Shown here: positions 1 through 64,000 of the stretch, piece after piece | Layout of the letters: every line of letters begins with the position of its first letter | Position numbering within the stretch: position 1 is the first letter of the stretch | Notes under the pieces: model-generated | What the model was told of the DNA's origin: nothing | Seen by the model: only the letters and a program-made list of their open reading frames with translations | Databases searched by the model: none | Assembly (NCBI RefSeq): GCF_018860345.1 | Contig: NZ_JAHKPJ010000012.1 | Span: 186,001 to 250,000 of the forward strand | Origin: Psychrosphaera sp. F3M07 | GTDB lineage: Bacteria > Pseudomonadota > Gammaproteobacteria > Enterobacterales > Alteromonadaceae | Direction: 5' to 3' | DNA: 64,000 bases | Program-made: the position numbers and the translations under genes

Positions 1-1459
1 TATCTAACTGAACGCCATTAACATCTACCAATTCAGGTTTAGTAAAAGAATCGGTTCCTTTGCTGCCACTGTCTATTTGATTAGCAAATAAACTGGCCGT
101 ACGGATATCTAATATGGATTTTAATTCAGCATCTGTGCTCATTTCATTTTTATTAGAAACCTTGACTTCGGTATTCATCAATTCGTCTAATTCATCACTG
201 AATTGCGCCGAAAATTTACCATTTTCAATTTCAGTTGCATTTTGTTGTTTATTTATTTGCATCAACGCAGGATTTACAAAACTTAGTACATTGCTCTGTT
301 TGGTTGTTTGTTCAACTAAACTGGGTTGTTTAGTATTATCTGCATTTTGTGCTTGTTGAATTTGTTGCTGCAATGCCGAATTAGCAATGACCTGTGCATT
401 ATCTTGATTTAGCTTTTTTTCACTTTGAGCTTCTGCGTTTAATGACGAATCTTTCCCATCAAGATTTGAATCAGTATTTTGAGATACATTTTTTTGTGTT
501 TGAGCTAACAAATCTGAAATGATTTGGTCTTGATCAGCGCTTTTAGTTTCACCGTCATCGGTTACATTTTCAGCATCATTATTCTCGCCTTCTTGTGCAA
601 CCTTATCCGCAAGTAAACTGGTTAATTGAGAGAACTGAATCTCACTGTCATCTTGCTGCTGTGATGTTAAACTCGCAAAATCTGAAAATAGTTTTTTAAC
701 CGCTGATTGTTCAGACTCTAATAACATATCGATTAATTCATCGCTCGGTAACTCTCGGGTTTGACCGTCTGATGCCGCGACTGATTTACTGTATTTATCG
801 TTATCTGTCGTTTGTGAACTTGAAGACTGATCAGATTTCTTCTCATTATCAGCCACAATTTTCATGAAGGTATCTAACCAAGATGCACTATCGACTTCGT
901 TACTCACGTCCATGTCAGATTTTGTATTATCGTCTGTTGTTGCATTCTTCGATTGAGGATCAATATTGGACTCATCAACCTTATTAGTGTGAACCGCACC
1001 TTGTGCTGCAACATTAGCGTCGGCTGCTATTTCAGTTTCACTTTTGTCTGTTGGCTTTGAATCATCCACATCGTTAGTGGCATCTTTTGTCACTTCAACT
1101 TTGTCAGCTCCTTGATTTCGATCTTGCGAATGTTGCGTCTCAGAGCGCGGGTTCATCCGTTTGTTAGATTGATTATTAGCCTCTTCAGTTTTTGCGTTAT
1201 TTGATTGTTTTGCTCGTTGTGCATTACGCTCGTTTTCAACTCTAGCTTGCGTTTGCTCTTGTTGCTGCCGTTGCTGTTGGCGTACATGATCATTTTTTGC
1301 CGCTTCTTGTCGTTGTTCTGTATTCAACTGATGTTGACGACTTTCATACATGGCGTCTTCGAATTTACGATCAGAGCTATTTTGATTGGATTGATTTGCT
1401 ACAGCTTCACGCTTTTGTTCACTAACAGTATGATTTGATAGTATTTTATTTGGTAGCAT
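1..1459 (-). CDS. fliK: Flagellar hook-length control protein FliK, N-terminal part (3' end outside window)
   Basis: An open frame of 486 codons starts with ATG at 1459, preceded by a good ribosome site (AAGGAGATACA), and runs off the left edge without a stop. The visible protein is hydrophilic and of low complexity, rich in Gln, Asn, Asp, Ser and Lys, with no membrane segment. This is typical of the disordered N-terminal ruler part of FliK. The conserved C-terminal switch domain would lie beyond position 1 and cannot be seen. FliK is secreted by the flagellar export apparatus, measures hook length and switches export to filament proteins. Assignment rests on composition plus position directly after fliJ. 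Family-level sequence identity is weak in this region, so the call is mainly contextual. Confidence 0.8.
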   Translation of the reverse strand, partial: MLPNKILSNHTVSEQKREAVANQSNQNSSDRKFEDAMYESRQHQLNTEQRQEAAKNDHVRQQQRQQQEQTQARVENERNAQRAKQSNNAKTEEANNQSNKRMNPRSETQHSQDRNQGADKVEVTKDATNDVDDSKPTDKSETEIAADANVAAQGAVHTNKVDESNIDPQSKNATTDDNTKSDMDVSNEVDSASWLDTFMKIVADNEKKSDQSSSSQTTDNDKYSKSVAASDGQTRELPSDELIDMLLESEQSAVKKLFSDFASLTSQQQDDSEIQFSQLTSLLADKVAQEGENNDAENVTDDGETKSADQDQIISDLLAQTQKNVSQNTDSNLDGKDSSLNAEAQSEKKLNQDNAQVIANSALQQQIQQAQNADNTKQPSLVEQTTKQSNVLSFVNPALMQINKQQNATEIENGKFSAQFSDELDELMNTEVKVSNKNEMSTDAELKSILDIRTASLFANQIDSGSKGTDSFTKPELVDVNGVQLD

Positions 1460-1468
1460 TGTATCTCC

Positions 1469-1484
1469 TTCGTCGAATGACGAA
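1469..1484 (-). repeat. Short inverted repeat just before the fliK ribosome site
   Basis: Six-base arms TTCGTC and GACGAA with a four-base loop end immediately before the GGAGAT ribosome site of fliK. It could fold in the mRNA leader and affect fliK translation. This is only a visible hairpin; no function is known. The rest of the 115-base fliJ-fliK gap holds another small hairpin (TGGTTA-ATAC-TAACCA) and no clear promoter. Confidence 0.3.
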
Positions 1485-1574
1485 CCTAGTATTTGAACGT
1501 TTCGAATAACGATTTAATGGTTAGTATTAACCAATGACATGGCATAGTTATTCAAATTTTGTTCCAACATTAGA

Positions 1575-2042
1575 TTAGCTAACTTGATTAGCGGCTGCGA
1601 TCTTATTTCGAATGAATTTTTGCGAGGCAAATTCATCTGATATGGATTGTTCTTCTTTATCCATAACCATTTGAATTTGATTACGTTTTTTATCTATTAA
1701 GGTTTGTACTGCTTTCACTTTTTTGCTTTGCTCTAACCAGACACTTTTACGCTGTTGTAACACTTGTTTAGAGGTTTCAGTGACTTCAATTTGTTTTTTT
1801 ATACCGGCTTCCAATTGTACGATGAATCGTTGAAAATGCTGATAATTGCCGCCTAACACACCTTGGTCACCCATAGCTTGCATACGCTTTAAGTACTCTA
1901 ACTTATAACTTTGTACTTGTTTTAATTTAGTTTGACCGGCTTGTAAAAATGATTGAGCCGATTGTAACTCAGTGGCAAATTGTTGTTCTTTTTCCGACTC
2001 AATTCTTAACAACAGTTCCAACTGTTTATTTACTTTAGCCAT
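1575..2042 (-). CDS. fliJ: Flagellar export chaperone-like protein FliJ
   Basis: A 155-residue, highly charged, Gln/Lys-rich protein predicted to be almost entirely coiled coil, with no membrane segment. Length and helical character fit FliJ (about 147 aa in enterobacteria), the stalk of the flagellar type III export ATPase that links FliI to FlhA and escorts substrates. It begins with ATG at 2042, 19 bases after the fliI stop, and is followed by fliK, the usual order fliE-F-G-H-I-J-K. FliJ proteins are poorly conserved, so the operon position is the main support. Confidence 0.88.
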   Translation of the reverse strand: MAKVNKQLELLLRIESEKEQQFATELQSAQSFLQAGQTKLKQVQSYKLEYLKRMQAMGDQGVLGGNYQHFQRFIVQLEAGIKKQIEVTETSKQVLQQRKSVWLEQSKKVKAVQTLIDKKRNQIQMVMDKEEQSISDEFASQKFIRNKIAAANQVS

Positions 2043-2061
2043 GACCGTTCTCCCTTAAAAC

Positions 2062-3399
2062 TTACTGTTGTAATTGTCTAGTCAACTGCTGCAATTGCAT
2101 AAGCGACATATCAAAAGGGGTAATTTCTTTCATCGTTTGTTGTAAATACGCATCAATAACCGGTTTCATTTGAATCGCTTTATCAACCACAGGGTTACTG
2201 CCTGGGGCGTACGCGCCAATTGATATTAAATCTTTATTTTGTTCGTAAGCAGATAATAACTTCTTAAAAATCAGAGCCATTTGCATATGTTCATGGCTAA
2301 CCACTTGTGGCATAACTCGGCTGATGGATTTAGCCACATCAATGGCAGGATAATGACCAGAGTCAGCGAGCTCACGTGACAATACAATATGTCCATCTAA
2401 AATAGCCCTTGATGCATCAGCAATAGGATCCTGCATATCATCACCTTCAGACAACACGGTATAAAACGCAGTTATCGAACCTTGATTTTCTCCTCCATTA
2501 CCAGCTCGTTCTACTAATGCAGGTAACTTCGCAAATACCGACGCCGGATACCCTTTAGTTGCTGGCGGCTCACCTATTGCTAATGCAATTTCACGCTGTG
2601 CTTGTGCATAACGTGTAATGGAGTCAATTAGTAATAGGACATTAAGCCCTTTATCTCTAAAGTACTCGGCTATTTGTGTGGCGGTTTCACAACCTTTTAA
2701 CCTGCGAATGGGTGACATATCAGCTGGAGCAGCGACTACGACAGCTTTTTCTCTGCCTTGTTCACCTAAAATATCATCAATAAATTCTTTTACTTCTCGG
2801 CCACGTTCACCAATCAGTCCTACCACGATAACGTCCGCTGACGTACCTCGGGTCATCATGCCAAGTAATACGGACTTACCAACACCAGAACCGGCAAACA
2901 ACCCCATTCTTTGACCTTGGCCAACACTAATAATGCCGTTTATTGCTTTAACACCCACATCTATAGCTGTTTTTACAGGACGTCTGGCCAACGGGTTTAA
3001 CGGTTTACTTGTTTGTTGCGCGTTAGGCTCAGCTTCAATTGCACCTAATCCGTCTAACGGGACTCCCATAGGATCAATCACCCGGCCTAACAACTTAAGA
3101 GATAGCGGTAAAGTATGACTAGAATGAGAAACGGTGACGCGGCCACCAGGCATAATGCCGCCAATCTGATCCGTTGGCATAAGAAACAATTTTTCGTTTT
3201 CAAACCCAACAACTTCGGCGTCAACTTCACCATTTAATGTTTGAATTCGACAATGACCACCTAAGGGTGCCGTACAGCCAACAGCTTCAAGAGTTAAACC
3301 TGTAACTTTGGTTAAACGTCCTGATACTTCCGGCTTGGCATCATCAATCCAGCCTTCATATTTTTTTAATTTTTGGCTTAACGTCATCATATTGATCAT
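2062..3399 (-). CDS. fliI: Flagellum-specific ATP synthase FliI
   Basis: ATPase of the flagellar type III export apparatus, related to the F1 beta subunit; it works at the cytoplasmic face with FliH and FliJ. The Walker A motif GSGVGKS is at about residues 170-176, followed by GERGREV, the Walker B region [12 protein letters not shown] and the ATPase signature [11 protein letters not shown]. The frame is open up to an ATG at 3438 (458 aa), but that start would overlap fliH by 38 bases. The ATG at 3399, directly after the fliH stop and with AAGG six bases upstream, gives 445 aa and an N-terminus ([12 protein letters not shown]) that fits the family better, so I chose it. Two further Met codons follow shortly after. 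Translation is probably coupled to fliH. Confidence 0.95.
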
Positions 3400-3400
3400 T

Positions 3401-4438
3401 TTAACCTTCGTTACCTTCAGGCTTAAGCGTTGAGTCATTATTTGGCTCTAAACTTGGCTCTTCAGTTTGAGCGGCGTTCATTTCTTCAATTTTTTCAGTT
3501 GTGTGTGCGGGAACCTGTTCATCTATATTTGAGGTATCAACAGGCTGATGTTGACTTTCTGAGACCGCATTACTCTCCAAATCTTCTTCTGGTATATGGC
3601 GGGTTGTTTGTTGTGAATAGTCGTTCAACTCTTTGTTTAATTCTGCTTTTTCGATAAAGTGGCCAATACTTTGTTTTATGCGTTGTTTAACACTACGGTC
3701 GATTAACGAGTCTGGCGTCATCACGATGATATCGCCTTGTTGATATCCAGGCTCTTCTTTAATGATCCATTTTTGTTCAATAATCGCTTCTTCTGAATAC
3801 GTTTCAGTTAACAATTTGAGATCGTCTGGATGTATATGTATTTCGGCAAAGTCGGTATTAAAAGGTAACGATGATGTTGCTTCATGCAGAACCGTCAACA
3901 ATACGTCTTTATTAGTTTTGATTTCTTGACGTATCACAGATTCAGCCAACATAACCGCTAAGTTTAATAGTTGTTGTTCCGCGGTTTTATCTACTTTTTC
4001 AATTGGATGATAAAGCTGATGAGTTAAGTCTTTTAATCGAGCAATTTTTTCATTTATTTCAAATTGGCCTTGCTCTAGGCCGGCCAAATAACCTTGCTCA
4101 TGACCATTTTTAACGCCTAGTTCATGACCTTCTTGTAACCCTTGAGCTTCACCAACTTGATAACCTTCTTCTTTACCAAGTTCAAAACCTTCGTTGTAAG
4201 CATCCTGACGAATTTGCTCAATTTCTTCAGCCGTTAACGGTTTAACGTCTTCTTCTTCAACCGCTTCTTGTAATAAAGCTTTGCTGTATAACTCTTCTAA
4301 AGGTGTACCCATGAAGTTGGTTTTACCAACAAACTCAGATTTTTTACTTTGTGTTACATCTGGTGCAACCCAATCTTGCAGCAAATCAAGTAATTCTCTG
4401 TTTGGTGTTAGGGGTTTTTTACCTAATTTATCTATCAC
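3401..4438 (-). CDS. fliH: Flagellar assembly protein FliH (long form)
   Basis: Regulator of the export ATPase FliI. At 345 aa it is longer than the enterobacterial protein (about 235). Residues roughly 85-125 carry a run in which Gly recurs every fourth residue ([18 protein letters not shown] and onward), the GxxxG repeat typical of FliH and thought to pack FliH helices. A conserved FliH/NolV-type domain follows ([42 protein letters not shown]). The last 70 residues are acidic and of low complexity, probably a lineage-specific tail. ATG at 4438 lies 53 bases after the fliG stop; the stop is one base from the chosen fliI start. Confidence 0.93.
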
Positions 4439-4491
4439 TATGTTATCTCTTGTTGGTAACCATTGAGGTTTATTGGGTTATCACGACTTCA

Positions 4492-5535
4492 TTATAAGAA
4501 GTCGTCACCGCCGCCGCCGCCTAACATAATTTCACCTGCGTCAGCTAATCTACGCGCTATTGCCAAAATTTCTTTCTGTGCGGTTTCAACTTCAGATACT
4601 CGAATTGGCGGCATTGCTTCTAAATCATCAGCCAACATATCGGCAGCACGTTTAGACATATTCTTGAGGATTTTATCTTTAAGGGCTTCATCTGCCCCCT
4701 TAATCGCACGCATTAATGAATCTTGCTGTACTTCACGTAAAATCGCTTGAATTCCGCGGTCTTCTACATCAATTAAGTTATCAAATACAAACATTAAGTC
4801 TTGGATTTGTTGTGCCATTTCTTCGTCATGTTCACGCATCGCATCCATCAACTGACCTTCAATATTGGTATCTAAGAAGTTCATAATTTCTGCAGCGGCT
4901 TTCATGCCGCCCATTTTGGCTGCTTGAGCACCAGCTTGACCCGCAAACTGTTTCTCCATAATTTCGTTCAATTCTTGTAATGCAGCAGGCTGAACTTCCT
5001 CTAAGTTCGCGATGCGCATGGTTAAGTCTATTCGAACTTTATCCGAGAACTGCCCCAAAATTTCGGCCGACTGATCCGGTTCTAAATAAGCGAGTACAAT
5101 GGTTTGTATCTGTGGATGCTCATTTCGAATAATATTCGCAACTTGTTTAGAGTCCATCCATTTTAATGAGTCTAAGCCTTTAGCTCCGCCACCTAAAATA
5201 ATTTGATCTAATAATGTTGCTGCTTTTTCTTCACCTAACGCTGCGGTCAATGCTTTCTTGATAAAGTCTTCAGATTGGAAACCAATCGTACTGTAATCTT
5301 GAATTTGTTCGATAAAGGTACGATGAACCGCAGATATCTTATCCTGGCTTAAGTCATCAACTTGTGCCATCGCGATACCTACTTTCTGAACTTGTTTAGG
5401 TTCAAGGTGTTTTAGTATTTGAGCTGCATCTTCTTCCGATAAACTTAATAGTAATATCGCCGCTTTTTCAACACCTTCTAGTTTGTCTACGTCAAACTTA
5501 GGTTTTTGCTCTTCTATTGCTGCTGCATCACTCAT
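4492..5535 (-). CDS. fliG: Flagellar motor switch protein FliG
   Basis: 347-residue rotor protein of the C-ring that binds the FliF MS-ring and receives torque from the stators. Visible family features: N-terminal GVEKAAILLLSLSEEDAAQIL, the middle-domain EHPQ motif (NEHPQIQTIVLAYL), and the C-terminal torque helix with charged residues (LMRAIKGADEALKDKILKNM). The C-terminus ends with a Gly-rich tail then DDFL. Its start overlaps the end of fliF by 8 bases, which suggests translational coupling and conserves the fliF-fliG order. Length is normal. Confidence 0.98.
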   Translation of the reverse strand: MSDAAAIEEQKPKFDVDKLEGVEKAAILLLSLSEEDAAQILKHLEPKQVQKVGIAMAQVDDLSQDKISAVHRTFIEQIQDYSTIGFQSEDFIKKALTAALGEEKAATLLDQIILGGGAKGLDSLKWMDSKQVANIIRNEHPQIQTIVLAYLEPDQSAEILGQFSDKVRIDLTMRIANLEEVQPAALQELNEIMEKQFAGQAGAQAAKMGGMKAAAEIMNFLDTNIEGQLMDAMREHDEEMAQQIQDLMFVFDNLIDVEDRGIQAILREVQQDSLMRAIKGADEALKDKILKNMSKRAADMLADDLEAMPPIRVSEVETAQKEILAIARRLADAGEIMLGGGGGDDFL

Positions 5536-7249
5536 CTTCTAATAACCACCCTTTCACTACTTGAGACGATAACTCTGGTTCATTTGCAACTAACGCTCGT
5601 ACTGCTTTCAATAGGTCTTCATCACCATGTAAATCTGGTAACTGTAACGAACCGTCTGCCGCGAAACCGATATCAGCCTCATCAAATTCTGTTGTTAACA
5701 TGTCTAACGTTGCATCACCTAAGTCTACACCACCTAACGAATCTTCTTCATACTGATCTGAGTCGTCTGGGTAAATTAGTTTTCTTAACATTGGACGAAC
5801 AAGTCCTAATATCAATGTCATGATAACAATCATGCCCACTAATAGTTTGAATAACGGTTGGAACCACTCTTGTTCATATAACGGTATTTCGATATCAGCA
5901 ACATCAACCGGTTTATTAAATGGAATGGTAACGACTTCCAAGATGTCACCGCGGTTCATATCAAATCCAATACCACCTTGTAATAATCGACGGATATTAA
6001 CTAAAGCTTGCTGTGAACGAGGCACTCGTTGAATTGTTCCATCTTCTGCTGTTGTCGTTAAATAGTCGACTGCAACAGAAACACTAACTCGACGTACAAC
6101 TCCGGTCTGACTTTGTTTATGGCTTATCGTTTGATCTAACTCATAGTTACGAGTTTGTTCTTTATGGCTACGACCACTGCTGCTTCTCGTCATACCATTA
6201 GATGCATTTTCTGGAATGTCAGACTCTAATGGTGGTTGATTGGATAATGCCCCAGGAATTCCTAACGCACCGTTCCCCGTTGTATTGTCTTCAATTAATA
6301 ATTCACTACGAATTGCTGGTAGATCAGGGTTATAGGTTTTTTGCGTTTCTTGAACTTGCGTGAAGTCCATTGTTACGTCCACTTGTGCCGTGTAATTTTC
6401 TAAACCGACAACCGGTGACAAGATTGAGTCTAATTTGTTTTTGTATTCTTCTTCACGTTTACGTTCAATATCAAACTGTTTTCTTGATAATGCAGATAAT
6501 GAGTTTTGAGAACCAGAGTTTAACAAACGGCCATTTTGATCGGTCACGGTAACTTTGGCTGGATCTAAACCTTGAACTGCAGAAGCCACGATGTCCACAA
6601 TAGAATCGATTTCTTCTTCCGCTAACATACGACCTGTTTTTTGCGTGATCACAACTGTCGCTGATGGTTTTTTAGAATGTCTTGCAAAGATGTTTTCTTT
6701 TGGTATCGCCAATAATACTCTGGCACGGGCGACTGAATTTAATTCTTCAATGGTTCTTGCTAATTGTTGTTCACGGCCATGTTTTAAACGTTCGGTTTCC
6801 ATACGTTGACTTACGCCAAAACCTGAATCTTGCATTAAGATGTCAGAACCTTCTGTAGGGTTATTAGTTAATCCGCCACGAGCTAACGACAATTTGATGT
6901 TTTGATAATCATCACCATCAACCATGATCACATTTTGATCTAAAACATACTCAATTTTTTGTCCGTCTAAATAATCAAGGGTTTCGATTAGCTGTTCAGT
7001 TTCAAACTTGCCCAATGGACGCATATCCGGTTCACGAGACCAGATGATAATAAAAATAGCAATGGCTAAACAAATAGTAAGGGCAATGACAAGTGCGCCC
7101 TGACGCATAACTTCTGCGCTAGAAATTGCATTCATAAACCCAGACTTTTGTTCTTCCACCATGTCCATGTTATCCATGGAAAGTGAAACAACATCCGACG
7201 ATAAGTCGTTGTCATTTGGAGATGTGATTTGTGTTGATTCGTCAGCCAC
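5528..7249 (-). CDS. fliF: Flagellar MS-ring protein FliF
   Basis: 573-residue inner-membrane ring protein, the base on which the rotor and export gate are built. Two membrane segments flank a large periplasmic domain: one near residues 50-70 (ALVIALTICLAIAIFIIIW) and one near residues 465-490 (FKLLVGMIVIMTLILGLV). Conserved MS-ring segments are visible: RGGLTNNPTEGSDILMQ, ERLKHGREQQLARTIEELNSV and ARVLLAIPKENIF. The cytoplasmic C-terminus ends with a FliG-binding-like segment (VVKGWLLEDE). It lies 40 bases after fliE and overlaps fliG by 8 bases. Confidence 0.98.
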   Translation of the reverse strand: MADESTQITSPNDNDLSSDVVSLSMDNMDMVEEQKSGFMNAISSAEVMRQGALVIALTICLAIAIFIIIWSREPDMRPLGKFETEQLIETLDYLDGQKIEYVLDQNVIMVDGDDYQNIKLSLARGGLTNNPTEGSDILMQDSGFGVSQRMETERLKHGREQQLARTIEELNSVARARVLLAIPKENIFARHSKKPSATVVITQKTGRMLAEEEIDSIVDIVASAVQGLDPAKVTVTDQNGRLLNSGSQNSLSALSRKQFDIERKREEEYKNKLDSILSPVVGLENYTAQVDVTMDFTQVQETQKTYNPDLPAIRSELLIEDNTTGNGALGIPGALSNQPPLESDIPENASNGMTRSSSGRSHKEQTRNYELDQTISHKQSQTGVVRRVSVSVAVDYLTTTAEDGTIQRVPRSQQALVNIRRLLQGGIGFDMNRGDILEVVTIPFNKPVDVADIEIPLYEQEWFQPLFKLLVGMIVIMTLILGLVRPMLRKLIYPDDSDQYEEDSLGGVDLGDATLDMLTTEFDEADIGFAADGSLQLPDLHGDEDLLKAVRALVANEPELSSQVVKGWLLEDE

Positions 7250-7289
7250 TTTAGATACCTTTATTTGAAACTGTTAATTCGATGACCAA

Positions 7290-7637
7290 TTAAACTGGCA
7301 TGCTCATTATTTGTTTGTAAGCTTCTACTAATTTATTTCTAACCTGAACCGTCGCTTCAAAAGCAATGCCGGCTTTATTTGATGCTATAACCGTTTCCGC
7401 TAGGGTAACTGAACGATCGCCCATTTCTAACGCGGTTTTTAATTCACCCGACTTAGCTTGGATATCGTTAACGTTGTTTATGGCTTGTTCTAATAACTGG
7501 CCAAAATTTGAAGAGGATGTGTTGTTAACCTGTTGAGGATTCACTTCCATGTTAGGACGTATAGCAGGAGCAGAACCAGAAACTTGATTCGCCATTGCTT
7601 GCAGTTCTGAATATAAATTATTAGCTTGAATGTTCAT
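7290..7637 (-). CDS. fliE: Flagellar hook-basal body protein FliE
   Basis: 115-residue rod-base adapter between the MS ring and proximal rod. The conserved C-terminal half is clear: FGQLLEQAINNVND, MGDRSVTLAETVIASNKAGIAFEATVQVRNKL and the ending VEAYKQIMSMPV. No signal peptide, as expected for a type III substrate. It is the first gene of the fliEFGHIJ(K) unit, and a sigma-54 promoter lies about 50 bases upstream of its ATG. Confidence 0.97.
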   Translation of the reverse strand: MNIQANNLYSELQAMANQVSGSAPAIRPNMEVNPQQVNNTSSSNFGQLLEQAINNVNDIQAKSGELKTALEMGDRSVTLAETVIASNKAGIAFEATVQVRNKLVEAYKQIMSMPV

Positions 7638-7686
7638 AAATAAAATCCTCTTAAAGACACGATTCGCCTTAAACTAAGCTGGATTT

Positions 7687-7702
7687 TGCAGATATAATGC
7701 CA
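7687..7702 (-). promoter_or_regulatory. Sigma-54 promoter of the fliE operon
   Basis: Minus-strand sequence TGGCATTATATCTGCA matches the -24/-12 consensus TGGCAC-N5-TTGCA, with GG and GC exactly 12 bases apart, about 50 bases before the fliE ATG. In Vibrio and Alteromonadales, FlrC activates fliE-type promoters with sigma-54. The adjacent flrC gene makes FlrC control likely here; FlrC binding itself is inferred. Confidence 0.85.
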
Positions 7703-7801
7703 GTTTTTAACCCGTTGTTTTTAAAGGGTTTTATTAAAAATTTTGACGTATTTGGGGAATGACAAAAATTTGACTTGAACAAATGGAGCAGAAACAGCAA
7801 A

Positions 7802-7831
7802 GCCCTATGTGATGATAAAATCGCATAGGGC
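7802..7831 (-). terminator. Hairpin after flrC, probable weak terminator
   Basis: Arms GCCCTATG and CATAGGGC with additional GAT/ATC pairing in the loop region, beginning 31 bases past the flrC stop. Only a weak T-rich stretch (CTTTGCTGTTTC) follows on the minus strand, so termination may be partial. It separates flrBC from the fliE promoter. Confidence 0.55.
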
Positions 7832-7861
7832 GTTAGCCGATTTGGACTAAAACGTTCTGAA

Positions 7862-9241
7862 TTAAGCCGGAACTTCTATACCTAGCTCACGCATCTTAGC
7901 TAATTTATAACGTAACGTTCTTGGACTAATTCCTAGTTTTTCCGCTACATCTTTGCGTTTACCTCGGCACGCTAATAACGCATCTAATATAAGTCGATTC
8001 TCTTGATCTCGTATTTCCATCTTAAAATCAGGTGACTCTTCTAATTCTGGCGCTATCTGTGGTGCCGCTTCTGTTAATAAATCTGCTTTAATACCTGCAG
8101 CGATATTATCGATAGCAAACTCTTCTAATAAGATATGTTCCACTTCAATTTTATCGTCAACACACAATATCAAGGCACGTTGGATCACATTGTCTAGTTC
8201 TCGTACGTTACCAGGCCATGAGTGATTCAATAGTTTCGCTTTTGCTGCGGCTGAAAAATCAGGGATCTCTCGTCCCATCTCAACACAATGGCGGCTTAAT
8301 AAATAAAATGCGATTGGTGTAATGTCATCTTTTCGTTGTGCTAATGGCAACCAACGTATTGGGAATACATTAAGACGATAATATAAATCTTCTCTGAACT
8401 TACCTTCACGTACCGCAGACATTAAATCACGGTTAGATGTCGCTAAGACACGAACATCAAGTTTAATGGTTTTACGACTGCCTAAACGTTCCACTTCACG
8501 TTCTTGTAATACCCGTAATAACTTGGCTTGTAGATTCATATCCATTTCGGTTATTTCATCTAACAATATGGTGCCGTGTTGGGCTTGTTCAAACTTACCT
8601 GGGCATGCTTGTATTGCGCCAGTGAACGCCCCTTTTTCATAACCAAATAAGGTTGCTTCCAACATGTTGTCTGGAATAGCGGCACAGTTAATCGCGATGA
8701 AATCATGATCAGAACGATTGGATTGGTCGTGTATATAACGTGCCATTACCTCTTTACCCGCACCACTTGGTCCGGTGATCATCACACTTGCGTCTGATAA
8801 AGCGACTTTGGCCGCTAATTTTAATAATTCTTTACTTTTTTGATCAGCAACTATCGGAGTATGTCGCTCGACTTGTTTAACTGGCGCATAACGCCCCACC
8901 ATATTTAACAACACTTCTGGCGCAAAAGGTTTGGCCATATAATCAATCGCACCATATTTCATTGCTTCCACAGCGTGATCGATTGTGGCATATGCCGTCA
9001 TTAATAAAAATGGCGTATTGGGATACAACTTACGAACCGACTTTAATAAATCCAGTCCACTCAATCCGCCCATTTGGACATCTGAAATAATAATATCAAT
9101 AACTTTTTGTTTTAATAACACTAACGCAGATTCAGCTGAATCAGCTTCAACTACTGAATAACCTGCAATAGATAAAGTATCGACAAGAGCTTCTCTAAGA
9201 CCTGAATCGTCCTCAACTACTAATATTTGTGATTGACTCAT
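7862..9241 (-). CDS. flrC: Sigma-54-dependent flagellar response regulator FlrC
   Basis: 459-residue NtrC-type activator. Order of domains: receiver (residues 1-120, phosphoacceptor Asp54 in IIISDVQMGG), AAA+ sigma-54 activation domain (Walker A GPSGAGKE at 157-164; GAFTGA sigma-54 contact loop at 204-209), and a C-terminal Fis-type helix-turn-helix (RKDVAEKLGISPRTLRYKL). In polar-flagellated gammaproteobacteria, FlrC phosphorylated by FlrB switches on class III genes (basal body, hook), consistent with the sigma-54 promoter before fliE. It overlaps flrB by 4 bases (ATGA), so the pair is translationally coupled. Also called FleR in Pseudomonas. Confidence 0.95.
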   Translation of the reverse strand: MSQSQILVVEDDSGLREALVDTLSIAGYSVVEADSAESALVLLKQKVIDIIISDVQMGGLSGLDLLKSVRKLYPNTPFLLMTAYATIDHAVEAMKYGAIDYMAKPFAPEVLLNMVGRYAPVKQVERHTPIVADQKSKELLKLAAKVALSDASVMITGPSGAGKEVMARYIHDQSNRSDHDFIAINCAAIPDNMLEATLFGYEKGAFTGAIQACPGKFEQAQHGTILLDEITEMDMNLQAKLLRVLQEREVERLGSRKTIKLDVRVLATSNRDLMSAVREGKFREDLYYRLNVFPIRWLPLAQRKDDITPIAFYLLSRHCVEMGREIPDFSAAAKAKLLNHSWPGNVRELDNVIQRALILCVDDKIEVEHILLEEFAIDNIAAGIKADLLTEAAPQIAPELEESPDFKMEIRDQENRLILDALLACRGKRKDVAEKLGISPRTLRYKLAKMRELGIEVPA

Positions 9242-10467
9242 GCTACGTTCTCCTGTGCTTCATTCTCTAACGCACTATTGTTGTCTTCTGTTTGGCTAGT
9301 TAGTTTGATTGGTAGATACAAATTAAATATTGCACCGCCCTCTTTTTTATTAATCACTTCGACGCGTCCTTGGTGTGCTTGTGCGACTGTTTTAACAACA
9401 GACAACCCAAGTCCAGTTCCTTGTGAGCGAGTGGTAAAAAATGGTTCGAATATTTTTTCCATTTGTTCTGGTTTAATACCAGGGCCATTATCTTCAACGG
9501 AAATACAAACTTGATTAGGTATTTGATTAATACGCCTTGCTGATAAATGTATATCAACGCCTTTACCAATTACTTGCACAGCATTATGTACTAAGTTTGT
9601 AATGGCACTGGCAAGGCTGGTTTTGTTAGCTAAAATGCAAATATCTGGTTCTGGTAATTCGACACTAAAGTCACCATTTTGAGCGACTAACGCTTCTGAA
9701 CTTTGATAAACATCCGCTAAAAGCTGTTGCATAGACACTTGTTCTAATACTTGATTCTCGCCACTTTTGGCGAACATCAACATGTCATTTACTTGCTTTT
9801 CTAAGTCGACCAAACGCGATGTCAATTTACCGACAAAGGTTTTGCGTTTATCGGTTGGTAATCTTGAATTAGATAAATTAGCTGCATATAACATAGCCGC
9901 TGACAGAGGCGTCCTAATCTGATGAGCTAAACTCGCCACCATACGTCCCAATGCCGATACACGCTGTAAATGACTAATTCTATCTTGTAATTTTCTGGTT
10001 TCCGTTAAATCTGTCATAACAATCAGTTGACCAGACTGAAGTGGCATTATATCTAACTTAACTCGACGTCCATCATATAACGACACTTCGTGCCCATCAT
10101 CGCTTCTTGGTTTAAATGAACGAGTGATAATTGTGCGCCACTTCTCACCTTCCAGTGGCACACCTAATAATTCTATTGCGACTTTATTCGCTTGGGAGAC
10201 TTGACCTTTATTGTCGAGCACTACAACCCCATTTGGTAATACGTCGACCAAATGACTGAGTTCCTCATTACGTTTACGTAATAAGTTTATCTCGTTGGAT
10301 TTACCGTCCTTAGTTTTGGATTGACGGAATACCTGATGCGAAGCGCCAAAGGAGCTTTCACTATCATGGTTAAAACCTAATTCCATCATCGGAGTAAACG
10401 AAGCCAATTTTAAAGGTGAATCGACTAACGATTTATCTGATATAACTGCGGTAATACTTGCTGACAT
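9238..10467 (-). CDS. flrB: Flagellar sensor histidine kinase FlrB
   Basis: 409-residue soluble kinase; no membrane segment or signal peptide. A PAS-like domain at about residues 75-160 (LPNGVVVLDNKGQVSQANKVAIELLG) is followed by a HisKA domain with phospho-accepting His182 in LAHQIRTPL. The HATPase domain has the N box (ITNLVHNAVQVI), G1 (VEDNGPGI), F box (FEPFFTTR) and G2 (GTGLGLSVVK). It phosphorylates FlrC in the flagellar cascade (FleS in Pseudomonas). The start at 10467 is about 40 bases downstream of a sigma-54-like promoter, consistent with FlrA control of flrBC. Confidence 0.94.
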   Translation of the reverse strand: MSASITAVISDKSLVDSPLKLASFTPMMELGFNHDSESSFGASHQVFRQSKTKDGKSNEINLLRKRNEELSHLVDVLPNGVVVLDNKGQVSQANKVAIELLGVPLEGEKWRTIITRSFKPRSDDGHEVSLYDGRRVKLDIMPLQSGQLIVMTDLTETRKLQDRISHLQRVSALGRMVASLAHQIRTPLSAAMLYAANLSNSRLPTDKRKTFVGKLTSRLVDLEKQVNDMLMFAKSGENQVLEQVSMQQLLADVYQSSEALVAQNGDFSVELPEPDICILANKTSLASAITNLVHNAVQVIGKGVDIHLSARRINQIPNQVCISVEDNGPGIKPEQMEKIFEPFFTTRSQGTGLGLSVVKTVAQAHQGRVEVINKKEGGAIFNLYLPIKLTSQTEDNNSALENEAQENVA

Positions 10468-10504
10468 AATACTGTCTCTTTCCGGTCTAATACAGACTGA
10501 TTAA

Positions 10505-10520
10505 AACAATCTTTATGCCA
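10505..10520 (-). promoter_or_regulatory. Probable sigma-54 promoter of flrBC
   Basis: Minus-strand TGGCATAAAGATTGTT has the -24 element intact and TTGT in place of TTGC at -12, with correct spacing, about 40 bases before the flrB ATG. In Vibrio, FlrA with sigma-54 drives flrBC, so this is where such a promoter is expected. The change at the normally conserved -12 C lowers certainty. Confidence 0.6.
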
Positions 10521-10670
10521 ACTTTTATTTTCAATAAAATCAGTCAGTTAAGAGCTTGTTTTAATAAAACAAACCAATAACAAAAAATTGACAACCTTAG
10601 TTTTTAAACCATAAAACAAGCCCGAACATTGCGCCATTAACCACCATAATGTGCATTGGTTCAGGCACAA

Positions 10671-10696
10671 AAAAACGAGCTAATTAGCTCGTTTTT
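10671..10696 (-). terminator. Strong intrinsic terminator ending the cellulose operon
   Basis: A perfect 16-base palindrome CGAGCTAATTAGCTCG is flanked by A5 on the left and T5 on the right, so it can work in both directions. On the minus strand the hairpin is followed by a run of seven T. It lies 36 bases past the bcsG stop and separates the cellulose genes from flrBC. Confidence 0.9.
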
Positions 10697-10731
10697 GTTC
10701 ACCCTATTTATCGAGTATTTAATACTTAATC

Positions 10732-12336
10732 TTAGTTGTCATTACCGTATTGGATCCAATCTTCCTCACCTATCTTCATTTGATACGTACCATTGTGTCT
10801 TATTACCGTAGCGCTATCATTTTCAGAAACCGGCTCTGTTGTTGGCAAACTATTAATAATGGCAGATAGAGTTGATGTAGGCTCGCCAAACATATCTTTT
10901 TCAACAACTTGTTGGACAAGTTTTGAAATAGCTAAATAACTCGTAGGGGAACTAACATTCAACGTTTGTTCTTTACCTTTAGGCATTCCGAACAGCTTAA
11001 CGCCCACAGGAACATGAGTGATATTATAACTTGGAAATTCACGCATTCCAGCCAATTGTAAATTATCGCCTTTAATACCCGCGCCATGTTCAGGAACCAA
11101 AACAACCATCACTTTTCGACCAGACTGTTCAATTTTTTCAAATAAATAATTAATGTCATTTAACAAGGTTAACAGTCTTGGATGGAAATTTTCTAAACTG
11201 TTTAACCTAGATTGATTGCCCAGTATTTTATTACCATCGTGCAAACTAACCGTGTTATATAATGTTGCGCTTGGTTTACTGTCTGTTTTTGCTAACCATT
11301 GGTCGAATAAAGAACGGTCAGAATAGATTGGAGAACCGTCAAACGACTTCTGAATCAAAGGAGATTGCGGATCTAGTTGATTTGGGACATTCCAGCCCCC
11401 TTCTTTTCTAATATACTGTTCAAAATTATCAAACTTACCATCATGATTCATAAGTAAGTTTTGACCAAAACCTAGTTTAGCTAAATTATTAAATAGGTAA
11501 CATTGATTGTCTGCTGGCGAATATAACTGTGAATGCGTTCGTTGGCCACAACTCGCCCTAAGTAGGCGTATCGCAGCTGGACCACTATAAGAGGTCGCAG
11601 TATTAAACTGCTGAAACATAATATCGAACTTATCAAATAATATATGCGTATCTAATCCAGTATGTTTTAAGTCATCCCAAGACAAAGAACATACATTTAA
11701 AAACAGCAATTCAAACGGTTGATTCATAGTGACATTGTCGTAACCAATTTTACGCTTAGCTTCGTAACTAAAAAACTGTTGTAAATGTTCGTCAGGGCTA
11801 TTTGACGACTGTGTATTCGTATTGTTAGTGGTATTTTGCGCACGAACGATTTGTGTCTTTGTATCCGCTTCTGGTTGGTAGTACTGAATAAACAAGAAGT
11901 ATGCAAATAAACCTATGGTTATACTGGTGAACTTGATCCAGTTTTTAAAATAGTAATAACAAACAACCACAACAAAAAAAGCGGCCACTAATTCAAAATT
12001 GAAAAAACGTGTGGATAACTCAAATAAATAACTAATATCAAAATTAGCCAGGTTTTTAATCTGTATGATTAATTTGTCAAAGCTCGGTAACCAAGAATCA
12101 TAATATAAAAGCGATATTCCCATTGGGATAACAACCACTTGACGCAGTTTATATAAAAAGTGCGTCTGAAACGGTGCGATGATAAATAATAAAAATGCGA
12201 TATTTTCCAAAAAATGAAAATTAATGGAATGCGTGGCAAATAAATACAACTTTAATAAAAAGTATAAATTCCATACACCTAGCTCAGAAAATAAGATAAT
12301 TGAAGGCGTTTTTTGTTCAGACTCTGGTGGGACCAT
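10732..12336 (-). CDS. bcsG: Cellulose phosphoethanolamine transferase BcsG
   Basis: 534-residue inner-membrane enzyme that transfers phosphoethanolamine from phospholipid to nascent cellulose. The N-terminal third contains several hydrophobic segments (for example FHFLENIAFLLFIIAPF and FELVAAFFVVVVCYYYF); a periplasmic alkaline-phosphatase-fold domain follows. Expected catalytic elements are present: LFLNVCSLSWDD (zinc-binding Cys), the nucleophile Ser segment SYSGPAAIRLLRASCGQ, and VLVPEHGAG (Glu-His zinc ligands). Length is close to E. coli BcsG (559). It is the last gene of the operon, starting 5 bases after bcsF with GGAGAT upstream, and is followed by a strong terminator. Its presence predicts that the polymer is phosphoethanolamine cellulose. 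Confidence 0.93.
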   Translation of the reverse strand: MVPPESEQKTPSIILFSELGVWNLYFLLKLYLFATHSINFHFLENIAFLLFIIAPFQTHFLYKLRQVVVIPMGISLLYYDSWLPSFDKLIIQIKNLANFDISYLFELSTRFFNFELVAAFFVVVVCYYYFKNWIKFTSITIGLFAYFLFIQYYQPEADTKTQIVRAQNTTNNTNTQSSNSPDEHLQQFFSYEAKRKIGYDNVTMNQPFELLFLNVCSLSWDDLKHTGLDTHILFDKFDIMFQQFNTATSYSGPAAIRLLRASCGQRTHSQLYSPADNQCYLFNNLAKLGFGQNLLMNHDGKFDNFEQYIRKEGGWNVPNQLDPQSPLIQKSFDGSPIYSDRSLFDQWLAKTDSKPSATLYNTVSLHDGNKILGNQSRLNSLENFHPRLLTLLNDINYLFEKIEQSGRKVMVVLVPEHGAGIKGDNLQLAGMREFPSYNITHVPVGVKLFGMPKGKEQTLNVSSPTSYLAISKLVQQVVEKDMFGEPTSTLSAIINSLPTTEPVSENDSATVIRHNGTYQMKIGEEDWIQYGNDN

Positions 12337-12341
12337 GTTAA

Positions 12342-12500
12342 TTATTTATCTCCAGCATAAGGTTTTAGTAATTTGGGTGTTAAAAGATAATAGATACGAC
12401 TTCGTTTGAGCTTTGCCCATAACCTTTTGATTACCAAACCTACCAATATCCCGCATATTAAAATGCTAAAGGTTAATATAATGAAATTTTCAAAACTCAT
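12342..12500 (-). CDS. bcsF: BcsF, small single-span membrane protein
   Basis: A 52-codon frame from ATG at 12500 to TAA at 12342 fills the gap between bcsE and bcsG. The protein begins MSFENFIILTFSILICGILV; residues 6-24 form one hydrophobic helix, followed by a basic cytoplasmic tail (KRLWAKLKRSR) and a Pro/Lys-rich end. E. coli BcsF is a 63-aa single-span protein encoded between bcsE and bcsG that helps recruit BcsE to the membrane. Position, size and topology agree. Its start is one base after the bcsE stop, implying coupling. Confidence 0.85.
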   Translation of the reverse strand: MSFENFIILTFSILICGILVGLVIKRLWAKLKRSRIYYLLTPKLLKPYAGDK

Positions 12501-12501
12501 G

Positions 12502-14049
12502 TTATTTCAACTTTAAGTTGGCCGGAACGGCGACGTTTATTTCAAAGTAATCCATTTTATCAGAACGCATATTTTCCATCTTTTCTTTATGTTCCGTGAA
12601 CTCAACTATTCTACTATGAAAATCAACCACAGGGTTATTTTCAATGTATTCGTGCAATTTCATAATTTGTAATGCGACGGCGTCCTGTGTTACATAACGT
12701 TTACCAGAACTGAAAATCAACAATGGTTCCGCGCCTAATATATGGGTTAACGTAATGTTAATGTCTTCATCTCGACAGCCAAATAAATAGATATATACAA
12801 AGTTGTCTATTATGCAATAGATATCACCGTGACGATGAAATTTGGCATATTTAATCGTATCCATCGCAGCAATGCCAGAAGGGATTTTCAGTATAACTAA
12901 CGAACTACTTATGCCATATTTTATAGAACTGTGGCTTAATTTATCTAGTTCAGCTTTAAATGCTTTAGGGGATAAATATCCCATCTGAGAAGGCATTAAT
13001 TCTTCATCATAGATGTCGTAAAAGTCAGCGGTTAAATCACCAACAAATACCAAATTTTCAGTAGCACTAATAATGTTTGTTAAGGTGTTAATTTGAATTT
13101 TACGAGGCAAAATTAAATTTGCGCCTAAACACCTTAAAATATTCTGTTCTGTCATTCGTAAATAGACATTCACTTCTAACACAATAACTTTTAAGTTCTC
13201 ACCAGCAAGCTGTCGTAATTTATATATTTTCTTTGCTAAATCTTTTAACGAAATAGAGTTTAAGCCATGAATAATTACTGTGGCCGATGGATTCTCTTTG
13301 ACCAATCTAAACAGATCATCTTGATCTTTGGCCAATTCCCATGAGCGGTTTAATATCACACCAATTTCAGTATGATTTTCGTCAACGATGACATTCGACT
13401 TCTCAAATTGCTCCGTCGCAAAGTTTATATTATCTGACTTAGTTAACGCGACTCTGCCGTTCAGATTTTGAACTCGATAATTTTGATTTACCACACAACC
13501 TGTTTCTGTATACCAAATGTCTATTTGTAACATGTTAGGGTCAATTTCACCCTCAAACTTCATTACACCATAGAAATCAGTACGATGTTCAGTTAACAGT
13601 GTTTGTACATTTGAGCCTTTATCGCCTTCACTAAATAACAAGACAATCGATACATTTTGTTTTTTAGCAAAATGTCTTAACTCAGTAATAAGCTGTTCAT
13701 TATTTTTATTTGACCCTAATAATTGATCAGAAGCATCAATATAAAGAGCCCCATTTTTAATTCCAAGCTGGCTAAACTCAATAACTAAACGACTGATCTT
13801 TTTTGACAACTTAACTAAGCTTTTTTGCTCAACAGTAATAATATCTATCTGTTTATCGTTATACTTTTCAACAACATTAGGGTAATCCACAGCCACGTTA
13901 CGAAACGTTAATAACGTATTATTATTGCCTGTAATATGGCTCATCAACAAATCAAACCAACTACTAGACTGCACAGTAATGCAATATACTCTGCCTTTTT
14001 CCAGCGCATTTATTAAAGGTGGTAAGCCCGTTATATTTAAATCAGACAT
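12502..14049 (-). CDS. bcsE: Cellulose biosynthesis regulator BcsE (GIL-type cyclic-di-GMP receptor)
   Basis: 515-residue cytoplasmic protein. The N-terminal half resembles a degenerate P-loop ATPase fold (residues 15-200). The C-terminal half fits the GIL domain, with the cyclic-di-GMP-binding RxGD motif as RHGD at residues 406-409 (FHRHGDIYCIIDNF). In E. coli BcsE binds cyclic-di-GMP, interacts with BcsR, BcsQ and BcsF, and is needed for full cellulose output. The gene lies 87 bases after bcsC and one base before bcsF. In E. coli bcsEFG is a separate divergent operon; here it follows bcsC in the same direction. Confidence 0.9.
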   Translation of the reverse strand: MSDLNITGLPPLINALEKGRVYCITVQSSSWFDLLMSHITGNNNTLLTFRNVAVDYPNVVEKYNDKQIDIITVEQKSLVKLSKKISRLVIEFSQLGIKNGALYIDASDQLLGSNKNNEQLITELRHFAKKQNVSIVLLFSEGDKGSNVQTLLTEHRTDFYGVMKFEGEIDPNMLQIDIWYTETGCVVNQNYRVQNLNGRVALTKSDNINFATEQFEKSNVIVDENHTEIGVILNRSWELAKDQDDLFRLVKENPSATVIIHGLNSISLKDLAKKIYKLRQLAGENLKVIVLEVNVYLRMTEQNILRCLGANLILPRKIQINTLTNIISATENLVFVGDLTADFYDIYDEELMPSQMGYLSPKAFKAELDKLSHSSIKYGISSSLVILKIPSGIAAMDTIKYAKFHRHGDIYCIIDNFVYIYLFGCRDEDINITLTHILGAEPLLIFSSGKRYVTQDAVALQIMKLHEYIENNPVVDFHSRIVEFTEHKEKMENMRSDKMDYFEINVAVPANLKLK

Positions 14050-14136
14050 GTAAAAACAGACCCTATAACTAAAGTAGTGCTTTGTGTTAAATCAATTAAC
14101 AAAGATAAGGTGTTTACCAACACATTATTTATCATT

Positions 14137-17100
14137 TTAATAATCCATATAAATAGACACAGGATCTGGCCGTCTATTGGCCGGTTGAAGATTTGGTTCA
14201 AAATAATATTTTAGGTAAAAGTAGAGGCTATTGGGTGAGAAAAACTCTGACTTTTGAATCGTTAAATTTGTACCAAATATCCAGTGATTGGTTAACTTAT
14301 ATTCTATCATTGCATTCGCCGAATAACCTTGGCCTTTAGTATCCCCACCACTAAAACTATCCGAACTTACTAAGTCAAAAGCCGCTTGATATTCAGGGTG
14401 ATTTGGATAAAACATAGTTTCATCATCACCTGACTCTGACCGAGAAATAGATAAATCAACTTGATAAGTAAAGTCCCCCAAACGTCCATAAAAATTAAGT
14501 GGGATTGAAGCCGCCATATATTTTTGCGGGCTATAATACCCACCCTGGCCTAAAGTAAATTGACTTAGATCGTCTTGGTATTGCCAAGTAAATAAATTTA
14601 AACCTATGCTAGCCGTTAACCAATCACGATTAAACCAATCTAAATACACGCCCCCCATGGCACGGGTGCGTTGATTTGATTTAATTTCAGTACCCGTAAT
14701 AGCGCCTGCATCCGCTAACGCCCAAATTCCCCAGCCTGTGCCTTGATCATAACTTAACGACATACCCATATTATATAAACTGACTCCTCCCCAAATAATG
14801 GAAGAATTTGGATCTTCGGTTCCGGAATAACTCAATAAAGAACTGGTAACCGGACGTTTACTAGCCCCTATAGACCAACCAATATTCCAAATACTATTGT
14901 TATAGTTAATGCCACCAACCCAATCAACAAGTTCAAAACCTATGGGTTTAGTTCCAATATCAGCAATAAAGGATTCATTTTCAAATCCTAACGCAATTGA
15001 AAAACCGCTGCGCTTTTGTTCTAACAATAAATTATCACAAGGGTCATCACACAAAGCAATGGTGCCAAACGTATCGTTTGTTGGATCTCTAACATCCAAA
15101 ACGCCAGCATTTAATACGGTTGGATCAATCTTAATATACCATTCGCCCATACCTAACCATGCGTTATCCATTGGAGCTGCATACGTTAAGCTTAATACAG
15201 ACAAATCATATTCCGATGACCCTTGTCCTCCAGACTTTGAATACTGCTTAACGCCTAATTCTAAACGTTGATTCTGTTTTTCACTGTGTTCACGTACCGC
15301 AGTTTGAAACCGGTTAACTAACCATGAGCCCTGATTGACTTCTATTTTACTAATGCGCTCATTGGAATTCATTAAGTCATAATATTCTTGTATTTTTTGT
15401 TTTTGTAAATGACTTAAATCACTCGTTTCGGTTTGTTGAATTAATTCATCGCCAGTAGTAAAAGGTCGGACGTCGAACTCGTTAGGATCACCAATATCTG
15501 TCATCAACGCAGTGTAGTAGCCTTTTTTCATTAAACTGTTGGCGTCTTCATTTAGTTCTGGCAATCGATAATAAAGTCGATAAGCAAAATCATAACCGAC
15601 AGGATTAAAAGGATACATTTGAATAAACGGAATTAAATAGTCATCCTTAAATACTTGTTCAGAAATGTCTAACGTATCTTGATGATCTTCATATAGCGAA
15701 AATAATTGATAAAATCGATACGATTGAGAAGGCTCTAGCTTTACTAAATGCGACAGCGCCTCCCACATTTTTATTGGTTCTTGATTAACTTCAGCAATTC
15801 GTAAGTTATCCGCCCAAACATCCGCAAGATTAGGGTAGTCAGAGGTTTGACGGTCCAATAGTTTTGTTAACTTATTGTCTAACTGAGCCGGCAAATCACC
15901 TTGCTCAAGCAAGTCTAGAGATAAATCAGCTAAATCCAAGTTGTTGTCTAATGAACGATTAACCTCAGCATACACTTGGATTAACGTGTCGATGGCTTGG
16001 TCGGTTTGTTTAGTTATTAGCTGAACTTGGGCAAGTCGTAATAATACATCAACCCGTTGAATCACTTCAGAACCTAAATTTGAATCGGCTAATGCCGATG
16101 CCAACAGCACAGTTTGTTCTAAGAATCCATACTGCAACATTTTTTGCTGGATCTTAGACATATACACTAGGTTACTGCTGTACTTGTCTGAAGCTTTTAG
16201 CAATAAAGATAAACGGTTGTGTTGAGTTGCTTCATCGACTTTCATCATGGCTAATGCAAACTCGTAGTCAGAAATGTCATTGAGTACACTGTCTGTACGC
16301 GACTCTAACGGGATACTTTTGAGGACGTTAATGGCACGATCATACATATCTAAACTAGCAAGAATTAAACTGTGTGAGTACTTTACTTCCACCTTATCAG
16401 ATATCGGTTGGTATAAATTTAACGCTTTAGATACGTCTCCTTGCGATATATATAACCTTGCTAAATCATACGTTACCCATGGATGCATTTGCACTATCTG
16501 TAAACCAGAAAGTAATAAGGCTTCAGCGTCTTGTTCATTCCCTTCTAACAACCGAGCATCGGCCTTTTCTCTTATTCGAGCTATCAATAAGGCATGGTAA
16601 TCACTCAGTAATACATTGGTCTGTTGCAGTGAAAGACCAGATACCCAAGTATCCATATTTAATTTGCCATAATGATTTAGTTTAAACTCCATTATGGTAA
16701 CGAGAACCTGGCGACTTAAAGGGTCTAATGCTAAAAGCGATAAATATAGTTGCTCTGCAATAATAAGGTCGCCGAGTGTTTCATGTAATCTACCGTCTAA
16801 TAAAATATGATAGTTACTTTCGTCTTCAAATTTATATAACTCATTTATTTTATCTTGTGCCGATTCAAAGTTTTGCTCGACGATGTCTCGTTCTACTTGC
16901 TCAATTAACGCCCAGTACTCTGTTGTTCGGATCAATGAAACACATACAGACGGCGTAGGCACAAAGAGTTCAATACAACGATTAAAAGCCGCAATGGCTC
17001 CATTAAAATCTTTTTTCCTGAACAACAACCGACCTTCAGATATGACCACAACTTGGTCATTAGCGTATTTCGTTTTAGCTGTTTCTAGCGCCAAAGATAT

Positions 17101-17985
17101 TTCTGGCAAAGGATCATCGTTATCCAACATAATTGGCAGTTTTATTTTTGCTCTGTAGGCTGGATCACGCATTAAAATATTATGTTGCTTGATTGCATCT
17201 AAACCGTCTTGATAATGGTAAGTGATCCAAGTGTCATTTGGAAAACGCTCTAAATAATCCAAGAAACCTTTTTTATTACTTTCTGTTACTTCAGTATTCA
17301 GCAGCCCATATTGCCATAATCGTTTGGCCTCGAATTGCCATACGGTATTAAACGTCAATAAATACAACTCTTGATAAATTGCTAACTTATTTAATCCAGC
17401 TCTTAAGGAGTATTTAAAATACGCTAATTTTATTCGAGTATTAGCGGGATATTGTTTGCTAAGTTTTTCCAACTTATACAAAACCGTTGGTTCCAGCTCT
17501 GGCTGTACTTCAGTAATGATGTCCCAATACTCTAACGCTAAAGAATAATGAGGGTCTTTAGATTGGAATAATCCATCGTATTTATCTAAGGCTTGTTTAT
17601 AGAGTTTACGGGTATTAAGTAGCCTGGCTTCAGATAATACTTCACGGTTATTTTGGTAAATATTAAGCAGTTGCAACAAAACATTATATTCATCGACGGA
17701 TAACCGTGTTTTTATTTTTAATAAGGAAACTCTGGCTTCCTCAAAACGAGCTGACTCAGCCAAAAAACGAATGTTTTCTTGAAGATATATAAGGTTATTA
17801 GGCGCAACTTTACTAATTTTACTTAAGGTTTTTTCTGCTTGAAACAGGTTACGTTGTCCCATCTGAAATGACAGTTGTTCCAACAAAACGTTTACGCCTT
17901 GTTCGTTACTTTTTGCCGGATGTGTATTCATTAATAAAAGACAAAAAACGACACTCAATACCCAATGCATATGATTAATTTTCAT
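14137..17985 (-). CDS. bcsC: Cellulose export outer-membrane protein BcsC (TPR periplasmic scaffold plus beta-barrel)
   Basis: 1282-residue protein, somewhat longer than E. coli BcsC (1157). It has a signal peptide (hydrophobic core WVLSVVFCLLLMN, residues 8-20) and many degenerate TPR helices through roughly residue 870, for example FEEARVSLLKIKTRL, FNGAIAAFNRCIEL and WVTYDLARLYISQGDVSKALNLY. The last 380 residues are rich in alternating aromatic/small residues typical of an outer-membrane barrel (YSKSGGQGSSEYDLSVLSL; FGTNLTIQKSEFF) and end in an aromatic-rich tail (SIYMDY). It carries cellulose through the periplasm and out. Its start overlaps bcsZ by 11 bases. Confidence 0.95.
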   Translation of the reverse strand: MKINHMHWVLSVVFCLLLMNTHPAKSNEQGVNVLLEQLSFQMGQRNLFQAEKTLSKISKVAPNNLIYLQENIRFLAESARFEEARVSLLKIKTRLSVDEYNVLLQLLNIYQNNREVLSEARLLNTRKLYKQALDKYDGLFQSKDPHYSLALEYWDIITEVQPELEPTVLYKLEKLSKQYPANTRIKLAYFKYSLRAGLNKLAIYQELYLLTFNTVWQFEAKRLWQYGLLNTEVTESNKKGFLDYLERFPNDTWITYHYQDGLDAIKQHNILMRDPAYRAKIKLPIMLDNDDPLPEISLALETAKTKYANDQVVVISEGRLLFRKKDFNGAIAAFNRCIELFVPTPSVCVSLIRTTEYWALIEQVERDIVEQNFESAQDKINELYKFEDESNYHILLDGRLHETLGDLIIAEQLYLSLLALDPLSRQVLVTIMEFKLNHYGKLNMDTWVSGLSLQQTNVLLSDYHALLIARIREKADARLLEGNEQDAEALLLSGLQIVQMHPWVTYDLARLYISQGDVSKALNLYQPISDKVEVKYSHSLILASLDMYDRAINVLKSIPLESRTDSVLNDISDYEFALAMMKVDEATQHNRLSLLLKASDKYSSNLVYMSKIQQKMLQYGFLEQTVLLASALADSNLGSEVIQRVDVLLRLAQVQLITKQTDQAIDTLIQVYAEVNRSLDNNLDLADLSLDLLEQGDLPAQLDNKLTKLLDRQTSDYPNLADVWADNLRIAEVNQEPIKMWEALSHLVKLEPSQSYRFYQLFSLYEDHQDTLDISEQVFKDDYLIPFIQMYPFNPVGYDFAYRLYYRLPELNEDANSLMKKGYYTALMTDIGDPNEFDVRPFTTGDELIQQTETSDLSHLQKQKIQEYYDLMNSNERISKIEVNQGSWLVNRFQTAVREHSEKQNQRLELGVKQYSKSGGQGSSEYDLSVLSLTYAAPMDNAWLGMGEWYIKIDPTVLNAGVLDVRDPTNDTFGTIALCDDPCDNLLLEQKRSGFSIALGFENESFIADIGTKPIGFELVDWVGGINYNNSIWNIGWSIGASKRPVTSSLLSYSGTEDPNSSIIWGGVSLYNMGMSLSYDQGTGWGIWALADAGAITGTEIKSNQRTRAMGGVYLDWFNRDWLTASIGLNLFTWQYQDDLSQFTLGQGGYYSPQKYMAASIPLNFYGRLGDFTYQVDLSISRSESGDDETMFYPNHPEYQAAFDLVSSDSFSGGDTKGQGYSANAMIEYKLTNHWIFGTNLTIQKSEFFSPNSLYFYLKYYFEPNLQPANRRPDPVSIYMDY

Positions 17986-19087
17986 TTTTCCAACTTACCG
18001 TCAATGCACCTGTATCAGTAAACGCAAAACGTTTTTCTGCCCAGCCTAAACCAAATAAGGCTAAAACACTTTGATAATAACTATTCGAATTTAAAAGGTT
18101 AGCCTTTTCTATTTTAGCCATAATGGTTTGTGTTAATTGTGGGTATTCTAATCGACTGACCAAAGGGAGGAAGCTAATATCAAACCCTATATTTCCAATA
18201 TTGTTATACGCAAGCATATTAATATCAATCGACTCTGGAACGCCCTGTAATTTATTCACAAAACCAACGGATTTAGCAAAATGGGATTTGAACAATGGCC
18301 AATGTTCACTTTCATCAGACAACATGCCCGCCCATAAATATACCCTAATGGCATTATAACTTCCGTTCGAGGCTTGATTAAAGCTATTAGTTGATAAGTC
18401 ATAATGAATCCAATCAGGGGCAAAACCTCGGGGAGAGCTTTCCATGGTTAATAACAACGACGTTTGTTGAAGACTGCGCCAACGTTTATCTTCTAAATAG
18501 AATGCAAAATAATCCATCAATTGCATCGGCACATAACTGGGATTGAGTTTAATACTCCGCTTGTTATTCACAAAGCCAGATACCCCAGGCAATAAAAAAT
18601 GACCTACATCTGCAACAAAATATACTTCATTTTGCAATATCGCTATAGCAAGCTGATCCGCTAAACGTGCATATTCTGGTTTACCCCAAAGACGGCTTGC
18701 TTCATACAAACAATACAATATCCATAAATCTGAGTCTGATGCAGAATTTTGATCTAATACATTACCGCGGCCAAGCTTATTCTTACCCCACTGCCATGCA
18801 GGTAAGTTGGTCGCCAAGTTTCCCTTTGATAAATGTTGTTCCGTCCAATTTAATAACTGGTCAAATAATTCAGGCTGGTTATTTACCAGAGCAAAAAAAA
18901 GTGCGTATGACTGCCCTTCGGAGGTCGTAATATTTTTGCCGCCATAAGGATCATTTACCCTACCTGACTCGGTAATAAATTGCGTTTGAAAAAACTGCCA
19001 CAGAGGCCAGTTTTTATCAGCCTCTTCTGAGCATACAGACAAACTTAAAATGAGAGTAAATCCCATTAGTAAGCCTCTGAATTTCAT
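17975..19087 (-). CDS. bcsZ: Periplasmic endo-1,4-beta-glucanase BcsZ (GH8) with Asn at the catalytic-base position
   Basis: 370-residue secreted glycosidase (signal peptide, residues 1-20). GH8 features align along the whole length with E. coli BcsZ: KNITTSEGQSYALFFALV contains the acid Glu57 (E. coli Glu55); LPAWQWGK, DQNSASDSDLW, FLLPGVSGF, LNPSYVPMQ and SPRGFAPDW are conserved. The catalytic base Asp243 of E. coli (SSYDAIRVY) is replaced: this protein has GSYNAIRVYLWAG with Asn245, codon AAT read directly. Hydrolysis may be lost or slowed, while glucan binding may remain. BcsZ trims cellulose during export and affects fibre form. It starts exactly at the bcsB stop (one-base overlap). Confidence 0.93.
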   Translation of the reverse strand: MKFRGLLMGFTLILSLSVCSEEADKNWPLWQFFQTQFITESGRVNDPYGGKNITTSEGQSYALFFALVNNQPELFDQLLNWTEQHLSKGNLATNLPAWQWGKNKLGRGNVLDQNSASDSDLWILYCLYEASRLWGKPEYARLADQLAIAILQNEVYFVADVGHFLLPGVSGFVNNKRSIKLNPSYVPMQLMDYFAFYLEDKRWRSLQQTSLLLTMESSPRGFAPDWIHYDLSTNSFNQASNGSYNAIRVYLWAGMLSDESEHWPLFKSHFAKSVGFVNKLQGVPESIDINMLAYNNIGNIGFDISFLPLVSRLEYPQLTQTIMAKIEKANLLNSNSYYQSVLALFGLGWAEKRFAFTDTGALTVSWKNEN

Positions 19088-21711
19088 TAATGATCACCAT
19101 GAACACGTTTATACGATACAAATCTAAGAACACGCCACGCTATCATTGCAACCAAAAAGACCGAGAACAATACAATCGCTAACATCAAATTAGGTCTTTG
19201 CGCTAATTGATATCGAGTGAACGCCCAAATTGGCAATTCACCGGTGTAATACTTCTCGCCTACGGTATTATGAACAATCTTGTTTTCATGGAAAATAACC
19301 GTAGAGCCTCTTAGTAAATATAACTTACCTTGGTCTTGAAATACTTCCGATACCAAGTCTAATCCAGATTTACGAGAAGCCATGATAGATAATACTGAGC
19401 GACCTGATGTGGCTGGTGACTCAAACTCTGACATGATTGCAATGTTGCCCCAGTTTTCATTTTCAAAAGACACAAACACTTCATCTTCTTTAGTGTCTAT
19501 AAATTGCCTTTCTTGTTGATGGCTGTCTTTAAACAAATCTTGAGTTAACGCTAACCTATGACTATTACGTTTAATTAACGCATTTAAACCATCATCTATT
19601 GAGTTGGATTCTTCGGTAAAAGAATTTATATAAATAATATCTTTGTTGTTTAACTCAACCTTAAGGTCTGATTTAGAAATCTGTGCTTTTGTTGCTGGAT
19701 AACCTGTTATCGCAGAAAAGCGCGCAAACATCGTTAATGTCAGCTCTAACTCTTCTTCTGAAAATTTATTAGGCAGTATAACCAAGGTTTCAGAAAGGTC
19801 TGCCATTCGCGTGAAAGGCAAACCAGAATAAGCTAAAGAAGCCATATTGGGCATTTCTGCATAATGTTCAAAGCCACTAAAGTCTAAAGTTGAATTTGAA
19901 TCTATTTGAACAAATTTTTGTGACGGCTCATTTAAACAAGCACGTTGATCGTCTTTTATAATGAAATCAAATTCCATTAGATTTTGAATACCCAACTGAA
20001 AACTTGGCAACATGAGCTCAGAGTTCATGCTAAATAACTCTTTCGCAAACGGCATCCTAATACGAGAACCGCCTTCCCAAATACCATCACCTTCTGTCAA
20101 CTTAAAAGATTCAACCAATGAATTATTAATTTTCACATTTAGCATTGAAATATCTGGTTTTGCCGGTGGTGTATAGCGATAATTTAAGTCCACTGGTACG
20201 CCACGAGTTTCCCAAATAAACAAATCAGCTGGAATATGCATATTGACTCGAATCGGAGCTAAATAAGCCCCTTGTCGTTTTAATTCATTTTCATCATTCA
20301 CAAATTCGCTAAATTTCATTGGGCGTTCATTATTGACCCATAATGGCGCTTGATAAGGTAATAATTTTTTAGAGTAATCAATTTTGCTAATATGTGCGGC
20401 TTGCCCAGATAAATTATTATGCCCAATCGCCACACCTTCTGCGGCCGTTTTTAACTGCTCAGCATCTTTACCTAATACTAATAATAGTTTGTAATCTTTG
20501 TATAACGGGTGATTCGCCATAACAACCGTAGGCTGGTTGATGTTAGGATAATCCTTCAAAAAATAGGGTTTATTGTCATTGGTAGCAAACACTATAGCGT
20601 GTGATTTTGGTAACTTATCAAATAAAACATCAAACTGATTACCGCGCCACTCCGCTTGCACGCCTAACCAACCTGCCATTTTTGTCGCGGCACTTACAAA
20701 TTCAGTGTCTGTCGTTTTAGGAAAAATAAATGTTGCTAACTGCTTCGACATTTGTCTGGCATCTATAAAAGGAACCGGCAATAACGACAAGTCATTTTGC
20801 AGAGGCAGCTGATGTTCATTTAACACTATGTTACTTGTGGATAATAATTCAAACCAAAGCCCTAAATGACCAGGATCAAAACATTGACCATTCATCGTTT
20901 CATAATATCCAAGTAACTCAAATTTAACGTTATTAAATTCACGGAAGCGGTAACTCGGCAAAACGATCTGTTTCTGTACTATTTTACCAGCCTGTTTGGG
21001 GTCAACCGTGATCACGCCGGCCACTTCGTCATTTAAATAGATTTTTACTTGAGATTGACCTGTTACCATAGTCGGTGAATAGATAAATTCTAAATTTAAT
21101 GTTGCTTGCTCTACCACCCGATCTAAACGAGTACCAAAAGAAAAGTCCACACTGCTTTTGTTACCATTTAATTTTAAAGGTTGTTGATTTACTAAGTCAC
21201 TCAATCGGAAGGTAGAATTAATTTTTTCTTTTAGTTGTGCATTTTGTTGATTAACGTTGTCAGTTAAGTGAGGTAATAACATTTTTCGCTTATGCACACT
21301 TTTCGCCCAATTGGCGAAGTAATTCTTATCCAACCACTGTTGTATGCTCAAGCTATCTTGAGAGTCGCTTGTATCTAATTCCGTACCTAAGCCTTTAATA
21401 AACCCTTCAACTTCCGTTAACGTGAGATCTTTGCCATCACTGGTTAACTGCACTTCATTAGACTGTTTTATATAAGTAGGTGTTGAAATTGGAACCCATT
21501 CAACTGAAGAGAAGTAACCATTAACCACTAACCAGCGATCGTCATCCACGTCTGCAGTGAACAGCATATCTTGCGGCCAATTTCCAATTAGGTTTTCATT
21601 CTTTTTTGAAAAAAGCTCAACCGTGTCGGTAGTTACAAAAATAGAGCTCGATATGACGTTAAAAGATAACAAGCCACAAAAGAACATCAAAAATATATGT
21701 TTCAATCTCAT
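19087..21711 (-). CDS. bcsB: Cellulose synthase periplasmic subunit BcsB
   Basis: 874-residue membrane-anchored periplasmic protein that forms the synthase complex with BcsA and guides the glucan. A signal peptide (residues 1-23), alternating carbohydrate-binding and flavodoxin-like domains, and a C-terminal membrane anchor (LMLAIVLFSVFLVAMIAW) followed by a short basic cytoplasmic tail are visible. Typical motifs are present: FGTRLDRVVEQATLNLEF, YRFREFNNVKFELLGYY, VVMANHPLYKDYKLLLVLG and GDGIWEGGSRIRMPF. The gene follows bcsA after 90 bases and overlaps bcsZ by one base. Confidence 0.96.
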   Translation of the reverse strand: MRLKHIFLMFFCGLLSFNVISSSIFVTTDTVELFSKKNENLIGNWPQDMLFTADVDDDRWLVVNGYFSSVEWVPISTPTYIKQSNEVQLTSDGKDLTLTEVEGFIKGLGTELDTSDSQDSLSIQQWLDKNYFANWAKSVHKRKMLLPHLTDNVNQQNAQLKEKINSTFRLSDLVNQQPLKLNGNKSSVDFSFGTRLDRVVEQATLNLEFIYSPTMVTGQSQVKIYLNDEVAGVITVDPKQAGKIVQKQIVLPSYRFREFNNVKFELLGYYETMNGQCFDPGHLGLWFELLSTSNIVLNEHQLPLQNDLSLLPVPFIDARQMSKQLATFIFPKTTDTEFVSAATKMAGWLGVQAEWRGNQFDVLFDKLPKSHAIVFATNDNKPYFLKDYPNINQPTVVMANHPLYKDYKLLLVLGKDAEQLKTAAEGVAIGHNNLSGQAAHISKIDYSKKLLPYQAPLWVNNERPMKFSEFVNDENELKRQGAYLAPIRVNMHIPADLFIWETRGVPVDLNYRYTPPAKPDISMLNVKINNSLVESFKLTEGDGIWEGGSRIRMPFAKELFSMNSELMLPSFQLGIQNLMEFDFIIKDDQRACLNEPSQKFVQIDSNSTLDFSGFEHYAEMPNMASLAYSGLPFTRMADLSETLVILPNKFSEEELELTLTMFARFSAITGYPATKAQISKSDLKVELNNKDIIYINSFTEESNSIDDGLNALIKRNSHRLALTQDLFKDSHQQERQFIDTKEDEVFVSFENENWGNIAIMSEFESPATSGRSVLSIMASRKSGLDLVSEVFQDQGKLYLLRGSTVIFHENKIVHNTVGEKYYTGELPIWAFTRYQLAQRPNLMLAIVLFSVFLVAMIAWRVLRFVSYKRVHGDH

Positions 21712-21801
21712 TAAAATTCAGCCTTACACTGCAAAAACAACAATTTCAAAAAAGTTGGGGGAAAAAAACATTTTACCTATAGATAACTGACAAACCAAGT
21801 G

Positions 21802-24441
21802 TTAACTATTGGTTAACCTTGGGGATTTTGGCAGGAACGACAAAAGATATAGTCCTATGTGATATAAAGGTTTCATATTATCCTTTATATAACTATGTAG
21901 ATAAAAAAATAAACTAGCGTAACCTTTCATGCCTATTTTAAAAATACTTACTAATCGGCTGCTAATTATTTCTTTATCCCGATTCATTGAGTGAATTTCC
22001 CATGCATCAGCTCGGGAAAAGGTAACTTGAATTAATTTTCTTAAGCTATCCATTGATTCATCATCAAACTTCACCCCTAGTTTGTTATTCGATACAAATT
22101 TAACGGTAGTTTCAAATGAATGGATAATTTCATCTCTACGTAATACTACGGTAATTTTGTCCTCTAACTTAAACCTAATATCATCAGTCGAAACAACCTC
22201 TAAACCAATGCCCGATTCTGAATAGTCATTCATGATTGCTTCATAGACAAACCCTTCTTTGGTATAGATAGCAAAAGGTAATTTATATTGAATTCTATGT
22301 GCAATACGAACCTGTTTAGATTCAGTAATTATTGCCATTACACCACCAAGTACCATTAAATTATAAACGGTCCAAATCATGTTCATGATAATCGTACTTA
22401 TTTCACTTTCAGGACCAAAACCTATTCGCCAAACACCAAAAGTAAGACCTAAGATGTTTAGTGCAATCAAAATTAAATATGGGACACCTATTCCCCAGTC
22501 AAAGTAATCCTTATCGACTATTCCGCCTTTTTCGGTGACATTAAATTTACCTTTTCCAGGATTGATCAATGCAATTAATGTTGGCCTGAATATGTACCAA
22601 GCAAGCACGGACTCATATAACTCAGCCCAAAATGTGTTTCGGTATTGCCCTTGGTGTCGGCTATTGGTTAGGTTAGCTAAAAATATTGCTGGAACGACAT
22701 ATAAAAATATAGTTTCAACCGGTGCGTAGATTATATATGTGTGCAATAAAAGAAAGGTTAACGGGGCTGTTAAGAACACTAACCTAGGCAAACCATAGAA
22801 AAAATGCAACATCGCATTGCTGTAACAAATGCGCTGCATAAACGACAAACCTCGGCCTAATAACGGGTTGTCGACTCTAAAAATTTGCAACATACCTCTG
22901 GCCCAGCGAATTCGCTGACCGATATGTGCAGATATACTTTCCGTTGCTAATCCGGCAGCCTGTTTTAAATTAACATAAGATGAGTCATAACCAAGGCGAT
23001 GAAGTTTTAAAGCCGTATGAGCATCTTCGGTGACGGTTTCCGTTGCTATACCGCCTACTTCTTCTAGCGGTTCACGTCTTAACACTGCACATGAACCGCA
23101 GAAAAACGTCGCGTTCCATAAATCATTGCCATCTTGAATTTGACCGTAAAATAACTCACCTTCATTAGGCTCTTCATTAAATACATCCAAGTTCCGTTCA
23201 AATGGATCTGGAGAGAAAAAGTGATGCGGGGTTTGTACTAAAGCCAAATTTTTGTTCTTAATAAAACCACCCATCGTCATTTGTAAAAACGAGCGAACCG
23301 GAACATGGTCACAGTCAAAAATGGCAACAAATTCACCCTTGGTTTTAGTTAAAGCGTGATTTAAATTTCCGGCTTTGGCAAAAGAATTATCTGGTCGAGT
23401 CATATAATTAATATTATTTTGCTCACAAAATGTCTTTATGTTTTCTCTCTTGCCATCATCTAATACAAACACATTCAATTTGTCATGCGGCCAATCAATA
23501 TTTTGTGCTGCAAATACCGTCGGTATTAATACTTTTAGAGGTTCGTTGTAGGTTGGTACAAAAATATCAACGGATGGCCATTGTTCATGATCTTTAGGTA
23601 ACTGCACTATTCGACGCTGTAACGGCCATGCAGTTTGTATATACCCCATTACCAGCACTAACCAAGTGTAGATTTCAGCCGCTAACAAGCCCAAGCCTAA
23701 TACAAAACCAATGCCATCATCGATATTTAATGACGTTGTCATGCGCCACCAAATATATCGGCTGGACATTAATATAGACAACATCATCATGATCAATGTG
23801 GCTAAACGCCCGGGTGTAGACCTTAACCACAGTGCAACCACCCAAAGTACCAATGAAAAAATAAGCTGATTTAAAGGTTCAAACGGCACGACAATCGCCC
23901 AAACACTTAGTCCAAGCATGAGCAAAATTAATGTAATTCTTAACCATTTGAATCGTAAGAACCTAATTTTTCTGTCATTTCTTGCTTGAGAAGTATTTTT
24001 TTCATTTAACTTCGCAACAAGTTCTCGACCCGGATTTATAAATGAAGTTCTGAAAAAGGCAACGACAGACTTAGTCGCACTGATTTTGGCATTATTTTGC
24101 TGGATTATGATTCGTTTCTTTCGCTGTGAATCAGTAAAAAACAGTAATAAAAAAATAGACTGAATGGTTATTCGCAATAAATCAGGAATGGTAAATTTGA
24201 TAAATTTAATATGTGGGTATTTAGAACAAATATTTTGAAAGAAAATACTTAAACTGTACTTTTTAACGCGCTCTCCCAAAAAAAGCCAATTAAACAACCA
24301 AAGAGCAATGATGAATGGTTTATAAACAAGGGAACATTGTGTTTTTCTTAATTCACTTTTAATGAGTAAAAGCGTTTCAACCACGTTTTCATACGGGTAT
24401 TTAAAAATGGAATTCCAAGTTAAGCGAAGAATCGTACTCAA
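21802..24441 (-). CDS. bcsA: Cellulose synthase catalytic subunit BcsA with PilZ domain
   Basis: 879-residue inner-membrane GT2 glycosyltransferase polymerising UDP-glucose. Several hydrophobic helices surround the GT domain, which carries VLDDGKRE (DD at 328-329), FDCDHVPV (DxD at 376-378), FFCGS (447-451), TED (471-473, acceptor base Asp) and QRIRW (509-513). The C-terminal PilZ domain has the cyclic-di-GMP signature RIAHR (712-716) and DYSESG (739-744), so allosteric activation by cyclic-di-GMP is expected. It begins 3 bases after bcsQ, and its length matches E. coli BcsA (872). No missing catalytic residues were seen. Confidence 0.97.
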   Translation of the reverse strand: MSTILRLTWNSIFKYPYENVVETLLLIKSELRKTQCSLVYKPFIIALWLFNWLFLGERVKKYSLSIFFQNICSKYPHIKFIKFTIPDLLRITIQSIFLLLFFTDSQRKKRIIIQQNNAKISATKSVVAFFRTSFINPGRELVAKLNEKNTSQARNDRKIRFLRFKWLRITLILLMLGLSVWAIVVPFEPLNQLIFSLVLWVVALWLRSTPGRLATLIMMMLSILMSSRYIWWRMTTSLNIDDGIGFVLGLGLLAAEIYTWLVLVMGYIQTAWPLQRRIVQLPKDHEQWPSVDIFVPTYNEPLKVLIPTVFAAQNIDWPHDKLNVFVLDDGKRENIKTFCEQNNINYMTRPDNSFAKAGNLNHALTKTKGEFVAIFDCDHVPVRSFLQMTMGGFIKNKNLALVQTPHHFFSPDPFERNLDVFNEEPNEGELFYGQIQDGNDLWNATFFCGSCAVLRREPLEEVGGIATETVTEDAHTALKLHRLGYDSSYVNLKQAAGLATESISAHIGQRIRWARGMLQIFRVDNPLLGRGLSFMQRICYSNAMLHFFYGLPRLVFLTAPLTFLLLHTYIIYAPVETIFLYVVPAIFLANLTNSRHQGQYRNTFWAELYESVLAWYIFRPTLIALINPGKGKFNVTEKGGIVDKDYFDWGIGVPYLILIALNILGLTFGVWRIGFGPESEISTIIMNMIWTVYNLMVLGGVMAIITESKQVRIAHRIQYKLPFAIYTKEGFVYEAIMNDYSESGIGLEVVSTDDIRFKLEDKITVVLRRDEIIHSFETTVKFVSNNKLGVKFDDESMDSLRKLIQVTFSRADAWEIHSMNRDKEIISSRLVSIFKIGMKGYASLFFYLHSYIKDNMKPLYHIGLYLLSFLPKSPRLTNS

Positions 24442-24444
24442 ACA

Positions 24445-25200
24445 TTACACTCCGTTTTCATCAAACAAAGAAGCATTTAATCTCATTGCCAAATGATAGA
24501 AGTCTTTAGATGACTTATAAAACTCGTTTAAGTCTACCACGGTCGTATTTTGCGCTAATGCTTGATGAATAAATTCATCTTCAAATATGACCCCTAACAA
24601 TTTCAATTGAATTAAGTCTGTTGAAATTAAGGTTCTAATGTCAGACTCTAATTTATTTTCTGGATTATATCGATTAATGACAAACAGATCTTGATCGGTT
24701 GTTGTTCTAAATTTAGTTGAAAGCTTTGAGTAACTTGATACTTCACATGTCCCCACCGTTAGTTTCAAATCAAAATCTAAATTAAAATAACAATCGGACA
24801 TCGATGAATAAGAGGGATAATCAACTAAAACTATGGTTTTTTTTGACTCAAAATCTATTTGATTAAGTACATCGTTAAAATAGTTAGGATCTAAGGAATT
24901 AAGCGAGTTTAAGTCTGTATGAGGAACTTGACCAAATGGGAAAAATACGGTCTCGTTTTTATCGGAAAATGCACTGTTAAGCCAAGGGGTATTTTCAATT
25001 AAACTTTTGTGAAAACCTTCAAACCTATCTAACCCCATCCCGAAGTGCAATCGTAAATCATTATTTTTACAGAAGTCGAACACCAACACATTGAAACCAA
25101 CTTTTGTTAATGCAACTGCTAAGTTAGATGTTATTGTTGTACAGCCAACACCTCCCTTAATACCTTGCACAACGACCAGCTTAAAATCTTTTTTTGCCAT
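24445..25200 (-). CDS. bcsQ: BcsQ, MinD/ParA-type ATPase of the cellulose machinery
   Basis: 251-residue cytoplasmic P-loop ATPase. The deviant Walker A of the SIMIBI class is intact (KGGVGCTT, about residues 15-22), followed by NVLVFDFCKNNDLRLHFGM and the Walker B-like TIVLVDYPSY. In E. coli BcsQ forms a complex with BcsR that helps assemble and localise the synthase at the pole. Position between bcsR and bcsA and overall pattern (DLRLHFGM) support BcsQ rather than a chromosome-partition ParA. The last bases nearly abut bcsA, suggesting coupling. Confidence 0.93.
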   Translation of the reverse strand: MAKKDFKLVVVQGIKGGVGCTTITSNLAVALTKVGFNVLVFDFCKNNDLRLHFGMGLDRFEGFHKSLIENTPWLNSAFSDKNETVFFPFGQVPHTDLNSLNSLDPNYFNDVLNQIDFESKKTIVLVDYPSYSSMSDCYFNLDFDLKLTVGTCEVSSYSKLSTKFRTTTDQDLFVINRYNPENKLESDIRTLISTDLIQLKLLGVIFEDEFIHQALAQNTTVVDLNEFYKSSKDFYHLAMRLNASLFDENGV

Positions 25201-25234
25201 TGTGTTATTAAATGCTCTTTGAAATAAAGATTAA

Positions 25235-25408
25235 TTATAACAGTTCTGTTTGCGTTAGTAACATCCAGTTTGCTTTAATATCTTGACAATTTTTTTTCTG
25301 GTTAATTTCAGAGTATGAAATATTACCAACAATATGTTTTCTTTCTTGTAAGTTTTTAATATCTTGCGACATAACCACTTCATTTGCTGTTAACTCATTG
25401 ATACGCAT
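25235..25408 (-). CDS. bcsR: BcsR-like small protein, first gene of the cellulose operon
   Basis: A 57-codon frame from ATG at 25408 (ribosome site TAAGG six bases before) to TAA at 25235, located 34 bases before bcsQ. It is soluble and polar. By eye it lines up with E. coli BcsR: SQDIKNLQ with NDIVALKQ, ISYSEINQ with IDYADISQ, and IKANWMLL with LKRWPLL. Identity is low but the pattern, size and position agree. E. coli BcsR (62 aa) pairs with BcsQ and binds cyclic-di-GMP together with BcsE. The upstream gap to flrA (25409-25521) contains a short GC-rich hairpin and only weak promoter-like sequences. Confidence 0.75.
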   Translation of the reverse strand: MRINELTANEVVMSQDIKNLQERKHIVGNISYSEINQKKNCQDIKANWMLLTQTELL

Positions 25409-25521
25409 AATAACCTTACATTTATATGAAATACTTAAAGTTTTATCCCTAAGTGTCCATTATTATTCAAGTTACATACCAATGACATAGGGATTCCCCC
25501 TACATTTCAACTATTTAACTT

Positions 25522-27000
25522 TTAGTCATCTTTATTGAGGTCATATTTACGCATTTTCTCAACTAATGTGGTGCGCCTTAAGTTCAATTGTTCCGCCGCT
25601 CTGGCCACCACATAATCTGTACTTTGCAAAGCTTGTTCTATTAAATTCACTTCTAACTCAGCCAAAAATTCTTTTAAATCAATCCCTTCTGTAGGAAGCA
25701 TCATTGACGTTGGATCCGCCACCATAGTACCTGACATAGTAAAATCATCTGTACCATCATCATCTGGGTCATTATGGTCTGCAAACATATCAATTAATGC
25801 TTGGCGTTCCATGATTTCGTCTGGGTATTCCGGAATAAAAGGCAAGTCATCTGTATATCGATATTTTTGCGGTAGATCATGAACGTCCACCATTTGGTTT
25901 GGAAACATAATTAATAAACGTTCGACTAAGTTTCCAAGTTCACGAACATTACCAGGCCACTGGTGCTGTTTTAAAGACTCTAGTGCCCTTTCCGTCAAAT
26001 TAAACTTAGCTTTATGCTCTCGTTCAAAACGATGTGTAAACTCTTGTACTAACAATTCTAAATCGTCAGCTCTTTGACACAATGAAGGTGATTCAATTGG
26101 GAATACATTTAAACGGTAGAATAAGTCTTCACGAAACTTACCTTCTTCAATCATGTCTTCTAAGTTTCTATGCGTTGCGGCAACAACTCGAACATCGGCT
26201 TTAATAGCTTTGGTTCCACCAACTCTTTCATACGTTCGTTCTTGTAAAACTCGTAATAATTTCACTTGCATTTGCAGTGGCATATCACCAATTTCGTCTA
26301 AAAATAACGTCCCACCTTGCGCTAACTCAAATCGGCCTTTACGAGAAGATATTGCGCCGGTAAACGCCCCTTTTTCATGACCAAACAGTTCACTTTCTAA
26401 TAACTCTGCCGGTATTGCGCCACAGTTAACTGGCACAAATGGGCCTCCAACACGGCCTGATAATAAATGTACATTCCTCGCAATCACTTCTTTACCTGTA
26501 CCTGACTCACCGAGGATCAGTACATTGGCTTCTTTATTGGCGACTTGATTAATCAAAAAACGAATTTGGTTCATTGGTTCCGTACTGCCAATTAAACCTT
26601 CAAATTTGTTACCTTGATTTGCGTTAGGTGCCTTTGGCATTAAACGTTTGTATTCTTGGCAATCGCGTATTTGTTGTGTAATGACGGGATATAGGAAAGG
26701 TTCGCTTAGGATCCCTAAGACGTTTTTTTGCTCAAATAAGTATTTTAATGTATCACCCAATAATAAGAATGGGATAGCCGGTTGTGACTTAACAATAGAC
26801 TCATGCTCACCACTTGATAATGCACCTAATATGCAACAAGTCACTACGTCTTCAGGAATGCATTTACTGGCAAAATTAGACTCAGTAACCACTTCACATT
26901 GTTCTCCAATGAATACTAAAAGACCAGCCATAAGGTTAGCTCTTCGTTCATTCTCATCCAATATTAAGATGTTGTGCACCGCTGGTATTTGTTGTGTCAT
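25522..27000 (-). CDS. flrA: Flagellar master regulator FlrA (FleQ family)
   Basis: 492-residue sigma-54 activator. It has an N-terminal FleQ-type pseudo-receiver (1-115), AAA+ domain with Walker A GESGTGKE (164-171) and GAFTGA (211-216), a linker rich in acidic residues (380-430), and a C-terminal Fis helix-turn-helix (VARAAEQLNLRRTTLVEKM). In Vibrio and Pseudomonas it opens the flagellar cascade and responds to cyclic-di-GMP. The post-Walker-A KExxxRN motif is present (KEVIARN, 170-176). The LFRS motif that stacks cyclic-di-GMP in FleQ is replaced by KFEG (132-135), with Glu134 where FleQ has Arg144. A sigma-70-like promoter lies upstream; the cellulose operon follows downstream on the same strand. 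Confidence 0.93.
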   Translation of the reverse strand: MTQQIPAVHNILILDENERRANLMAGLLVFIGEQCEVVTESNFASKCIPEDVVTCCILGALSSGEHESIVKSQPAIPFLLLGDTLKYLFEQKNVLGILSEPFLYPVITQQIRDCQEYKRLMPKAPNANQGNKFEGLIGSTEPMNQIRFLINQVANKEANVLILGESGTGKEVIARNVHLLSGRVGGPFVPVNCGAIPAELLESELFGHEKGAFTGAISSRKGRFELAQGGTLFLDEIGDMPLQMQVKLLRVLQERTYERVGGTKAIKADVRVVAATHRNLEDMIEEGKFREDLFYRLNVFPIESPSLCQRADDLELLVQEFTHRFEREHKAKFNLTERALESLKQHQWPGNVRELGNLVERLLIMFPNQMVDVHDLPQKYRYTDDLPFIPEYPDEIMERQALIDMFADHNDPDDDGTDDFTMSGTMVADPTSMMLPTEGIDLKEFLAELEVNLIEQALQSTDYVVARAAEQLNLRRTTLVEKMRKYDLNKDD

Positions 27001-27037
27001 GATTTAATTCAGGCTATTTACTTTTTATTATCAATCA

Positions 27038-27065
27038 ATTGTAACCAGACTGATCTGAGTTGCAA
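27038..27065 (-). promoter_or_regulatory. Sigma-70-type promoter of flrA
   Basis: Minus-strand TTGCAA and TACAAT boxes are separated by 16 bases and lie about 40 bases before the flrA ATG. Both are close to consensus (4/6 and 5/6). Expression of the top regulator from a housekeeping promoter fits the known flagellar hierarchy. Confidence 0.6.
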
Positions 27066-27133
27066 GTGTTAAAAAGCATAATTCGCCTGAAAATTGACGG
27101 TTCGCCTTTATTTTGACAATTTAATTCGACCGT

Positions 27134-27465
27134 TTATATTTGTCTTTTACGCTCAGCGTAAACGCCCAAAGCAATAAAGCAGCCGATGACTGTAATCGCT
27201 AAATACATGGAAGAGAGTGCTGCAAGTTGGGTTTTGAGTATGTTAGTTAACAATACTGTTAATGCACCATAACCAAAGGTACAAACAAATATAAAGATTG
27301 TGGTACGCACTACAAAGTTGGCTGAACTTATCTGTCTTTTTAAATATCGATTGATATCACCACCTGTGATCACTAATAAAGAAGCCACTAGAGCGAGAGC
27401 TATATCATTATTATAAGGTCTTAGCATACCGCCAATTTGAGTCAACAAATCATAAACAAAAGACA

Positions 27466-27466
<1 letters not shown>
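27134..27466 (-). CDS. DUF3392 family small membrane protein
   Basis: 110-residue protein with three hydrophobic segments (about residues 20-35, 50-72 and 82-102) and a basic C-terminus (YAERKRQI). It resembles the DUF3392 proteins found in Vibrio and Alteromonadales, which have no established function. Its ATG overlaps the last base of the ligA stop codon, so it is probably co-translated with ligA. No catalytic motif is visible. Confidence 0.7.
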
Positions 27467-29559
<2,093 letters not shown>

Positions 29560-29588
29560 TCAAATATTGAAACTGAACATGTTAAAAA

Positions 29589-29963
29589 CTATCTGAAGTT
29601 AGATATATAAACTAGAAAAACTCCAAACAATAAGGAAGCTACACCGGCAAGCCTAAATACAGGTTTAAATTTAATTGCTGACCAACGAGCAAACTGACGA
29701 TGTTTGTTTCCACCTAATAAAATTAAACCAAAACTTACTGCTAAAAGTAAACAACCAACACTGAGAAAAAGCATTGGATAAACTATCTGAGCATGCAAAT
29801 AAATTAATATTCCGCCAACTATAAACCGGCTTATTACCTCAAACCAATGAAAGTAATTTTTTTCGCTGAAATTGATGATGGCATTTGACCAAAATTGTGG
29901 ATTAGTGATCATAACAAGACTTAACAATATCGTTATTAGGCCTAGCGCCGTAATGATAAACAT
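29589..29963 (-). CDS. Unrecognised small membrane protein
   Basis: 124-residue protein with four hydrophobic segments (about residues 2-20, 42-60, 64-85 and 103-120) and a short basic loop (GGNKHRQFARW) between segments 3 and 4. I do not recognise a family. It sits alone between a chemoreceptor gene (44 bases away) and ligA, same strand. No signal for a substrate, cofactor or enzymatic site is visible. A four-helix inner-membrane protein is the most that can be said. Confidence 0.6.
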   Translation of the reverse strand: MFIITALGLITILLSLVMITNPQFWSNAIINFSEKNYFHWFEVISRFIVGGILIYLHAQIVYPMLFLSVGCLLLAVSFGLILLGGNKHRQFARWSAIKFKPVFRLAGVASLLFGVFLVYISNFR

Positions 29964-30007
29964 TTACGACTTCCACATAGAATTGAATTGTAGGCCCTTA
30001 AGTCTGG

Positions 30008-32122
30008 TTAACACTTAAGGCGGCTCAGTTGATTTTCAATATTCTCCACTAGCTCTTTTGAATCTCGGCTGTTATCTTGTAACTCTTGACCCAACACAGC
30101 TAAACCCTTGCTACTGTCTGATACAGACACTAATCTAGAATTAATATCTTCAGCTACATGACTTTGTTGTTCGGCAGCAGTTGCGACTTGTTCTGAACTC
30201 TCATTTATCTTCCTAATACTTTCCATGGTTTCTGATAAACGCTCAAAACTAACACTGGTTTTTTCAACTGTATTCGCAACCGTTACTTTAATGCTATCTA
30301 ATGTATCAACCGCTTTATTTACATCAATTTGCAAATTACCTATTAAGTCACTTATATCTTGAGTAGAGGTTTGAGTACGAGCCGCTAGACTTCTCACCTC
30401 GTCGGCAACTACAGCAAATCCTCGGCCTTGTTCACCCGCACGAGCGGCTTCAATGGCTGCATTTAACGCCAACAAGTTAGTTTGTTCTGCAATCGAACGT
30501 ATGGTCTCAACTATGCTTGTTATATCTGAGCTACGTGAAGCTACTTTAGAAACTTGTTCACTTGTCATTGTCATTGTTTGCTCTAACTGCTGCACTTCAC
30601 TTACATTCTCTTGGAGAGTTTCTTGTGTTGCATGAAGTAACTCATTTGCAGTGCTACCACCTTGCGCGGTTACTGCCGCCAGTTGTGCAACTTCGCTTGC
30701 AGCAGCAGCCATTTCTGTCATAGCTGTTGCTATATTATCTAAGTCGTACTGTTGATCATGCGTATCTTTTTCTACACTTTGGGCAATTTTTTCTAACCGA
30801 GTAAATTTACCAACCAGCTCATTTGAGTAGCCTTTAGACGCACCTATCATTTCGGCTAACTTAATAATAAATTTATTAAAACCATTCGCCAATAAAATCA
30901 GTTCTTTATGACTTTCAATAGTTACTGTTTGAGTTAAATCACCTTCACGTTCAGCTAACTTTTGAATAGAATTTGACACTAATTCTATTGGTGAAGTGAT
31001 CGATTTAGCTAACCACATCGAAAACAACATTGCGCCAATTAAGAATACGATTGAAGAAATGACCAATCTTGTAATAACTGCAGCTAAGCTATCCTGTGCA
31101 TGACTTAACATCGAATTAATAGACGCAAGCGCCACACTTTCTGGAACAGAAACTATTAATGTCCATTCAACTTTAGCTTCTGGAATAATAACTGGAACTT
31201 TTACATGCCAATAATCTTGATTAATAATCGTATCATTGTCGCTAGTTAAAATACGTTTAAGCTCTTCACTTACTTTTAATGCATTTTTAGACAACTCATT
31301 TGCGTATTTGTTAGAAGCCACCAGCAACTTTCTTTGACTCACCAACGTAATCGAAGTATTACCGCCAAATAAGCTTTTTGCTTGCTCTGTGATCCATTTT
31401 TGAACAACAGGCAAATTAATATCAACCCCCACTAAGCCTCTAAACGTTCCGTTTGTCACAACAGGAGCAGCCAATGTGGTCATTAACTCTTCCTTACCTG
31501 GCTCAATTTCATATAAGTAAGGGTCTAATGCACAAGGTTTTAACGTATCTTTACTACATAAATACCACTCAGCTTCTCGAATGCCATTTTCATCTTTATT
31601 ATCTAAGTATTTTTCATTAGCATCTTCGGTTGGATAAAATACAATTTGCCCATCTTCACGTATCCAGTAGGTTTCAATTGTGCCTGCTGGACTGGAATGA
31701 TTTAACGAACCCAAATATTCAGAATCCCTATTATCATAACCGTTAGCTTCAAATTGGGCATAAATAGAACTGATCGTGGGGCTTGAATTTAATGCGAACC
31801 TCCCCATATCTCTCACTAATTCGCGACTAAGTGGAGTGTTTGGTATTGCTGTATTGGATAAAGTTTCGGCAAACATTAATGCAGGAGCAAAACTTTGAGT
31901 TAACAATTTACTAACTCGCTCACCGGCAAGTTCACCTGCATCTTTCATTGATTTAATGACAGACGATTTTAGTTCTACTTTGGTGCTATTGATCTGCTCA
32001 TCAGAAAATGAAGACAAGCTCATTGCCGACAAAATGCCAAAAACTAAAGCGCATAACATGACAATAAATACAAATAAAACACTTACTTTGCGTTTGATAG
32101 AAGCTTGTTTACCGAGCAACAT
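30008..32122 (-). CDS. Methyl-accepting chemotaxis protein with periplasmic dCache-like sensor
   Basis: 704-residue chemoreceptor. A first membrane helix ([19 protein letters not shown]), a large periplasmic domain of about 290 residues with Cache-type features ([18 protein letters not shown]), a second membrane helix ([19 protein letters not shown]), a HAMP segment, then the cytoplasmic signalling hairpin. The tip is highly conserved ([34 protein letters not shown]). The ligand cannot be read from sequence; dCache receptors often bind amino acids or organic acids. A FliA-like promoter 33 bases upstream links it to the flagellar regulon. It is monocistronic by spacing. Confidence 0.93.
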
Positions 32123-32154
32123 TAAATATTGTTCCTTCTCTTTCGTATAAGATT

Positions 32155-32182
32155 TTATCGACCTTCAACATAATTAACTTTA
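32155..32182 (-). promoter_or_regulatory. Sigma-28 (FliA) promoter of the chemoreceptor gene
   Basis: Minus strand shows TAAAGTTA then, 12 bases later, GTCGATAA. This compares with the FliA consensus TAAAGTTT and GCCGATAA; spacing is one base longer than the usual 11. The -10 box matches 7 of 8 and lies 33 bases before the ATG at 32122. Chemoreceptors are classic late flagellar genes. Confidence 0.6.
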
Positions 32183-32247
32183 GAACAATATTCCTCAAGT
32201 ACAGGTTAATTTAATACATTTATATTTTGTCTTGGCTAACCTACTAC

Positions 32248-33183
32248 TTATACTAATTGTGGGTGTTTACACATATTACGTCCGCTTTGTTTTGCATGAC
32301 TTAAGTATTTTTCAGCATCATCTAACAAAGTGACTATGTTTTTCTGTGCAGTGAACACAGTGGAAATGCCAATACTAACCGTTAAAAATTTAACACTAGA
32401 TTTAGGGTGTGCAATTTGCTCAGCCAAAACCGCTCGGCGTATCTTTTCACCTACAGAAATAGCACCAATCAGTTCAGTATTAGGTAAGATAACGGCAAAA
32501 ATTCCTCCGCCTAAACGAGCGACAAAATCGCTAGGTCGCATAAGTGTATCTTGAATGCGAACCGCCACTTGTTTAAGTGAAATATCACCACGGATATGGC
32601 CATAAACCTCATTAAACAATTTAAAATTATCAATATCGACGAGAAGTAATGCTGAATCTTGTTTTTCACGATTACTGCTGTTTTCTAACTTAGTGATATG
32701 TTCTTCAAAATAACGCCGATTATAGACTTTAGTCAGATAATCAATAAACACTAAGCCGCTTAACATATCCCTCTGATACTTGAGAGTAAGGTGGGCTTTA
32801 ACTCTATTTTTTAACGTGCTTGGATTAATTGGTTTGTTAATAAAATCTACGCCTCCGTTTTCCCAACAAGCCTCTTCTTCATCTTGCTGTTCACACGAAG
32901 TGACGAATATGATTGGGATTTCAGCGGTAGATAATCGTTGTTTTAAAATCACACACGTTTCGATCCCTGACATGTAAGGCATAACAACATCTAACAGGAT
33001 TAAATCCGGTGGGTTTTTATTACATAACTCTATGGCTTGATCACCACTTGTTGCTGCGACAATTTTATACTCACTCGATAATATCTTATCTACTATCTTT
33101 ATGTTAATAGGTTGGTCATCGACCACTAAAATAGTTGAATTAGCTAAGTTTAATTCAGTTTCTACGTCAATTTTATTTATCAC
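32248..33183 (-). CDS. Response regulator with degenerate GGDEF domain
   Basis: 311 residues: receiver domain (1-125; phosphoacceptor Asp65 in LILLDVVMP) followed by a GGDEF domain (140-305). The active-site motif is GGGIF (225-229) instead of GG(D/E)EF, so both acidic residues needed for metal binding and catalysis are gone. The inhibitory-site motif RxxD is intact (RPSD, 216-219), exactly five residues before the altered motif. This pattern is known from proteins that bind cyclic-di-GMP as effectors rather than make it. The start lies one base after the stop of the upstream hybrid kinase, so the kinase is its likely phosphodonor. Confidence 0.88.
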   Translation of the reverse strand: MINKIDVETELNLANSTILVVDDQPINIKIVDKILSSEYKIVAATSGDQAIELCNKNPPDLILLDVVMPYMSGIETCVILKQRLSTAEIPIIFVTSCEQQDEEEACWENGGVDFINKPINPSTLKNRVKAHLTLKYQRDMLSGLVFIDYLTKVYNRRYFEEHITKLENSSNREKQDSALLLVDIDNFKLFNEVYGHIRGDISLKQVAVRIQDTLMRPSDFVARLGGGIFAVILPNTELIGAISVGEKIRRAVLAEQIAHPKSSVKFLTVSIGISTVFTAQKNIVTLLDDAEKYLSHAKQSGRNMCKHPQLV

Positions 33184-33184
33184 A

Positions 33185-36100
33185 CTACTCTTCCATTAAT
33201 AGCTTTTTTAACGCATCTAAATGCAATTTAGCCTCATTAAATTGTAACTTATTCAAACATGCAACTAACTTTTCACTAAGTGGTTTAGAAATGGATTTTA
33301 ACGGTTCTTCTATTTTATGATAAGTATCAATTGCATTAAGGTTGAACTCTAAAACATCTTCATACAAACTGGAAAATACGTCTTCAAAATTAACCGTCAA
33401 TTTTGATTTGTCAGACTCTTTATTTGGCAACAATAAATGTAATAACCCTTGCACGTCATCGGCCGTTTGTTTCATCAACTGATACACGTTTGCAAATTGT
33501 GATTTCGACAGTTTGTCATCACTTTCAAAGACTTTTTGTTCAATCTGATGTTCTATTTCTTTTGTTAATTCACTAAGTTGTTTAAAACCTAAACTTTCTG
33601 AGGTACTTTTCAACGTGTGAAAAAGTATAAACTCATCCTGCTCTATTCGCTTATTAACAGATGCACTTAACTTGATTAACTCAACATTAAGGTCATCTAG
33701 AAATAACACTAATGAACGTTTGTATAAGTCATTTAAATAATTAAACCTTGCTAAGCTATTTTCAATATCTATGTTTTTATTAACACAGTATTCAATTGCT
33801 TCATCAGTTAGACAGTCTTGTAATTTTTTATTGGCTATTGCCACACTGGTTAAAGTATTCGCACCGGACGTAGCCGCTAGGATAATTTCAACGACTTTAT
33901 TAATTTGAAAAGGTTTAGCTATATGACCATCCATCCCTGCTTCAAAACACAACGCAATATCCTTATCTGAAACATTCGCTGTCATCGCATAAATAGGCAA
34001 GGTTAAATACTGTTCATGCGCTCTAATACGTCGTGTGGTTTCATATCCATCCAAATCCGGCATTTGGATATCCATTAAGATAAAATCAAACGTATGGTTA
34101 TTTAATTCTTCTAAAGCTATCAATCCACCACTTGCTACGACAACTATAGCACCTTGACTCTCTAATAGAGTTTTAGCGATTAATTGATTGGCTGGATTAT
34201 CTTCGACCACTAAAATTCGTTTATTAAATAACGACTTCTCCTTTTTTGTTACTTTTTGAATTTGAACATTATGCTGAGAAGCGCTGACTGCATCGGTAAT
34301 CGCTTCAACTAACATAGTTCGGGTTACCGGTTTAGAAATAAACCCATTTAACAATGATTTTGATTCCGCCGCTTTTTCCGCTAACCGTTGTCGACTTAAT
34401 GCAGATACCATGATCACCAATGGGATATTGCCAGCTGGCGTGATTGCCCTTATTTTTTCAGCCAATTGCCAACCATCTACATCAGGCATTTTCCAGTCAA
34501 CTAAAACTAGGTCAAACGCTTTATTATTGTCTATCGCTTGCTGGAATAACCTTAATCCATCTTCCGCATTCGAAGCGACAGATGCTTGCCATCCGAGTAA
34601 CTTAATTGTGTTACCTAACACATTTAAGGCCGTAATATTGTCGTCGACCAAGAGTACATTCAGCGACTTATTAATGCTAACGGGTATTAGACTATTTGGT
34701 GAGTCGACTTCCACTAAATCGATGTTAAAACTAAATGTGGAGCCAACGCCTTTTTTACTGACGACGGTCAACTCGCCACCCATTAAATTTACAAATTGAT
34801 GGGCTATTGATAAACCGACACCCAAACCACCATAGTGACGAGCACTAGAATCATCAGACTGAGAAAATAACTCAAAAATTTTCGCCAATTTTTCTGGCTC
34901 GATACCTATGCCAGAATCGGTAATGGAGAATAATAAGGTTACCTTATTATCTTCTAAACGCTCTACACTAATTCGAATGATGACCTCACCTTCTAAACTA
35001 AATTTAACTGCGTTCGCGGCTATATTTAGGATAACTTGGCGTAATTTTTTCTCATCGCCAAGCAAAATTAAAGGTACATCGGCATCCATGTCAAAGTGAA
35101 CTTCTAAAGGTTTATCGCCAATCAAGTTGGATAAGTGGAAACCTATATCGTCTAACACTTCATCAAATACAAATTCTGTCTTTTCTAATGTTAATAACCC
35201 ACGCTCCGCATCACTCAAATCCATAATGTCATCGATGATGTAAGTTAAATGTTTCATGGATTGTTTAGCACCATCAACACTAGTGCGTTGTATGTCAGTT
35301 AGTACGGTCAATTCCAACATTTGTAACATGCCATTGGCAATATTAAGTGGGGTTCTTAACTCATGGCTCATTTTTGATATGAAGGTCGATTTGGACTTAC
35401 TCGCGGCATCTACATTAGATAAGGCCGTTTTTAATTTCGTTTCTTCAATCAACCTAAGCGAAATATTCTTACCCGCTAAATAATAAAATACATCATCATC
35501 TATCATCAATTTACAGCAAGAGATAAGCATAGGTATAGTTTGACCGTTACCTTGTTGATATGAACGCTCTAAACTGATCCTGTTATTAACGTCTATATTA
35601 TTTTTAAGGGCTTCCCAAGATTCATCTTCTTTATAAATGATAATTTCATTGATTGATTGATATTGAATAGAAGTGTTTGTATAACCTAATTGGATATTTG
35701 CATAGTTATTTAAATGAACAATATGCCCTTGCGGATCTAACCATAACAGGACATCTTGAGAATTATCTAAGGCACTATTTATCAAAGAGACGTGGCGTTT
35801 TAACGACAGAGTTTCGCGAATATCTTCAGCTAAAAATACATAACCACTTTCTTTGCCAAACTCATCTAAAATAGTTGTGGTGGTCAATTCAATAGGAACA
35901 TCTAAATCAATATTATGATTACAAAATGTGACCAACGTTGAAGCGTTATCTTCCAATAACTTGGCAACCCATTCTGAAAAATTGGAATGTTCATCGTTAT
36001 CGAAGAAGGTAGATTGTATTAGTTCAATAATATTTAAACAGTCTACAGTGTCTTTTTCATTGAGTTTTAACAAATCCTGTGCACTTCGATTTATCAACGA

Positions 36101-37660
36101 AATTACGCCGTCCATATTGGTAGCAATAATTGCTGTTTGACTGCTATTTAAAACACTACTTTGAAACTGAGATCTGCGTATTACCTCACCCGATTTAACC
36201 GTCACCTGTTGTTCTAACAATTCATTTTTTATTTTTAAGTCGTTTTGTAATTGAATAAGTTTGGTGATATCACTGATACTCACCGTCGCCCCTAAAAACG
36301 AACCGTTTTTCATTAAAGGAATTAAACTTATTTGTAATTGTTTTGTTGTTTCACTTTCGGCGTTTTTAACAAAAAAAGGTAAGTTTAAAATAGATTCACC
36401 ACGACTCACTTGTTTAAAGTAACTGACTAATTCTGACTGTTTTATGTATGGCTTTAACCACTCCAACAAGGTCTCAGATTTTGTCTTTTCAAGGTGTTGA
36501 AACTTGTTAAATAAGTCTTCTGCAGCGTGATTCCAATGTAAGACTAAAAAGTCTTTATCAACTGCGATTATTGACTCTCTGGTATTTTCAACAACTGCTG
36601 CATAACTTAATTTACGAGTGATTGACTCAAACCGTTTGGATAACGTGCGGCCAATAAAAAACACAAAAATCGACAAAAGTAATGAGATAAGTATGATTTG
36701 ATTACGAATTAACTGTGGAGGAGTGAGCTCTAAAGAATCAATATAATTTATGGTTGGAGATAATGTGATTAGCCATTTTCTACCAAAGACATCTAAGCTG
36801 TTGGTTAATTTAAATCGTTTGTTAATTTCTGAGTCTGTCTCAGAATTATAAAAGTTGGTTTCTTGTTTTAAATATACATCTGAAATACTAATTTGAAAGT
36901 TAGCATTTAAGCTAGATACAGAATCTAAAATTTCACTAATTAATAAAGGAGAATACACCCAAGCGATAAAATCACTTTTTTCGTTTACGTTCGCCTCTCG
37001 GGCATTTTGAATTGGCAACAATAATAAAAAGCCATGTTTAACTTTACTATCTGCTTGCACTAACGTTATAGGGCCGGTCAACTGAGTTGTGTTAGAGATC
37101 GCAGCTTTTATCGCTGCCATTCGTCTGTTATGTTCAGAGCCAATATCCAAACCTATTGCTTGGAGATTGTCTTTCTCCGGTTCTATATATTGAATTATGA
37201 ATAATGGGTCTTGTGGATTATCTAATTGTTTTAATTCAAACTTTCCATCTCTATCTTTTGCTGCATTTTTCAAAAATGAGGCAAGTTCGTCTTGTTCCAC
37301 CTTTTTAATAACACCAAAACCTCTGGATCCTGGGAATTCATTTTTATAATCTCGACTGCGAAAGTATTCCTGATGGTGTTTATGAGTAAAGTCTTCTAAC
37401 TTGACCGTATTGATAGTGCCTCGTAATCCATGCAAGGCCTGCTCGTACTTACTCAATTCAGATAGGATATCTGCAGAAACTGCAGCCAACTCTTTATTTA
37501 TTTGTTCATTAATTTTGGATTTATTCTGGCTTACAGTGTTCTTTTCAGACGAAACCGCAACATATAACCCACTCAAGAAAATAATGATGGAAACGACAAA
37601 AAATCTAACAAGTAAAGGGTTAATAGACGTCGTTACCCCGGTTAATTTCCCTTGGCTCAT
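33185..37660 (-). CDS. CHASE-PAS hybrid sensor histidine kinase with two receivers and HPt
   Basis: 1491-residue multidomain kinase. Order: membrane helix (18-38), periplasmic CHASE domain (60-300; GLDIGSEHNRRMAAIKAAI), second helix (about 318-340), three PAS-like domains (350-740), HisKA with His766 (KMSHELRTPL), HATPase (NIAANAVKF; DSGIGIEP; YGGLGVGLSI), receiver 1 (Asp1055), receiver 2 (Asp1197) and an HPt domain with His1348 (FHTLKSTSESLG). All phosphorelay residues are present. CHASE domains bind small extracellular ligands, unidentified here. One base separates it from the downstream receiver-GGDEF gene, which suggests a cognate pair. Divergent from the GGDEF-EAL/kinase pair at 37814. 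Confidence 0.95.
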   Translation of the reverse strand: MSQGKLTGVTTSINPLLVRFFVVSIIIFLSGLYVAVSSEKNTVSQNKSKINEQINKELAAVSADILSELSKYEQALHGLRGTINTVKLEDFTHKHHQEYFRSRDYKNEFPGSRGFGVIKKVEQDELASFLKNAAKDRDGKFELKQLDNPQDPLFIIQYIEPEKDNLQAIGLDIGSEHNRRMAAIKAAISNTTQLTGPITLVQADSKVKHGFLLLLPIQNAREANVNEKSDFIAWVYSPLLISEILDSVSSLNANFQISISDVYLKQETNFYNSETDSEINKRFKLTNSLDVFGRKWLITLSPTINYIDSLELTPPQLIRNQIILISLLLSIFVFFIGRTLSKRFESITRKLSYAAVVENTRESIIAVDKDFLVLHWNHAAEDLFNKFQHLEKTKSETLLEWLKPYIKQSELVSYFKQVSRGESILNLPFFVKNAESETTKQLQISLIPLMKNGSFLGATVSISDITKLIQLQNDLKIKNELLEQQVTVKSGEVIRRSQFQSSVLNSSQTAIIATNMDGVISLINRSAQDLLKLNEKDTVDCLNIIELIQSTFFDNDEHSNFSEWVAKLLEDNASTLVTFCNHNIDLDVPIELTTTTILDEFGKESGYVFLAEDIRETLSLKRHVSLINSALDNSQDVLLWLDPQGHIVHLNNYANIQLGYTNTSIQYQSINEIIIYKEDESWEALKNNIDVNNRISLERSYQQGNGQTIPMLISCCKLMIDDDVFYYLAGKNISLRLIEETKLKTALSNVDAASKSKSTFISKMSHELRTPLNIANGMLQMLELTVLTDIQRTSVDGAKQSMKHLTYIIDDIMDLSDAERGLLTLEKTEFVFDEVLDDIGFHLSNLIGDKPLEVHFDMDADVPLILLGDEKKLRQVILNIAANAVKFSLEGEVIIRISVERLEDNKVTLLFSITDSGIGIEPEKLAKIFELFSQSDDSSARHYGGLGVGLSIAHQFVNLMGGELTVVSKKGVGSTFSFNIDLVEVDSPNSLIPVSINKSLNVLLVDDNITALNVLGNTIKLLGWQASVASNAEDGLRLFQQAIDNNKAFDLVLVDWKMPDVDGWQLAEKIRAITPAGNIPLVIMVSALSRQRLAEKAAESKSLLNGFISKPVTRTMLVEAITDAVSASQHNVQIQKVTKKEKSLFNKRILVVEDNPANQLIAKTLLESQGAIVVVASGGLIALEELNNHTFDFILMDIQMPDLDGYETTRRIRAHEQYLTLPIYAMTANVSDKDIALCFEAGMDGHIAKPFQINKVVEIILAATSGANTLTSVAIANKKLQDCLTDEAIEYCVNKNIDIENSLARFNYLNDLYKRSLVLFLDDLNVELIKLSASVNKRIEQDEFILFHTLKSTSESLGFKQLSELTKEIEHQIEQKVFESDDKLSKSQFANVYQLMKQTADDVQGLLHLLLPNKESDKSKLTVNFEDVFSSLYEDVLEFNLNAIDTYHKIEEPLKSISKPLSEKLVACLNKLQFNEAKLHLDALKKLLMEE

Positions 37661-37697
37661 TTGTAATTAGTCCTTTGATTTTAAAAATGAAAAATTT

Positions 37698-37741
37698 AAA
37701 TTAATCATAGTCAAATAAATAAAATAGGCTATGATTAATTT
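37698..37741. repeat. 13-bp inverted repeat in the divergent promoter region
   Basis: Arms AAATTAATCATAG (37698-37710) and CTATGATTAATTT (37729-37741) are perfectly complementary and separated by 18 bases. They lie in the 153-base gap between the divergent signalling operons. The symmetry suits a dimeric regulator acting on both promoters; a cruciform or mRNA leader hairpin is an alternative. No known binding motif was recognised. Confidence 0.6.
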
Positions 37742-37813
37742 TAAATAATTGTTCTTAATTAAATGGTTTTTGCATGTTTTGCTTAACTAAGGTTACTCAC
37801 GGAAGGTGTAGCA

Positions 37814-39943
37814 ATGTTTAAATCGCCTCAATACTTAGAAACTCAGAAAATATTAATCATCGATGATTCCCTGCAAAACGTCCTGTTTTTGCAAAATTCT
37901 TTATCCGATTTAGCCGACATTCATTTTTCGTTAAGTGGGATAGAAGGCTTAGCCATGGCTAATAAAATGAGTCCTGATATCATTATTTTAGATATTGCTA
38001 TGCCAGAAATGGATGGATGGCAAGTCTGTAAAGAACTCAAAAGCAACCCAGTTACACTGGCTATCCCAATCATATTTATCACTGGTGTTGATCAGCCAGA
38101 TGCTGAAGAGTTAGCATTAGCTCAAGGCGCTATTGATTTCATTACCAAACCTTTTGATCCTAAAATTTGCCACTTGAGGGTGAAAAATCAGTTAAAACTA
38201 GTCTCACAATCAAAGATATTACAACATGCTGAACAAGCCTTGTTTTATGAGAAAGAAAGACTACGAATTACTCTAGAGTCCATAGGTGATGCCGTTATAG
38301 CGACAGATACTAAAGGCTATATAACCTTTATGAATCCAATTGCAGAAAGAATGACAGGTTGGCACTTTAAGAAAGATTCACATATCAAAATTGAAGAGGT
38401 CATGTTACTTCGTGATTCAAATTCAAAAGAACCGTTATTAAACCCTATTTATATCGCGTTAAGTGAGAAACGTATAGCTGGAATGGCACTCAATAGTGAG
38501 TTACTTTCGCACACGCTTAATGTTTACTCGGTTGAGGACTCCGCGGCACCTATCAATAATGCAGCGGGTGAAACAATTGGCGCTATTATCGTTTTCCATG
38601 ATGTAAGTGAAGCGACGGCGCTGGCACTAAAAATGAGTCATTTGGCAAATTATGACCAACTTACCGATCTTCCGAATAGTATTTTGTTACAAGACCGTTT
38701 AACCGTCGCCATACAAAACGCACAAAGAAAAAGAGAAAAAGTCGCCGTATTATTGTTAGGGATTGAAAATTTTAAATACTTAAATGAATCCATTGGACAC
38801 CAATTATGTGACCTACTGATCTGTCAGATTGCCGATAGAATTAAATTTTTATTACCCCCATCTTATACTTTAGCTCGCAATAGCAGCGATGAATTTGTGA
38901 TTTTAATGGATGAAATTAATACTATCGAACCAGCATTAAGCTTAGCATCCAAATTAGTTTCTGTTATGCATCAATCGTATACTTTGGAAAACACGCCTTA
39001 TAACGTATCAGTATGTGTTGGCGTCAGTGTATTTCCTGATGACGCCGTTGATACCGAAGAGTTAATTAGGCATGCCGATGTTGCTATGTACAGCGCTAAA
39101 AAAGAAGGTCGCAATCACTTCTGCTTTTTCTCTGGTAAATTAGAAGAAGGTTTATTGCAACGCCATGCACTTGAATTGAAACTGCGTCACGCTATTACTA
39201 ATGATGAATTAGTTGTTGTCTATCAACCCAAGTTTAATTTACATACCAAAGCTATCGTTGGTGCTGAAGCGTTAGTGAGGATGGTCGATGAAAGTGGCAA
39301 TTTTATCTCCCCTATTGATTTTATACCAATTGCTGAAGAATCAAATTTAATTGGCGCGTTGGGCAATCAAGTTTTACTAAAAGCGTGTACCGAAGCCGCT
39401 AAGTGGCTTGCTTCGGGCACGCCAATTTGTGTTTCAGTTAACATTGCAGCCACTCAATTCACCGGCTCTGAACTTGAGAGTGTAATTACCGATGTGTTAA
39501 GTACATCGCAATTACCTCCACAATACTTAGAATTAGAAATAACCGAAACTTCATTAATGGGTGACATTAATGAAACTCAAGCGAAGCTGGTTATACTAAA
39601 AAACTTAGGGATTAACATTTCCATTGATGATTTTGGCACTGGATATTCAAGCCTGTCTTATTTAAAAACATTTGATGTCGATACCATGAAAGTGGATATG
39701 TCGTTTGTTAAAGATATGTTAAACAATAAACACGATTATGAAATAGTTAAAACCATCATCTCTTTAGGCCATTCTTTATCACTTGATGTTGTCGCTGAAG
39801 GTGTTGAAACTGAAGAACAAGTTACCGCCTTAACCGATTTAGGTTGTTCTAAAGGTCAAGGTTATTTATACAGTAGACCTTTATCCTCTGACGATTTTTT
39901 AGCATTTTTAAAAACCTCTGTTCAGCAAACAAGTGAGCATTAG
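37814..39943 (+). CDS. Response regulator with PAS, degenerate GGDEF and intact EAL domain (probable cyclic-di-GMP phosphodiesterase)
   Basis: 709 residues: receiver (1-130; Asp60 in IIILDIAMP), PAS (145-270), GGDEF (280-435) with SSDEF (357-361) replacing GGDEF and no RxxD site, then EAL (450-700). The EAL domain keeps the catalytic set: EAL at 485-487, LEITET near 573-578, DDFGTG (605-610), KVDMSFV and AEGVETEEQ. The likely net activity is hydrolysis of cyclic-di-GMP, controlled by phosphorylation. It has a good ribosome site (GGAAGGTG) and is followed after 2 bases by a hybrid kinase, its probable partner. Confidence 0.9.
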   Translation: MFKSPQYLETQKILIIDDSLQNVLFLQNSLSDLADIHFSLSGIEGLAMANKMSPDIIILDIAMPEMDGWQVCKELKSNPVTLAIPIIFITGVDQPDAEELALAQGAIDFITKPFDPKICHLRVKNQLKLVSQSKILQHAEQALFYEKERLRITLESIGDAVIATDTKGYITFMNPIAERMTGWHFKKDSHIKIEEVMLLRDSNSKEPLLNPIYIALSEKRIAGMALNSELLSHTLNVYSVEDSAAPINNAAGETIGAIIVFHDVSEATALALKMSHLANYDQLTDLPNSILLQDRLTVAIQNAQRKREKVAVLLLGIENFKYLNESIGHQLCDLLICQIADRIKFLLPPSYTLARNSSDEFVILMDEINTIEPALSLASKLVSVMHQSYTLENTPYNVSVCVGVSVFPDDAVDTEELIRHADVAMYSAKKEGRNHFCFFSGKLEEGLLQRHALELKLRHAITNDELVVVYQPKFNLHTKAIVGAEALVRMVDESGNFISPIDFIPIAEESNLIGALGNQVLLKACTEAAKWLASGTPICVSVNIAATQFTGSELESVITDVLSTSQLPPQYLELEITETSLMGDINETQAKLVILKNLGINISIDDFGTGYSSLSYLKTFDVDTMKVDMSFVKDMLNNKHDYEIVKTIISLGHSLSLDVVAEGVETEEQVTALTDLGCSKGQGYLYSRPLSSDDFLAFLKTSVQQTSEH

Positions 39944-39945
39944 TT

Positions 39946-42900
39946 ATGTCCCAAGCAGTCAATGTTTCAATAAGTAAATACAACAAATTATTACCGCTAA
40001 CTATTGGTGGCTTTGCTTTAATTTGTATAATTATTTACGCCATATATGGTCACTTAGCCAAGCAAGAAATAAAAGCCGATTTGCTGCATGAGTTAGAGAT
40101 TAAAACAGAGTCTACTCATGACTTTTTAAACAAGCGCTTTATTGAAAATAAAGCCATGTTACATTTTTTATTCTCTACCCCACCAGTTCAAGGAATTACT
40201 CGAGCAATAAATAATCAGGGTATCGACCCATTTGACGGCACTACGACCAAACAATGGAAAAACAGATTAGAAACTATTTTTTCAGCTTTTATCACTAACA
40301 ATCCAGAAATTAGACAAATTAGATACATTACAAAACTGAATTCAGGAAGAGAGCTCGTTCGAGTAGAACGGCAAGATAATAAAGTTGTCATTTTATCTGA
40401 TGGTTTATTACAAAATAAGCAGGAAACTGATTATTATAAAGCCATTGAACAATTACATATCAACGAAGATTACATTTCGGATATCACATTAAACCGTGAA
40501 TATGGGATCATTGAAGATCCCATTTGGCCTACCTACCGAGTCGCCAGACCTATTTTCGACGAAGAGTATCAATTTTTTGGTTTTCTAATATTAAACATAG
40601 ATGCCACATCGCTGTTAGCTCAATTACAACATGAATATTCCAAATCAGACTTTAACTTATATTTATTAAATACTGACGGTTACTTTGTTAGCGCCAAAAA
40701 CGAGGCGATGACCTTTGGATTTGAACTAGATAACCATGATGCAACTTGGTCAAAACTAACCAATACAACCAAATTAATTAACGACGAAACAATCCACGAA
40801 GTGCTTTTCAACCAAAAGCCATACTATATGTATGGAAAAAATGTACGACTGTCCCTTCGCGACTTTCGAAGTTTAAATATAGTTGGAGCAGTGGCAGAAA
40901 ATAACATAAACCAAATTTGGCAAGATCAACGTGAATTTGTTTTGATTATCATCAGTTCACTATTTGTTTTGTTTTTTATACTTGCAGTATTTTACCAAAG
41001 GTATATTAATAAAATCTTACGTTTATACGATAATCAATCCCGCTATGAAGCTATCATTTCAGGCTCATCTGATGCGATAATTAACATTGACTTAACTGGA
41101 AAAATTTTAAGTTGGAATGAGTCAGCCACTTACTTATTTGGTTTAAATTCAGACATGGCTCTGACTAAAGGTATTAACCAAGTCATAGGTGTCACTGAAA
41201 AGAAGTACTTAATTTCAAAAAAACAATTGAGTGAAGTAATAAGCAAAAAACAACCCGCATTGTATGAGGTAATAAATACGTCCGATGAAGCAGAACCAAT
41301 ATATTATTCGGTGAGTTTGTCACCAGTATTCCCACATGACTCCGAATCAGCGAGTTCCGTAGCAGCGATAATTAGAGACATCACAGAATCTAAAACCAAT
41401 GAACTGAAGATCCTTAATCATAACGAATCACTAGAAGTTGAAGTTCAACAACGCACCAAACAATTAGAAATTGCCACTAAAGAAGCGGTCAATGCCAACC
41501 AATCTAAAAGTGCTTTTGTTGCCAATATTAGCCACGAGATACGTACACCATTAAATGGCATAGCAGGTATGTTAGAGTTAATAAGCAATGACCCTTTGTC
41601 AGCCAAACAAATAAATTATGTAAAGTTAGCCAAAAGCAGCATTACTAATTTAACCGTACTGATTAATGACTTGTTAAACTTATCTAAAATTGAGTCTGGG
41701 AAATTAGATATAGAATTAGATGAGTTTAATATCATCCAAACAATCAGTTCTGTAATAGAAACCATGTCCATCAAGTGCAAAGAAAAGAATATTGATTTAC
41801 GTTTTGATTGGCGTGATGTGAAACACGAGTATTTAGTCAGTGACGATTACAGAATTAAACAAGTGTTAATCAATTTAATCGGTAATGCGATTAAGTTTAC
41901 TTCTGATGAAGGCACAATTCTGGTCTCTGCTCATACCCAGTTAAATGATCAAAACCCTGAACTTGTAGAATGTATTATCAATGTTAAAGATAACGGCATA
42001 GGGATGAGTAAAGCTCAACAAAACAAGTTATTTCAACCATTTACACAAGCAACGGCAAGTACAGATAAACAATATGGTGGAACGGGTTTAGGCTTATCTA
42101 TCTCGAAAAAATTAACTAAGCTACTCGGCGGCACTATCAGCGTTAAAAGTGAAGAAAACGTGGGCAGCACGTTTACCTTTTCAATTCAATCAAAATTACT
42201 TTCAAAACGAACAAGCCCATTATCAAGTGCAAAATTGTTAGGTAAGAAAATTATATTGATCAGTAACAGTTCAACACCTTATGACGCCCTTTTAAGCCAA
42301 CTTAAAAACTGGCAAGCTGAAGTGTATTTACTAAATAAACGACAAGCTGAGGAACATATTCATAACGCAACGGCACCTGATTTAATGCTGGTTGATAGTG
42401 AAGTTTTTAATACACATATTGAAGATTACTCTCAATTTTGTGAGTCAGAAAACAACTGTAAATTAATCATATTACAAAACCCTACATCACCATTTGATTC
42501 AAATGTAACCGACGTGCACTTTGAAATAGCAGAAAGCCCAATTTTGCCATATCAGTTTGCCAATATTGTTGATTCCATTTTTACCCATGAAATCACAAAG
42601 GCACCAACCGTTAAAAGCAATAAAAAAATAAATGTGACTAACCAACATTCGGTACTGATAGTTGATGATAATGAGATTAACAGAATTGTCGCAGCAGGGT
42701 TGTTAGAGTCTCTTCCTATAGAAATAACTTCAGCAGCAAATGGTCAAGAAGCGATAGATTTATTAAATAACTCAGATAACAAATTCGACCTTATTTTAAT
42801 GGATTGCCAAATGCCTGTATTAGACGGCTTTCAAGCGACTGAATTAATAAGAAAAGGACAAGCTGGCTCTGATAACTCATCTATAGTGATCATTGCGATG

Positions 42901-43065
42901 ACAGCCGGCGCAATGGCTGGAGATAAGGATGCGTGTATTCAAGCAGGAATGGATGATTTTATTATGAAGCCTTTGGAAGTAACTGGCTTTCGAAATACCG
43001 TTTCTAACTGGTTAAAAAAACCAGTAGTTAATCCAGACTCAGTGGATATCAACAAAAAAACCTAG
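39946..43065 (+). CDS. Hybrid sensor histidine kinase with periplasmic sensor and PAS domain
   Basis: 1039 residues. Membrane helix (16-36), periplasmic Cache-like sensor (45-325), second helix (331-350), PAS (365-480), coiled linker, HisKA with His530 (NISHEIRTPL), HATPase (NLIGNAIKF; DNGIGMS; YGGTGLGLSI), a receiver-like segment (about 765-885) and a C-terminal receiver with Asp953 (LILMDCQMP). No HPt domain, so transfer from the receiver would need another protein or may be internal. The start is 2 bases after the GGDEF-EAL stop. Its own stop codon lies inside a terminator hairpin. The signal is unknown. Confidence 0.93.
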   Translation: MSQAVNVSISKYNKLLPLTIGGFALICIIIYAIYGHLAKQEIKADLLHELEIKTESTHDFLNKRFIENKAMLHFLFSTPPVQGITRAINNQGIDPFDGTTTKQWKNRLETIFSAFITNNPEIRQIRYITKLNSGRELVRVERQDNKVVILSDGLLQNKQETDYYKAIEQLHINEDYISDITLNREYGIIEDPIWPTYRVARPIFDEEYQFFGFLILNIDATSLLAQLQHEYSKSDFNLYLLNTDGYFVSAKNEAMTFGFELDNHDATWSKLTNTTKLINDETIHEVLFNQKPYYMYGKNVRLSLRDFRSLNIVGAVAENNINQIWQDQREFVLIIISSLFVLFFILAVFYQRYINKILRLYDNQSRYEAIISGSSDAIINIDLTGKILSWNESATYLFGLNSDMALTKGINQVIGVTEKKYLISKKQLSEVISKKQPALYEVINTSDEAEPIYYSVSLSPVFPHDSESASSVAAIIRDITESKTNELKILNHNESLEVEVQQRTKQLEIATKEAVNANQSKSAFVANISHEIRTPLNGIAGMLELISNDPLSAKQINYVKLAKSSITNLTVLINDLLNLSKIESGKLDIELDEFNIIQTISSVIETMSIKCKEKNIDLRFDWRDVKHEYLVSDDYRIKQVLINLIGNAIKFTSDEGTILVSAHTQLNDQNPELVECIINVKDNGIGMSKAQQNKLFQPFTQATASTDKQYGGTGLGLSISKKLTKLLGGTISVKSEENVGSTFTFSIQSKLLSKRTSPLSSAKLLGKKIILISNSSTPYDALLSQLKNWQAEVYLLNKRQAEEHIHNATAPDLMLVDSEVFNTHIEDYSQFCESENNCKLIILQNPTSPFDSNVTDVHFEIAESPILPYQFANIVDSIFTHEITKAPTVKSNKKINVTNQHSVLIVDDNEINRIVAAGLLESLPIEITSAANGQEAIDLLNNSDNKFDLILMDCQMPVLDGFQATELIRKGQAGSDNSSIVIIAMTAGAMAGDKDACIQAGMDDFIMKPLEVTGFRNTVSNWLKKPVVNPDSVDINKKT

Positions 43066-43084
43066 AGTTCTTCTAGGTTTTTTT
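43054..43084. terminator. Bidirectional terminator between convergent units
   Basis: Arms AACCTAGA and TCTAGGTT flank a short GTTCT loop, with A7 before and T7 after, so it works on both strands. It ends the plus-strand GGDEF-EAL/kinase operon and the minus-strand TonB operon. The kinase stop codon TAG is part of the stem. Confidence 0.92.
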
Positions 43085-43098
43085 ATTGAACTAGTGAC

Positions 43099-44412
43099 CT
43101 ATTTTAAAGCAGCGAGTTGTTTAATATTTTGCTGTTCTTGTTCAACAAACTTTAACCACTGTGTAGCCATACGTTGAGAACTCGGGATTTCTTTCGCCGA
43201 TTTAAACGCTTCAAGTGCTGAATCAAGTTGTTTAAGGTTCACGTTAGCCATACCTAATGCCAAATATGCATTACCACTATTGTTCAGTTTGCCTCTCGTG
43301 ATTGCTTGTTCTGCATGTTTAATTACCAACTCAGATTTACCTTGTTGTAAATATATCTCAGCTATATTTACATCTGCATTTCCGTCATCGGTTATACTGG
43401 CCAATTGATTAAGCACCGCAATTGCTTTGTCCGCTTCTTTGGCTCCCTGCCAAGACTGGGCTAAAAACTTTAAGTTCTTAGCATTTTTTTCTATTATTTT
43501 TTGCTCTATACCTTGGCTCAATACCTTAGCCGCTTTATAAGGTAATCCATTAAAATAATATATTTGCGATAAAGTCATCAACTCTGATTTTTGCGTCACA
43601 TAACCTTGTTGGTAAGCCGCTTCCATTACCGCGAGCTGTTTATCTTCTTGCTCTAATTCGCCATACATACCTGCAAGTTGCAGCCAATATTCCGGTTTAT
43701 TAAACAAGCGCACCATTTGCTCTAAAATTGCAGTAACTTTTTTATTATCTTTTAACTCAAAATACACAGCACGTTGCAAGATATACCAAGTTTCTTCCGC
43801 TTCAGTTTCTTGCTCCGCAGCTTGCGTGATAACGCTTTCAATATATTTAGCAGCATTTTTATAATCTTTTGATTGATATGATGCTTGCGCTCTTAATACA
43901 TTATTATTTATTGGCGCTAATCCTTGGTTAACTTCATCCCATCGGTCTAAAAATGAAATGGTTTTACCGTAATTCCCACTTGCCATTGACAACTGCGCTA
44001 ACGAAAACAACGTGCCCTTTTCCAATGATTCTGGAATGGGATCTTGTGCCACTACTTGTTCAAACTCCGCAATCGCTTGTTCGGTTTTGCCCGCGTTGTA
44101 ATAAATAAATCCGTAAAAGTTATGCAACATGGCTCGCTCATAACTGTTAAGACTAGAAGACTTAGATTTAACTTGGTCTAAGATATCTAACCCTGCTTGC
44201 ATGTCACCGGCATCAGCAACCTCTTGAGCCCTAGCTAGTTGGCTGTAAACTCTTGCCCCTAACGCTGGCGTGCGTTTACGTTTTTTCTCAACTTTATTTG
44301 TGTCTTCAGATGCCTGTACATAAGACATGTCAATACCAGGCAATACACTGAACAAGCTCGAGGTTAACGTAATGGCACACGCTAATGTGGTACGTATAAA
44401 CAATACTTTCAT
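43099..44412 (-). CDS. TPR-repeat periplasmic protein of the TonB2-type cluster
   Basis: 437 residues with a signal peptide (about 1-34) and tetratricopeptide repeats through most of the protein, for example NFYGFIYYNAGKTEQAIAEF, ALGMANVNLKQLDSALEAF and QASYQSKDYKNAAKYI. Such a TPR gene usually closes the DUF3450-ttpC-exbB-exbD-tonB clusters of Vibrio and Alteromonadales; its precise role is not established. A scaffold or partner for TonB or TtpC in the periplasm is a reasonable inference. It follows tonB by 55 bases and ends just before a terminator. Confidence 0.82.
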   Translation of the reverse strand: MKVLFIRTTLACAITLTSSLFSVLPGIDMSYVQASEDTNKVEKKRKRTPALGARVYSQLARAQEVADAGDMQAGLDILDQVKSKSSSLNSYERAMLHNFYGFIYYNAGKTEQAIAEFEQVVAQDPIPESLEKGTLFSLAQLSMASGNYGKTISFLDRWDEVNQGLAPINNNVLRAQASYQSKDYKNAAKYIESVITQAAEQETEAEETWYILQRAVYFELKDNKKVTAILEQMVRLFNKPEYWLQLAGMYGELEQEDKQLAVMEAAYQQGYVTQKSELMTLSQIYYFNGLPYKAAKVLSQGIEQKIIEKNAKNLKFLAQSWQGAKEADKAIAVLNQLASITDDGNADVNIAEIYLQQGKSELVIKHAEQAITRGKLNNSGNAYLALGMANVNLKQLDSALEAFKSAKEIPSSQRMATQWLKFVEQEQQNIKQLAALK

Positions 44413-44467
44413 GATTAATCCTAACTACTTTTAACCTAATACTTTATTAATAAGAAATAGCGCGTGG

Positions 44468-45106
44468 TTATTTGGCCATTTCAAATGTAATACGGTTTTG
44501 CACACCGGATACTTCCGTAGCGGCACCGTTCACCACTCTCGGTTTATATTTAAATTTAAGTGCTGCATCCATTGCCGCCCTGTCAAATAAACCTTCTGGA
44601 TTGGCTTCGATAACCACTGGATTTTTCACAGCTCCAGTTTTATCAACCATAAATTCGACAATCACATACCCTTCAATACCACGCTGTAACGCACGACGTG
44701 GATAAACCGGTGCAACTTTTACAATTGGCAAATACTCACCATCACTGACATCTAGTGCTAAGCCATTGCCGATTGACGTATTGGCATTTACATTCGCACT
44801 AAAATCAAAACCTGAAGTGTTCGCACTTACTGCATCTGATGCCAACTGAGGCTGAGTCATTTGCGGTGGTGGCTCCTGTGGTTTTGGTGGCTTTTTCGGT
44901 TTACGTTCTTTTTTCTGTACCGTTTCATCTTGTTTTAAACGGATGAAATCTAGTACATTACCTTTAGCTGGGTCAGTTAACGCTGATCCACTGGTTTTGA
45001 TCAACGCTTGCATGCCATATAACAAACCAAGCGTTACCGTACCTGCGAGTGCTAAAGCGATGATGTATCTTTGAAAAACTGGATATTTCTGTTCAGCTAA
45101 ATTCAC
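44468..45106 (-). CDS. tonB: TonB energy-transducing protein
   Basis: 212 residues: N-terminal membrane anchor (YIIALALAGTVTLGLLYGM), a Pro/Lys-rich periplasmic spacer (KERKPKKPPKPQEPPPQ) and the C-terminal TonB fold with the YP motif (YPRRALQRGIEGYVIVEFMV) and final KPRVVNGAATEV segment. It transmits energy from ExbB-ExbD to outer-membrane receptors; the receptor at 52228-54918 is the obvious candidate. TonB2-like short form. The gap to exbD is 14 bases. The operon promoter region carries a Pho-box-like site. Confidence 0.93.
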   Translation of the reverse strand: MNLAEQKYPVFQRYIIALALAGTVTLGLLYGMQALIKTSGSALTDPAKGNVLDFIRLKQDETVQKKERKPKKPPKPQEPPPQMTQPQLASDAVSANTSGFDFSANVNANTSIGNGLALDVSDGEYLPIVKVAPVYPRRALQRGIEGYVIVEFMVDKTGAVKNPVVIEANPEGLFDRAAMDAALKFKYKPRVVNGAATEVSGVQNRITFEMAK

Positions 45107-45120
45107 AATTATACGCCTTT

Positions 45121-45534
45121 TTAATTACCATCATCTGCAGCAATTGATACGTCAAAGACACCTGCCGCACGCGACGCATCCATCACTTTAATTAAGGTAT
45201 CTGTGGTTGATTTTTTATCCGCTTGAATAACGACTGAACCTTGTGGGTTCTCCGCTTTTAAACGTTCAACATTTGCTTGTACCGCACGAATATCCACACG
45301 ACGTTTATTGATCCAAATCTCACCTTTATCCGATATTGCAATTAAGATACTGGCACGTTCTTTTTTAACCGCCGTTGCTGCTTCTGGACGATTAACATCG
45401 ATACCCGCTTCTTTCACAAATGAAGCGGTAACGATAAAAAATATAAGCATGATAAATACAACGTCTAACATTGGCGTTAAGTTGATCTCTTCTTGCTCTT
45501 CTTCTTGTAATAAACTTGCTAATGGCGCTCTCAT
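45121..45534 (-). CDS. exbD: ExbD biopolymer transport protein
   Basis: 137 residues with one membrane helix containing the proton-pathway Asp (LTPMLDVVFIMLIFFIVTASF) and a small periplasmic domain with KKERASILIAISDKGEIWIN. ExbD works with ExbB to couple proton flow to TonB. Length is normal for the family. It lies 36 bases after exbB. Confidence 0.95.
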   Translation of the reverse strand: MRAPLASLLQEEEQEEINLTPMLDVVFIMLIFFIVTASFVKEAGIDVNRPEAATAVKKERASILIAISDKGEIWINKRRVDIRAVQANVERLKAENPQGSVVIQADKKSTTDTLIKVMDASRAAGVFDVSIAADDGN

Positions 45535-45570
45535 AATCTGTTCTCTTATTCTCTGATTAGGCTGGTCAAA

Positions 45571-46104
45571 TTAATGTTGAATATCTAACACTAACTTATC
45601 TTCTAATAATTCAATTTCACGTTTTGATTTACGTTGTAACCATGAATTAGCAAATACTCCTGACAATGCGCCAACCATGCCGGCCATCGTTGGTATCGTT
45701 GCTTTAGACACTCCACTGGCCATTGAACGAGCATTACCACTTCCACTGATTGCCATAACATCAAATACTTCTATCATTCCCGTTACGGTTCCTAACAGTC
45801 CCATTAAAGGACACAGAGCCACTAACGTCGTGATTAGGGTTAAGTTCTTGTTTAAGCGCATTTGCGCTCTTGCTACAAAGGCTTGACGTATTTGCTCTGC
45901 ATTCCAAGACATTCTTTCTGTTCTGGCTTGCCAATTTTTTATTAGTGCCGCGCTTACTTCTTTGTGGCCGTTTAGAGCGTATAAAATACGCTCCAATATC
46001 AACAACCACATTAAGAAAATCATAATGGCAATGGCCGTGAGAACAACACCACCGGTGTCCATGAACTCACGTATGGCCTCTATGGTTTCAGTGAATAAAA
46101 CCAT
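45571..46104 (-). CDS. exbB: ExbB, MotA/TolQ/ExbB proton channel protein
   Basis: 177 residues with three predicted membrane helices: VLTAIAIMIFLMWLLIL; LITTLVALCPLMGLLGTVTGMIEVF, which carries the LGTVTGM signature; and TIPTMAGMVGALSGVFANSWL. With ExbD it forms the proton-driven motor of the TonB complex. It follows ttpC after 10 bases; two ExbB-type proteins side by side is the hallmark of TonB2-type systems. Confidence 0.94.
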   Translation of the reverse strand: MVLFTETIEAIREFMDTGGVVLTAIAIMIFLMWLLILERILYALNGHKEVSAALIKNWQARTERMSWNAEQIRQAFVARAQMRLNKNLTLITTLVALCPLMGLLGTVTGMIEVFDVMAISGSGNARSMASGVSKATIPTMAGMVGALSGVFANSWLQRKSKREIELLEDKLVLDIQH

Positions 46105-46114
46105 GTTATTCCCC

Positions 46115-47545
46115 TTAAGCTACTTGGTTGTTTTTGCTAGCTACTTTCATATTTTGGCGACGCTCTAATTGTTGCTCAGAACGTTCCGCAATAATGCCTG
46201 CACTTTGCTCTTGTAAGATAAGCATGATGTTTTTACTACGCGTATTTAACATGCTTGAAAGTACCACTGTTGGTATCGCTACCACTAAACCTAGTACCGT
46301 TGTCATTAATGCCGTTGAGATGCCTCCAGCCATTAATTTAGGGTCACCTGTACCAAACAAGGTGATTGCTTGGAACGTATTGATCATGCCCGTTACCGTA
46401 CCTAAAAGACCCAGTAGAGGAGCTATCACAGACACAATCTTGATTAGTGTTAGGTTTTTAGTAATCAGTGGCATTTCACGAAGAATCGATTCGCTTAATT
46501 TAAGTTCAAGGGTTTCATAAGCTACGTCAGGGTATTGCTGATTTACTTTTAATACTCGTCCTAGTGGGTTGTTTTCGTTAGGTTCAACTTCTTTTAATTG
46601 GCGTTTTACTTTATGGTTTATGCGTGCAAGTGATACAAAACGTTCTAATGCAATTAAGAAAGCAATCAAACCAACTGCGATGATGATGTAGCCAACCGTG
46701 CCACCTTGGTCGATACGTTCTTCAATATTTGGCGCTTGTACTAATAGGCTTAAAATTGAACCGCCTGTTGGGTCTAGAGCAAAAGGGACTACTTGATCTG
46801 TACTTGCTTGTAAATTTGCCGCACTGTCGTTAAAACGAGAAGCTGGCTGACGTACTAATTCAGATAAGGTTCCTGTCGTCGGATTTAGTTCTAAGTACTG
46901 ACCTTGTGATACCAACGCAAATGCACCAACTCGTACGATTTCTTTGTTTACTTTATTACCATTGGCTTCAACAACATCCGCTTTAAATTTTACCACTTTA
47001 CCTTGTTCAGTCATTTCACGTTGCAGTTCAAACCACACCGTTTCAATTTGCTCAATAGACGCCAGTTTAGAACTGCCACCCATGCTTTGCGCTAATTGTT
47101 CAAAAAACACATCACGACCAGGAAACTGAGCCGATACGTTTGAAGTTTGCATTTTACCTTTAGCATCACCAGACACTTGCTGTAAAACACCAAACAACTC
47201 TTTTAACGAGCCCATTCTTTTATTTAATGCTTCTGATAAATCCGCTAATTGGAATTCGTTTTGTTCAAATTTAGTTTCTAATGTTTCAGACAATTTAAGT
47301 GCGTTATCGCGCGTTGTGGTTGCCTGCTTTAACATGTTGTCTTGTTCAGCACGTTGACGTAAAAACGCTTGCTCACGAGTTTTATTTTCTTGATTTTGCT
47401 GTGTTTTACCGTTTTGTAATTGCGCTAACAATTGGTCTAAATCAAGTGGTTTTTTCTCGTCTGCTGCAAAACTTGGCATTGCAGTAGTTAAAACTAATAA
47501 TAGTGAAGCCGATGTGGTTACTAGGCTTTTCATTAATGCATTCAT
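46115..47545 (-). CDS. ttpC: TtpC-like TonB2-associated MotA/TolQ/ExbB protein
   Basis: 476 residues: signal peptide (SLLLVLTTAMPSFAA), long periplasmic coiled-coil and globular region (25-270), then an ExbB-like module with three membrane helices (GYIIIAVGLIAFLIALERF; IVSVIAPLLGLLGTVTGMINTF; ALMTTVLGLVVAIPTVVLS). This architecture, an ExbB core with a large periplasmic extension, matches TtpC, a fourth protein required by Vibrio TonB2 systems. It follows the DUF3450 gene after 35 bases and precedes exbB by 10. Confidence 0.9.
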   Translation of the reverse strand: MNALMKSLVTTSASLLLVLTTAMPSFAADEKKPLDLDQLLAQLQNGKTQQNQENKTREQAFLRQRAEQDNMLKQATTTRDNALKLSETLETKFEQNEFQLADLSEALNKRMGSLKELFGVLQQVSGDAKGKMQTSNVSAQFPGRDVFFEQLAQSMGGSSKLASIEQIETVWFELQREMTEQGKVVKFKADVVEANGNKVNKEIVRVGAFALVSQGQYLELNPTTGTLSELVRQPASRFNDSAANLQASTDQVVPFALDPTGGSILSLLVQAPNIEERIDQGGTVGYIIIAVGLIAFLIALERFVSLARINHKVKRQLKEVEPNENNPLGRVLKVNQQYPDVAYETLELKLSESILREMPLITKNLTLIKIVSVIAPLLGLLGTVTGMINTFQAITLFGTGDPKLMAGGISTALMTTVLGLVVAIPTVVLSSMLNTRSKNIMLILQEQSAGIIAERSEQQLERRQNMKVASKNNQVA

Positions 47546-47580
47546 CTTTGTTACCTTAAATTCAATATTCTTATTAGCCG

Positions 47581-48375
47581 TTAAAGCCCGGTGTTAGCAG
47601 AAACCAAAACTGGTGCAGGGATTGGCAATGTTAATAAGTCTGGTGCCAATTGTTTTTTCGCCATACGTAAGCCTTTAGTAATGTGCATACGATAATCAGG
47701 GCTTAGTGCTTGAAATGACTTTTGTTCGTTATCCCAACGACCAATTAATGAGCCGTCACGACTTAAATACATAAGTGCTACACGACCAATACGTAAAAAG
47801 TCGACGTCGCGTTCTTGGCCATCTAACTCCAATAAACCTGAGTAAGCTTCGATACTGCGGCCATAATCAACTTCAACTTGGTAAGCTTCCATCACACGTC
47901 TGAATTTTTCAGATACTGCAATGTCGGCTTTATCCATCATGGTTTTTAGTGACGTTAAACGTTCTTGACGTTCTGTAGGTAAAAATGGCACATCAAGCGC
48001 AACAAAACTTTCTAAGCCATCAATCATGCGTAACATTAACGGCGTGATTTGACGCTCAATCACCGACACTTGATCTATGTCTTTATTAAGCTGTTCCATC
48101 TCTTCAATTTGGCTATTGATTTGTTTTTGAATCTGGCCGTTATAAATATCTAAACCTGCCGTTTCTTTTTCCATCGCTCTAAATTGCATTAACTTTTCTT
48201 GGACTTGCTCTGCAATTTTGTCGATTTTCTGTTGCGAACTGGCCGCTGAATTGGTTATTTCTGAACTTGCTGAAATTACTTTTTGAATCGCAGCTGAATG
48301 TACAGGTAAAGCGCTAACGCCCATAAGTACAGTGGCAACCGCAGTTGATAATGCTTTTTTAGATATAGTTTTCAT
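47581..48375 (-). CDS. DUF3450 periplasmic coiled-coil protein
   Basis: 264 residues with a signal peptide (LSTAVATVLMGVSALPVHSAA) and a long coiled coil (30-130), then a conserved globular end (GQERDVDFLRIGRVALMYLSRDGSLIG). It belongs to DUF3450, which is found as the first gene of TonB2-type clusters and is not biochemically characterised. A periplasmic partner of TtpC is the usual inference. It is the first gene of the operon, with ribosome site GGGGTG and a Pho-box-like sequence 65 bases upstream. Confidence 0.88.
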   Translation of the reverse strand: MKTISKKALSTAVATVLMGVSALPVHSAAIQKVISASSEITNSAASSQQKIDKIAEQVQEKLMQFRAMEKETAGLDIYNGQIQKQINSQIEEMEQLNKDIDQVSVIERQITPLMLRMIDGLESFVALDVPFLPTERQERLTSLKTMMDKADIAVSEKFRRVMEAYQVEVDYGRSIEAYSGLLELDGQERDVDFLRIGRVALMYLSRDGSLIGRWDNEQKSFQALSPDYRMHITKGLRMAKKQLAPDLLTLPIPAPVLVSANTGL

Positions 48376-48440
48376 GTATTCACCCCATAAGTTAATGAGG
48401 TGATAGTAGAGGATGAATGTGACAATACCGTTTCGGTTAA

Positions 48441-48458
48441 ATGTCAGTTTAATGACAA
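48441..48458 (-). promoter_or_regulatory. Pho box upstream of the TonB operon
   Basis: Minus-strand TTGTCATTAAACTGACAT matches 15 of 18 positions of the E. coli PhoB box CTGTCATAWAWCTGTCAY (aligned by hand). The sequence TATTGT, a possible -10, lies 13 bases further on. Activation of the DUF3450-ttpC-exbB-exbD-tonB-TPR operon under phosphate limitation is inferred. Confidence 0.7.
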
Positions 48459-48473
48459 TGTAATAATTGTTTA

Positions 48474-48510
48474 AATTAGACTTATTAATGGGCGATTAAT
48501 AAGTCTAATT
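48474..48510 (-). terminator. Perfect 16-bp inverted repeat after the chemoreceptor, probable terminator
   Basis: Arms AATTAGACTTATTAAT and ATTAATAAGTCTAATT with a five-base loop start four bases past the chemoreceptor stop. No long T run follows, so efficiency is uncertain. It lies only 15 bases before the Pho box of the next operon and would insulate it. Confidence 0.6.
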
Positions 48511-48513
48511 GGG

Positions 48514-50457
48514 TTATTTAATGGTAAAGGTTTGTGAAATTAGTTGGCCCTGTTCTGCCACAGAACCTTGAACGGTAATCGCCTGTTGGCGAGCATTTTC
48601 CACCATAATATCAACTTGTTGCATTAGGCTAGCGAAGGTCTCAAAATCACTTTGTTGCTCCTTCGCACACTGCATGGTTTGCAAAGACACATCTGATGAT
48701 TTTACCGCTTTTTGTTCTACCAAGTTGGTTGTATCAATTAACGCGGTAGCGAGCACGGTTTGTTGCTCAGCCGCAGATGAAATCTGACTGATATTTGATT
48801 GTAATAATCCACTAAAATTATTTAACTGATCCAGTATTTGGCTAGTATCAAACAAAGAATCCTGAGTTTTAATTGCCAGCTTACGTACTTCGTCAGCCAC
48901 AACTGCAAAACCTCGGCCATGCACTCCTGCCCTTGCTGATTCAATTGCAGCATTTAATGCTAACAAGTTAGTTTGATCAGCAATCGCCTTTAATACATCC
49001 ATCACTTGTTGAACTTTATCTACGCTAGTGACCAACTCTTCTAAGGTGCCACTGCTTAAGTTAATTTTATTGACCGTTTCCAGATTAGCTTGCTGCATTC
49101 GGTTTGCACCTTCACGCCCAGAAACCATAGCTTGTACTGTTTGATTGGCATTTTCTTGTACTTCACCCGCTAAAGTATTTAGCTGCTGATTTATTTGTGA
49201 CAAATTAGATAATACATCTTGTGCTTGTTGCACTTGTTGCTGGGTATTAACTGTCGCATTTGAGATCTGTTGTGTTTCATCTTCTAACGAGTTTAACGCC
49301 TGAGAAACTATGTTCATTTGTTGCGACTTTTTATCATTGTCGCGTTCAGCGTTATCTAATAATTGATTAAAAAATCGAGCGATCTCACCAAACTCGGTAC
49401 TGGCTTTATCATCAATACGTTCAATAGAACCTGCCGTTACTAAATTATGGAACGCGTCACGTAAATATCGTAATGGCGTTAACACCAACCTATACATCAC
49501 TAAGTAATTCATCGCTGAACCAATTAAGAACAATACCAACATAGAGGCTATAATCACCGCCACCTGTGAATACGTTTGATCTCGACTTTCAAAAACCGCC
49601 TGTTCAACGTCATTGGCTAATAACTCTAAACGGTCAATGTCTTGTTTTATTTCAGCAAGGGACGCCGTTTGTTGTTCGATGATGATTGTTGTGTTGGCTA
49701 ATTCTTTTGGATAACGGTTTAATAAACTTTGCAGTTCAGATATTAAGTCTTCGCCTTTATCTGTTTTTTCTTCCTCTTCATCCATAAACAAACCAAAGTC
49801 ATCTTCATCCGTTTCTGCAAACACACCTAGTAGCGGCAAAGATTCTATTTTAGCAGCTAGCTCCTTAGTGTCAGATAATATGTTCATCAAGCTTTGTTTT
49901 GTTGACTCTGACTGAGCACGCATAAAGCTCTGACGTGTATTGGTCAGATCGTATAATTGATATAGGAGTTTTGAAGCGTGACTTAAATATTGTTTAGCGG
50001 CAAATTCATTATTAGTGGCCCCTTCTTCCGCATAACTCACTAAACTGTCAATGCTATCTAATAAGTTACGTTCAGCGTTTTCTAATAACGCTTGTTCATT
50101 ACCACTTAATTTACCCAAAGCTCGGTATTTACCCGACATTTTTAGTTTGAGGCTTTTGAGTTCATCATTGAGGTTTGAGCTAATTTGTTTGTCTATATTA
50201 GCTTCAGCCAACGCATTAAGAATATTATCTACTTGTGTTTCAGCATCACTTAATTTTAATGCATTCCCTGTGACTAGATAACTTTGTACATCTCGGTAAA
50301 GTTTAACCGTAATAGCGTGATAGATGGTTCTGTATTTTGCATAAACTCGATCGGAGTCGGTTAGTTTGATATTGGCCCATACCGTGGAAAGTGTCATCAA
50401 TACGACTGCAGCTAAAATCCCTATCGAGGTAACTTTAACTAAACTTGAAATTCTCAT
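48514..50457 (-). CDS. Methyl-accepting chemotaxis protein under Pho-box control
   Basis: 647-residue chemoreceptor. Helix 1 ([19 protein letters not shown]), a periplasmic region of about 270 residues that looks all-helical with no Cache motif, helix 2 ([22 protein letters not shown]), HAMP, and the standard signalling tip ([29 protein letters not shown]). Around residues 216-243 the periplasmic part has a strongly acidic stretch ([17 protein letters not shown]) that could bind cations. A near-consensus Pho box with a TATACT -10 ten bases after it precedes the gene. A role in moving toward phosphorus sources is inferred from that promoter and from its neighbours; no ligand is known. Confidence 0.9.
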
Positions 50458-50509
50458 CGTCCATTAATCTTAAGTTGTTTCTAAGTTGAGTTGAGTATAT
50501 TTAAGAAAT

Positions 50510-50527
50510 GTGACTGATTTATGACAA
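50510..50527 (-). promoter_or_regulatory. Pho box of the chemoreceptor gene
   Basis: Minus-strand TTGTCATAAATCAGTCAC matches 16 of 18 positions of the PhoB box consensus. TATACT, a near-perfect -10, follows ten bases later, the canonical spacing for PhoB-activated promoters. The chemoreceptor ATG is at 50457. Confidence 0.82.
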
Positions 50528-50530
50528 TAG

Positions 50531-50562
50531 ACCTATGACTGACATTTTTACCAGTCATAGGT
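50531..50562 (-). terminator. Inverted repeat between the DapE-like gene and the chemoreceptor promoter
   Basis: Eleven-base perfect arms ACCTATGACTG and CAGTCATAGGT with a ten-base loop. It lies between the 3' end of the peptidase gene and the Pho box of the next gene. A T-rich tail is lacking on the minus strand, so it is only a probable terminator. Confidence 0.45.
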
Positions 50563-50607
50563 TTTCTATGTCGCGGGGACTTGTGAAGTACCATGTTATT
50601 GCTTGTT

Positions 50608-50653
50608 GCTATTTGCCTGCCATTCGCCGTGCTATTTGCCTGCCATTCGCTGT
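50608..50653. repeat. 23-bp tandem duplication across a stop codon
   Basis: Two adjacent 23-base copies (50608-50630 and 50631-50653) differ at one base. The right copy contains the last codons and stop of the DapE-like gene (RMAGK then TAG). The left copy repeats the same codons and stop just after it. It looks like a recent replication-slippage duplication. Confidence 0.85.
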
Positions 50654-52038
50654 AGCACTTGAACATACTGATGCGTTAAATCAAGTAAGTCTTTTTCTGT
50701 TACGTATTCATTTACTTGATGCACACTATGACTTGGTAATCCAAGCTCAATCACCTGACAACCGCTTTTAGCGATAAAACGACCACCAGAAGTGCCACCA
50801 GCGGTAGACAAACGTGGAAAACGTTTAGTGACATCAAAGATTGCTTGTTCAACTTCCGCCACTAAATCAATGTCTATTGGTAAGGTAACTGTGGTTCGAC
50901 TTTTACCTTCCCCTACACCTACTTCCGTAAATTCATTATTGGCCAAATGGCTGCCATTTATATTTTGTCCGTCTGATATACTTTGACCGACTAAACCGTC
51001 AAGGGAAGTACTCACAACATCAGAGTCGTTCATGCTATTAGCGGTTTCTCCCGATGTATAATAAGGCTCACAAGCACGATACCATCGAATAGAAATATCA
51101 TTAGTTAATTGCTTTAACTGTACCAATCCATTAACAATTCGTTGTTTAATATTGGCTTCCGTTTCTTTATGACTATAACGGATATTAAACGTTAAACGAC
51201 ACTCTCCTGGTATTACATTATCGCCAGCGTCACAGGTTTGTATTCCGGTAATTTCTAAGTGACTGCCTGGAAAATCATCACTACCTTGATCCCAAGACTG
51301 CTGAGTTAACCATTTACCCATCACGACTGCAGTATGGGATGCATTTTTAGCGTTTTGTGGAAACGCAACGTGTCCATGTTTACCAATAATGGTGATTTCA
51401 GCAGAGATAGAACCTCTACGGCCAATTTTTAATACATCACCTGATTGTTCAACACTTGTTGGCTCACCCACTATGCAATAATGCGGTAACTCTTGAGTTT
51501 GAGCTAAACGAGACACTATTTCTTTGGTGCCGTATTCTGCATCACCTAATTCATCACTGGTGATCAAAAAATAAAAGGTAAATTTGTCTAAATCTAATGA
51601 TGACAAAACGTGTTCAAAAGCCGTTAACATTGAGGCTACAGCCCCTTTCATATCGGCAATGCCACGACCTATAAACTTGTCATCTTGTATGGCTAATGAA
51701 AAAGGTTCTGTATGCCATAAGTCTACATTAAGGGCAGGTACCACATCGGTATGACCGCAAAATGCAATCCTAGTTGAGCCTGATCCAATTTTAGCTATAA
51801 GGTTACTGACGCCCTCCACTTCGAAGTCATCAACAGACATGCCTAAACTTTTGAAATAACGTTTTAAGTATTGTTGGCAACCGGCATCATTAGGTGTGGT
51901 CGACGGTCTATGCAAAAGTTGAGTTAAATGCACTTTAATCGCATCAATATCAACTTGATTGATAGATGTATTTAAGCCCATTGTTGAGACGGGTGAAGGG
52001 TTAATTTGAGATCTCATCTTTGTATTTCCAACTTGCAT
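50632..52038 (-). CDS. M20 family metallopeptidase, DapE-like but with altered metal site
   Basis: 468 residues related to succinyl-diaminopimelate desuccinylase. Present: CGHTDVVP (His96, Asp98), GRGIADMKG (Asp129), GEPTS (Glu193), GRRGS, and C-terminal HQVNEYV (His440). Where DapE has EE (general base plus zinc ligand), this protein has Glu163-Leu164 (SDELGD; codon TTA read directly), so one zinc ligand is missing. GGTSDGRFIA reads GGTSGGRFIA. An insertion of about 60 residues (328-390) lies in the catalytic-domain return, and the N-terminus is longer than usual; starts at Met8 or Met20 are possible. It may be a paralogue with another substrate. A Pho-box-like site lies about 95 bases upstream. 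Confidence 0.8.
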   Translation of the reverse strand: MQVGNTKMRSQINPSPVSTMGLNTSINQVDIDAIKVHLTQLLHRPSTTPNDAGCQQYLKRYFKSLGMSVDDFEVEGVSNLIAKIGSGSTRIAFCGHTDVVPALNVDLWHTEPFSLAIQDDKFIGRGIADMKGAVASMLTAFEHVLSSLDLDKFTFYFLITSDELGDAEYGTKEIVSRLAQTQELPHYCIVGEPTSVEQSGDVLKIGRRGSISAEITIIGKHGHVAFPQNAKNASHTAVVMGKWLTQQSWDQGSDDFPGSHLEITGIQTCDAGDNVIPGECRLTFNIRYSHKETEANIKQRIVNGLVQLKQLTNDISIRWYRACEPYYTSGETANSMNDSDVVSTSLDGLVGQSISDGQNINGSHLANNEFTEVGVGEGKSRTTVTLPIDIDLVAEVEQAIFDVTKRFPRLSTAGGTSGGRFIAKSGCQVIELGLPSHSVHQVNEYVTEKDLLDLTHQYVQVLQRMAGK

Positions 52039-52132
52039 AAATTGCCGCTTATTTGTTAGTTACATCACTGTTTACAATGAAGTATTTAATAGTTCAAACA
52101 TGTTAATAAGGTGACAATATTGTTAATTATTA

Positions 52133-52150
52133 ATGACTGAACCGTGACAG
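52133..52150 (-). promoter_or_regulatory. Pho-box-like site upstream of the DapE-like gene
   Basis: Minus-strand CTGTCACGGTTCAGTCAT has two 11-base-spaced half-sites and matches 13 of 18 consensus positions. It is about 95 bases before the ATG at 52038. No good -10 is visible at the canonical distance, so this is the weakest of the single sites. Confidence 0.5.
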
Positions 52151-52167
52151 TTTTAAGAATAAATGGA

Positions 52168-52188
52168 CAAGGGATGTCAAATCCCTTG
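52168..52188. terminator. Hairpin after the TonB-dependent receptor gene
   Basis: Arms CAAGGGAT and ATCCCTTG with a five-base loop, 40 bases past the receptor stop. On the minus strand the tail is only moderately T-rich (TCCATTTATTC). On the plus strand GCCGTTTTT follows. Probably terminates the receptor transcript. Confidence 0.6.
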
Positions 52189-52200
52189 CCGTTTTTATCT

Positions 52201-52233
52201 TTGTCTTAGTTTTGTCTTAGTTCTGTCTTAAAA
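52201..52233. repeat. Three 11-bp direct repeats at the receptor stop codon
   Basis: Plus-strand units TTGTCTTAGTT, TTGTCTTAGTT and CTGTCTTAAAA follow one another without gaps and include the receptor stop codon. The 11-base period and TGTC core resemble Pho half-sites on the opposite strand, but they lie at the end of a gene and face into it, so simple slippage duplication is more likely. Confidence 0.7.
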
Positions 52234-54918
52234 TTCCATTTTATAGCTAACGCTAAAGCCAATGCCTTTGGTGGTTGAACGTAATAGTTCATCGTCAAAG
52301 GTGATCTCTTTTTGCTCGTCTAAAATATTAGTGAGCTTAAATTTAATCTGGCTAGAGAACGTAGGGAAATAAGTGTAATTCACATCTAATGAGTGAAACG
52401 GCTGTTCCATTGCATCTTCAAAACCATCAATACCAGCGATGATCACTCGCTCACCAAATACGTTGTAAACCACGGTAGCTAAATGTTCACCATTTGGTGA
52501 GTCATAACCAAGTTGTAAATTAACCACATATTCTGAATGACCTGTTAAACGACGCTCAAGGTTAGTGATTGAGGTAGATACACCGGTTTGGTCAACAATA
52601 TTTTGTCTATCCAATGTGATTTTTGAATCACTTAAAGTTAAGTTTCCTGACATAAATGAGTTTTGTGCAAATTCACCTAATGCCCCTTTTAACATATTAA
52701 GATCTTGTAAAAACTCAAACTCAATCCCAGTTACGGTTGCCTCTTCACCATTGGCAATACGGATAAGAGGTGGCCCATCTTGCGCAGGTGATTGCACCGC
52801 TTCTATTGGGTTATCTAACGATTTAGTAAACACCCCAACCGATATATTATTACCCGCTGGCATATACCACTCCCAACGTAAATCTAAGTTGGTCATATCT
52901 GTGGTTTTTAACCCTGGTGTGCCTTGCACTGGATATTCAGTTAATGGGTCAATATAGGTTGCAGCCGTGATCTCTCTTAAATCTGGGCGTACGACCGTTT
53001 GTCCAAAACTGGCTCTGAATTGCATTTCATCATTTAACAAATACGTTAACGCCAATGATGGGTACACACCGTCTTCACTGAAAGTTAGCTCTTCGACACT
53101 GGCTTGATCGTTGGTTAAGTCAACTTCACCGGTAAACGGATTATAAGGTAAAGCGGTTTGACTAAAGTCTTCGAAACGCGCCCCGCCCGAAATACGATAC
53201 TTATTATTAATAAAGAAATCAGCTTCAAGATAATACGCATCTATGCTTTGTTCTGCGGTATATAAATCTCCCGCAATGGTGGTGTCGTTTAACACTGAAC
53301 GGTATAGGTTCGCATCCGCTAATTTGTCGTTAGATAATACTTGATTAAGATCGTTACCGTCTAAATCAAATCCACTTGGTAATGCTCGAGTATCTAAATC
53401 AAATCGACGGTTATCTGCTGAACGGGTTTTGTCCACCATGCTCGCGCCTACTTTGAATTCCATTTCTAAACCAGATAAGTAAATAGGCAAAGACGCATTA
53501 AAAGAAAAATGCTCTACGTTATCCACTAAGTCTTGGAAATTAAAACGAGCTGCGGTACGGCCAAGTCTTACCGAAGATTCAGTTTCTGGATCGTAAATAC
53601 CATCTTCATTTCTATCAGATACAACGTAGCTTGTTTCTAAACCACTCGGTGCATAACGGTTAGATTCAGAGTCAGAGTAAATCCAATCTAGTCCTAACAA
53701 ATTTAACGCGGCAAACGTATGTTGACCACTTAACTGTAAAGCGGTTAATGAGCGCTCTTCGTACGTCACTTCTTTACTGTTTATGATGGCGTTATTTTCT
53801 GATGGTGAGACATTGCTTGAGCGGCCAAATTTATTTTTGGCTTTATCTTCTGTGTCATTTAATACGATGTAATTTAGGTTTAGCTCATGGGCTTTGTTGT
53901 AATTTGCCCCTAAGTTGATCATATAAGAAGTTTTAACCATTTGGCTGGTTGTTGTTACATCGTCATATCCACGCACAAACGTGTATTGTTTACCTTCATC
54001 CGTATCAACCGAACTCCACTGCTCTAATTGATACTCTTCTGCAACCTGCCATGAGTTGTCATAAGCAAACGTTGTTAAAAATCCATACTCTAAGTCGCCC
54101 GCGTCAAAAACATCACCATAGGCGATATCAAAACCAACATTAGGGTTAATACTGGAAGTTTTCGGTGTTAAGTCGCGATTTAAGTCAAGCAAACCTTGCA
54201 AGCTGTCTTCTGCCGATATGTAATCTAATGATTGTGATACCTCACCCAAAGGAGACCAATATTGACTTATCGAAGCAGGTGCATCTCTAGTGCCATCGTC
54301 TTTACCCATCCAGTCAGTATCACTGCCCGTTGTGGTTAATCCATCATCGAAGTTATTACTATTGCCACCAATTTTACCGCTGAAGTTAAATACTCGACTA
54401 TCTGGAATGCTCTTTAATCGAATATCCACATTACCACCACCAAAAGCGGCAGGCATTGACGGTGAATATGATTTTTGTACTGCAAGTCCTTCAATGATCT
54501 CTGCTGGGAATAAATCCAAAGGGATAACAGAGCGTGTTGGGTCTGGGCTTGGTACCGCTGCGCCATTTAATTGTGTTGATGAATAACGTTCACCTAAACC
54601 TCGTACGTAAATAAACTTACCATCCACCAAGGTTAAACCAGTCACACGACGTAAAGCGGCGGCAGCATCACCATCACCAGAACGTGAGATTTGCTCAGCA
54701 CCCATAATGTCGGCCACAAAAGCTTGATTTCTTCTTTCTTCAATAACCGCGGCTGCGCTACCTTTTAAGCGAGTGCCTGTGGCGACCACTTCTTCAATAT
54801 AATCTTCAGTTTCTGCTTTTTTATCATCTTCTGCTGCAAACAACGAAACCGGCATTAATGTAGAAATAATCGCAAGTGTCATTGTTGAGAGTTTAAATAT
54901 TGGTGACGATTGGCTCAT
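52228..54918 (-). CDS. TonB-dependent outer-membrane receptor
   Basis: 896 residues: signal peptide (1-28, ending SLFAA), TonB-box-like segment (EEVVATGTRLKG), plug domain (SAAAVIEERRNQAFVADIM; FIYVRGLGERYSSTQLNGA; GGGNVDIRLKSI) and a 22-strand type beta-barrel ending in SYKMEF with the terminal aromatic. The plug type with LGERYSSTQLNGAAVPSPDP is common among Alteromonadales receptors of unknown substrate. A Pho box upstream, together with the neighbouring TonB operon and beta-helix lipoprotein, suggests uptake of a phosphorus-containing compound, but no ligand residues can be read. The start at 54918 has a weak ribosome site (AGGAGT). Confidence 0.92.
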   Translation of the reverse strand: MSQSSPIFKLSTMTLAIISTLMPVSLFAAEDDKKAETEDYIEEVVATGTRLKGSAAAVIEERRNQAFVADIMGAEQISRSGDGDAAAALRRVTGLTLVDGKFIYVRGLGERYSSTQLNGAAVPSPDPTRSVIPLDLFPAEIIEGLAVQKSYSPSMPAAFGGGNVDIRLKSIPDSRVFNFSGKIGGNSNNFDDGLTTTGSDTDWMGKDDGTRDAPASISQYWSPLGEVSQSLDYISAEDSLQGLLDLNRDLTPKTSSINPNVGFDIAYGDVFDAGDLEYGFLTTFAYDNSWQVAEEYQLEQWSSVDTDEGKQYTFVRGYDDVTTTSQMVKTSYMINLGANYNKAHELNLNYIVLNDTEDKAKNKFGRSSNVSPSENNAIINSKEVTYEERSLTALQLSGQHTFAALNLLGLDWIYSDSESNRYAPSGLETSYVVSDRNEDGIYDPETESSVRLGRTAARFNFQDLVDNVEHFSFNASLPIYLSGLEMEFKVGASMVDKTRSADNRRFDLDTRALPSGFDLDGNDLNQVLSNDKLADANLYRSVLNDTTIAGDLYTAEQSIDAYYLEADFFINNKYRISGGARFEDFSQTALPYNPFTGEVDLTNDQASVEELTFSEDGVYPSLALTYLLNDEMQFRASFGQTVVRPDLREITAATYIDPLTEYPVQGTPGLKTTDMTNLDLRWEWYMPAGNNISVGVFTKSLDNPIEAVQSPAQDGPPLIRIANGEEATVTGIEFEFLQDLNMLKGALGEFAQNSFMSGNLTLSDSKITLDRQNIVDQTGVSTSITNLERRLTGHSEYVVNLQLGYDSPNGEHLATVVYNVFGERVIIAGIDGFEDAMEQPFHSLDVNYTYFPTFSSQIKFKLTNILDEQKEITFDDELLRSTTKGIGFSVSYKMEF

Positions 54919-55001
54919 TGGTTACTCCTGAGTCATCAGTAATGTATTAATAATTTTGATGACATATTAGGGGTGGTGTGTGACAGTTTTATTAACCAAT
55001 A

Positions 55002-55019
55002 ATTACAACTTTATGACAA
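55002..55019 (-). promoter_or_regulatory. Pho box of the TonB-dependent receptor
   Basis: Minus-strand TTGTCATAAAGTTGTAAT matches 14 of 18 consensus positions. Continuing in 11-base steps, a further CTGTCAC half-site follows at 54980-54986, so two boxes in the same register may be present. The receptor ATG is 83 bases downstream. Confidence 0.72.
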
Positions 55020-55107
55020 AGTATTTTATCTCTATTTTTAGCATTATTGTTAATCCCCTTTACGTTCACTTGCTTACTAACCTATTGATTTTTAATTTAC
55101 TTTGGGC

Positions 55108-55137
55108 AAAAAAAAGCCGCAAAAAATATATTGCGGC
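55108..55137 (-). terminator. Orphan intrinsic terminator (possible small RNA end)
   Basis: Minus-strand arms GCCGCAA and TTGCGGC with an eight-base loop, followed by T8. It is 160 bases beyond the terminator of the beta-helix gene and has no gene of its own. The 475-base gap between the receptor and the lipoprotein (54919-55393) otherwise holds the receptor promoter and A+T-rich sequence with no convincing reading frame. A short RNA starting somewhere in 55140-55290 would end here. Confidence 0.8.
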
Positions 55138-55300
55138 GAGTACAACAGGACGTCGGAAAAACATGAAAAATTATATTAAAACCAGAGGAGCTTTAATACG
55201 GGATTAGAATAAGTGTTTAATATTTCAAACAGATGTCACAAGTGATTATTTTTCAATTTATATATTTATTTTTCTATAGCTTTAGATAAGTTTTAAACAT

Positions 55301-55330
55301 AAAAAAAACCAGTTACTAGGTAACTGGTTT
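55301..55330 (-). terminator. Terminator of the beta-helix lipoprotein gene
   Basis: Minus-strand arms CCAGTTAC and GTAACTGG with a three-base loop, followed by T8, 64 bases past the stop of the gene at 55394. A textbook intrinsic terminator. Confidence 0.92.
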
Positions 55331-55393
55331 AGTTATTAACTTAAGTGGTTAAGTAAGCGTTATTCGCTAGCACCTAACTCTTAAAGTTTGGGG

Positions 55394-58141
55394 TTAGTCT
55401 AGACCAACAGCCCAACCTTTAGTCCAATCGTTATCCGCATTTTTTACTGCACCGATGAAATCTGTTGTTTCAAAGAATGCACCGTGAAGAGCGTTAGCGT
55501 CAGCAGCTGTTGTTGTATCGATAGTAAAGATACCGTTAACAACTGCAGCCATGTTTGCAGCAACTGAATTGTTGCGACTTGCATCTGACCACCAAGCTGA
55601 TAAATCAACATCGCTGTCACCGTTTTTGAAGTTTTCTGTACAAGCGATTACTGAGTTAGTGATGTTGATACCACCATCTGCTAAGTAGTCTTGACCATTA
55701 GGGTTTGTCGCTTCGCCTTCAACTTCAAGACATTCGCCACCCGCATTAGTAATTAATGCATTCACCATAGTCACTTTAGTACCTTCACGGAAGTAGAAAC
55801 CTTCAGAGTCTTTATCCGCTGATGTGTAGTCATTACCTATCATAGTGATGTTGGCAATAGTTGGGTTTGACACTGGCGTTTTAGACATATCTTTGTCGTT
55901 GTCAGCTTCAATACCACGGTTTGCTTCACCATCTTCAGATGCATGTTTTATTAACACATATTGCATTTTACCGCGGTAACCGTTATCCCAATCAACGCTG
56001 TCATCTTTGTTCGCTGTTAGGACAACATGTTTAACGTTTACTGAACCACCAAAGAACTCAACACCGTCATCTGCATTAGCGTGAACTTGGATGTAATCAA
56101 CCATAGTACCTGAACCAACACCGGCAAACGTAATACCGTTAAGCTCATTATCTGGTGCTACTTCGAAACCTGCATTTTTAACTACAACGTAGTTTAAAGT
56201 ACCTGAATTATCTTCCCAGTTTGTTCCGCCAAATACACCACCAGAGACAACACCCTCAACTTGCAGTGAACATTCACCTTCTGAAGGACATTTGTTTGAA
56301 GGCGCATTGCCTAGAATAACCATGCCACCCCATTGACCTGAACCTTCAGTTTGGTCAAGTACGTCTTGTTTAGAAGTAAACATAATTGGAGCTTCAGAAG
56401 TACCAACCGCTTCAATTTTTGAACCGCGGCTTACAACTAAGTAATCACCACCGTTAGAACCATATACTGTCGTACCGGCGTCAATTGTTAGGATTGCAGA
56501 ATTTTCATTATCACCACCAACAAATACTGGACCATTTAGTGCCCATAAGTTGTCTTTGGTTAATGTTAAGTCTGATGTAATACGACCTGATAATTCACAT
56601 GTTGTTGTAACACCGTCTACTGATTCAATTTTAGCTGAACCTGATGGGCAACCCGCTACTGAAGATACACCGCCACCGAAACCAAATGCCCAACCTTCAC
56701 GCCAGTCATTAGTTTCATCTATGGCTCCAACAAAAGTCGTAGTTTCCAACATGCCCATATTAGCCACATCTTTAACTGCGATTTTGTCATCACCTGTTAT
56801 TGGTGAATCATCGTGTGCTAAAGGTACACCGTTATTGGCTAAAAATGCACTGGTAACCACTGAATTATTTTTGCCATCTTCTGCAACAAATGCAGCTAAA
56901 TCAACTATAGAGTGAGTATCATTCTCAGCCAATTTTCCATCTTTAGTTGGTTCAGTACATGCGATAACTGTGCTTTCCATCACAATGCCGCCATCTTCTA
57001 AATGAGCTTGTGATACAGCGTTACCTTCAACTTCAAAACATTCACCACCAGCGCCCGTAATTACAGAGTTGTAGATGCTAGCTTTTGTACCTTCACGTAA
57101 ATAAATACCTTCAGAGTCTTTATCATCGCTCTTATAGTTATTACCTACAATTGTTAGGTTAGAGATCATGACATCTGACATTGGCGTTTTACTAGGCGTA
57201 GAACCGTCATTGTCAGCTTCTATACCACGGTTTGCTTCACCGTCATTTTTATCATGTTCAACATAAGCATATTGAATTGAACCACGGTAACCGTTATCCC
57301 AATCAATTGAATCATCTTGGTTGCCCGTTAATACTAAATGTTTAACACTTACGGTTCCGCCAAAAAATTCAACACCGTCATCGGCGTTTGCGTGAACTTG
57401 TATGTAATCAACGTCAGTACCAGAACCAACACCACCAAATGTAATACCATTTAACTCATTGTCTGGTGCGATTTCGAATCCAGCGTATTTCACCACAACG
57501 TAGTTTAATGTACCTGAATCATCTTCATCATTGTCGCCACCAAATACAGCACCTTCAAATGCACCTTCAACTTGTAGTGCACAGCTTGTTCCGTCAGTAG
57601 GACATTTATTAGATTTTGCGTTACCTAGGATAACTACACCACCCCATTGACCAGCACCAACCGTGGTACCCATAACGTCATTTTTAGAGGTCATGATAAT
57701 TGGCGCTTCGGCTGTACCTAACGCTTCAATTTTAGAACCACGGCTAACCACTAAATAGTCATTACCGGTTTCACCAAAGATAGTTACGCCTGGGTCTACT
57801 GTTAGAACGGCACTATCTGCGTTGTCGTTACCGATAACAACTGGACCGCGTAATGCGTAAACTTTGTCAGCCGTTAATGTTAAATCTTCTGTAATTACAC
57901 CCGTTAAAATAACGATATCAGCTTCAACTGATGTTGCAGCCAGGTAATCCGCTTCTAACGTTTCTTGGTCTATTTCAATTTGTGTTTTTGGTGCAACGTA
58001 ACCATCACATCCTTCAGGGATAGGTGTTACTGCACATTCATCAACAACCACATCTACTGGGTCTTTATCGTCACTACAAGCCACTGTCATAGTTAACGCT
58101 AGTGTTACTGCCGAAAGTTTGAATAAATCTTTAAGTTCCAT
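55394..58141 (-). CDS. Lipoprotein with two tandem beta-helix domains
   Basis: 915 residues. A lipoprotein signal with Cys22 (LTMTVACSDD; Ser at +2 suggests the outer membrane). Two homologous units of about 400 residues follow (about 82-488 and 520-915). Each has the same landmarks in order: DLTLT, DYLVVSRGSKIEA, GQWGG(V/M)VILGNA, SGTLNYVVVK, APDNELNGITF, VDYIQVHANADDGVEFFGG, DWDNGYRG, GEANRGIEADND, GGEC(F/L)EVEG. The pattern suggests a right-handed beta-helix with many Asp/Asn turns and paired Cys (KCP...C). Function is unknown; such proteins are often encoded beside TonB-dependent receptors. Three Pho boxes in tandem lie upstream. A surface binding or capture role for the receptor's ligand is inferred only. 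Confidence 0.82.
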   Translation of the reverse strand: MELKDLFKLSAVTLALTMTVACSDDKDPVDVVVDECAVTPIPEGCDGYVAPKTQIEIDQETLEADYLAATSVEADIVILTGVITEDLTLTADKVYALRGPVVIGNDNADSAVLTVDPGVTIFGETGNDYLVVSRGSKIEALGTAEAPIIMTSKNDVMGTTVGAGQWGGVVILGNAKSNKCPTDGTSCALQVEGAFEGAVFGGDNDEDDSGTLNYVVVKYAGFEIAPDNELNGITFGGVGSGTDVDYIQVHANADDGVEFFGGTVSVKHLVLTGNQDDSIDWDNGYRGSIQYAYVEHDKNDGEANRGIEADNDGSTPSKTPMSDVMISNLTIVGNNYKSDDKDSEGIYLREGTKASIYNSVITGAGGECFEVEGNAVSQAHLEDGGIVMESTVIACTEPTKDGKLAENDTHSIVDLAAFVAEDGKNNSVVTSAFLANNGVPLAHDDSPITGDDKIAVKDVANMGMLETTTFVGAIDETNDWREGWAFGFGGGVSSVAGCPSGSAKIESVDGVTTTCELSGRITSDLTLTKDNLWALNGPVFVGGDNENSAILTIDAGTTVYGSNGGDYLVVSRGSKIEAVGTSEAPIMFTSKQDVLDQTEGSGQWGGMVILGNAPSNKCPSEGECSLQVEGVVSGGVFGGTNWEDNSGTLNYVVVKNAGFEVAPDNELNGITFAGVGSGTMVDYIQVHANADDGVEFFGGSVNVKHVVLTANKDDSVDWDNGYRGKMQYVLIKHASEDGEANRGIEADNDKDMSKTPVSNPTIANITMIGNDYTSADKDSEGFYFREGTKVTMVNALITNAGGECLEVEGEATNPNGQDYLADGGINITNSVIACTENFKNGDSDVDLSAWWSDASRNNSVAANMAAVVNGIFTIDTTTAADANALHGAFFETTDFIGAVKNADNDWTKGWAVGLD

Positions 58142-58209
58142 TACGTACTCCGAGTACTTTTATAGTTTTTGATTAATTAAATTATCGGAACGTAGATTAA
58201 GGATTAAAA

Positions 58210-58271
58210 ATGACAAAACGGTGACTGTAAAAAGACAGTGAGTTGACAGTTTTATTACATAACGATGACAT
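58210..58271 (-). promoter_or_regulatory. Three tandem Pho boxes (six 11-bp half-sites)
   Basis: Three 18-base boxes at 58254-58271, 58232-58249 and 58210-58227 are spaced exactly 22 bases apart. Reading the minus strand, the 11-base units begin TGTCAT, TGTAAT, TGTCAA, TGTCTT, AGTCAC and TGTCAT. The centre box matches 14 of 18 consensus positions and the outer ones 12 of 18. The gene start is at 58141. The perfect helical register is hard to explain except as a protein-binding array. Confidence 0.78.
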
Positions 58272-58320
58272 TATGTATGGAGAGTAGAGGAAGACAGCGG
58301 CTAGCGCATTTGTAGTCTAA

Positions 58321-59196
58321 TTAAAAAGCTGTAATCCAATATCGTGGATTAGTTGGGTCGGTTTGTTTTGATAATAATGGGTTATTTAACTGGAATATAC
58401 GTTTGCCTTTCCACTTATCTAGAGGGAAGGCATATTTAGTCACTTTATGGTTTTGCATAAAGGAATCAAATTCGCCACTATCAATTAATTTTTCCAAACC
58501 AATTTCAATAGCCATACTTAACGCAATATTTTTTTTATTCACAAAATAATATATTGGGTAAGGATAATGAAGTAATACGTCATCTAACATAACTAAGTCA
58601 TTAAATGTTTTTTGTGCTACAGCCAGTTCACCATAGCCCTCAAATATAGCTCTGGGGAAATACTGACAACGACCTTTATTCACCATGGCAAACATTGCGT
58701 CATATCGACCTGCCGCTGCGACTTTATATCCATTTGCCTGTAAAATTTTTGTATCTGGCCAATGCTCCCCCTGGCACGCTACTTTTCGTTTCAATTCGGC
58801 TTCACTTAACTGTGAAAAATAACTTAGGTTTTGTTTTTTTAAAATTGAAACCCGATAACCTAACAGCCCTTTCATTAAGGGTATTTTTACCGCGTGAAAT
58901 TTATTTTCACTTTCTATTGTTGTTCCCATCCAATACACATCAATTATGTCATCGGTTAACAACTGCATAGAACGACCTTGAGTTAGGCTAGTGGCATCGA
59001 CAAGTCTTGTATAATAAGGATCAGTGCTACCTGCTTTGAGCGCTTTACCTAATAATTGATAGAAATAATCTTGGGTGACATCTTCAGCTGACTGTTGTCC
59101 GAGCACACGAACAAGCGTAACTTCAGAGGAATAAGAATATGAAGAAAATAATGTTAAAACCGAACTTAGAAGTAAATATATGGTTCTTTTAAACAC
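58321..59196 (-). CDS. Periplasmic solute-binding-like protein
   Basis: 291 residues with a signal peptide (IYLLLSSVLTLFSSYSYSS) and the overall pattern of the family-3 extracellular binding fold. Examples are DIIDVYWMGTTIESENKF, KIPLMKGLLGYRVSIL, LQANGYKVAAAGRYDAMFAMVNKGRCQYFPRA and LEKLIDSGEFDSFMQ. It is common in Alteromonadales as a stand-alone gene without a transporter, where it may serve as a sensor partner or may have lost transport function. No ligand can be assigned. No Pho box was found upstream, unlike its neighbours; a separate promoter with a palindrome is present. Confidence 0.75.
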   Translation of the reverse strand: MFKRTIYLLLSSVLTLFSSYSYSSEVTLVRVLGQQSAEDVTQDYFYQLLGKALKAGSTDPYYTRLVDATSLTQGRSMQLLTDDIIDVYWMGTTIESENKFHAVKIPLMKGLLGYRVSILKKQNLSYFSQLSEAELKRKVACQGEHWPDTKILQANGYKVAAAGRYDAMFAMVNKGRCQYFPRAIFEGYGELAVAQKTFNDLVMLDDVLLHYPYPIYYFVNKKNIALSMAIEIGLEKLIDSGEFDSFMQNHKVTKYAFPLDKWKGKRIFQLNNPLLSKQTDPTNPRYWITAF

Positions 59197-59231
59197 CAGT
59201 GACTAATCCATTATGTAATTGAAGCACTCAT

Positions 59232-59284
59232 ATTATAGGCTAAACATACGTCCTACAAACCAATACTTAACTGAGGCTCAGTTA
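59232..59284 (-). promoter_or_regulatory. Promoter and palindrome before the solute-binding-like gene
   Basis: Minus-strand TATAAT (59232-59237) with a weak TTTGTA box (59254-59259) 16 bases away. Just upstream is the palindrome TAACTGAG-C-CTCAGTTA (59268-59284), a possible operator. The ATG is at 59196. Confidence 0.45.
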
Positions 59285-59395
59285 GACTATACCAATGCGT
59301 TAAAAACTCAAGCATCTAAGGATAGTTCAATGTCCGAAACTGCATTTCAATATTAACCACATCTATAATTTAATAGATGAGATTAAGGAGTTAAT

Positions 59396-59472
59396 TGGTC
59401 GGTATGAGAGGATTTGAACCTCCGACCCCTGACACCCCATGACAGTGCGCTACCAAGCTGCGCTACATACCG
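59396..59472 (-). tRNA. tRNA-Pro (anticodon GGG)
   Basis: 77 bases including an encoded CCA. The acceptor arms CGGTATG and CATACCG pair fully; D arm GCGC/GCGC; anticodon loop ATGGGGT gives anticodon GGG; T arm GGAGG-TTCAAAT-CCTCT. The anticodon stem has the same T-T mismatch as E. coli proL, which it closely resembles. The flanks show no integrase or attachment-site duplication. Confidence 0.97.
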
Positions 59473-59721
59473 ACCGAGGTGGCTAAAGTATCACTCAGCC
59501 CTGTAAATATCCAGCGAAAAAGTTCAAATTTATGTGTATTCAAAAACAATGAATATCAATAGCTTATATTTTAAACATGCATTACTTTCAATAGTAATAA
59601 GTCAACATCTTTAAGGATATTGTTAACCTTATCAACACCGCGACATTCATTAAAATAACACTCAAGTTTGCTTGTTTTTACTCACATCCATACTCTTTTC
59701 TTCATTGAGCCGAATTATTAC

Positions 59722-62700
59722 TTATAAAACGGCGAGTCGCTTAGTATTATTTTCTCGTTGCTGATCTATGCTCTGATAATATGGGTCAAGTTGAATAAAT
59801 TCCGGTCGTTTTAAAACCTCAAAATTAAAACATGTATTTGGCTGTATCACGTTGACTTTAGTATGTAATAAAGTGCGATTATCTGCTGGTTTGTCAAATA
59901 AATTTGCAGGATGTTCACTAAACAGAGCTAGTTCAACTAATTGGCTTTTATTGTCCGTAGTAGCGTAATTAGATATGCAGACATCAACAGAAAACAGTCC
60001 GTTCACTAATGTTGTAACGTGAGTGCTTTCTATAGTCCAATCGTTTACTACCACTTGTTGAAGCCATTGTTTAATAAAATCTTGATGTTCAAAGTTTGTA
60101 ACTGTGTTTAATGCGTGAATAAAATCTAACGTTGTGGCTGGTTTGTTTGGGTATCCGTGTTTTTTAAGCACTAACCTGAGTGCTTCATTCACTTTATTCG
60201 CGCCAAGTTGTTTTTGTATTGCGTTCATCGCAATCGTACCTTTGGAGTAGATAAGGTGTTTTTCATCCGCTCGATATAGTGGTTTTTCAGTTTCGGGACT
60301 TTGTCCCCTTCCATATAAATATCGGTTATTTTCGTATTGTAAAAAACGGTGCAAATAGGCTTCACCATACTTTTGGATCAATAATTGCGCTTGGGTATAT
60401 ACCGCTAACGTTTCAACCAAGACAGAGCCTCCTTCCGTGATTGCACTGTCTAATCCATGTCCCCACCATTGGTGTGCGGTTTCATGTACCGTCCGTCGAT
60501 ATAAATGATCGAATGCTTGATTATTACTCCTGTCCACCACAAAACCTAACTTTTCATCAATGAGCATCATTTGTGGCATAGCATAACCAGATTGATTAAA
60601 TACATTTGGTACTTCAAACAAACGCAGTTGTTTATATGGATAACGACCAAAATTTTGATTGCCATAACGTAAGGTGTCTGCAATCGCCTCAATATGCTCT
60701 TGCGCAATTTTTGTGTGTTTTTCTATATGGTAAACTTCAACATTTATCCCATCAACATCGCGCTCAGACACCATAAATACCCCAGACAATACTGGTTGTA
60801 TTTTTCTTATTGGTTGTTTCGTTTTGTAATGGTAAACATTTCGGTTATCGTCCTTAGAATGGGATATCAACTCACCCGGAGCAACGACAATATGATTTTC
60901 CGCTGTAGTTAGACGCGTTTCAATTGTTGCCCACTTAAGTTGATGGCTAAAGTCACCATCATATTTAGTGATATCTTGCTCAAGACTTAATGCAACAGGT
61001 AGTTCCGGCAAGCCAAACTCTCTTCGTTTTACAACAGAATTCAAAACATAATGCTCTGAAAAACCTAAAAACGGCATATAACGAATATCTCTAAAATAAA
61101 TAAAGGTAGGCGTAAATGCACTATCCGATATTAACCCGTTATAACCGTTATGCGTTCGCTCAGCGCTAAATGATAAAGTTAACTGTTGTTGTGGTTGCAT
61201 TGGGGTATTTAGTTTAAAGAGATACTGAGAAAAATGTTTATCGTGCTCTATTAACGTGGCATTTTCCAAAGACATCATTTTATAATTTACATCTGTGTCA
61301 GTACTGATCAAAATGTCTTTAATGGGCTGTTGAGTTTTATTTTGTAATTGATACTGCCCTGTGATTTGATAACGGCGTTGCTTGGGGTACAGATCCATAT
61401 TCGTCTTAACAGCAACCACTGTTGGCTGCTGAAGTTCACGGTAGCTTTGATACTTTTTCTCGTAATCCGCATGCCATTGGTAATAATCATTAGCCGATTG
61501 AAAATTACCAACAATATTGGTTTGATAATAGACATGCCCGCCAGCCACTATTGATAAGACAGAAAACGTGGCTAATGCTAACTGATTGGGCTTACTTTGG
61601 TTCCCTTTTAGCAGTTGAGACCATGAAGCAACATCTTTACCGCGTTGCATTAACCTAAAACTGATTAACGCCAATACCACTGATACACTTGTCCATAATG
61701 CCATGTACCCCCAGAAAGCATCAGAAGTAGCACTAAAACCAACTAATTCAGAGTGTTGTAATTGTGGCGAATGACCAAACTTAAACAACCCATGTTCTAA
61801 ACCTATATACCCCCCTAAATTGGATTGAGATAAAATAATAAAAAATAATGACACCACCATTGCTACCAATTTATTTGGGCTCACCGCATTTATAAATAAC
61901 ACTAAGGTGGCAATACACAACAGAGGAATGCCCACATAAACGTACAAACTGCTATATAGAACGAAATCGATATCCCCACCATAAATCCATTGCAACGCCA
62001 TGGAAATAATAATGGCAAAAGTAATAAAAGTAAGTGGTATACACACCAAAGCGAACCATTTTGCCATATAACGTTGTACATTAGAGATTGGAGTCACATC
62101 GATTAAATCTGCAATGTTTTTTTCTTTATCACGCCATGCAATTTCTGCAGAAAATATCACTAAGAACAAGGCGGAGAAGGTTGGCAATATATCAAACCCA
62201 AAGCGATTGATTGCAATACTAGTAGTAGGGACAGGGGTAACATCTAAGCTTTCTAAATATACCAAACCAGATATGACTTCAGAACCTAGTAATATTCCCC
62301 AAGCCAATACAATAAAAACAAAGGTTTTGGTTAAGACTGTAGTTAAATATTCAGTTTTAACTAAGGCTTTAAATGCAGCCAAGGCATCAAACTCAGTTAC
62401 TACTACTGGGTTAAAGGTGATATTTTCGCTATTAATTTTGGCAGATGCATCTAAATTAGCTTTTCCTGAGTTGAGTTTATTGCTTACTTTTAACCTTAGC
62501 TCAAAGTAAAAATAACTCATTAAGATGGTGGCAATTGCACTAAGGAGCACCAAAAGTCGATTAAACAATAAAGAGTCCGTTAATATTACTTGCAAGGTAT
62601 TACGCTGCTCTACCGTCCAGTAAAGTGCTTGTTTATAAAACTCAGCACTGGCCATAGGATCGAGTAAATCAAAGATTATTTTTAACGTTTCATTTAATAC

Positions 62701-63321
62701 AAATGGTTGTGCCATGTTAGGCGAACCTGTGATCACACTTAATAATTGATATAAAAAAAACGCCAAGCCAGCTGCCAAATACACCTGTAACGACGAACGA
62801 CTAAACAAGCCTAATGCAAATAACAATACACTTGATAACAAAATAGCCGGAAAAATGAAAACTAGACTTGTCCATATTAAGACACTTAGTAATAAGCTAA
62901 TATCAATCGGTACTTGGCTGGAGGATGATAACATTGCCAATCCAATTGATAGTCCTATCAGAAATGCAAAATAAACCAAAATAGAAGGAATAAATACGCC
63001 AAACCAACGTGATAATAAATAGTGCAGTTTACTTACTGGTGTGGTGAATACTAATTCCTCCAATTGAAACTGGCGATCTCGTACAGTGGCTTTAACAACA
63101 AAGACTGCCTGAATGATTGGAAAAATAAATCCGACTGTGATGATTGTCTTGGTTAAATAATAAGATCCCCAAGCTAACACGCCTTTTTCTGTTGGTAGGT
63201 TTTGCACGATAAACATGCCAAATAACACAGCTAAAACACTAAGAGAATAAAATAATATTTGACGGGTTTGCAATTTTATTTCTGAGCGAATTAAAGCATA
63301 AGTTACTGCTGAACTAGACAT
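59722..63321 (-). CDS. ABC-2 type permease fused to an M1-family metallopeptidase
   Basis: About 1199 residues. The first half holds two sets of membrane helices of ABC-2 permease type (residues about 20-280 and 335-600). The second half is periplasmic-side and of the M1 aminopeptidase type: HETAHQWWGH near residue 946 is the HExxH zinc motif, with a Glu about 20 residues later (SVLVETLA). Fusions of this kind occur in Alteromonadales and Bacteroidetes; substrate unknown. The frame is open to an ATG at 63342, but the ATG at 63321 has a good ribosome site (AAGGAAACGTTC) and overlaps the ATPase stop by 8 bases (ATGTCTAG), so I chose it. A 249-base gap to the tRNA holds no gene. Confidence 0.88.
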   Translation of the reverse strand: MSSSAVTYALIRSEIKLQTRQILFYSLSVLAVLFGMFIVQNLPTEKGVLAWGSYYLTKTIITVGFIFPIIQAVFVVKATVRDRQFQLEELVFTTPVSKLHYLLSRWFGVFIPSILVYFAFLIGLSIGLAMLSSSSQVPIDISLLLSVLIWTSLVFIFPAILLSSVLLFALGLFSRSSLQVYLAAGLAFFLYQLLSVITGSPNMAQPFVLNETLKIIFDLLDPMASAEFYKQALYWTVEQRNTLQVILTDSLLFNRLLVLLSAIATILMSYFYFELRLKVSNKLNSGKANLDASAKINSENITFNPVVVTEFDALAAFKALVKTEYLTTVLTKTFVFIVLAWGILLGSEVISGLVYLESLDVTPVPTTSIAINRFGFDILPTFSALFLVIFSAEIAWRDKEKNIADLIDVTPISNVQRYMAKWFALVCIPLTFITFAIIISMALQWIYGGDIDFVLYSSLYVYVGIPLLCIATLVLFINAVSPNKLVAMVVSLFFIILSQSNLGGYIGLEHGLFKFGHSPQLQHSELVGFSATSDAFWGYMALWTSVSVVLALISFRLMQRGKDVASWSQLLKGNQSKPNQLALATFSVLSIVAGGHVYYQTNIVGNFQSANDYYQWHADYEKKYQSYRELQQPTVVAVKTNMDLYPKQRRYQITGQYQLQNKTQQPIKDILISTDTDVNYKMMSLENATLIEHDKHFSQYLFKLNTPMQPQQQLTLSFSAERTHNGYNGLISDSAFTPTFIYFRDIRYMPFLGFSEHYVLNSVVKRREFGLPELPVALSLEQDITKYDGDFSHQLKWATIETRLTTAENHIVVAPGELISHSKDDNRNVYHYKTKQPIRKIQPVLSGVFMVSERDVDGINVEVYHIEKHTKIAQEHIEAIADTLRYGNQNFGRYPYKQLRLFEVPNVFNQSGYAMPQMMLIDEKLGFVVDRSNNQAFDHLYRRTVHETAHQWWGHGLDSAITEGGSVLVETLAVYTQAQLLIQKYGEAYLHRFLQYENNRYLYGRGQSPETEKPLYRADEKHLIYSKGTIAMNAIQKQLGANKVNEALRLVLKKHGYPNKPATTLDFIHALNTVTNFEHQDFIKQWLQQVVVNDWTIESTHVTTLVNGLFSVDVCISNYATTDNKSQLVELALFSEHPANLFDKPADNRTLLHTKVNVIQPNTCFNFEVLKRPEFIQLDPYYQSIDQQRENNTKRLAVL

Positions 63322-64000
63322 GAACGTTTCCTTGTTTTTCAACTAACAGCGAAAAATATAGATCCTCTAAGTCTGGTATTACGGCATTGAATTCACTTGC
63401 AGGGCAAGTGTCACTTATTACATGTATTTCAACTTCTCCAGCCACTAAGCGGTGGCTGATCACTTGATGTAATGTTTGATATTGTGACAGTTGTCCTTTA
63501 TTGATGGTTGCTTGCCACAATTTGCCATTAAGTGATGATGTTAGTTCACTAGGTGCGCCATTGGCGATAATTTCACCATTTACTTGCACGGCCATGTTTG
63601 GGCATAAGTTACTCACGTCTTCAACAATATGAGTGGATAAAATCACCACGGTATTCTCACTAATATCGCTTAATAAATTATGAAAACGATTACGTTCTTG
63701 TGGATCTAAACCGGCTGTCGGTTCATCTACAATCAATAACTTAGGCGCGCCTAATAACGCTTGGGCGATCCCAAAACGTTGTTTCATACCACCAGAAAAG
63801 CCGCTGACTGCTTTGTTTTGCACATCCGTTAGATTCGTTAAATATAATAATTCTTGAATTTGCTTATGTCGTTGCTTTTTATCGCTTAGCCCTTTTAGCA
63901 AGGCAAAGTGTTCTAACAAAGCAAATGCTGACATTCCAGGATAAACGCCAAACTCTTGCGGTAAATACCCTAATACAGGGCGTAGTTTTTCTGGCTCGGT
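63314..64000 (-). CDS. ABC transporter ATP-binding protein (5' part outside window)
   Basis: The C-terminal 228 residues are visible; the frame continues to the window edge, so the Walker A motif is not seen. Present are the Q-loop (LGYLPQEFGVYPGM), ABC signature (SGFSGGMKQRFGIAQAL), Walker B (KLLIVDEPTAGLDP) and H-loop (VVILSTHIVEDV). It is the energy-supplying partner of the fused permease-peptidase that it overlaps by 8 bases. The GMKQR signature variant and the DEPTAGLDP context are typical of ABC-2 type exporters. Confidence 0.93.
   Translation of the reverse strand, partial: TEPEKLRPVLGYLPQEFGVYPGMSAFALLEHFALLKGLSDKKQRHKQIQELLYLTNLTDVQNKAVSGFSGGMKQRFGIAQALLGAPKLLIVDEPTAGLDPQERNRFHNLLSDISENTVVILSTHIVEDVSNLCPNMAVQVNGEIIANGAPSELTSSLNGKLWQATINKGQLSQYQTLHQVISHRLVAGEVEIHVISDTCPASEFNAVIPDLEDLYFSLLVEKQGNVHV

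Follow-up and report, generated by a model that had tools for sequence, protein, structure and literature searches.

A candidate Pho-controlled TonB2-type import and chemotaxis module in Psychrosphaera sp. F3M07

Phosphate usually crosses the outer membrane through porins. A 64,000 nt stretch of Psychrosphaera sp. F3M07 (NZ_JAHKPJ010000012.1, positions 186,001–250,000; GCF_018860345.1), hereafter the window, raises the question of whether a group of neighbouring genes for TonB-dependent import and chemotaxis is switched on jointly by PhoB and serves the acquisition of phosphorus. An earlier note had described five minus-strand units in a row, each with a PhoB-box-like element upstream; gene positions and strand were confirmed, all module genes lying within 43099–58271, as follows.

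43099–44412, minus: TtpD-like TPR protein closing the energiser operon (Pfam TPR families; position as in the V. vulnificus tonB2 operon in the available description, PMC6957404)
44468–45106, minus: TonB (Pfam TonB_C, 9.5e-20)
45121–45534, minus: ExbD (translation and operon position; A. macleodii pBGP9 has a gene annotated as ExbD in the same place)
45571–46104, minus: ExbB (translation and operon position; A. macleodii pBGP9 has a gene annotated as MotA/TolQ/ExbB in the same place)
46115–47545, minus: TtpC-like large MotA/TolQ/ExbB protein (Pfam MotA_ExbB, 6.9e-29)
47581–48375, minus: DUF3450 protein, TtpB-like, first operon gene (PF11932, 1.1e-88)
48419–48458, minus: Pho box of the energiser operon, best 19-mer 48440–48458 (17.6, window rank 4; phased 25.0)
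48514–50457, minus: chemoreceptor with a predicted helical bimodular (HBM)-type ligand domain (MCPsignal, 5.9e-27; structure model)
50509–50527, minus: Pho box of the chemoreceptor (19.9, window rank 1; TATACT ten bases downstream)
50632–52038, minus: M20 family DapE-like hydrolase, divergent second copy (Peptidase_M20, 6.8e-29)
52110–52161, minus: weaker phased Pho-box array of the M20 gene (12.5 and 10.1; phased 21.7; canonical place without a −10)
52228–54918, minus: TonB-dependent receptor (TonB_dep_Rec_b-barrel, 1.1e-23; Plug, 6.7e-08)
54979–55019, minus: double Pho box of the receptor (19.3 and 13.8; phased 26.4; TAATAT ten bases past a TGTCAC half-site)
55394–58141, minus: two-module beta-helix lipoprotein, ElpS-like (Beta_helix, 0.0047; AlphaFold2 model)
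58210–58271, minus: Pho-box array of the lipoprotein gene, best 19-mer 58242–58260 (18.1; phased 27.6, the highest in the window)

No phosphatase was found among the module genes. The gene upstream of the module (58321–59196) lacked a Pho box in the matrix scan and was excluded; a solute-binding identity considered for it was rejected, no Pfam family matching at 1e-3 and no NCBIfam family at 0.01. Box-like letters also occur inside tRNA-Pro (59396–59472) and were not counted as a box.

Scoring made use of the E. coli Pho consensus, a Fur consensus and a −10 matrix. Hand counts against the 18-position Pho consensus were reproduced at the chemoreceptor site (16/18) and the tonB-operon site (15/18); consensus counting alone was discarded as proof of the boxes, since a plain search of the genome with up to three mismatches returned nine matches versus four for a reversed control, too weak a difference to decide. 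A Pho-box matrix was instead trained solely on 59 upstream regions from 30 relatives (29 of phoB and 30 of pstS), with one partially matching phoB locus (L101, G005) omitted beforehand and boxless upstream regions kept in, and was applied to the window, related genomes and sampled DNA of the same genome. Over both window strands, the sites of the chemoreceptor (19.9), receptor (19.3), lipoprotein (18.1) and tonB operon (17.6) ranked first to fourth, ahead of every other position, with an intragenic site at 27846 in fifth place and the M20 site seventh (12.5); the claim of a box before all five units is thus upheld for four and holds in weaker form for the M20 gene. None of 799,280 sampled own-genome positions reached a score of 17. 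When the A+T-rich upstream regions were shuffled 2000 times, the observed value was attained in no more than 0.35 percent of cases for any of the five promoters; the outcome that the earlier note had named as a refutation, matrix scores like those of shuffled DNA, did not arise.

The periodicity of the sites was captured by a phased score of four half-sites in 11-bp phase, a measure devised after the window arrays had been seen. Four units (lipoprotein, receptor, energiser and M20) scored 21.7–27.6, all above the background maximum of 15.2 among 798,480 own-genome positions; the chemoreceptor box is strong over two units (19.9), yet its four-unit phased score is only 9.1, matched by 17 background positions. 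A further phased array (19.2) lies outside the module at 25509. Measured from the last suitable half-site, chosen at each promoter among two or three, a −10-like hexamer stands exactly 10 bases past the box at four of the five promoters, the M20 gene being the exception. At the chemoreceptor the hexamer is TATACT, with the canonical spacing that the earlier note had reported; the energiser array extends to TGTCAC (48424–48419) with TACTAT ten bases after, and the phased half-sites of the lipoprotein array run to TGTCAT (58215–58210) with TAATCT at the same distance. Among relatives, TANNNT, a pattern also devised after the window arrays had been seen, occurs exactly 10 bases from the box at 53 of 64 lipoprotein and 32 of 42 DUF3450 sites, a survey from which L317 and sites scoring below 11 or too near an end were dropped. 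The −10 matrix, unfitted here, likewise has its maximum at a distance of exactly 10 bases in each of the four gene sets.

Conservation was assessed in 80 named loci, Psychrosphaera included. In 79 of them the lipoprotein gene adjoins the receptor gene, judged from gene lists that skipped unmatched ORFs shorter than 120 residues, and two ORFs separate the pair in the remaining one (L160). Linkage to phoB and pstS recurs, phoB being present in 38 loci, whose phoB genes overlap those used to train the matrix; some loci also hold pit, ppk and pstC. The full cluster, phoB-phoR-pstS-oxygenase-lipoprotein-receptor followed by the six energiser genes, is found on A. macleodii pBGP9. With gene starts taken as the longest ORF, an upstream scan that took in 60 bases inside the gene and a threshold of 11 chosen by us, boxes were called upstream of 66/80 lipoprotein genes, 43/54 DUF3450 genes and 0/254 internal operon genes, counts that are not independent because the locus and genome rows are related. 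Some named loci are moreover the same contigs as other genomes used (L132 is L300; L138 and L160 recur), so that the sets overlap. Pseudoalteromonas accounts for 7 of the 14 lipoprotein upstream regions below threshold (−3.9 to 10.8) and 10 of the 11 such DUF3450 regions (6.7 to 10.3).

For the lipoprotein itself, neither Pfam nor NCBIfam gave a family match at E 1e-3, phosphatase families included, and a sequence search gave no solved relative at E 1. Its AlphaFold2 model (mean pLDDT 83, pTM 0.54) has beta-helix enzymes as best PDB matches, PL6 alginate lyases at the top, with low TM-scores. A lipobox pattern is present in 76 of 80 relatives; the window protein carries the invariant cysteine at residue 22 in a T-V-A-C context outside the pattern used, and we judged a lipoprotein signal to be present. 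In each of the two lipoprotein modules, acidic positions show strong conservation.

The energiser operon, in the order DUF3450-TtpC-ExbB-ExbD-TonB-TPR, is of the TonB2 type and forms a clade apart from a boxless paralog in the same genome, the two types splitting on a 100/99 branch in a DUF3450 tree of 58 of 61 copies (three distant ones omitted; box groups labelled from rounded scores, 10.9 counting as 11; L295 a long branch of unsure placement). Box scores of at least 11 were obtained for 23/28 copies nearer the module copy, leaving 5/28 below that value, and for 0/30 nearer the paralog and 0/3 distant copies. With the cut between types placed in a gap between 199 and 243 bits, the module type was present in 29/32 receptor-bearing genomes and 0/28 receptor-less ones; given the three exceptions, the receptor presumably can use another TonB. 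In a crude count against the 19-position Fur consensus, the five promoters gave best matches of 11–13, the paralogous operon one of 12 and random windows 10–15; as the paralogous operon has no site above background either, this count has little power.

Chemoreceptors sharing the window protein's sensor domain carry a box in 29 of the best 30 of 56 matches listed (L316 and L317 share one site), and among the other MCPs of the same genome, of which 17 of 18 were scored (C4 left out), none exceeded 7.6. In ten of these genomes with receptor data, the chemoreceptor lies in the cluster in four and elsewhere in five, and one genome (G032) lacks the receptor; five of the six unlinked chemoreceptor copies score at least 16.4 and one 14.5. 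A model of the ligand domain (mean pLDDT 85, pTM 0.59), built from an alignment of 28 of 30 members (L317 and L328 omitted), found McpS as best PDB match (2yfb_B, TM 0.74 over the target, E 1.2e-3), along with three further McpS chains, and on this model the domain is predicted to be helical bimodular. By sequence, Pfam HBM reached only 0.035 on the window protein and gave no match at 0.01 in 28 family members. A sequence search for solved relatives returned seven unrelated coiled or helical proteins at E 0.14–0.99, none of which was accepted.

The M20 gene is the weakest member of the module. Its box is missing in one (L300) of four Psychrosphaera genomes examined, and its protein passes NF009557 (384.9 vs 284) while falling below TIGR01246 (355.2 vs 361.8); a stronger DapE copy is encoded elsewhere in the genome (C26, 567.7 bits vs 291.5 for the best window stretch).

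Taken together, the phoB-phoR-pstS synteny, the boxes and their persistence across relatives that have diverged, the distance to the −10 element and the tendency of receptor and energiser to occur in the same genomes, all read directly from the DNA, support the single phosphate-starvation module that the earlier note had proposed, and we assign a probability of roughly 0.85 to the five units forming a PhoB-controlled module for phosphorus acquisition across the outer membrane. From this pattern we infer PhoB binding, the substrate, a direct coupling of motor to receptor and the chemoreceptor ligand: under scarce phosphate, PhoB would bind the phased TGTCA repeats and turn the module on, the surface lipoprotein would capture a phosphorus-bearing substrate, the TonB-dependent receptor would import it, powered by the dedicated six-gene TonB2-type motor, and Pst and other systems would carry phosphate over the inner membrane. 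In Psychrosphaera, the HBM-type chemoreceptor would be co-induced and bias swimming up a phosphate gradient, perhaps via PstS as in CtpL.

Parts of such a system have been described elsewhere. ElpS and Pus lipoproteins are reported as induced by Pi starvation in the available accounts (PMC2996285, PMC8115612). In Caulobacter crescentus the genes cc0170/cc0171 (ElpS-Cc0171), beside T2SS genes, likewise pair a Pi-starvation surface lipoprotein with an adjoining TonB-dependent receptor, cc0171 being called constitutive from data not shown there (PMC2996285); the window module differs in having no T2SS genes and its own TonB2-type energiser, and it is likened by synteny, not by cc0170 sequence. 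In Indioceanicola (L212), a relative of the window lipoprotein has a receptor gene and T2SS genes as neighbours, an arrangement like the one reported from Caulobacter. Pus III/IV of Flavobacterium johnsoniae share a Pi-induced FI/FII lipoprotein, of predicted pectate-lyase/polygalacturonase-like fold, together with a TBDT, and Pus IV lies beside phoBR like the module; they belong to another phylum, and their available description mentions no TonB2-type operon. The Vibrio vulnificus TonB2 operon (TtpB2-TtpC2-ExbB2-ExbD2-TonB2-TtpD2) is described with the same six-gene order, DUF3450 first and TPR last, but as iron-regulated with a putative Fur box, whereas the window operon has Pho boxes and phosphate-locus linkage. 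CtpL-PstS phosphate taxis in Pseudomonas aeruginosa, as described, employs a scarce-Pi chemoreceptor with a ligand domain of similar size (residues 27–324), a likeness of description rather than of sequence or fold. PMC4926252, PMC2536512, PMC11208175, PMC12872454 and PMC3409153 were also consulted.

Alternative readings differ in what is imported and in which genes belong. A PhoB-controlled module might bring in non-phosphorus cargo that is short or useful in phosphate starvation, such as iron or another metal bound up in phosphates, or oligosaccharides that the beta-helix lipoprotein releases, in keeping with the siderophore import for which TonB2-type systems are known in the description available (PMC6957404) and with the PL6-like fold matches; we regard this as very improbable given that linkage to phoB and pstS recurs, with pit, ppk and pstC joining them in some loci, and the lack of a Fur-like site above background at the five promoters points the same way within the little power of that crude count. 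Alternatively, the lipoprotein may be an enzyme that frees extracellular phosphate or phosphorus-bearing fragments, the latter imported by the receptor, making this an organic-phosphorus locus of the Pus kind. ElpS secretion is associated with extracellular alkaline phosphatase activity, and the authors interpret Pus loci as organic-P systems, in the accessible text of those reports (PMC2996285, PMC8115612), and the conserved acidic residues would fit; against this, neither the lipoprotein nor the module shows a phosphatase family and the syntenic PstS is a Pi-binding protein, leaving the idea plausible at about one chance in three.

It is also conceivable, if unlikely, that only lipoprotein, receptor and energiser constitute the phosphate module, the chemoreceptor and M20 genes being bystanders that acquired boxes through local regulatory spread. 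Among the 80 loci, close relatives of both genes occur in the cluster only in Psychrosphaera, and the weak, once-lost M20 box agrees with such a view; the boxes of the same-sensor chemoreceptors, unlinked copies included, argue against it for the chemoreceptor.

Returning to the favoured reading of one PhoB-controlled module, its description as little-described proved half right: Caulobacter and Flavobacterium possess Pi-starvation systems related to the lipoprotein-receptor pair, and the dedicated Pho-boxed TonB2-type energiser and the chemoreceptor family are new as far as the literature searched shows. No Pho-controlled TonB2-type energiser was found in that search, which covered subscription journals thinly. 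Powered import, motor, surface catcher and swimming sensor, here apparently gathered under Pho boxes, appear to have been known earlier only in scattered pieces.

More broadly and tentatively, at somewhat less than even odds, Alteromonadaceae and relatives may possess a phosphate-dedicated TonB2-type energiser lineage, split from the boxless paralog, that powers an ElpS-like catcher and receptor pumping inorganic phosphate, free or bound to calcium or a polymer, over the outer membrane instead of leaving its entry to passive porins; a Pho-controlled family of HBM chemoreceptors reading the same nutrient would be coupled to this uptake. If so, a powered outer-membrane phosphate route with its own motor would help to explain how marine copiotrophs compete for scarce phosphate, and TonB2-type systems would gain a role beyond iron. 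A chemoreceptor family whose regulation hints at its ligand would likewise make marine phosphate taxis testable gene by gene.

The module spans 43099-58271 in a host genome of 3.87 Mb and comprises five units, each with a Pho-box-like element upstream.

Units of the module, with 19-bp matrix score, distance of the box from the start codon, -10 hexamer and phased score
Energiser operon (DUF3450, TtpC-like, ExbB, ExbD, TonB, TPR), minus strand: 17.6; 64 bases; TACTAT; 25.0
Chemoreceptor, minus strand: 19.9; 51 bases; TATACT; 9.1 (two-unit box)
M20 hydrolase, minus strand: 12.5; no such hexamer; 21.7
TonB-dependent receptor, 52228-54918, minus strand: 19.3; 60 bases; TAATAT; 26.4
Two-module beta-helix lipoprotein, minus strand: 18.1; 100 bases; TAATCT; 27.6

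The matrix was derived by expectation maximisation from 59 phoB and pstS upstream regions of 30 genomes, seeded with the E. coli Pho consensus and with the module sequences outside the training set. When the window was scanned on both strands, ranks 1 to 4 went to the boxes upstream of the chemoreceptor, receptor, lipoprotein and energiser genes, and rank 5 to an intragenic position (14.9). Four window positions reach 16 or more against 0.26 expected from 200 shuffles (maximum 2 in any shuffle), although the highest single position of one shuffle was 21.3 and, at thresholds of 10 or below, window positions are no more abundant than in the shuffles. In a 400 kb sample of the same genome (799,280 positions), none scored 17 or more, 4 at least 14 and 11 at least 12. 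A phased score, designed after the arrays had been seen, rates four half-sites in 11-bp phase jointly; the lipoprotein, receptor, energiser and M20 arrays all exceed its background maximum of 15.2 (798,480 positions). The earlier note's elements before five units are borne out above shuffled DNA, that of the M20 gene being the weaker one.

The M20 gene represents a divergent second DapE-like copy in the genome; among Psychrosphaera relatives, L299 has a stronger box before this gene (16.0), L160 has a weaker one (11.4) and L300 has lost it. Outside the module, a phased array at 25509 (minus strand; 19.2), upstream of 24445-25200, precedes genes resembling by eye a cellulose synthesis operon and is possibly due to chance. 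A good consensus site (L003, G000:C11:33467-33484) lies elsewhere in the genome before a 308-residue, membrane-bound-looking protein. Directly upstream of the module, 58321-59196 encodes a product that is solute-binding-like by eye, with neither family match nor box; a 33 percent relative of it adjoins the lipoprotein gene at L164.

Promoter spacing was compared through TANNNT exactly ten bases past the best box, which occurs in 53 of 64 lipoprotein sites of relatives (mean over 36 distances 2.5), 32 of 42 DUF3450 sites (mean 1.7) and 15 of 35 training genes (mean 1.6). In the chemoreceptor family 8 of 28 sites have it at ten bases (mean 1.1), 6 at 7 bases and 3 apiece at 21, 23 and 32 bases; the window chemoreceptor carries TATACT at the canonical ten bases, as had been claimed. 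A general -10 matrix peaks at 10 bases in all four gene sets.

Conservation was assessed in the best 80 named loci of at least 589 receptor relatives, fetched with the receptor alignment, the nearest of which come from Psychrosphaera. In 79 of these 80, no other listed gene separates the lipoprotein gene from the receptor gene behind it, DUF3450 lies directly behind the receptor in 29, and PhoB, PstS and DUF3450 are present in 38, 24 and 54, respectively; the order phoB-phoR-pstS-lipoprotein-receptor-DUF3450-ttpC-exbB, ignoring unmatched ORFs, recurs in 19. Boxes scoring at least 11 precede 38/38 phoB, 66/80 lipoprotein and 43/54 DUF3450 genes, 1/27 phoR and 2/24 pstS genes (both often operon-internal), none of the 254 ttpC, exbB, exbD, tonB and TPR genes, and 48/668 remaining ORFs, of which those scanned above 14 were a porin, ppk, pstC, a permease and a pstS-type gene. 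A separate receptor box is present in the window, in L299 and in two of the 80 loci (both Psychrosphaera); outside these cases the receptor gene presumably uses the promoter of the lipoprotein gene upstream.

Several loci carry additional genes. Alteromonas macleodii plasmid pBGP9 holds a complete set in which pstS and the lipoprotein gene flank a 2OG-Fe(II) oxygenase gene. In the phosphate clusters of two Alteromonas loci (L173, L214) an oxygenase gene of this kind (PF13640) has that position, and in other Alteromonas loci (L169, L178) ORFs of similar size occupy it. Boxed genes that are porin-like by eye lie near the receptor locus in L182, L183, L184, L202, L186-L188, L191, L194 and L196, the one scanned (L182) being a Gram-negative porin. 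Lipoprotein length ranges from 471 to 1401 residues in the 80 loci (L141, L166 and L190 included), a spread that would fit the use of one, two or three beta-helix modules.

Sequence comparison indicates that the module-type energiser is a phosphate lineage. Among 61 DUF3450 copies in 30 receptor-bearing genomes, 28 are nearer the window copy and 23 of these are boxed at 11 or more; the five others score 10.9, 10.3, 9.2, 5.6 and -1.2, the last a very divergent extra copy (G026). Of the ten module-type copies unlinked to the receptor, either on a different contig or at a distance above 15 kb, eight are boxed. None of the 30 copies nearer this genome's second copy is boxed (maximum 10.1), nor are three distant copies, and in a tree built from 58 copies the two types part on a branch with 100/99 support. 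Two further receptor-bearing genomes have the module type (29/32 in total). All 28 receptor-less genomes lack it; G023, one of them, has an intermediate copy with 41 percent identity and two stops. Within the family, the counts are 29/30 with the receptor vs 0/6 without. The genomes are related, so none of these counts is made up of independent cases.

Of 147 genomes in the family, 55 encode the chemoreceptor's sensor domain (E 1e-5). The best 30 of 56 listed matches, with identities from 28 to 100 percent, include 29 boxed at 12.6 or more and one scoring 7.3, and 17 of the 18 other MCPs in this genome were scored, none above 7.6. Where receptor status was established (10 chemoreceptor genomes), the chemoreceptor is in the cluster in 4 and elsewhere in 5, and 1 genome has no receptor. 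Boxed chemoreceptors with other N-terminal parts occur near the receptor in Pseudoalteromonas (L140, 8854-10833; dCache) and in Rheinheimera and Alishewanella (L189, 18041-19681; L192, L193), which suggests that phosphate taxis was recruited repeatedly. Four chemoreceptors adjoining the energiser operon in Pseudoalteromonas luteoviolacea and kin (L200, L203, L207, L209) have no box of at least 11.

CtpL is described as sensing phosphate indirectly through PstS (PMC4926252). The AlphaFold2 model of the window chemoreceptor (mean pLDDT 85, pTM 0.59) best matches the McpS HBM domain (2yfb_B; TM 0.74 over the target, E 1.2e-3) and, second, TorS, solved also as a TorS-TorT complex. TorT is a periplasmic binding protein. 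Because the model matches a sensor solved with such a partner, CtpL-like indirect sensing through PstS is an attractive hypothesis.

The earlier note regarded the system as little described, which holds for part of it. The pairing of catcher and receptor has precedents: Caulobacter ElpS is a phosphate-starvation-induced surface lipoprotein whose gene lies next to those for a TonB-dependent receptor and a T2SS (PMC2996285), neighbours shared by an Indioceanicola relative of the window lipoprotein; Lidbury et al. describe Pi-induced Flavobacterium lipoproteins with modest homology to ElpS, whose genes adjoin those of Pi-induced TBDTs and, once, phoBR (PMC8115612); and the Caulobacter PhoB regulon is described as including several TonB-dependent receptors (PMC11208175). 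The six energiser genes are ordered as in the TonB2 system with which Vibrio vulnificus transports iron (PMC6957404), and our literature search found no publication describing such an energiser under Pho control.

For the proposed joint role in phosphorus acquisition, the boxes strongly support activation of the module promoters by PhoB. Judging from its lipobox and ElpS, the lipoprotein would capture substrate at the surface, and the receptor, given both families and their co-occurrence, would import it with energiser power. Regulation and neighbouring genes point to phosphorus as the probable cargo, whether as inorganic phosphate or in organic forms, and the chemoreceptor would drive taxis.
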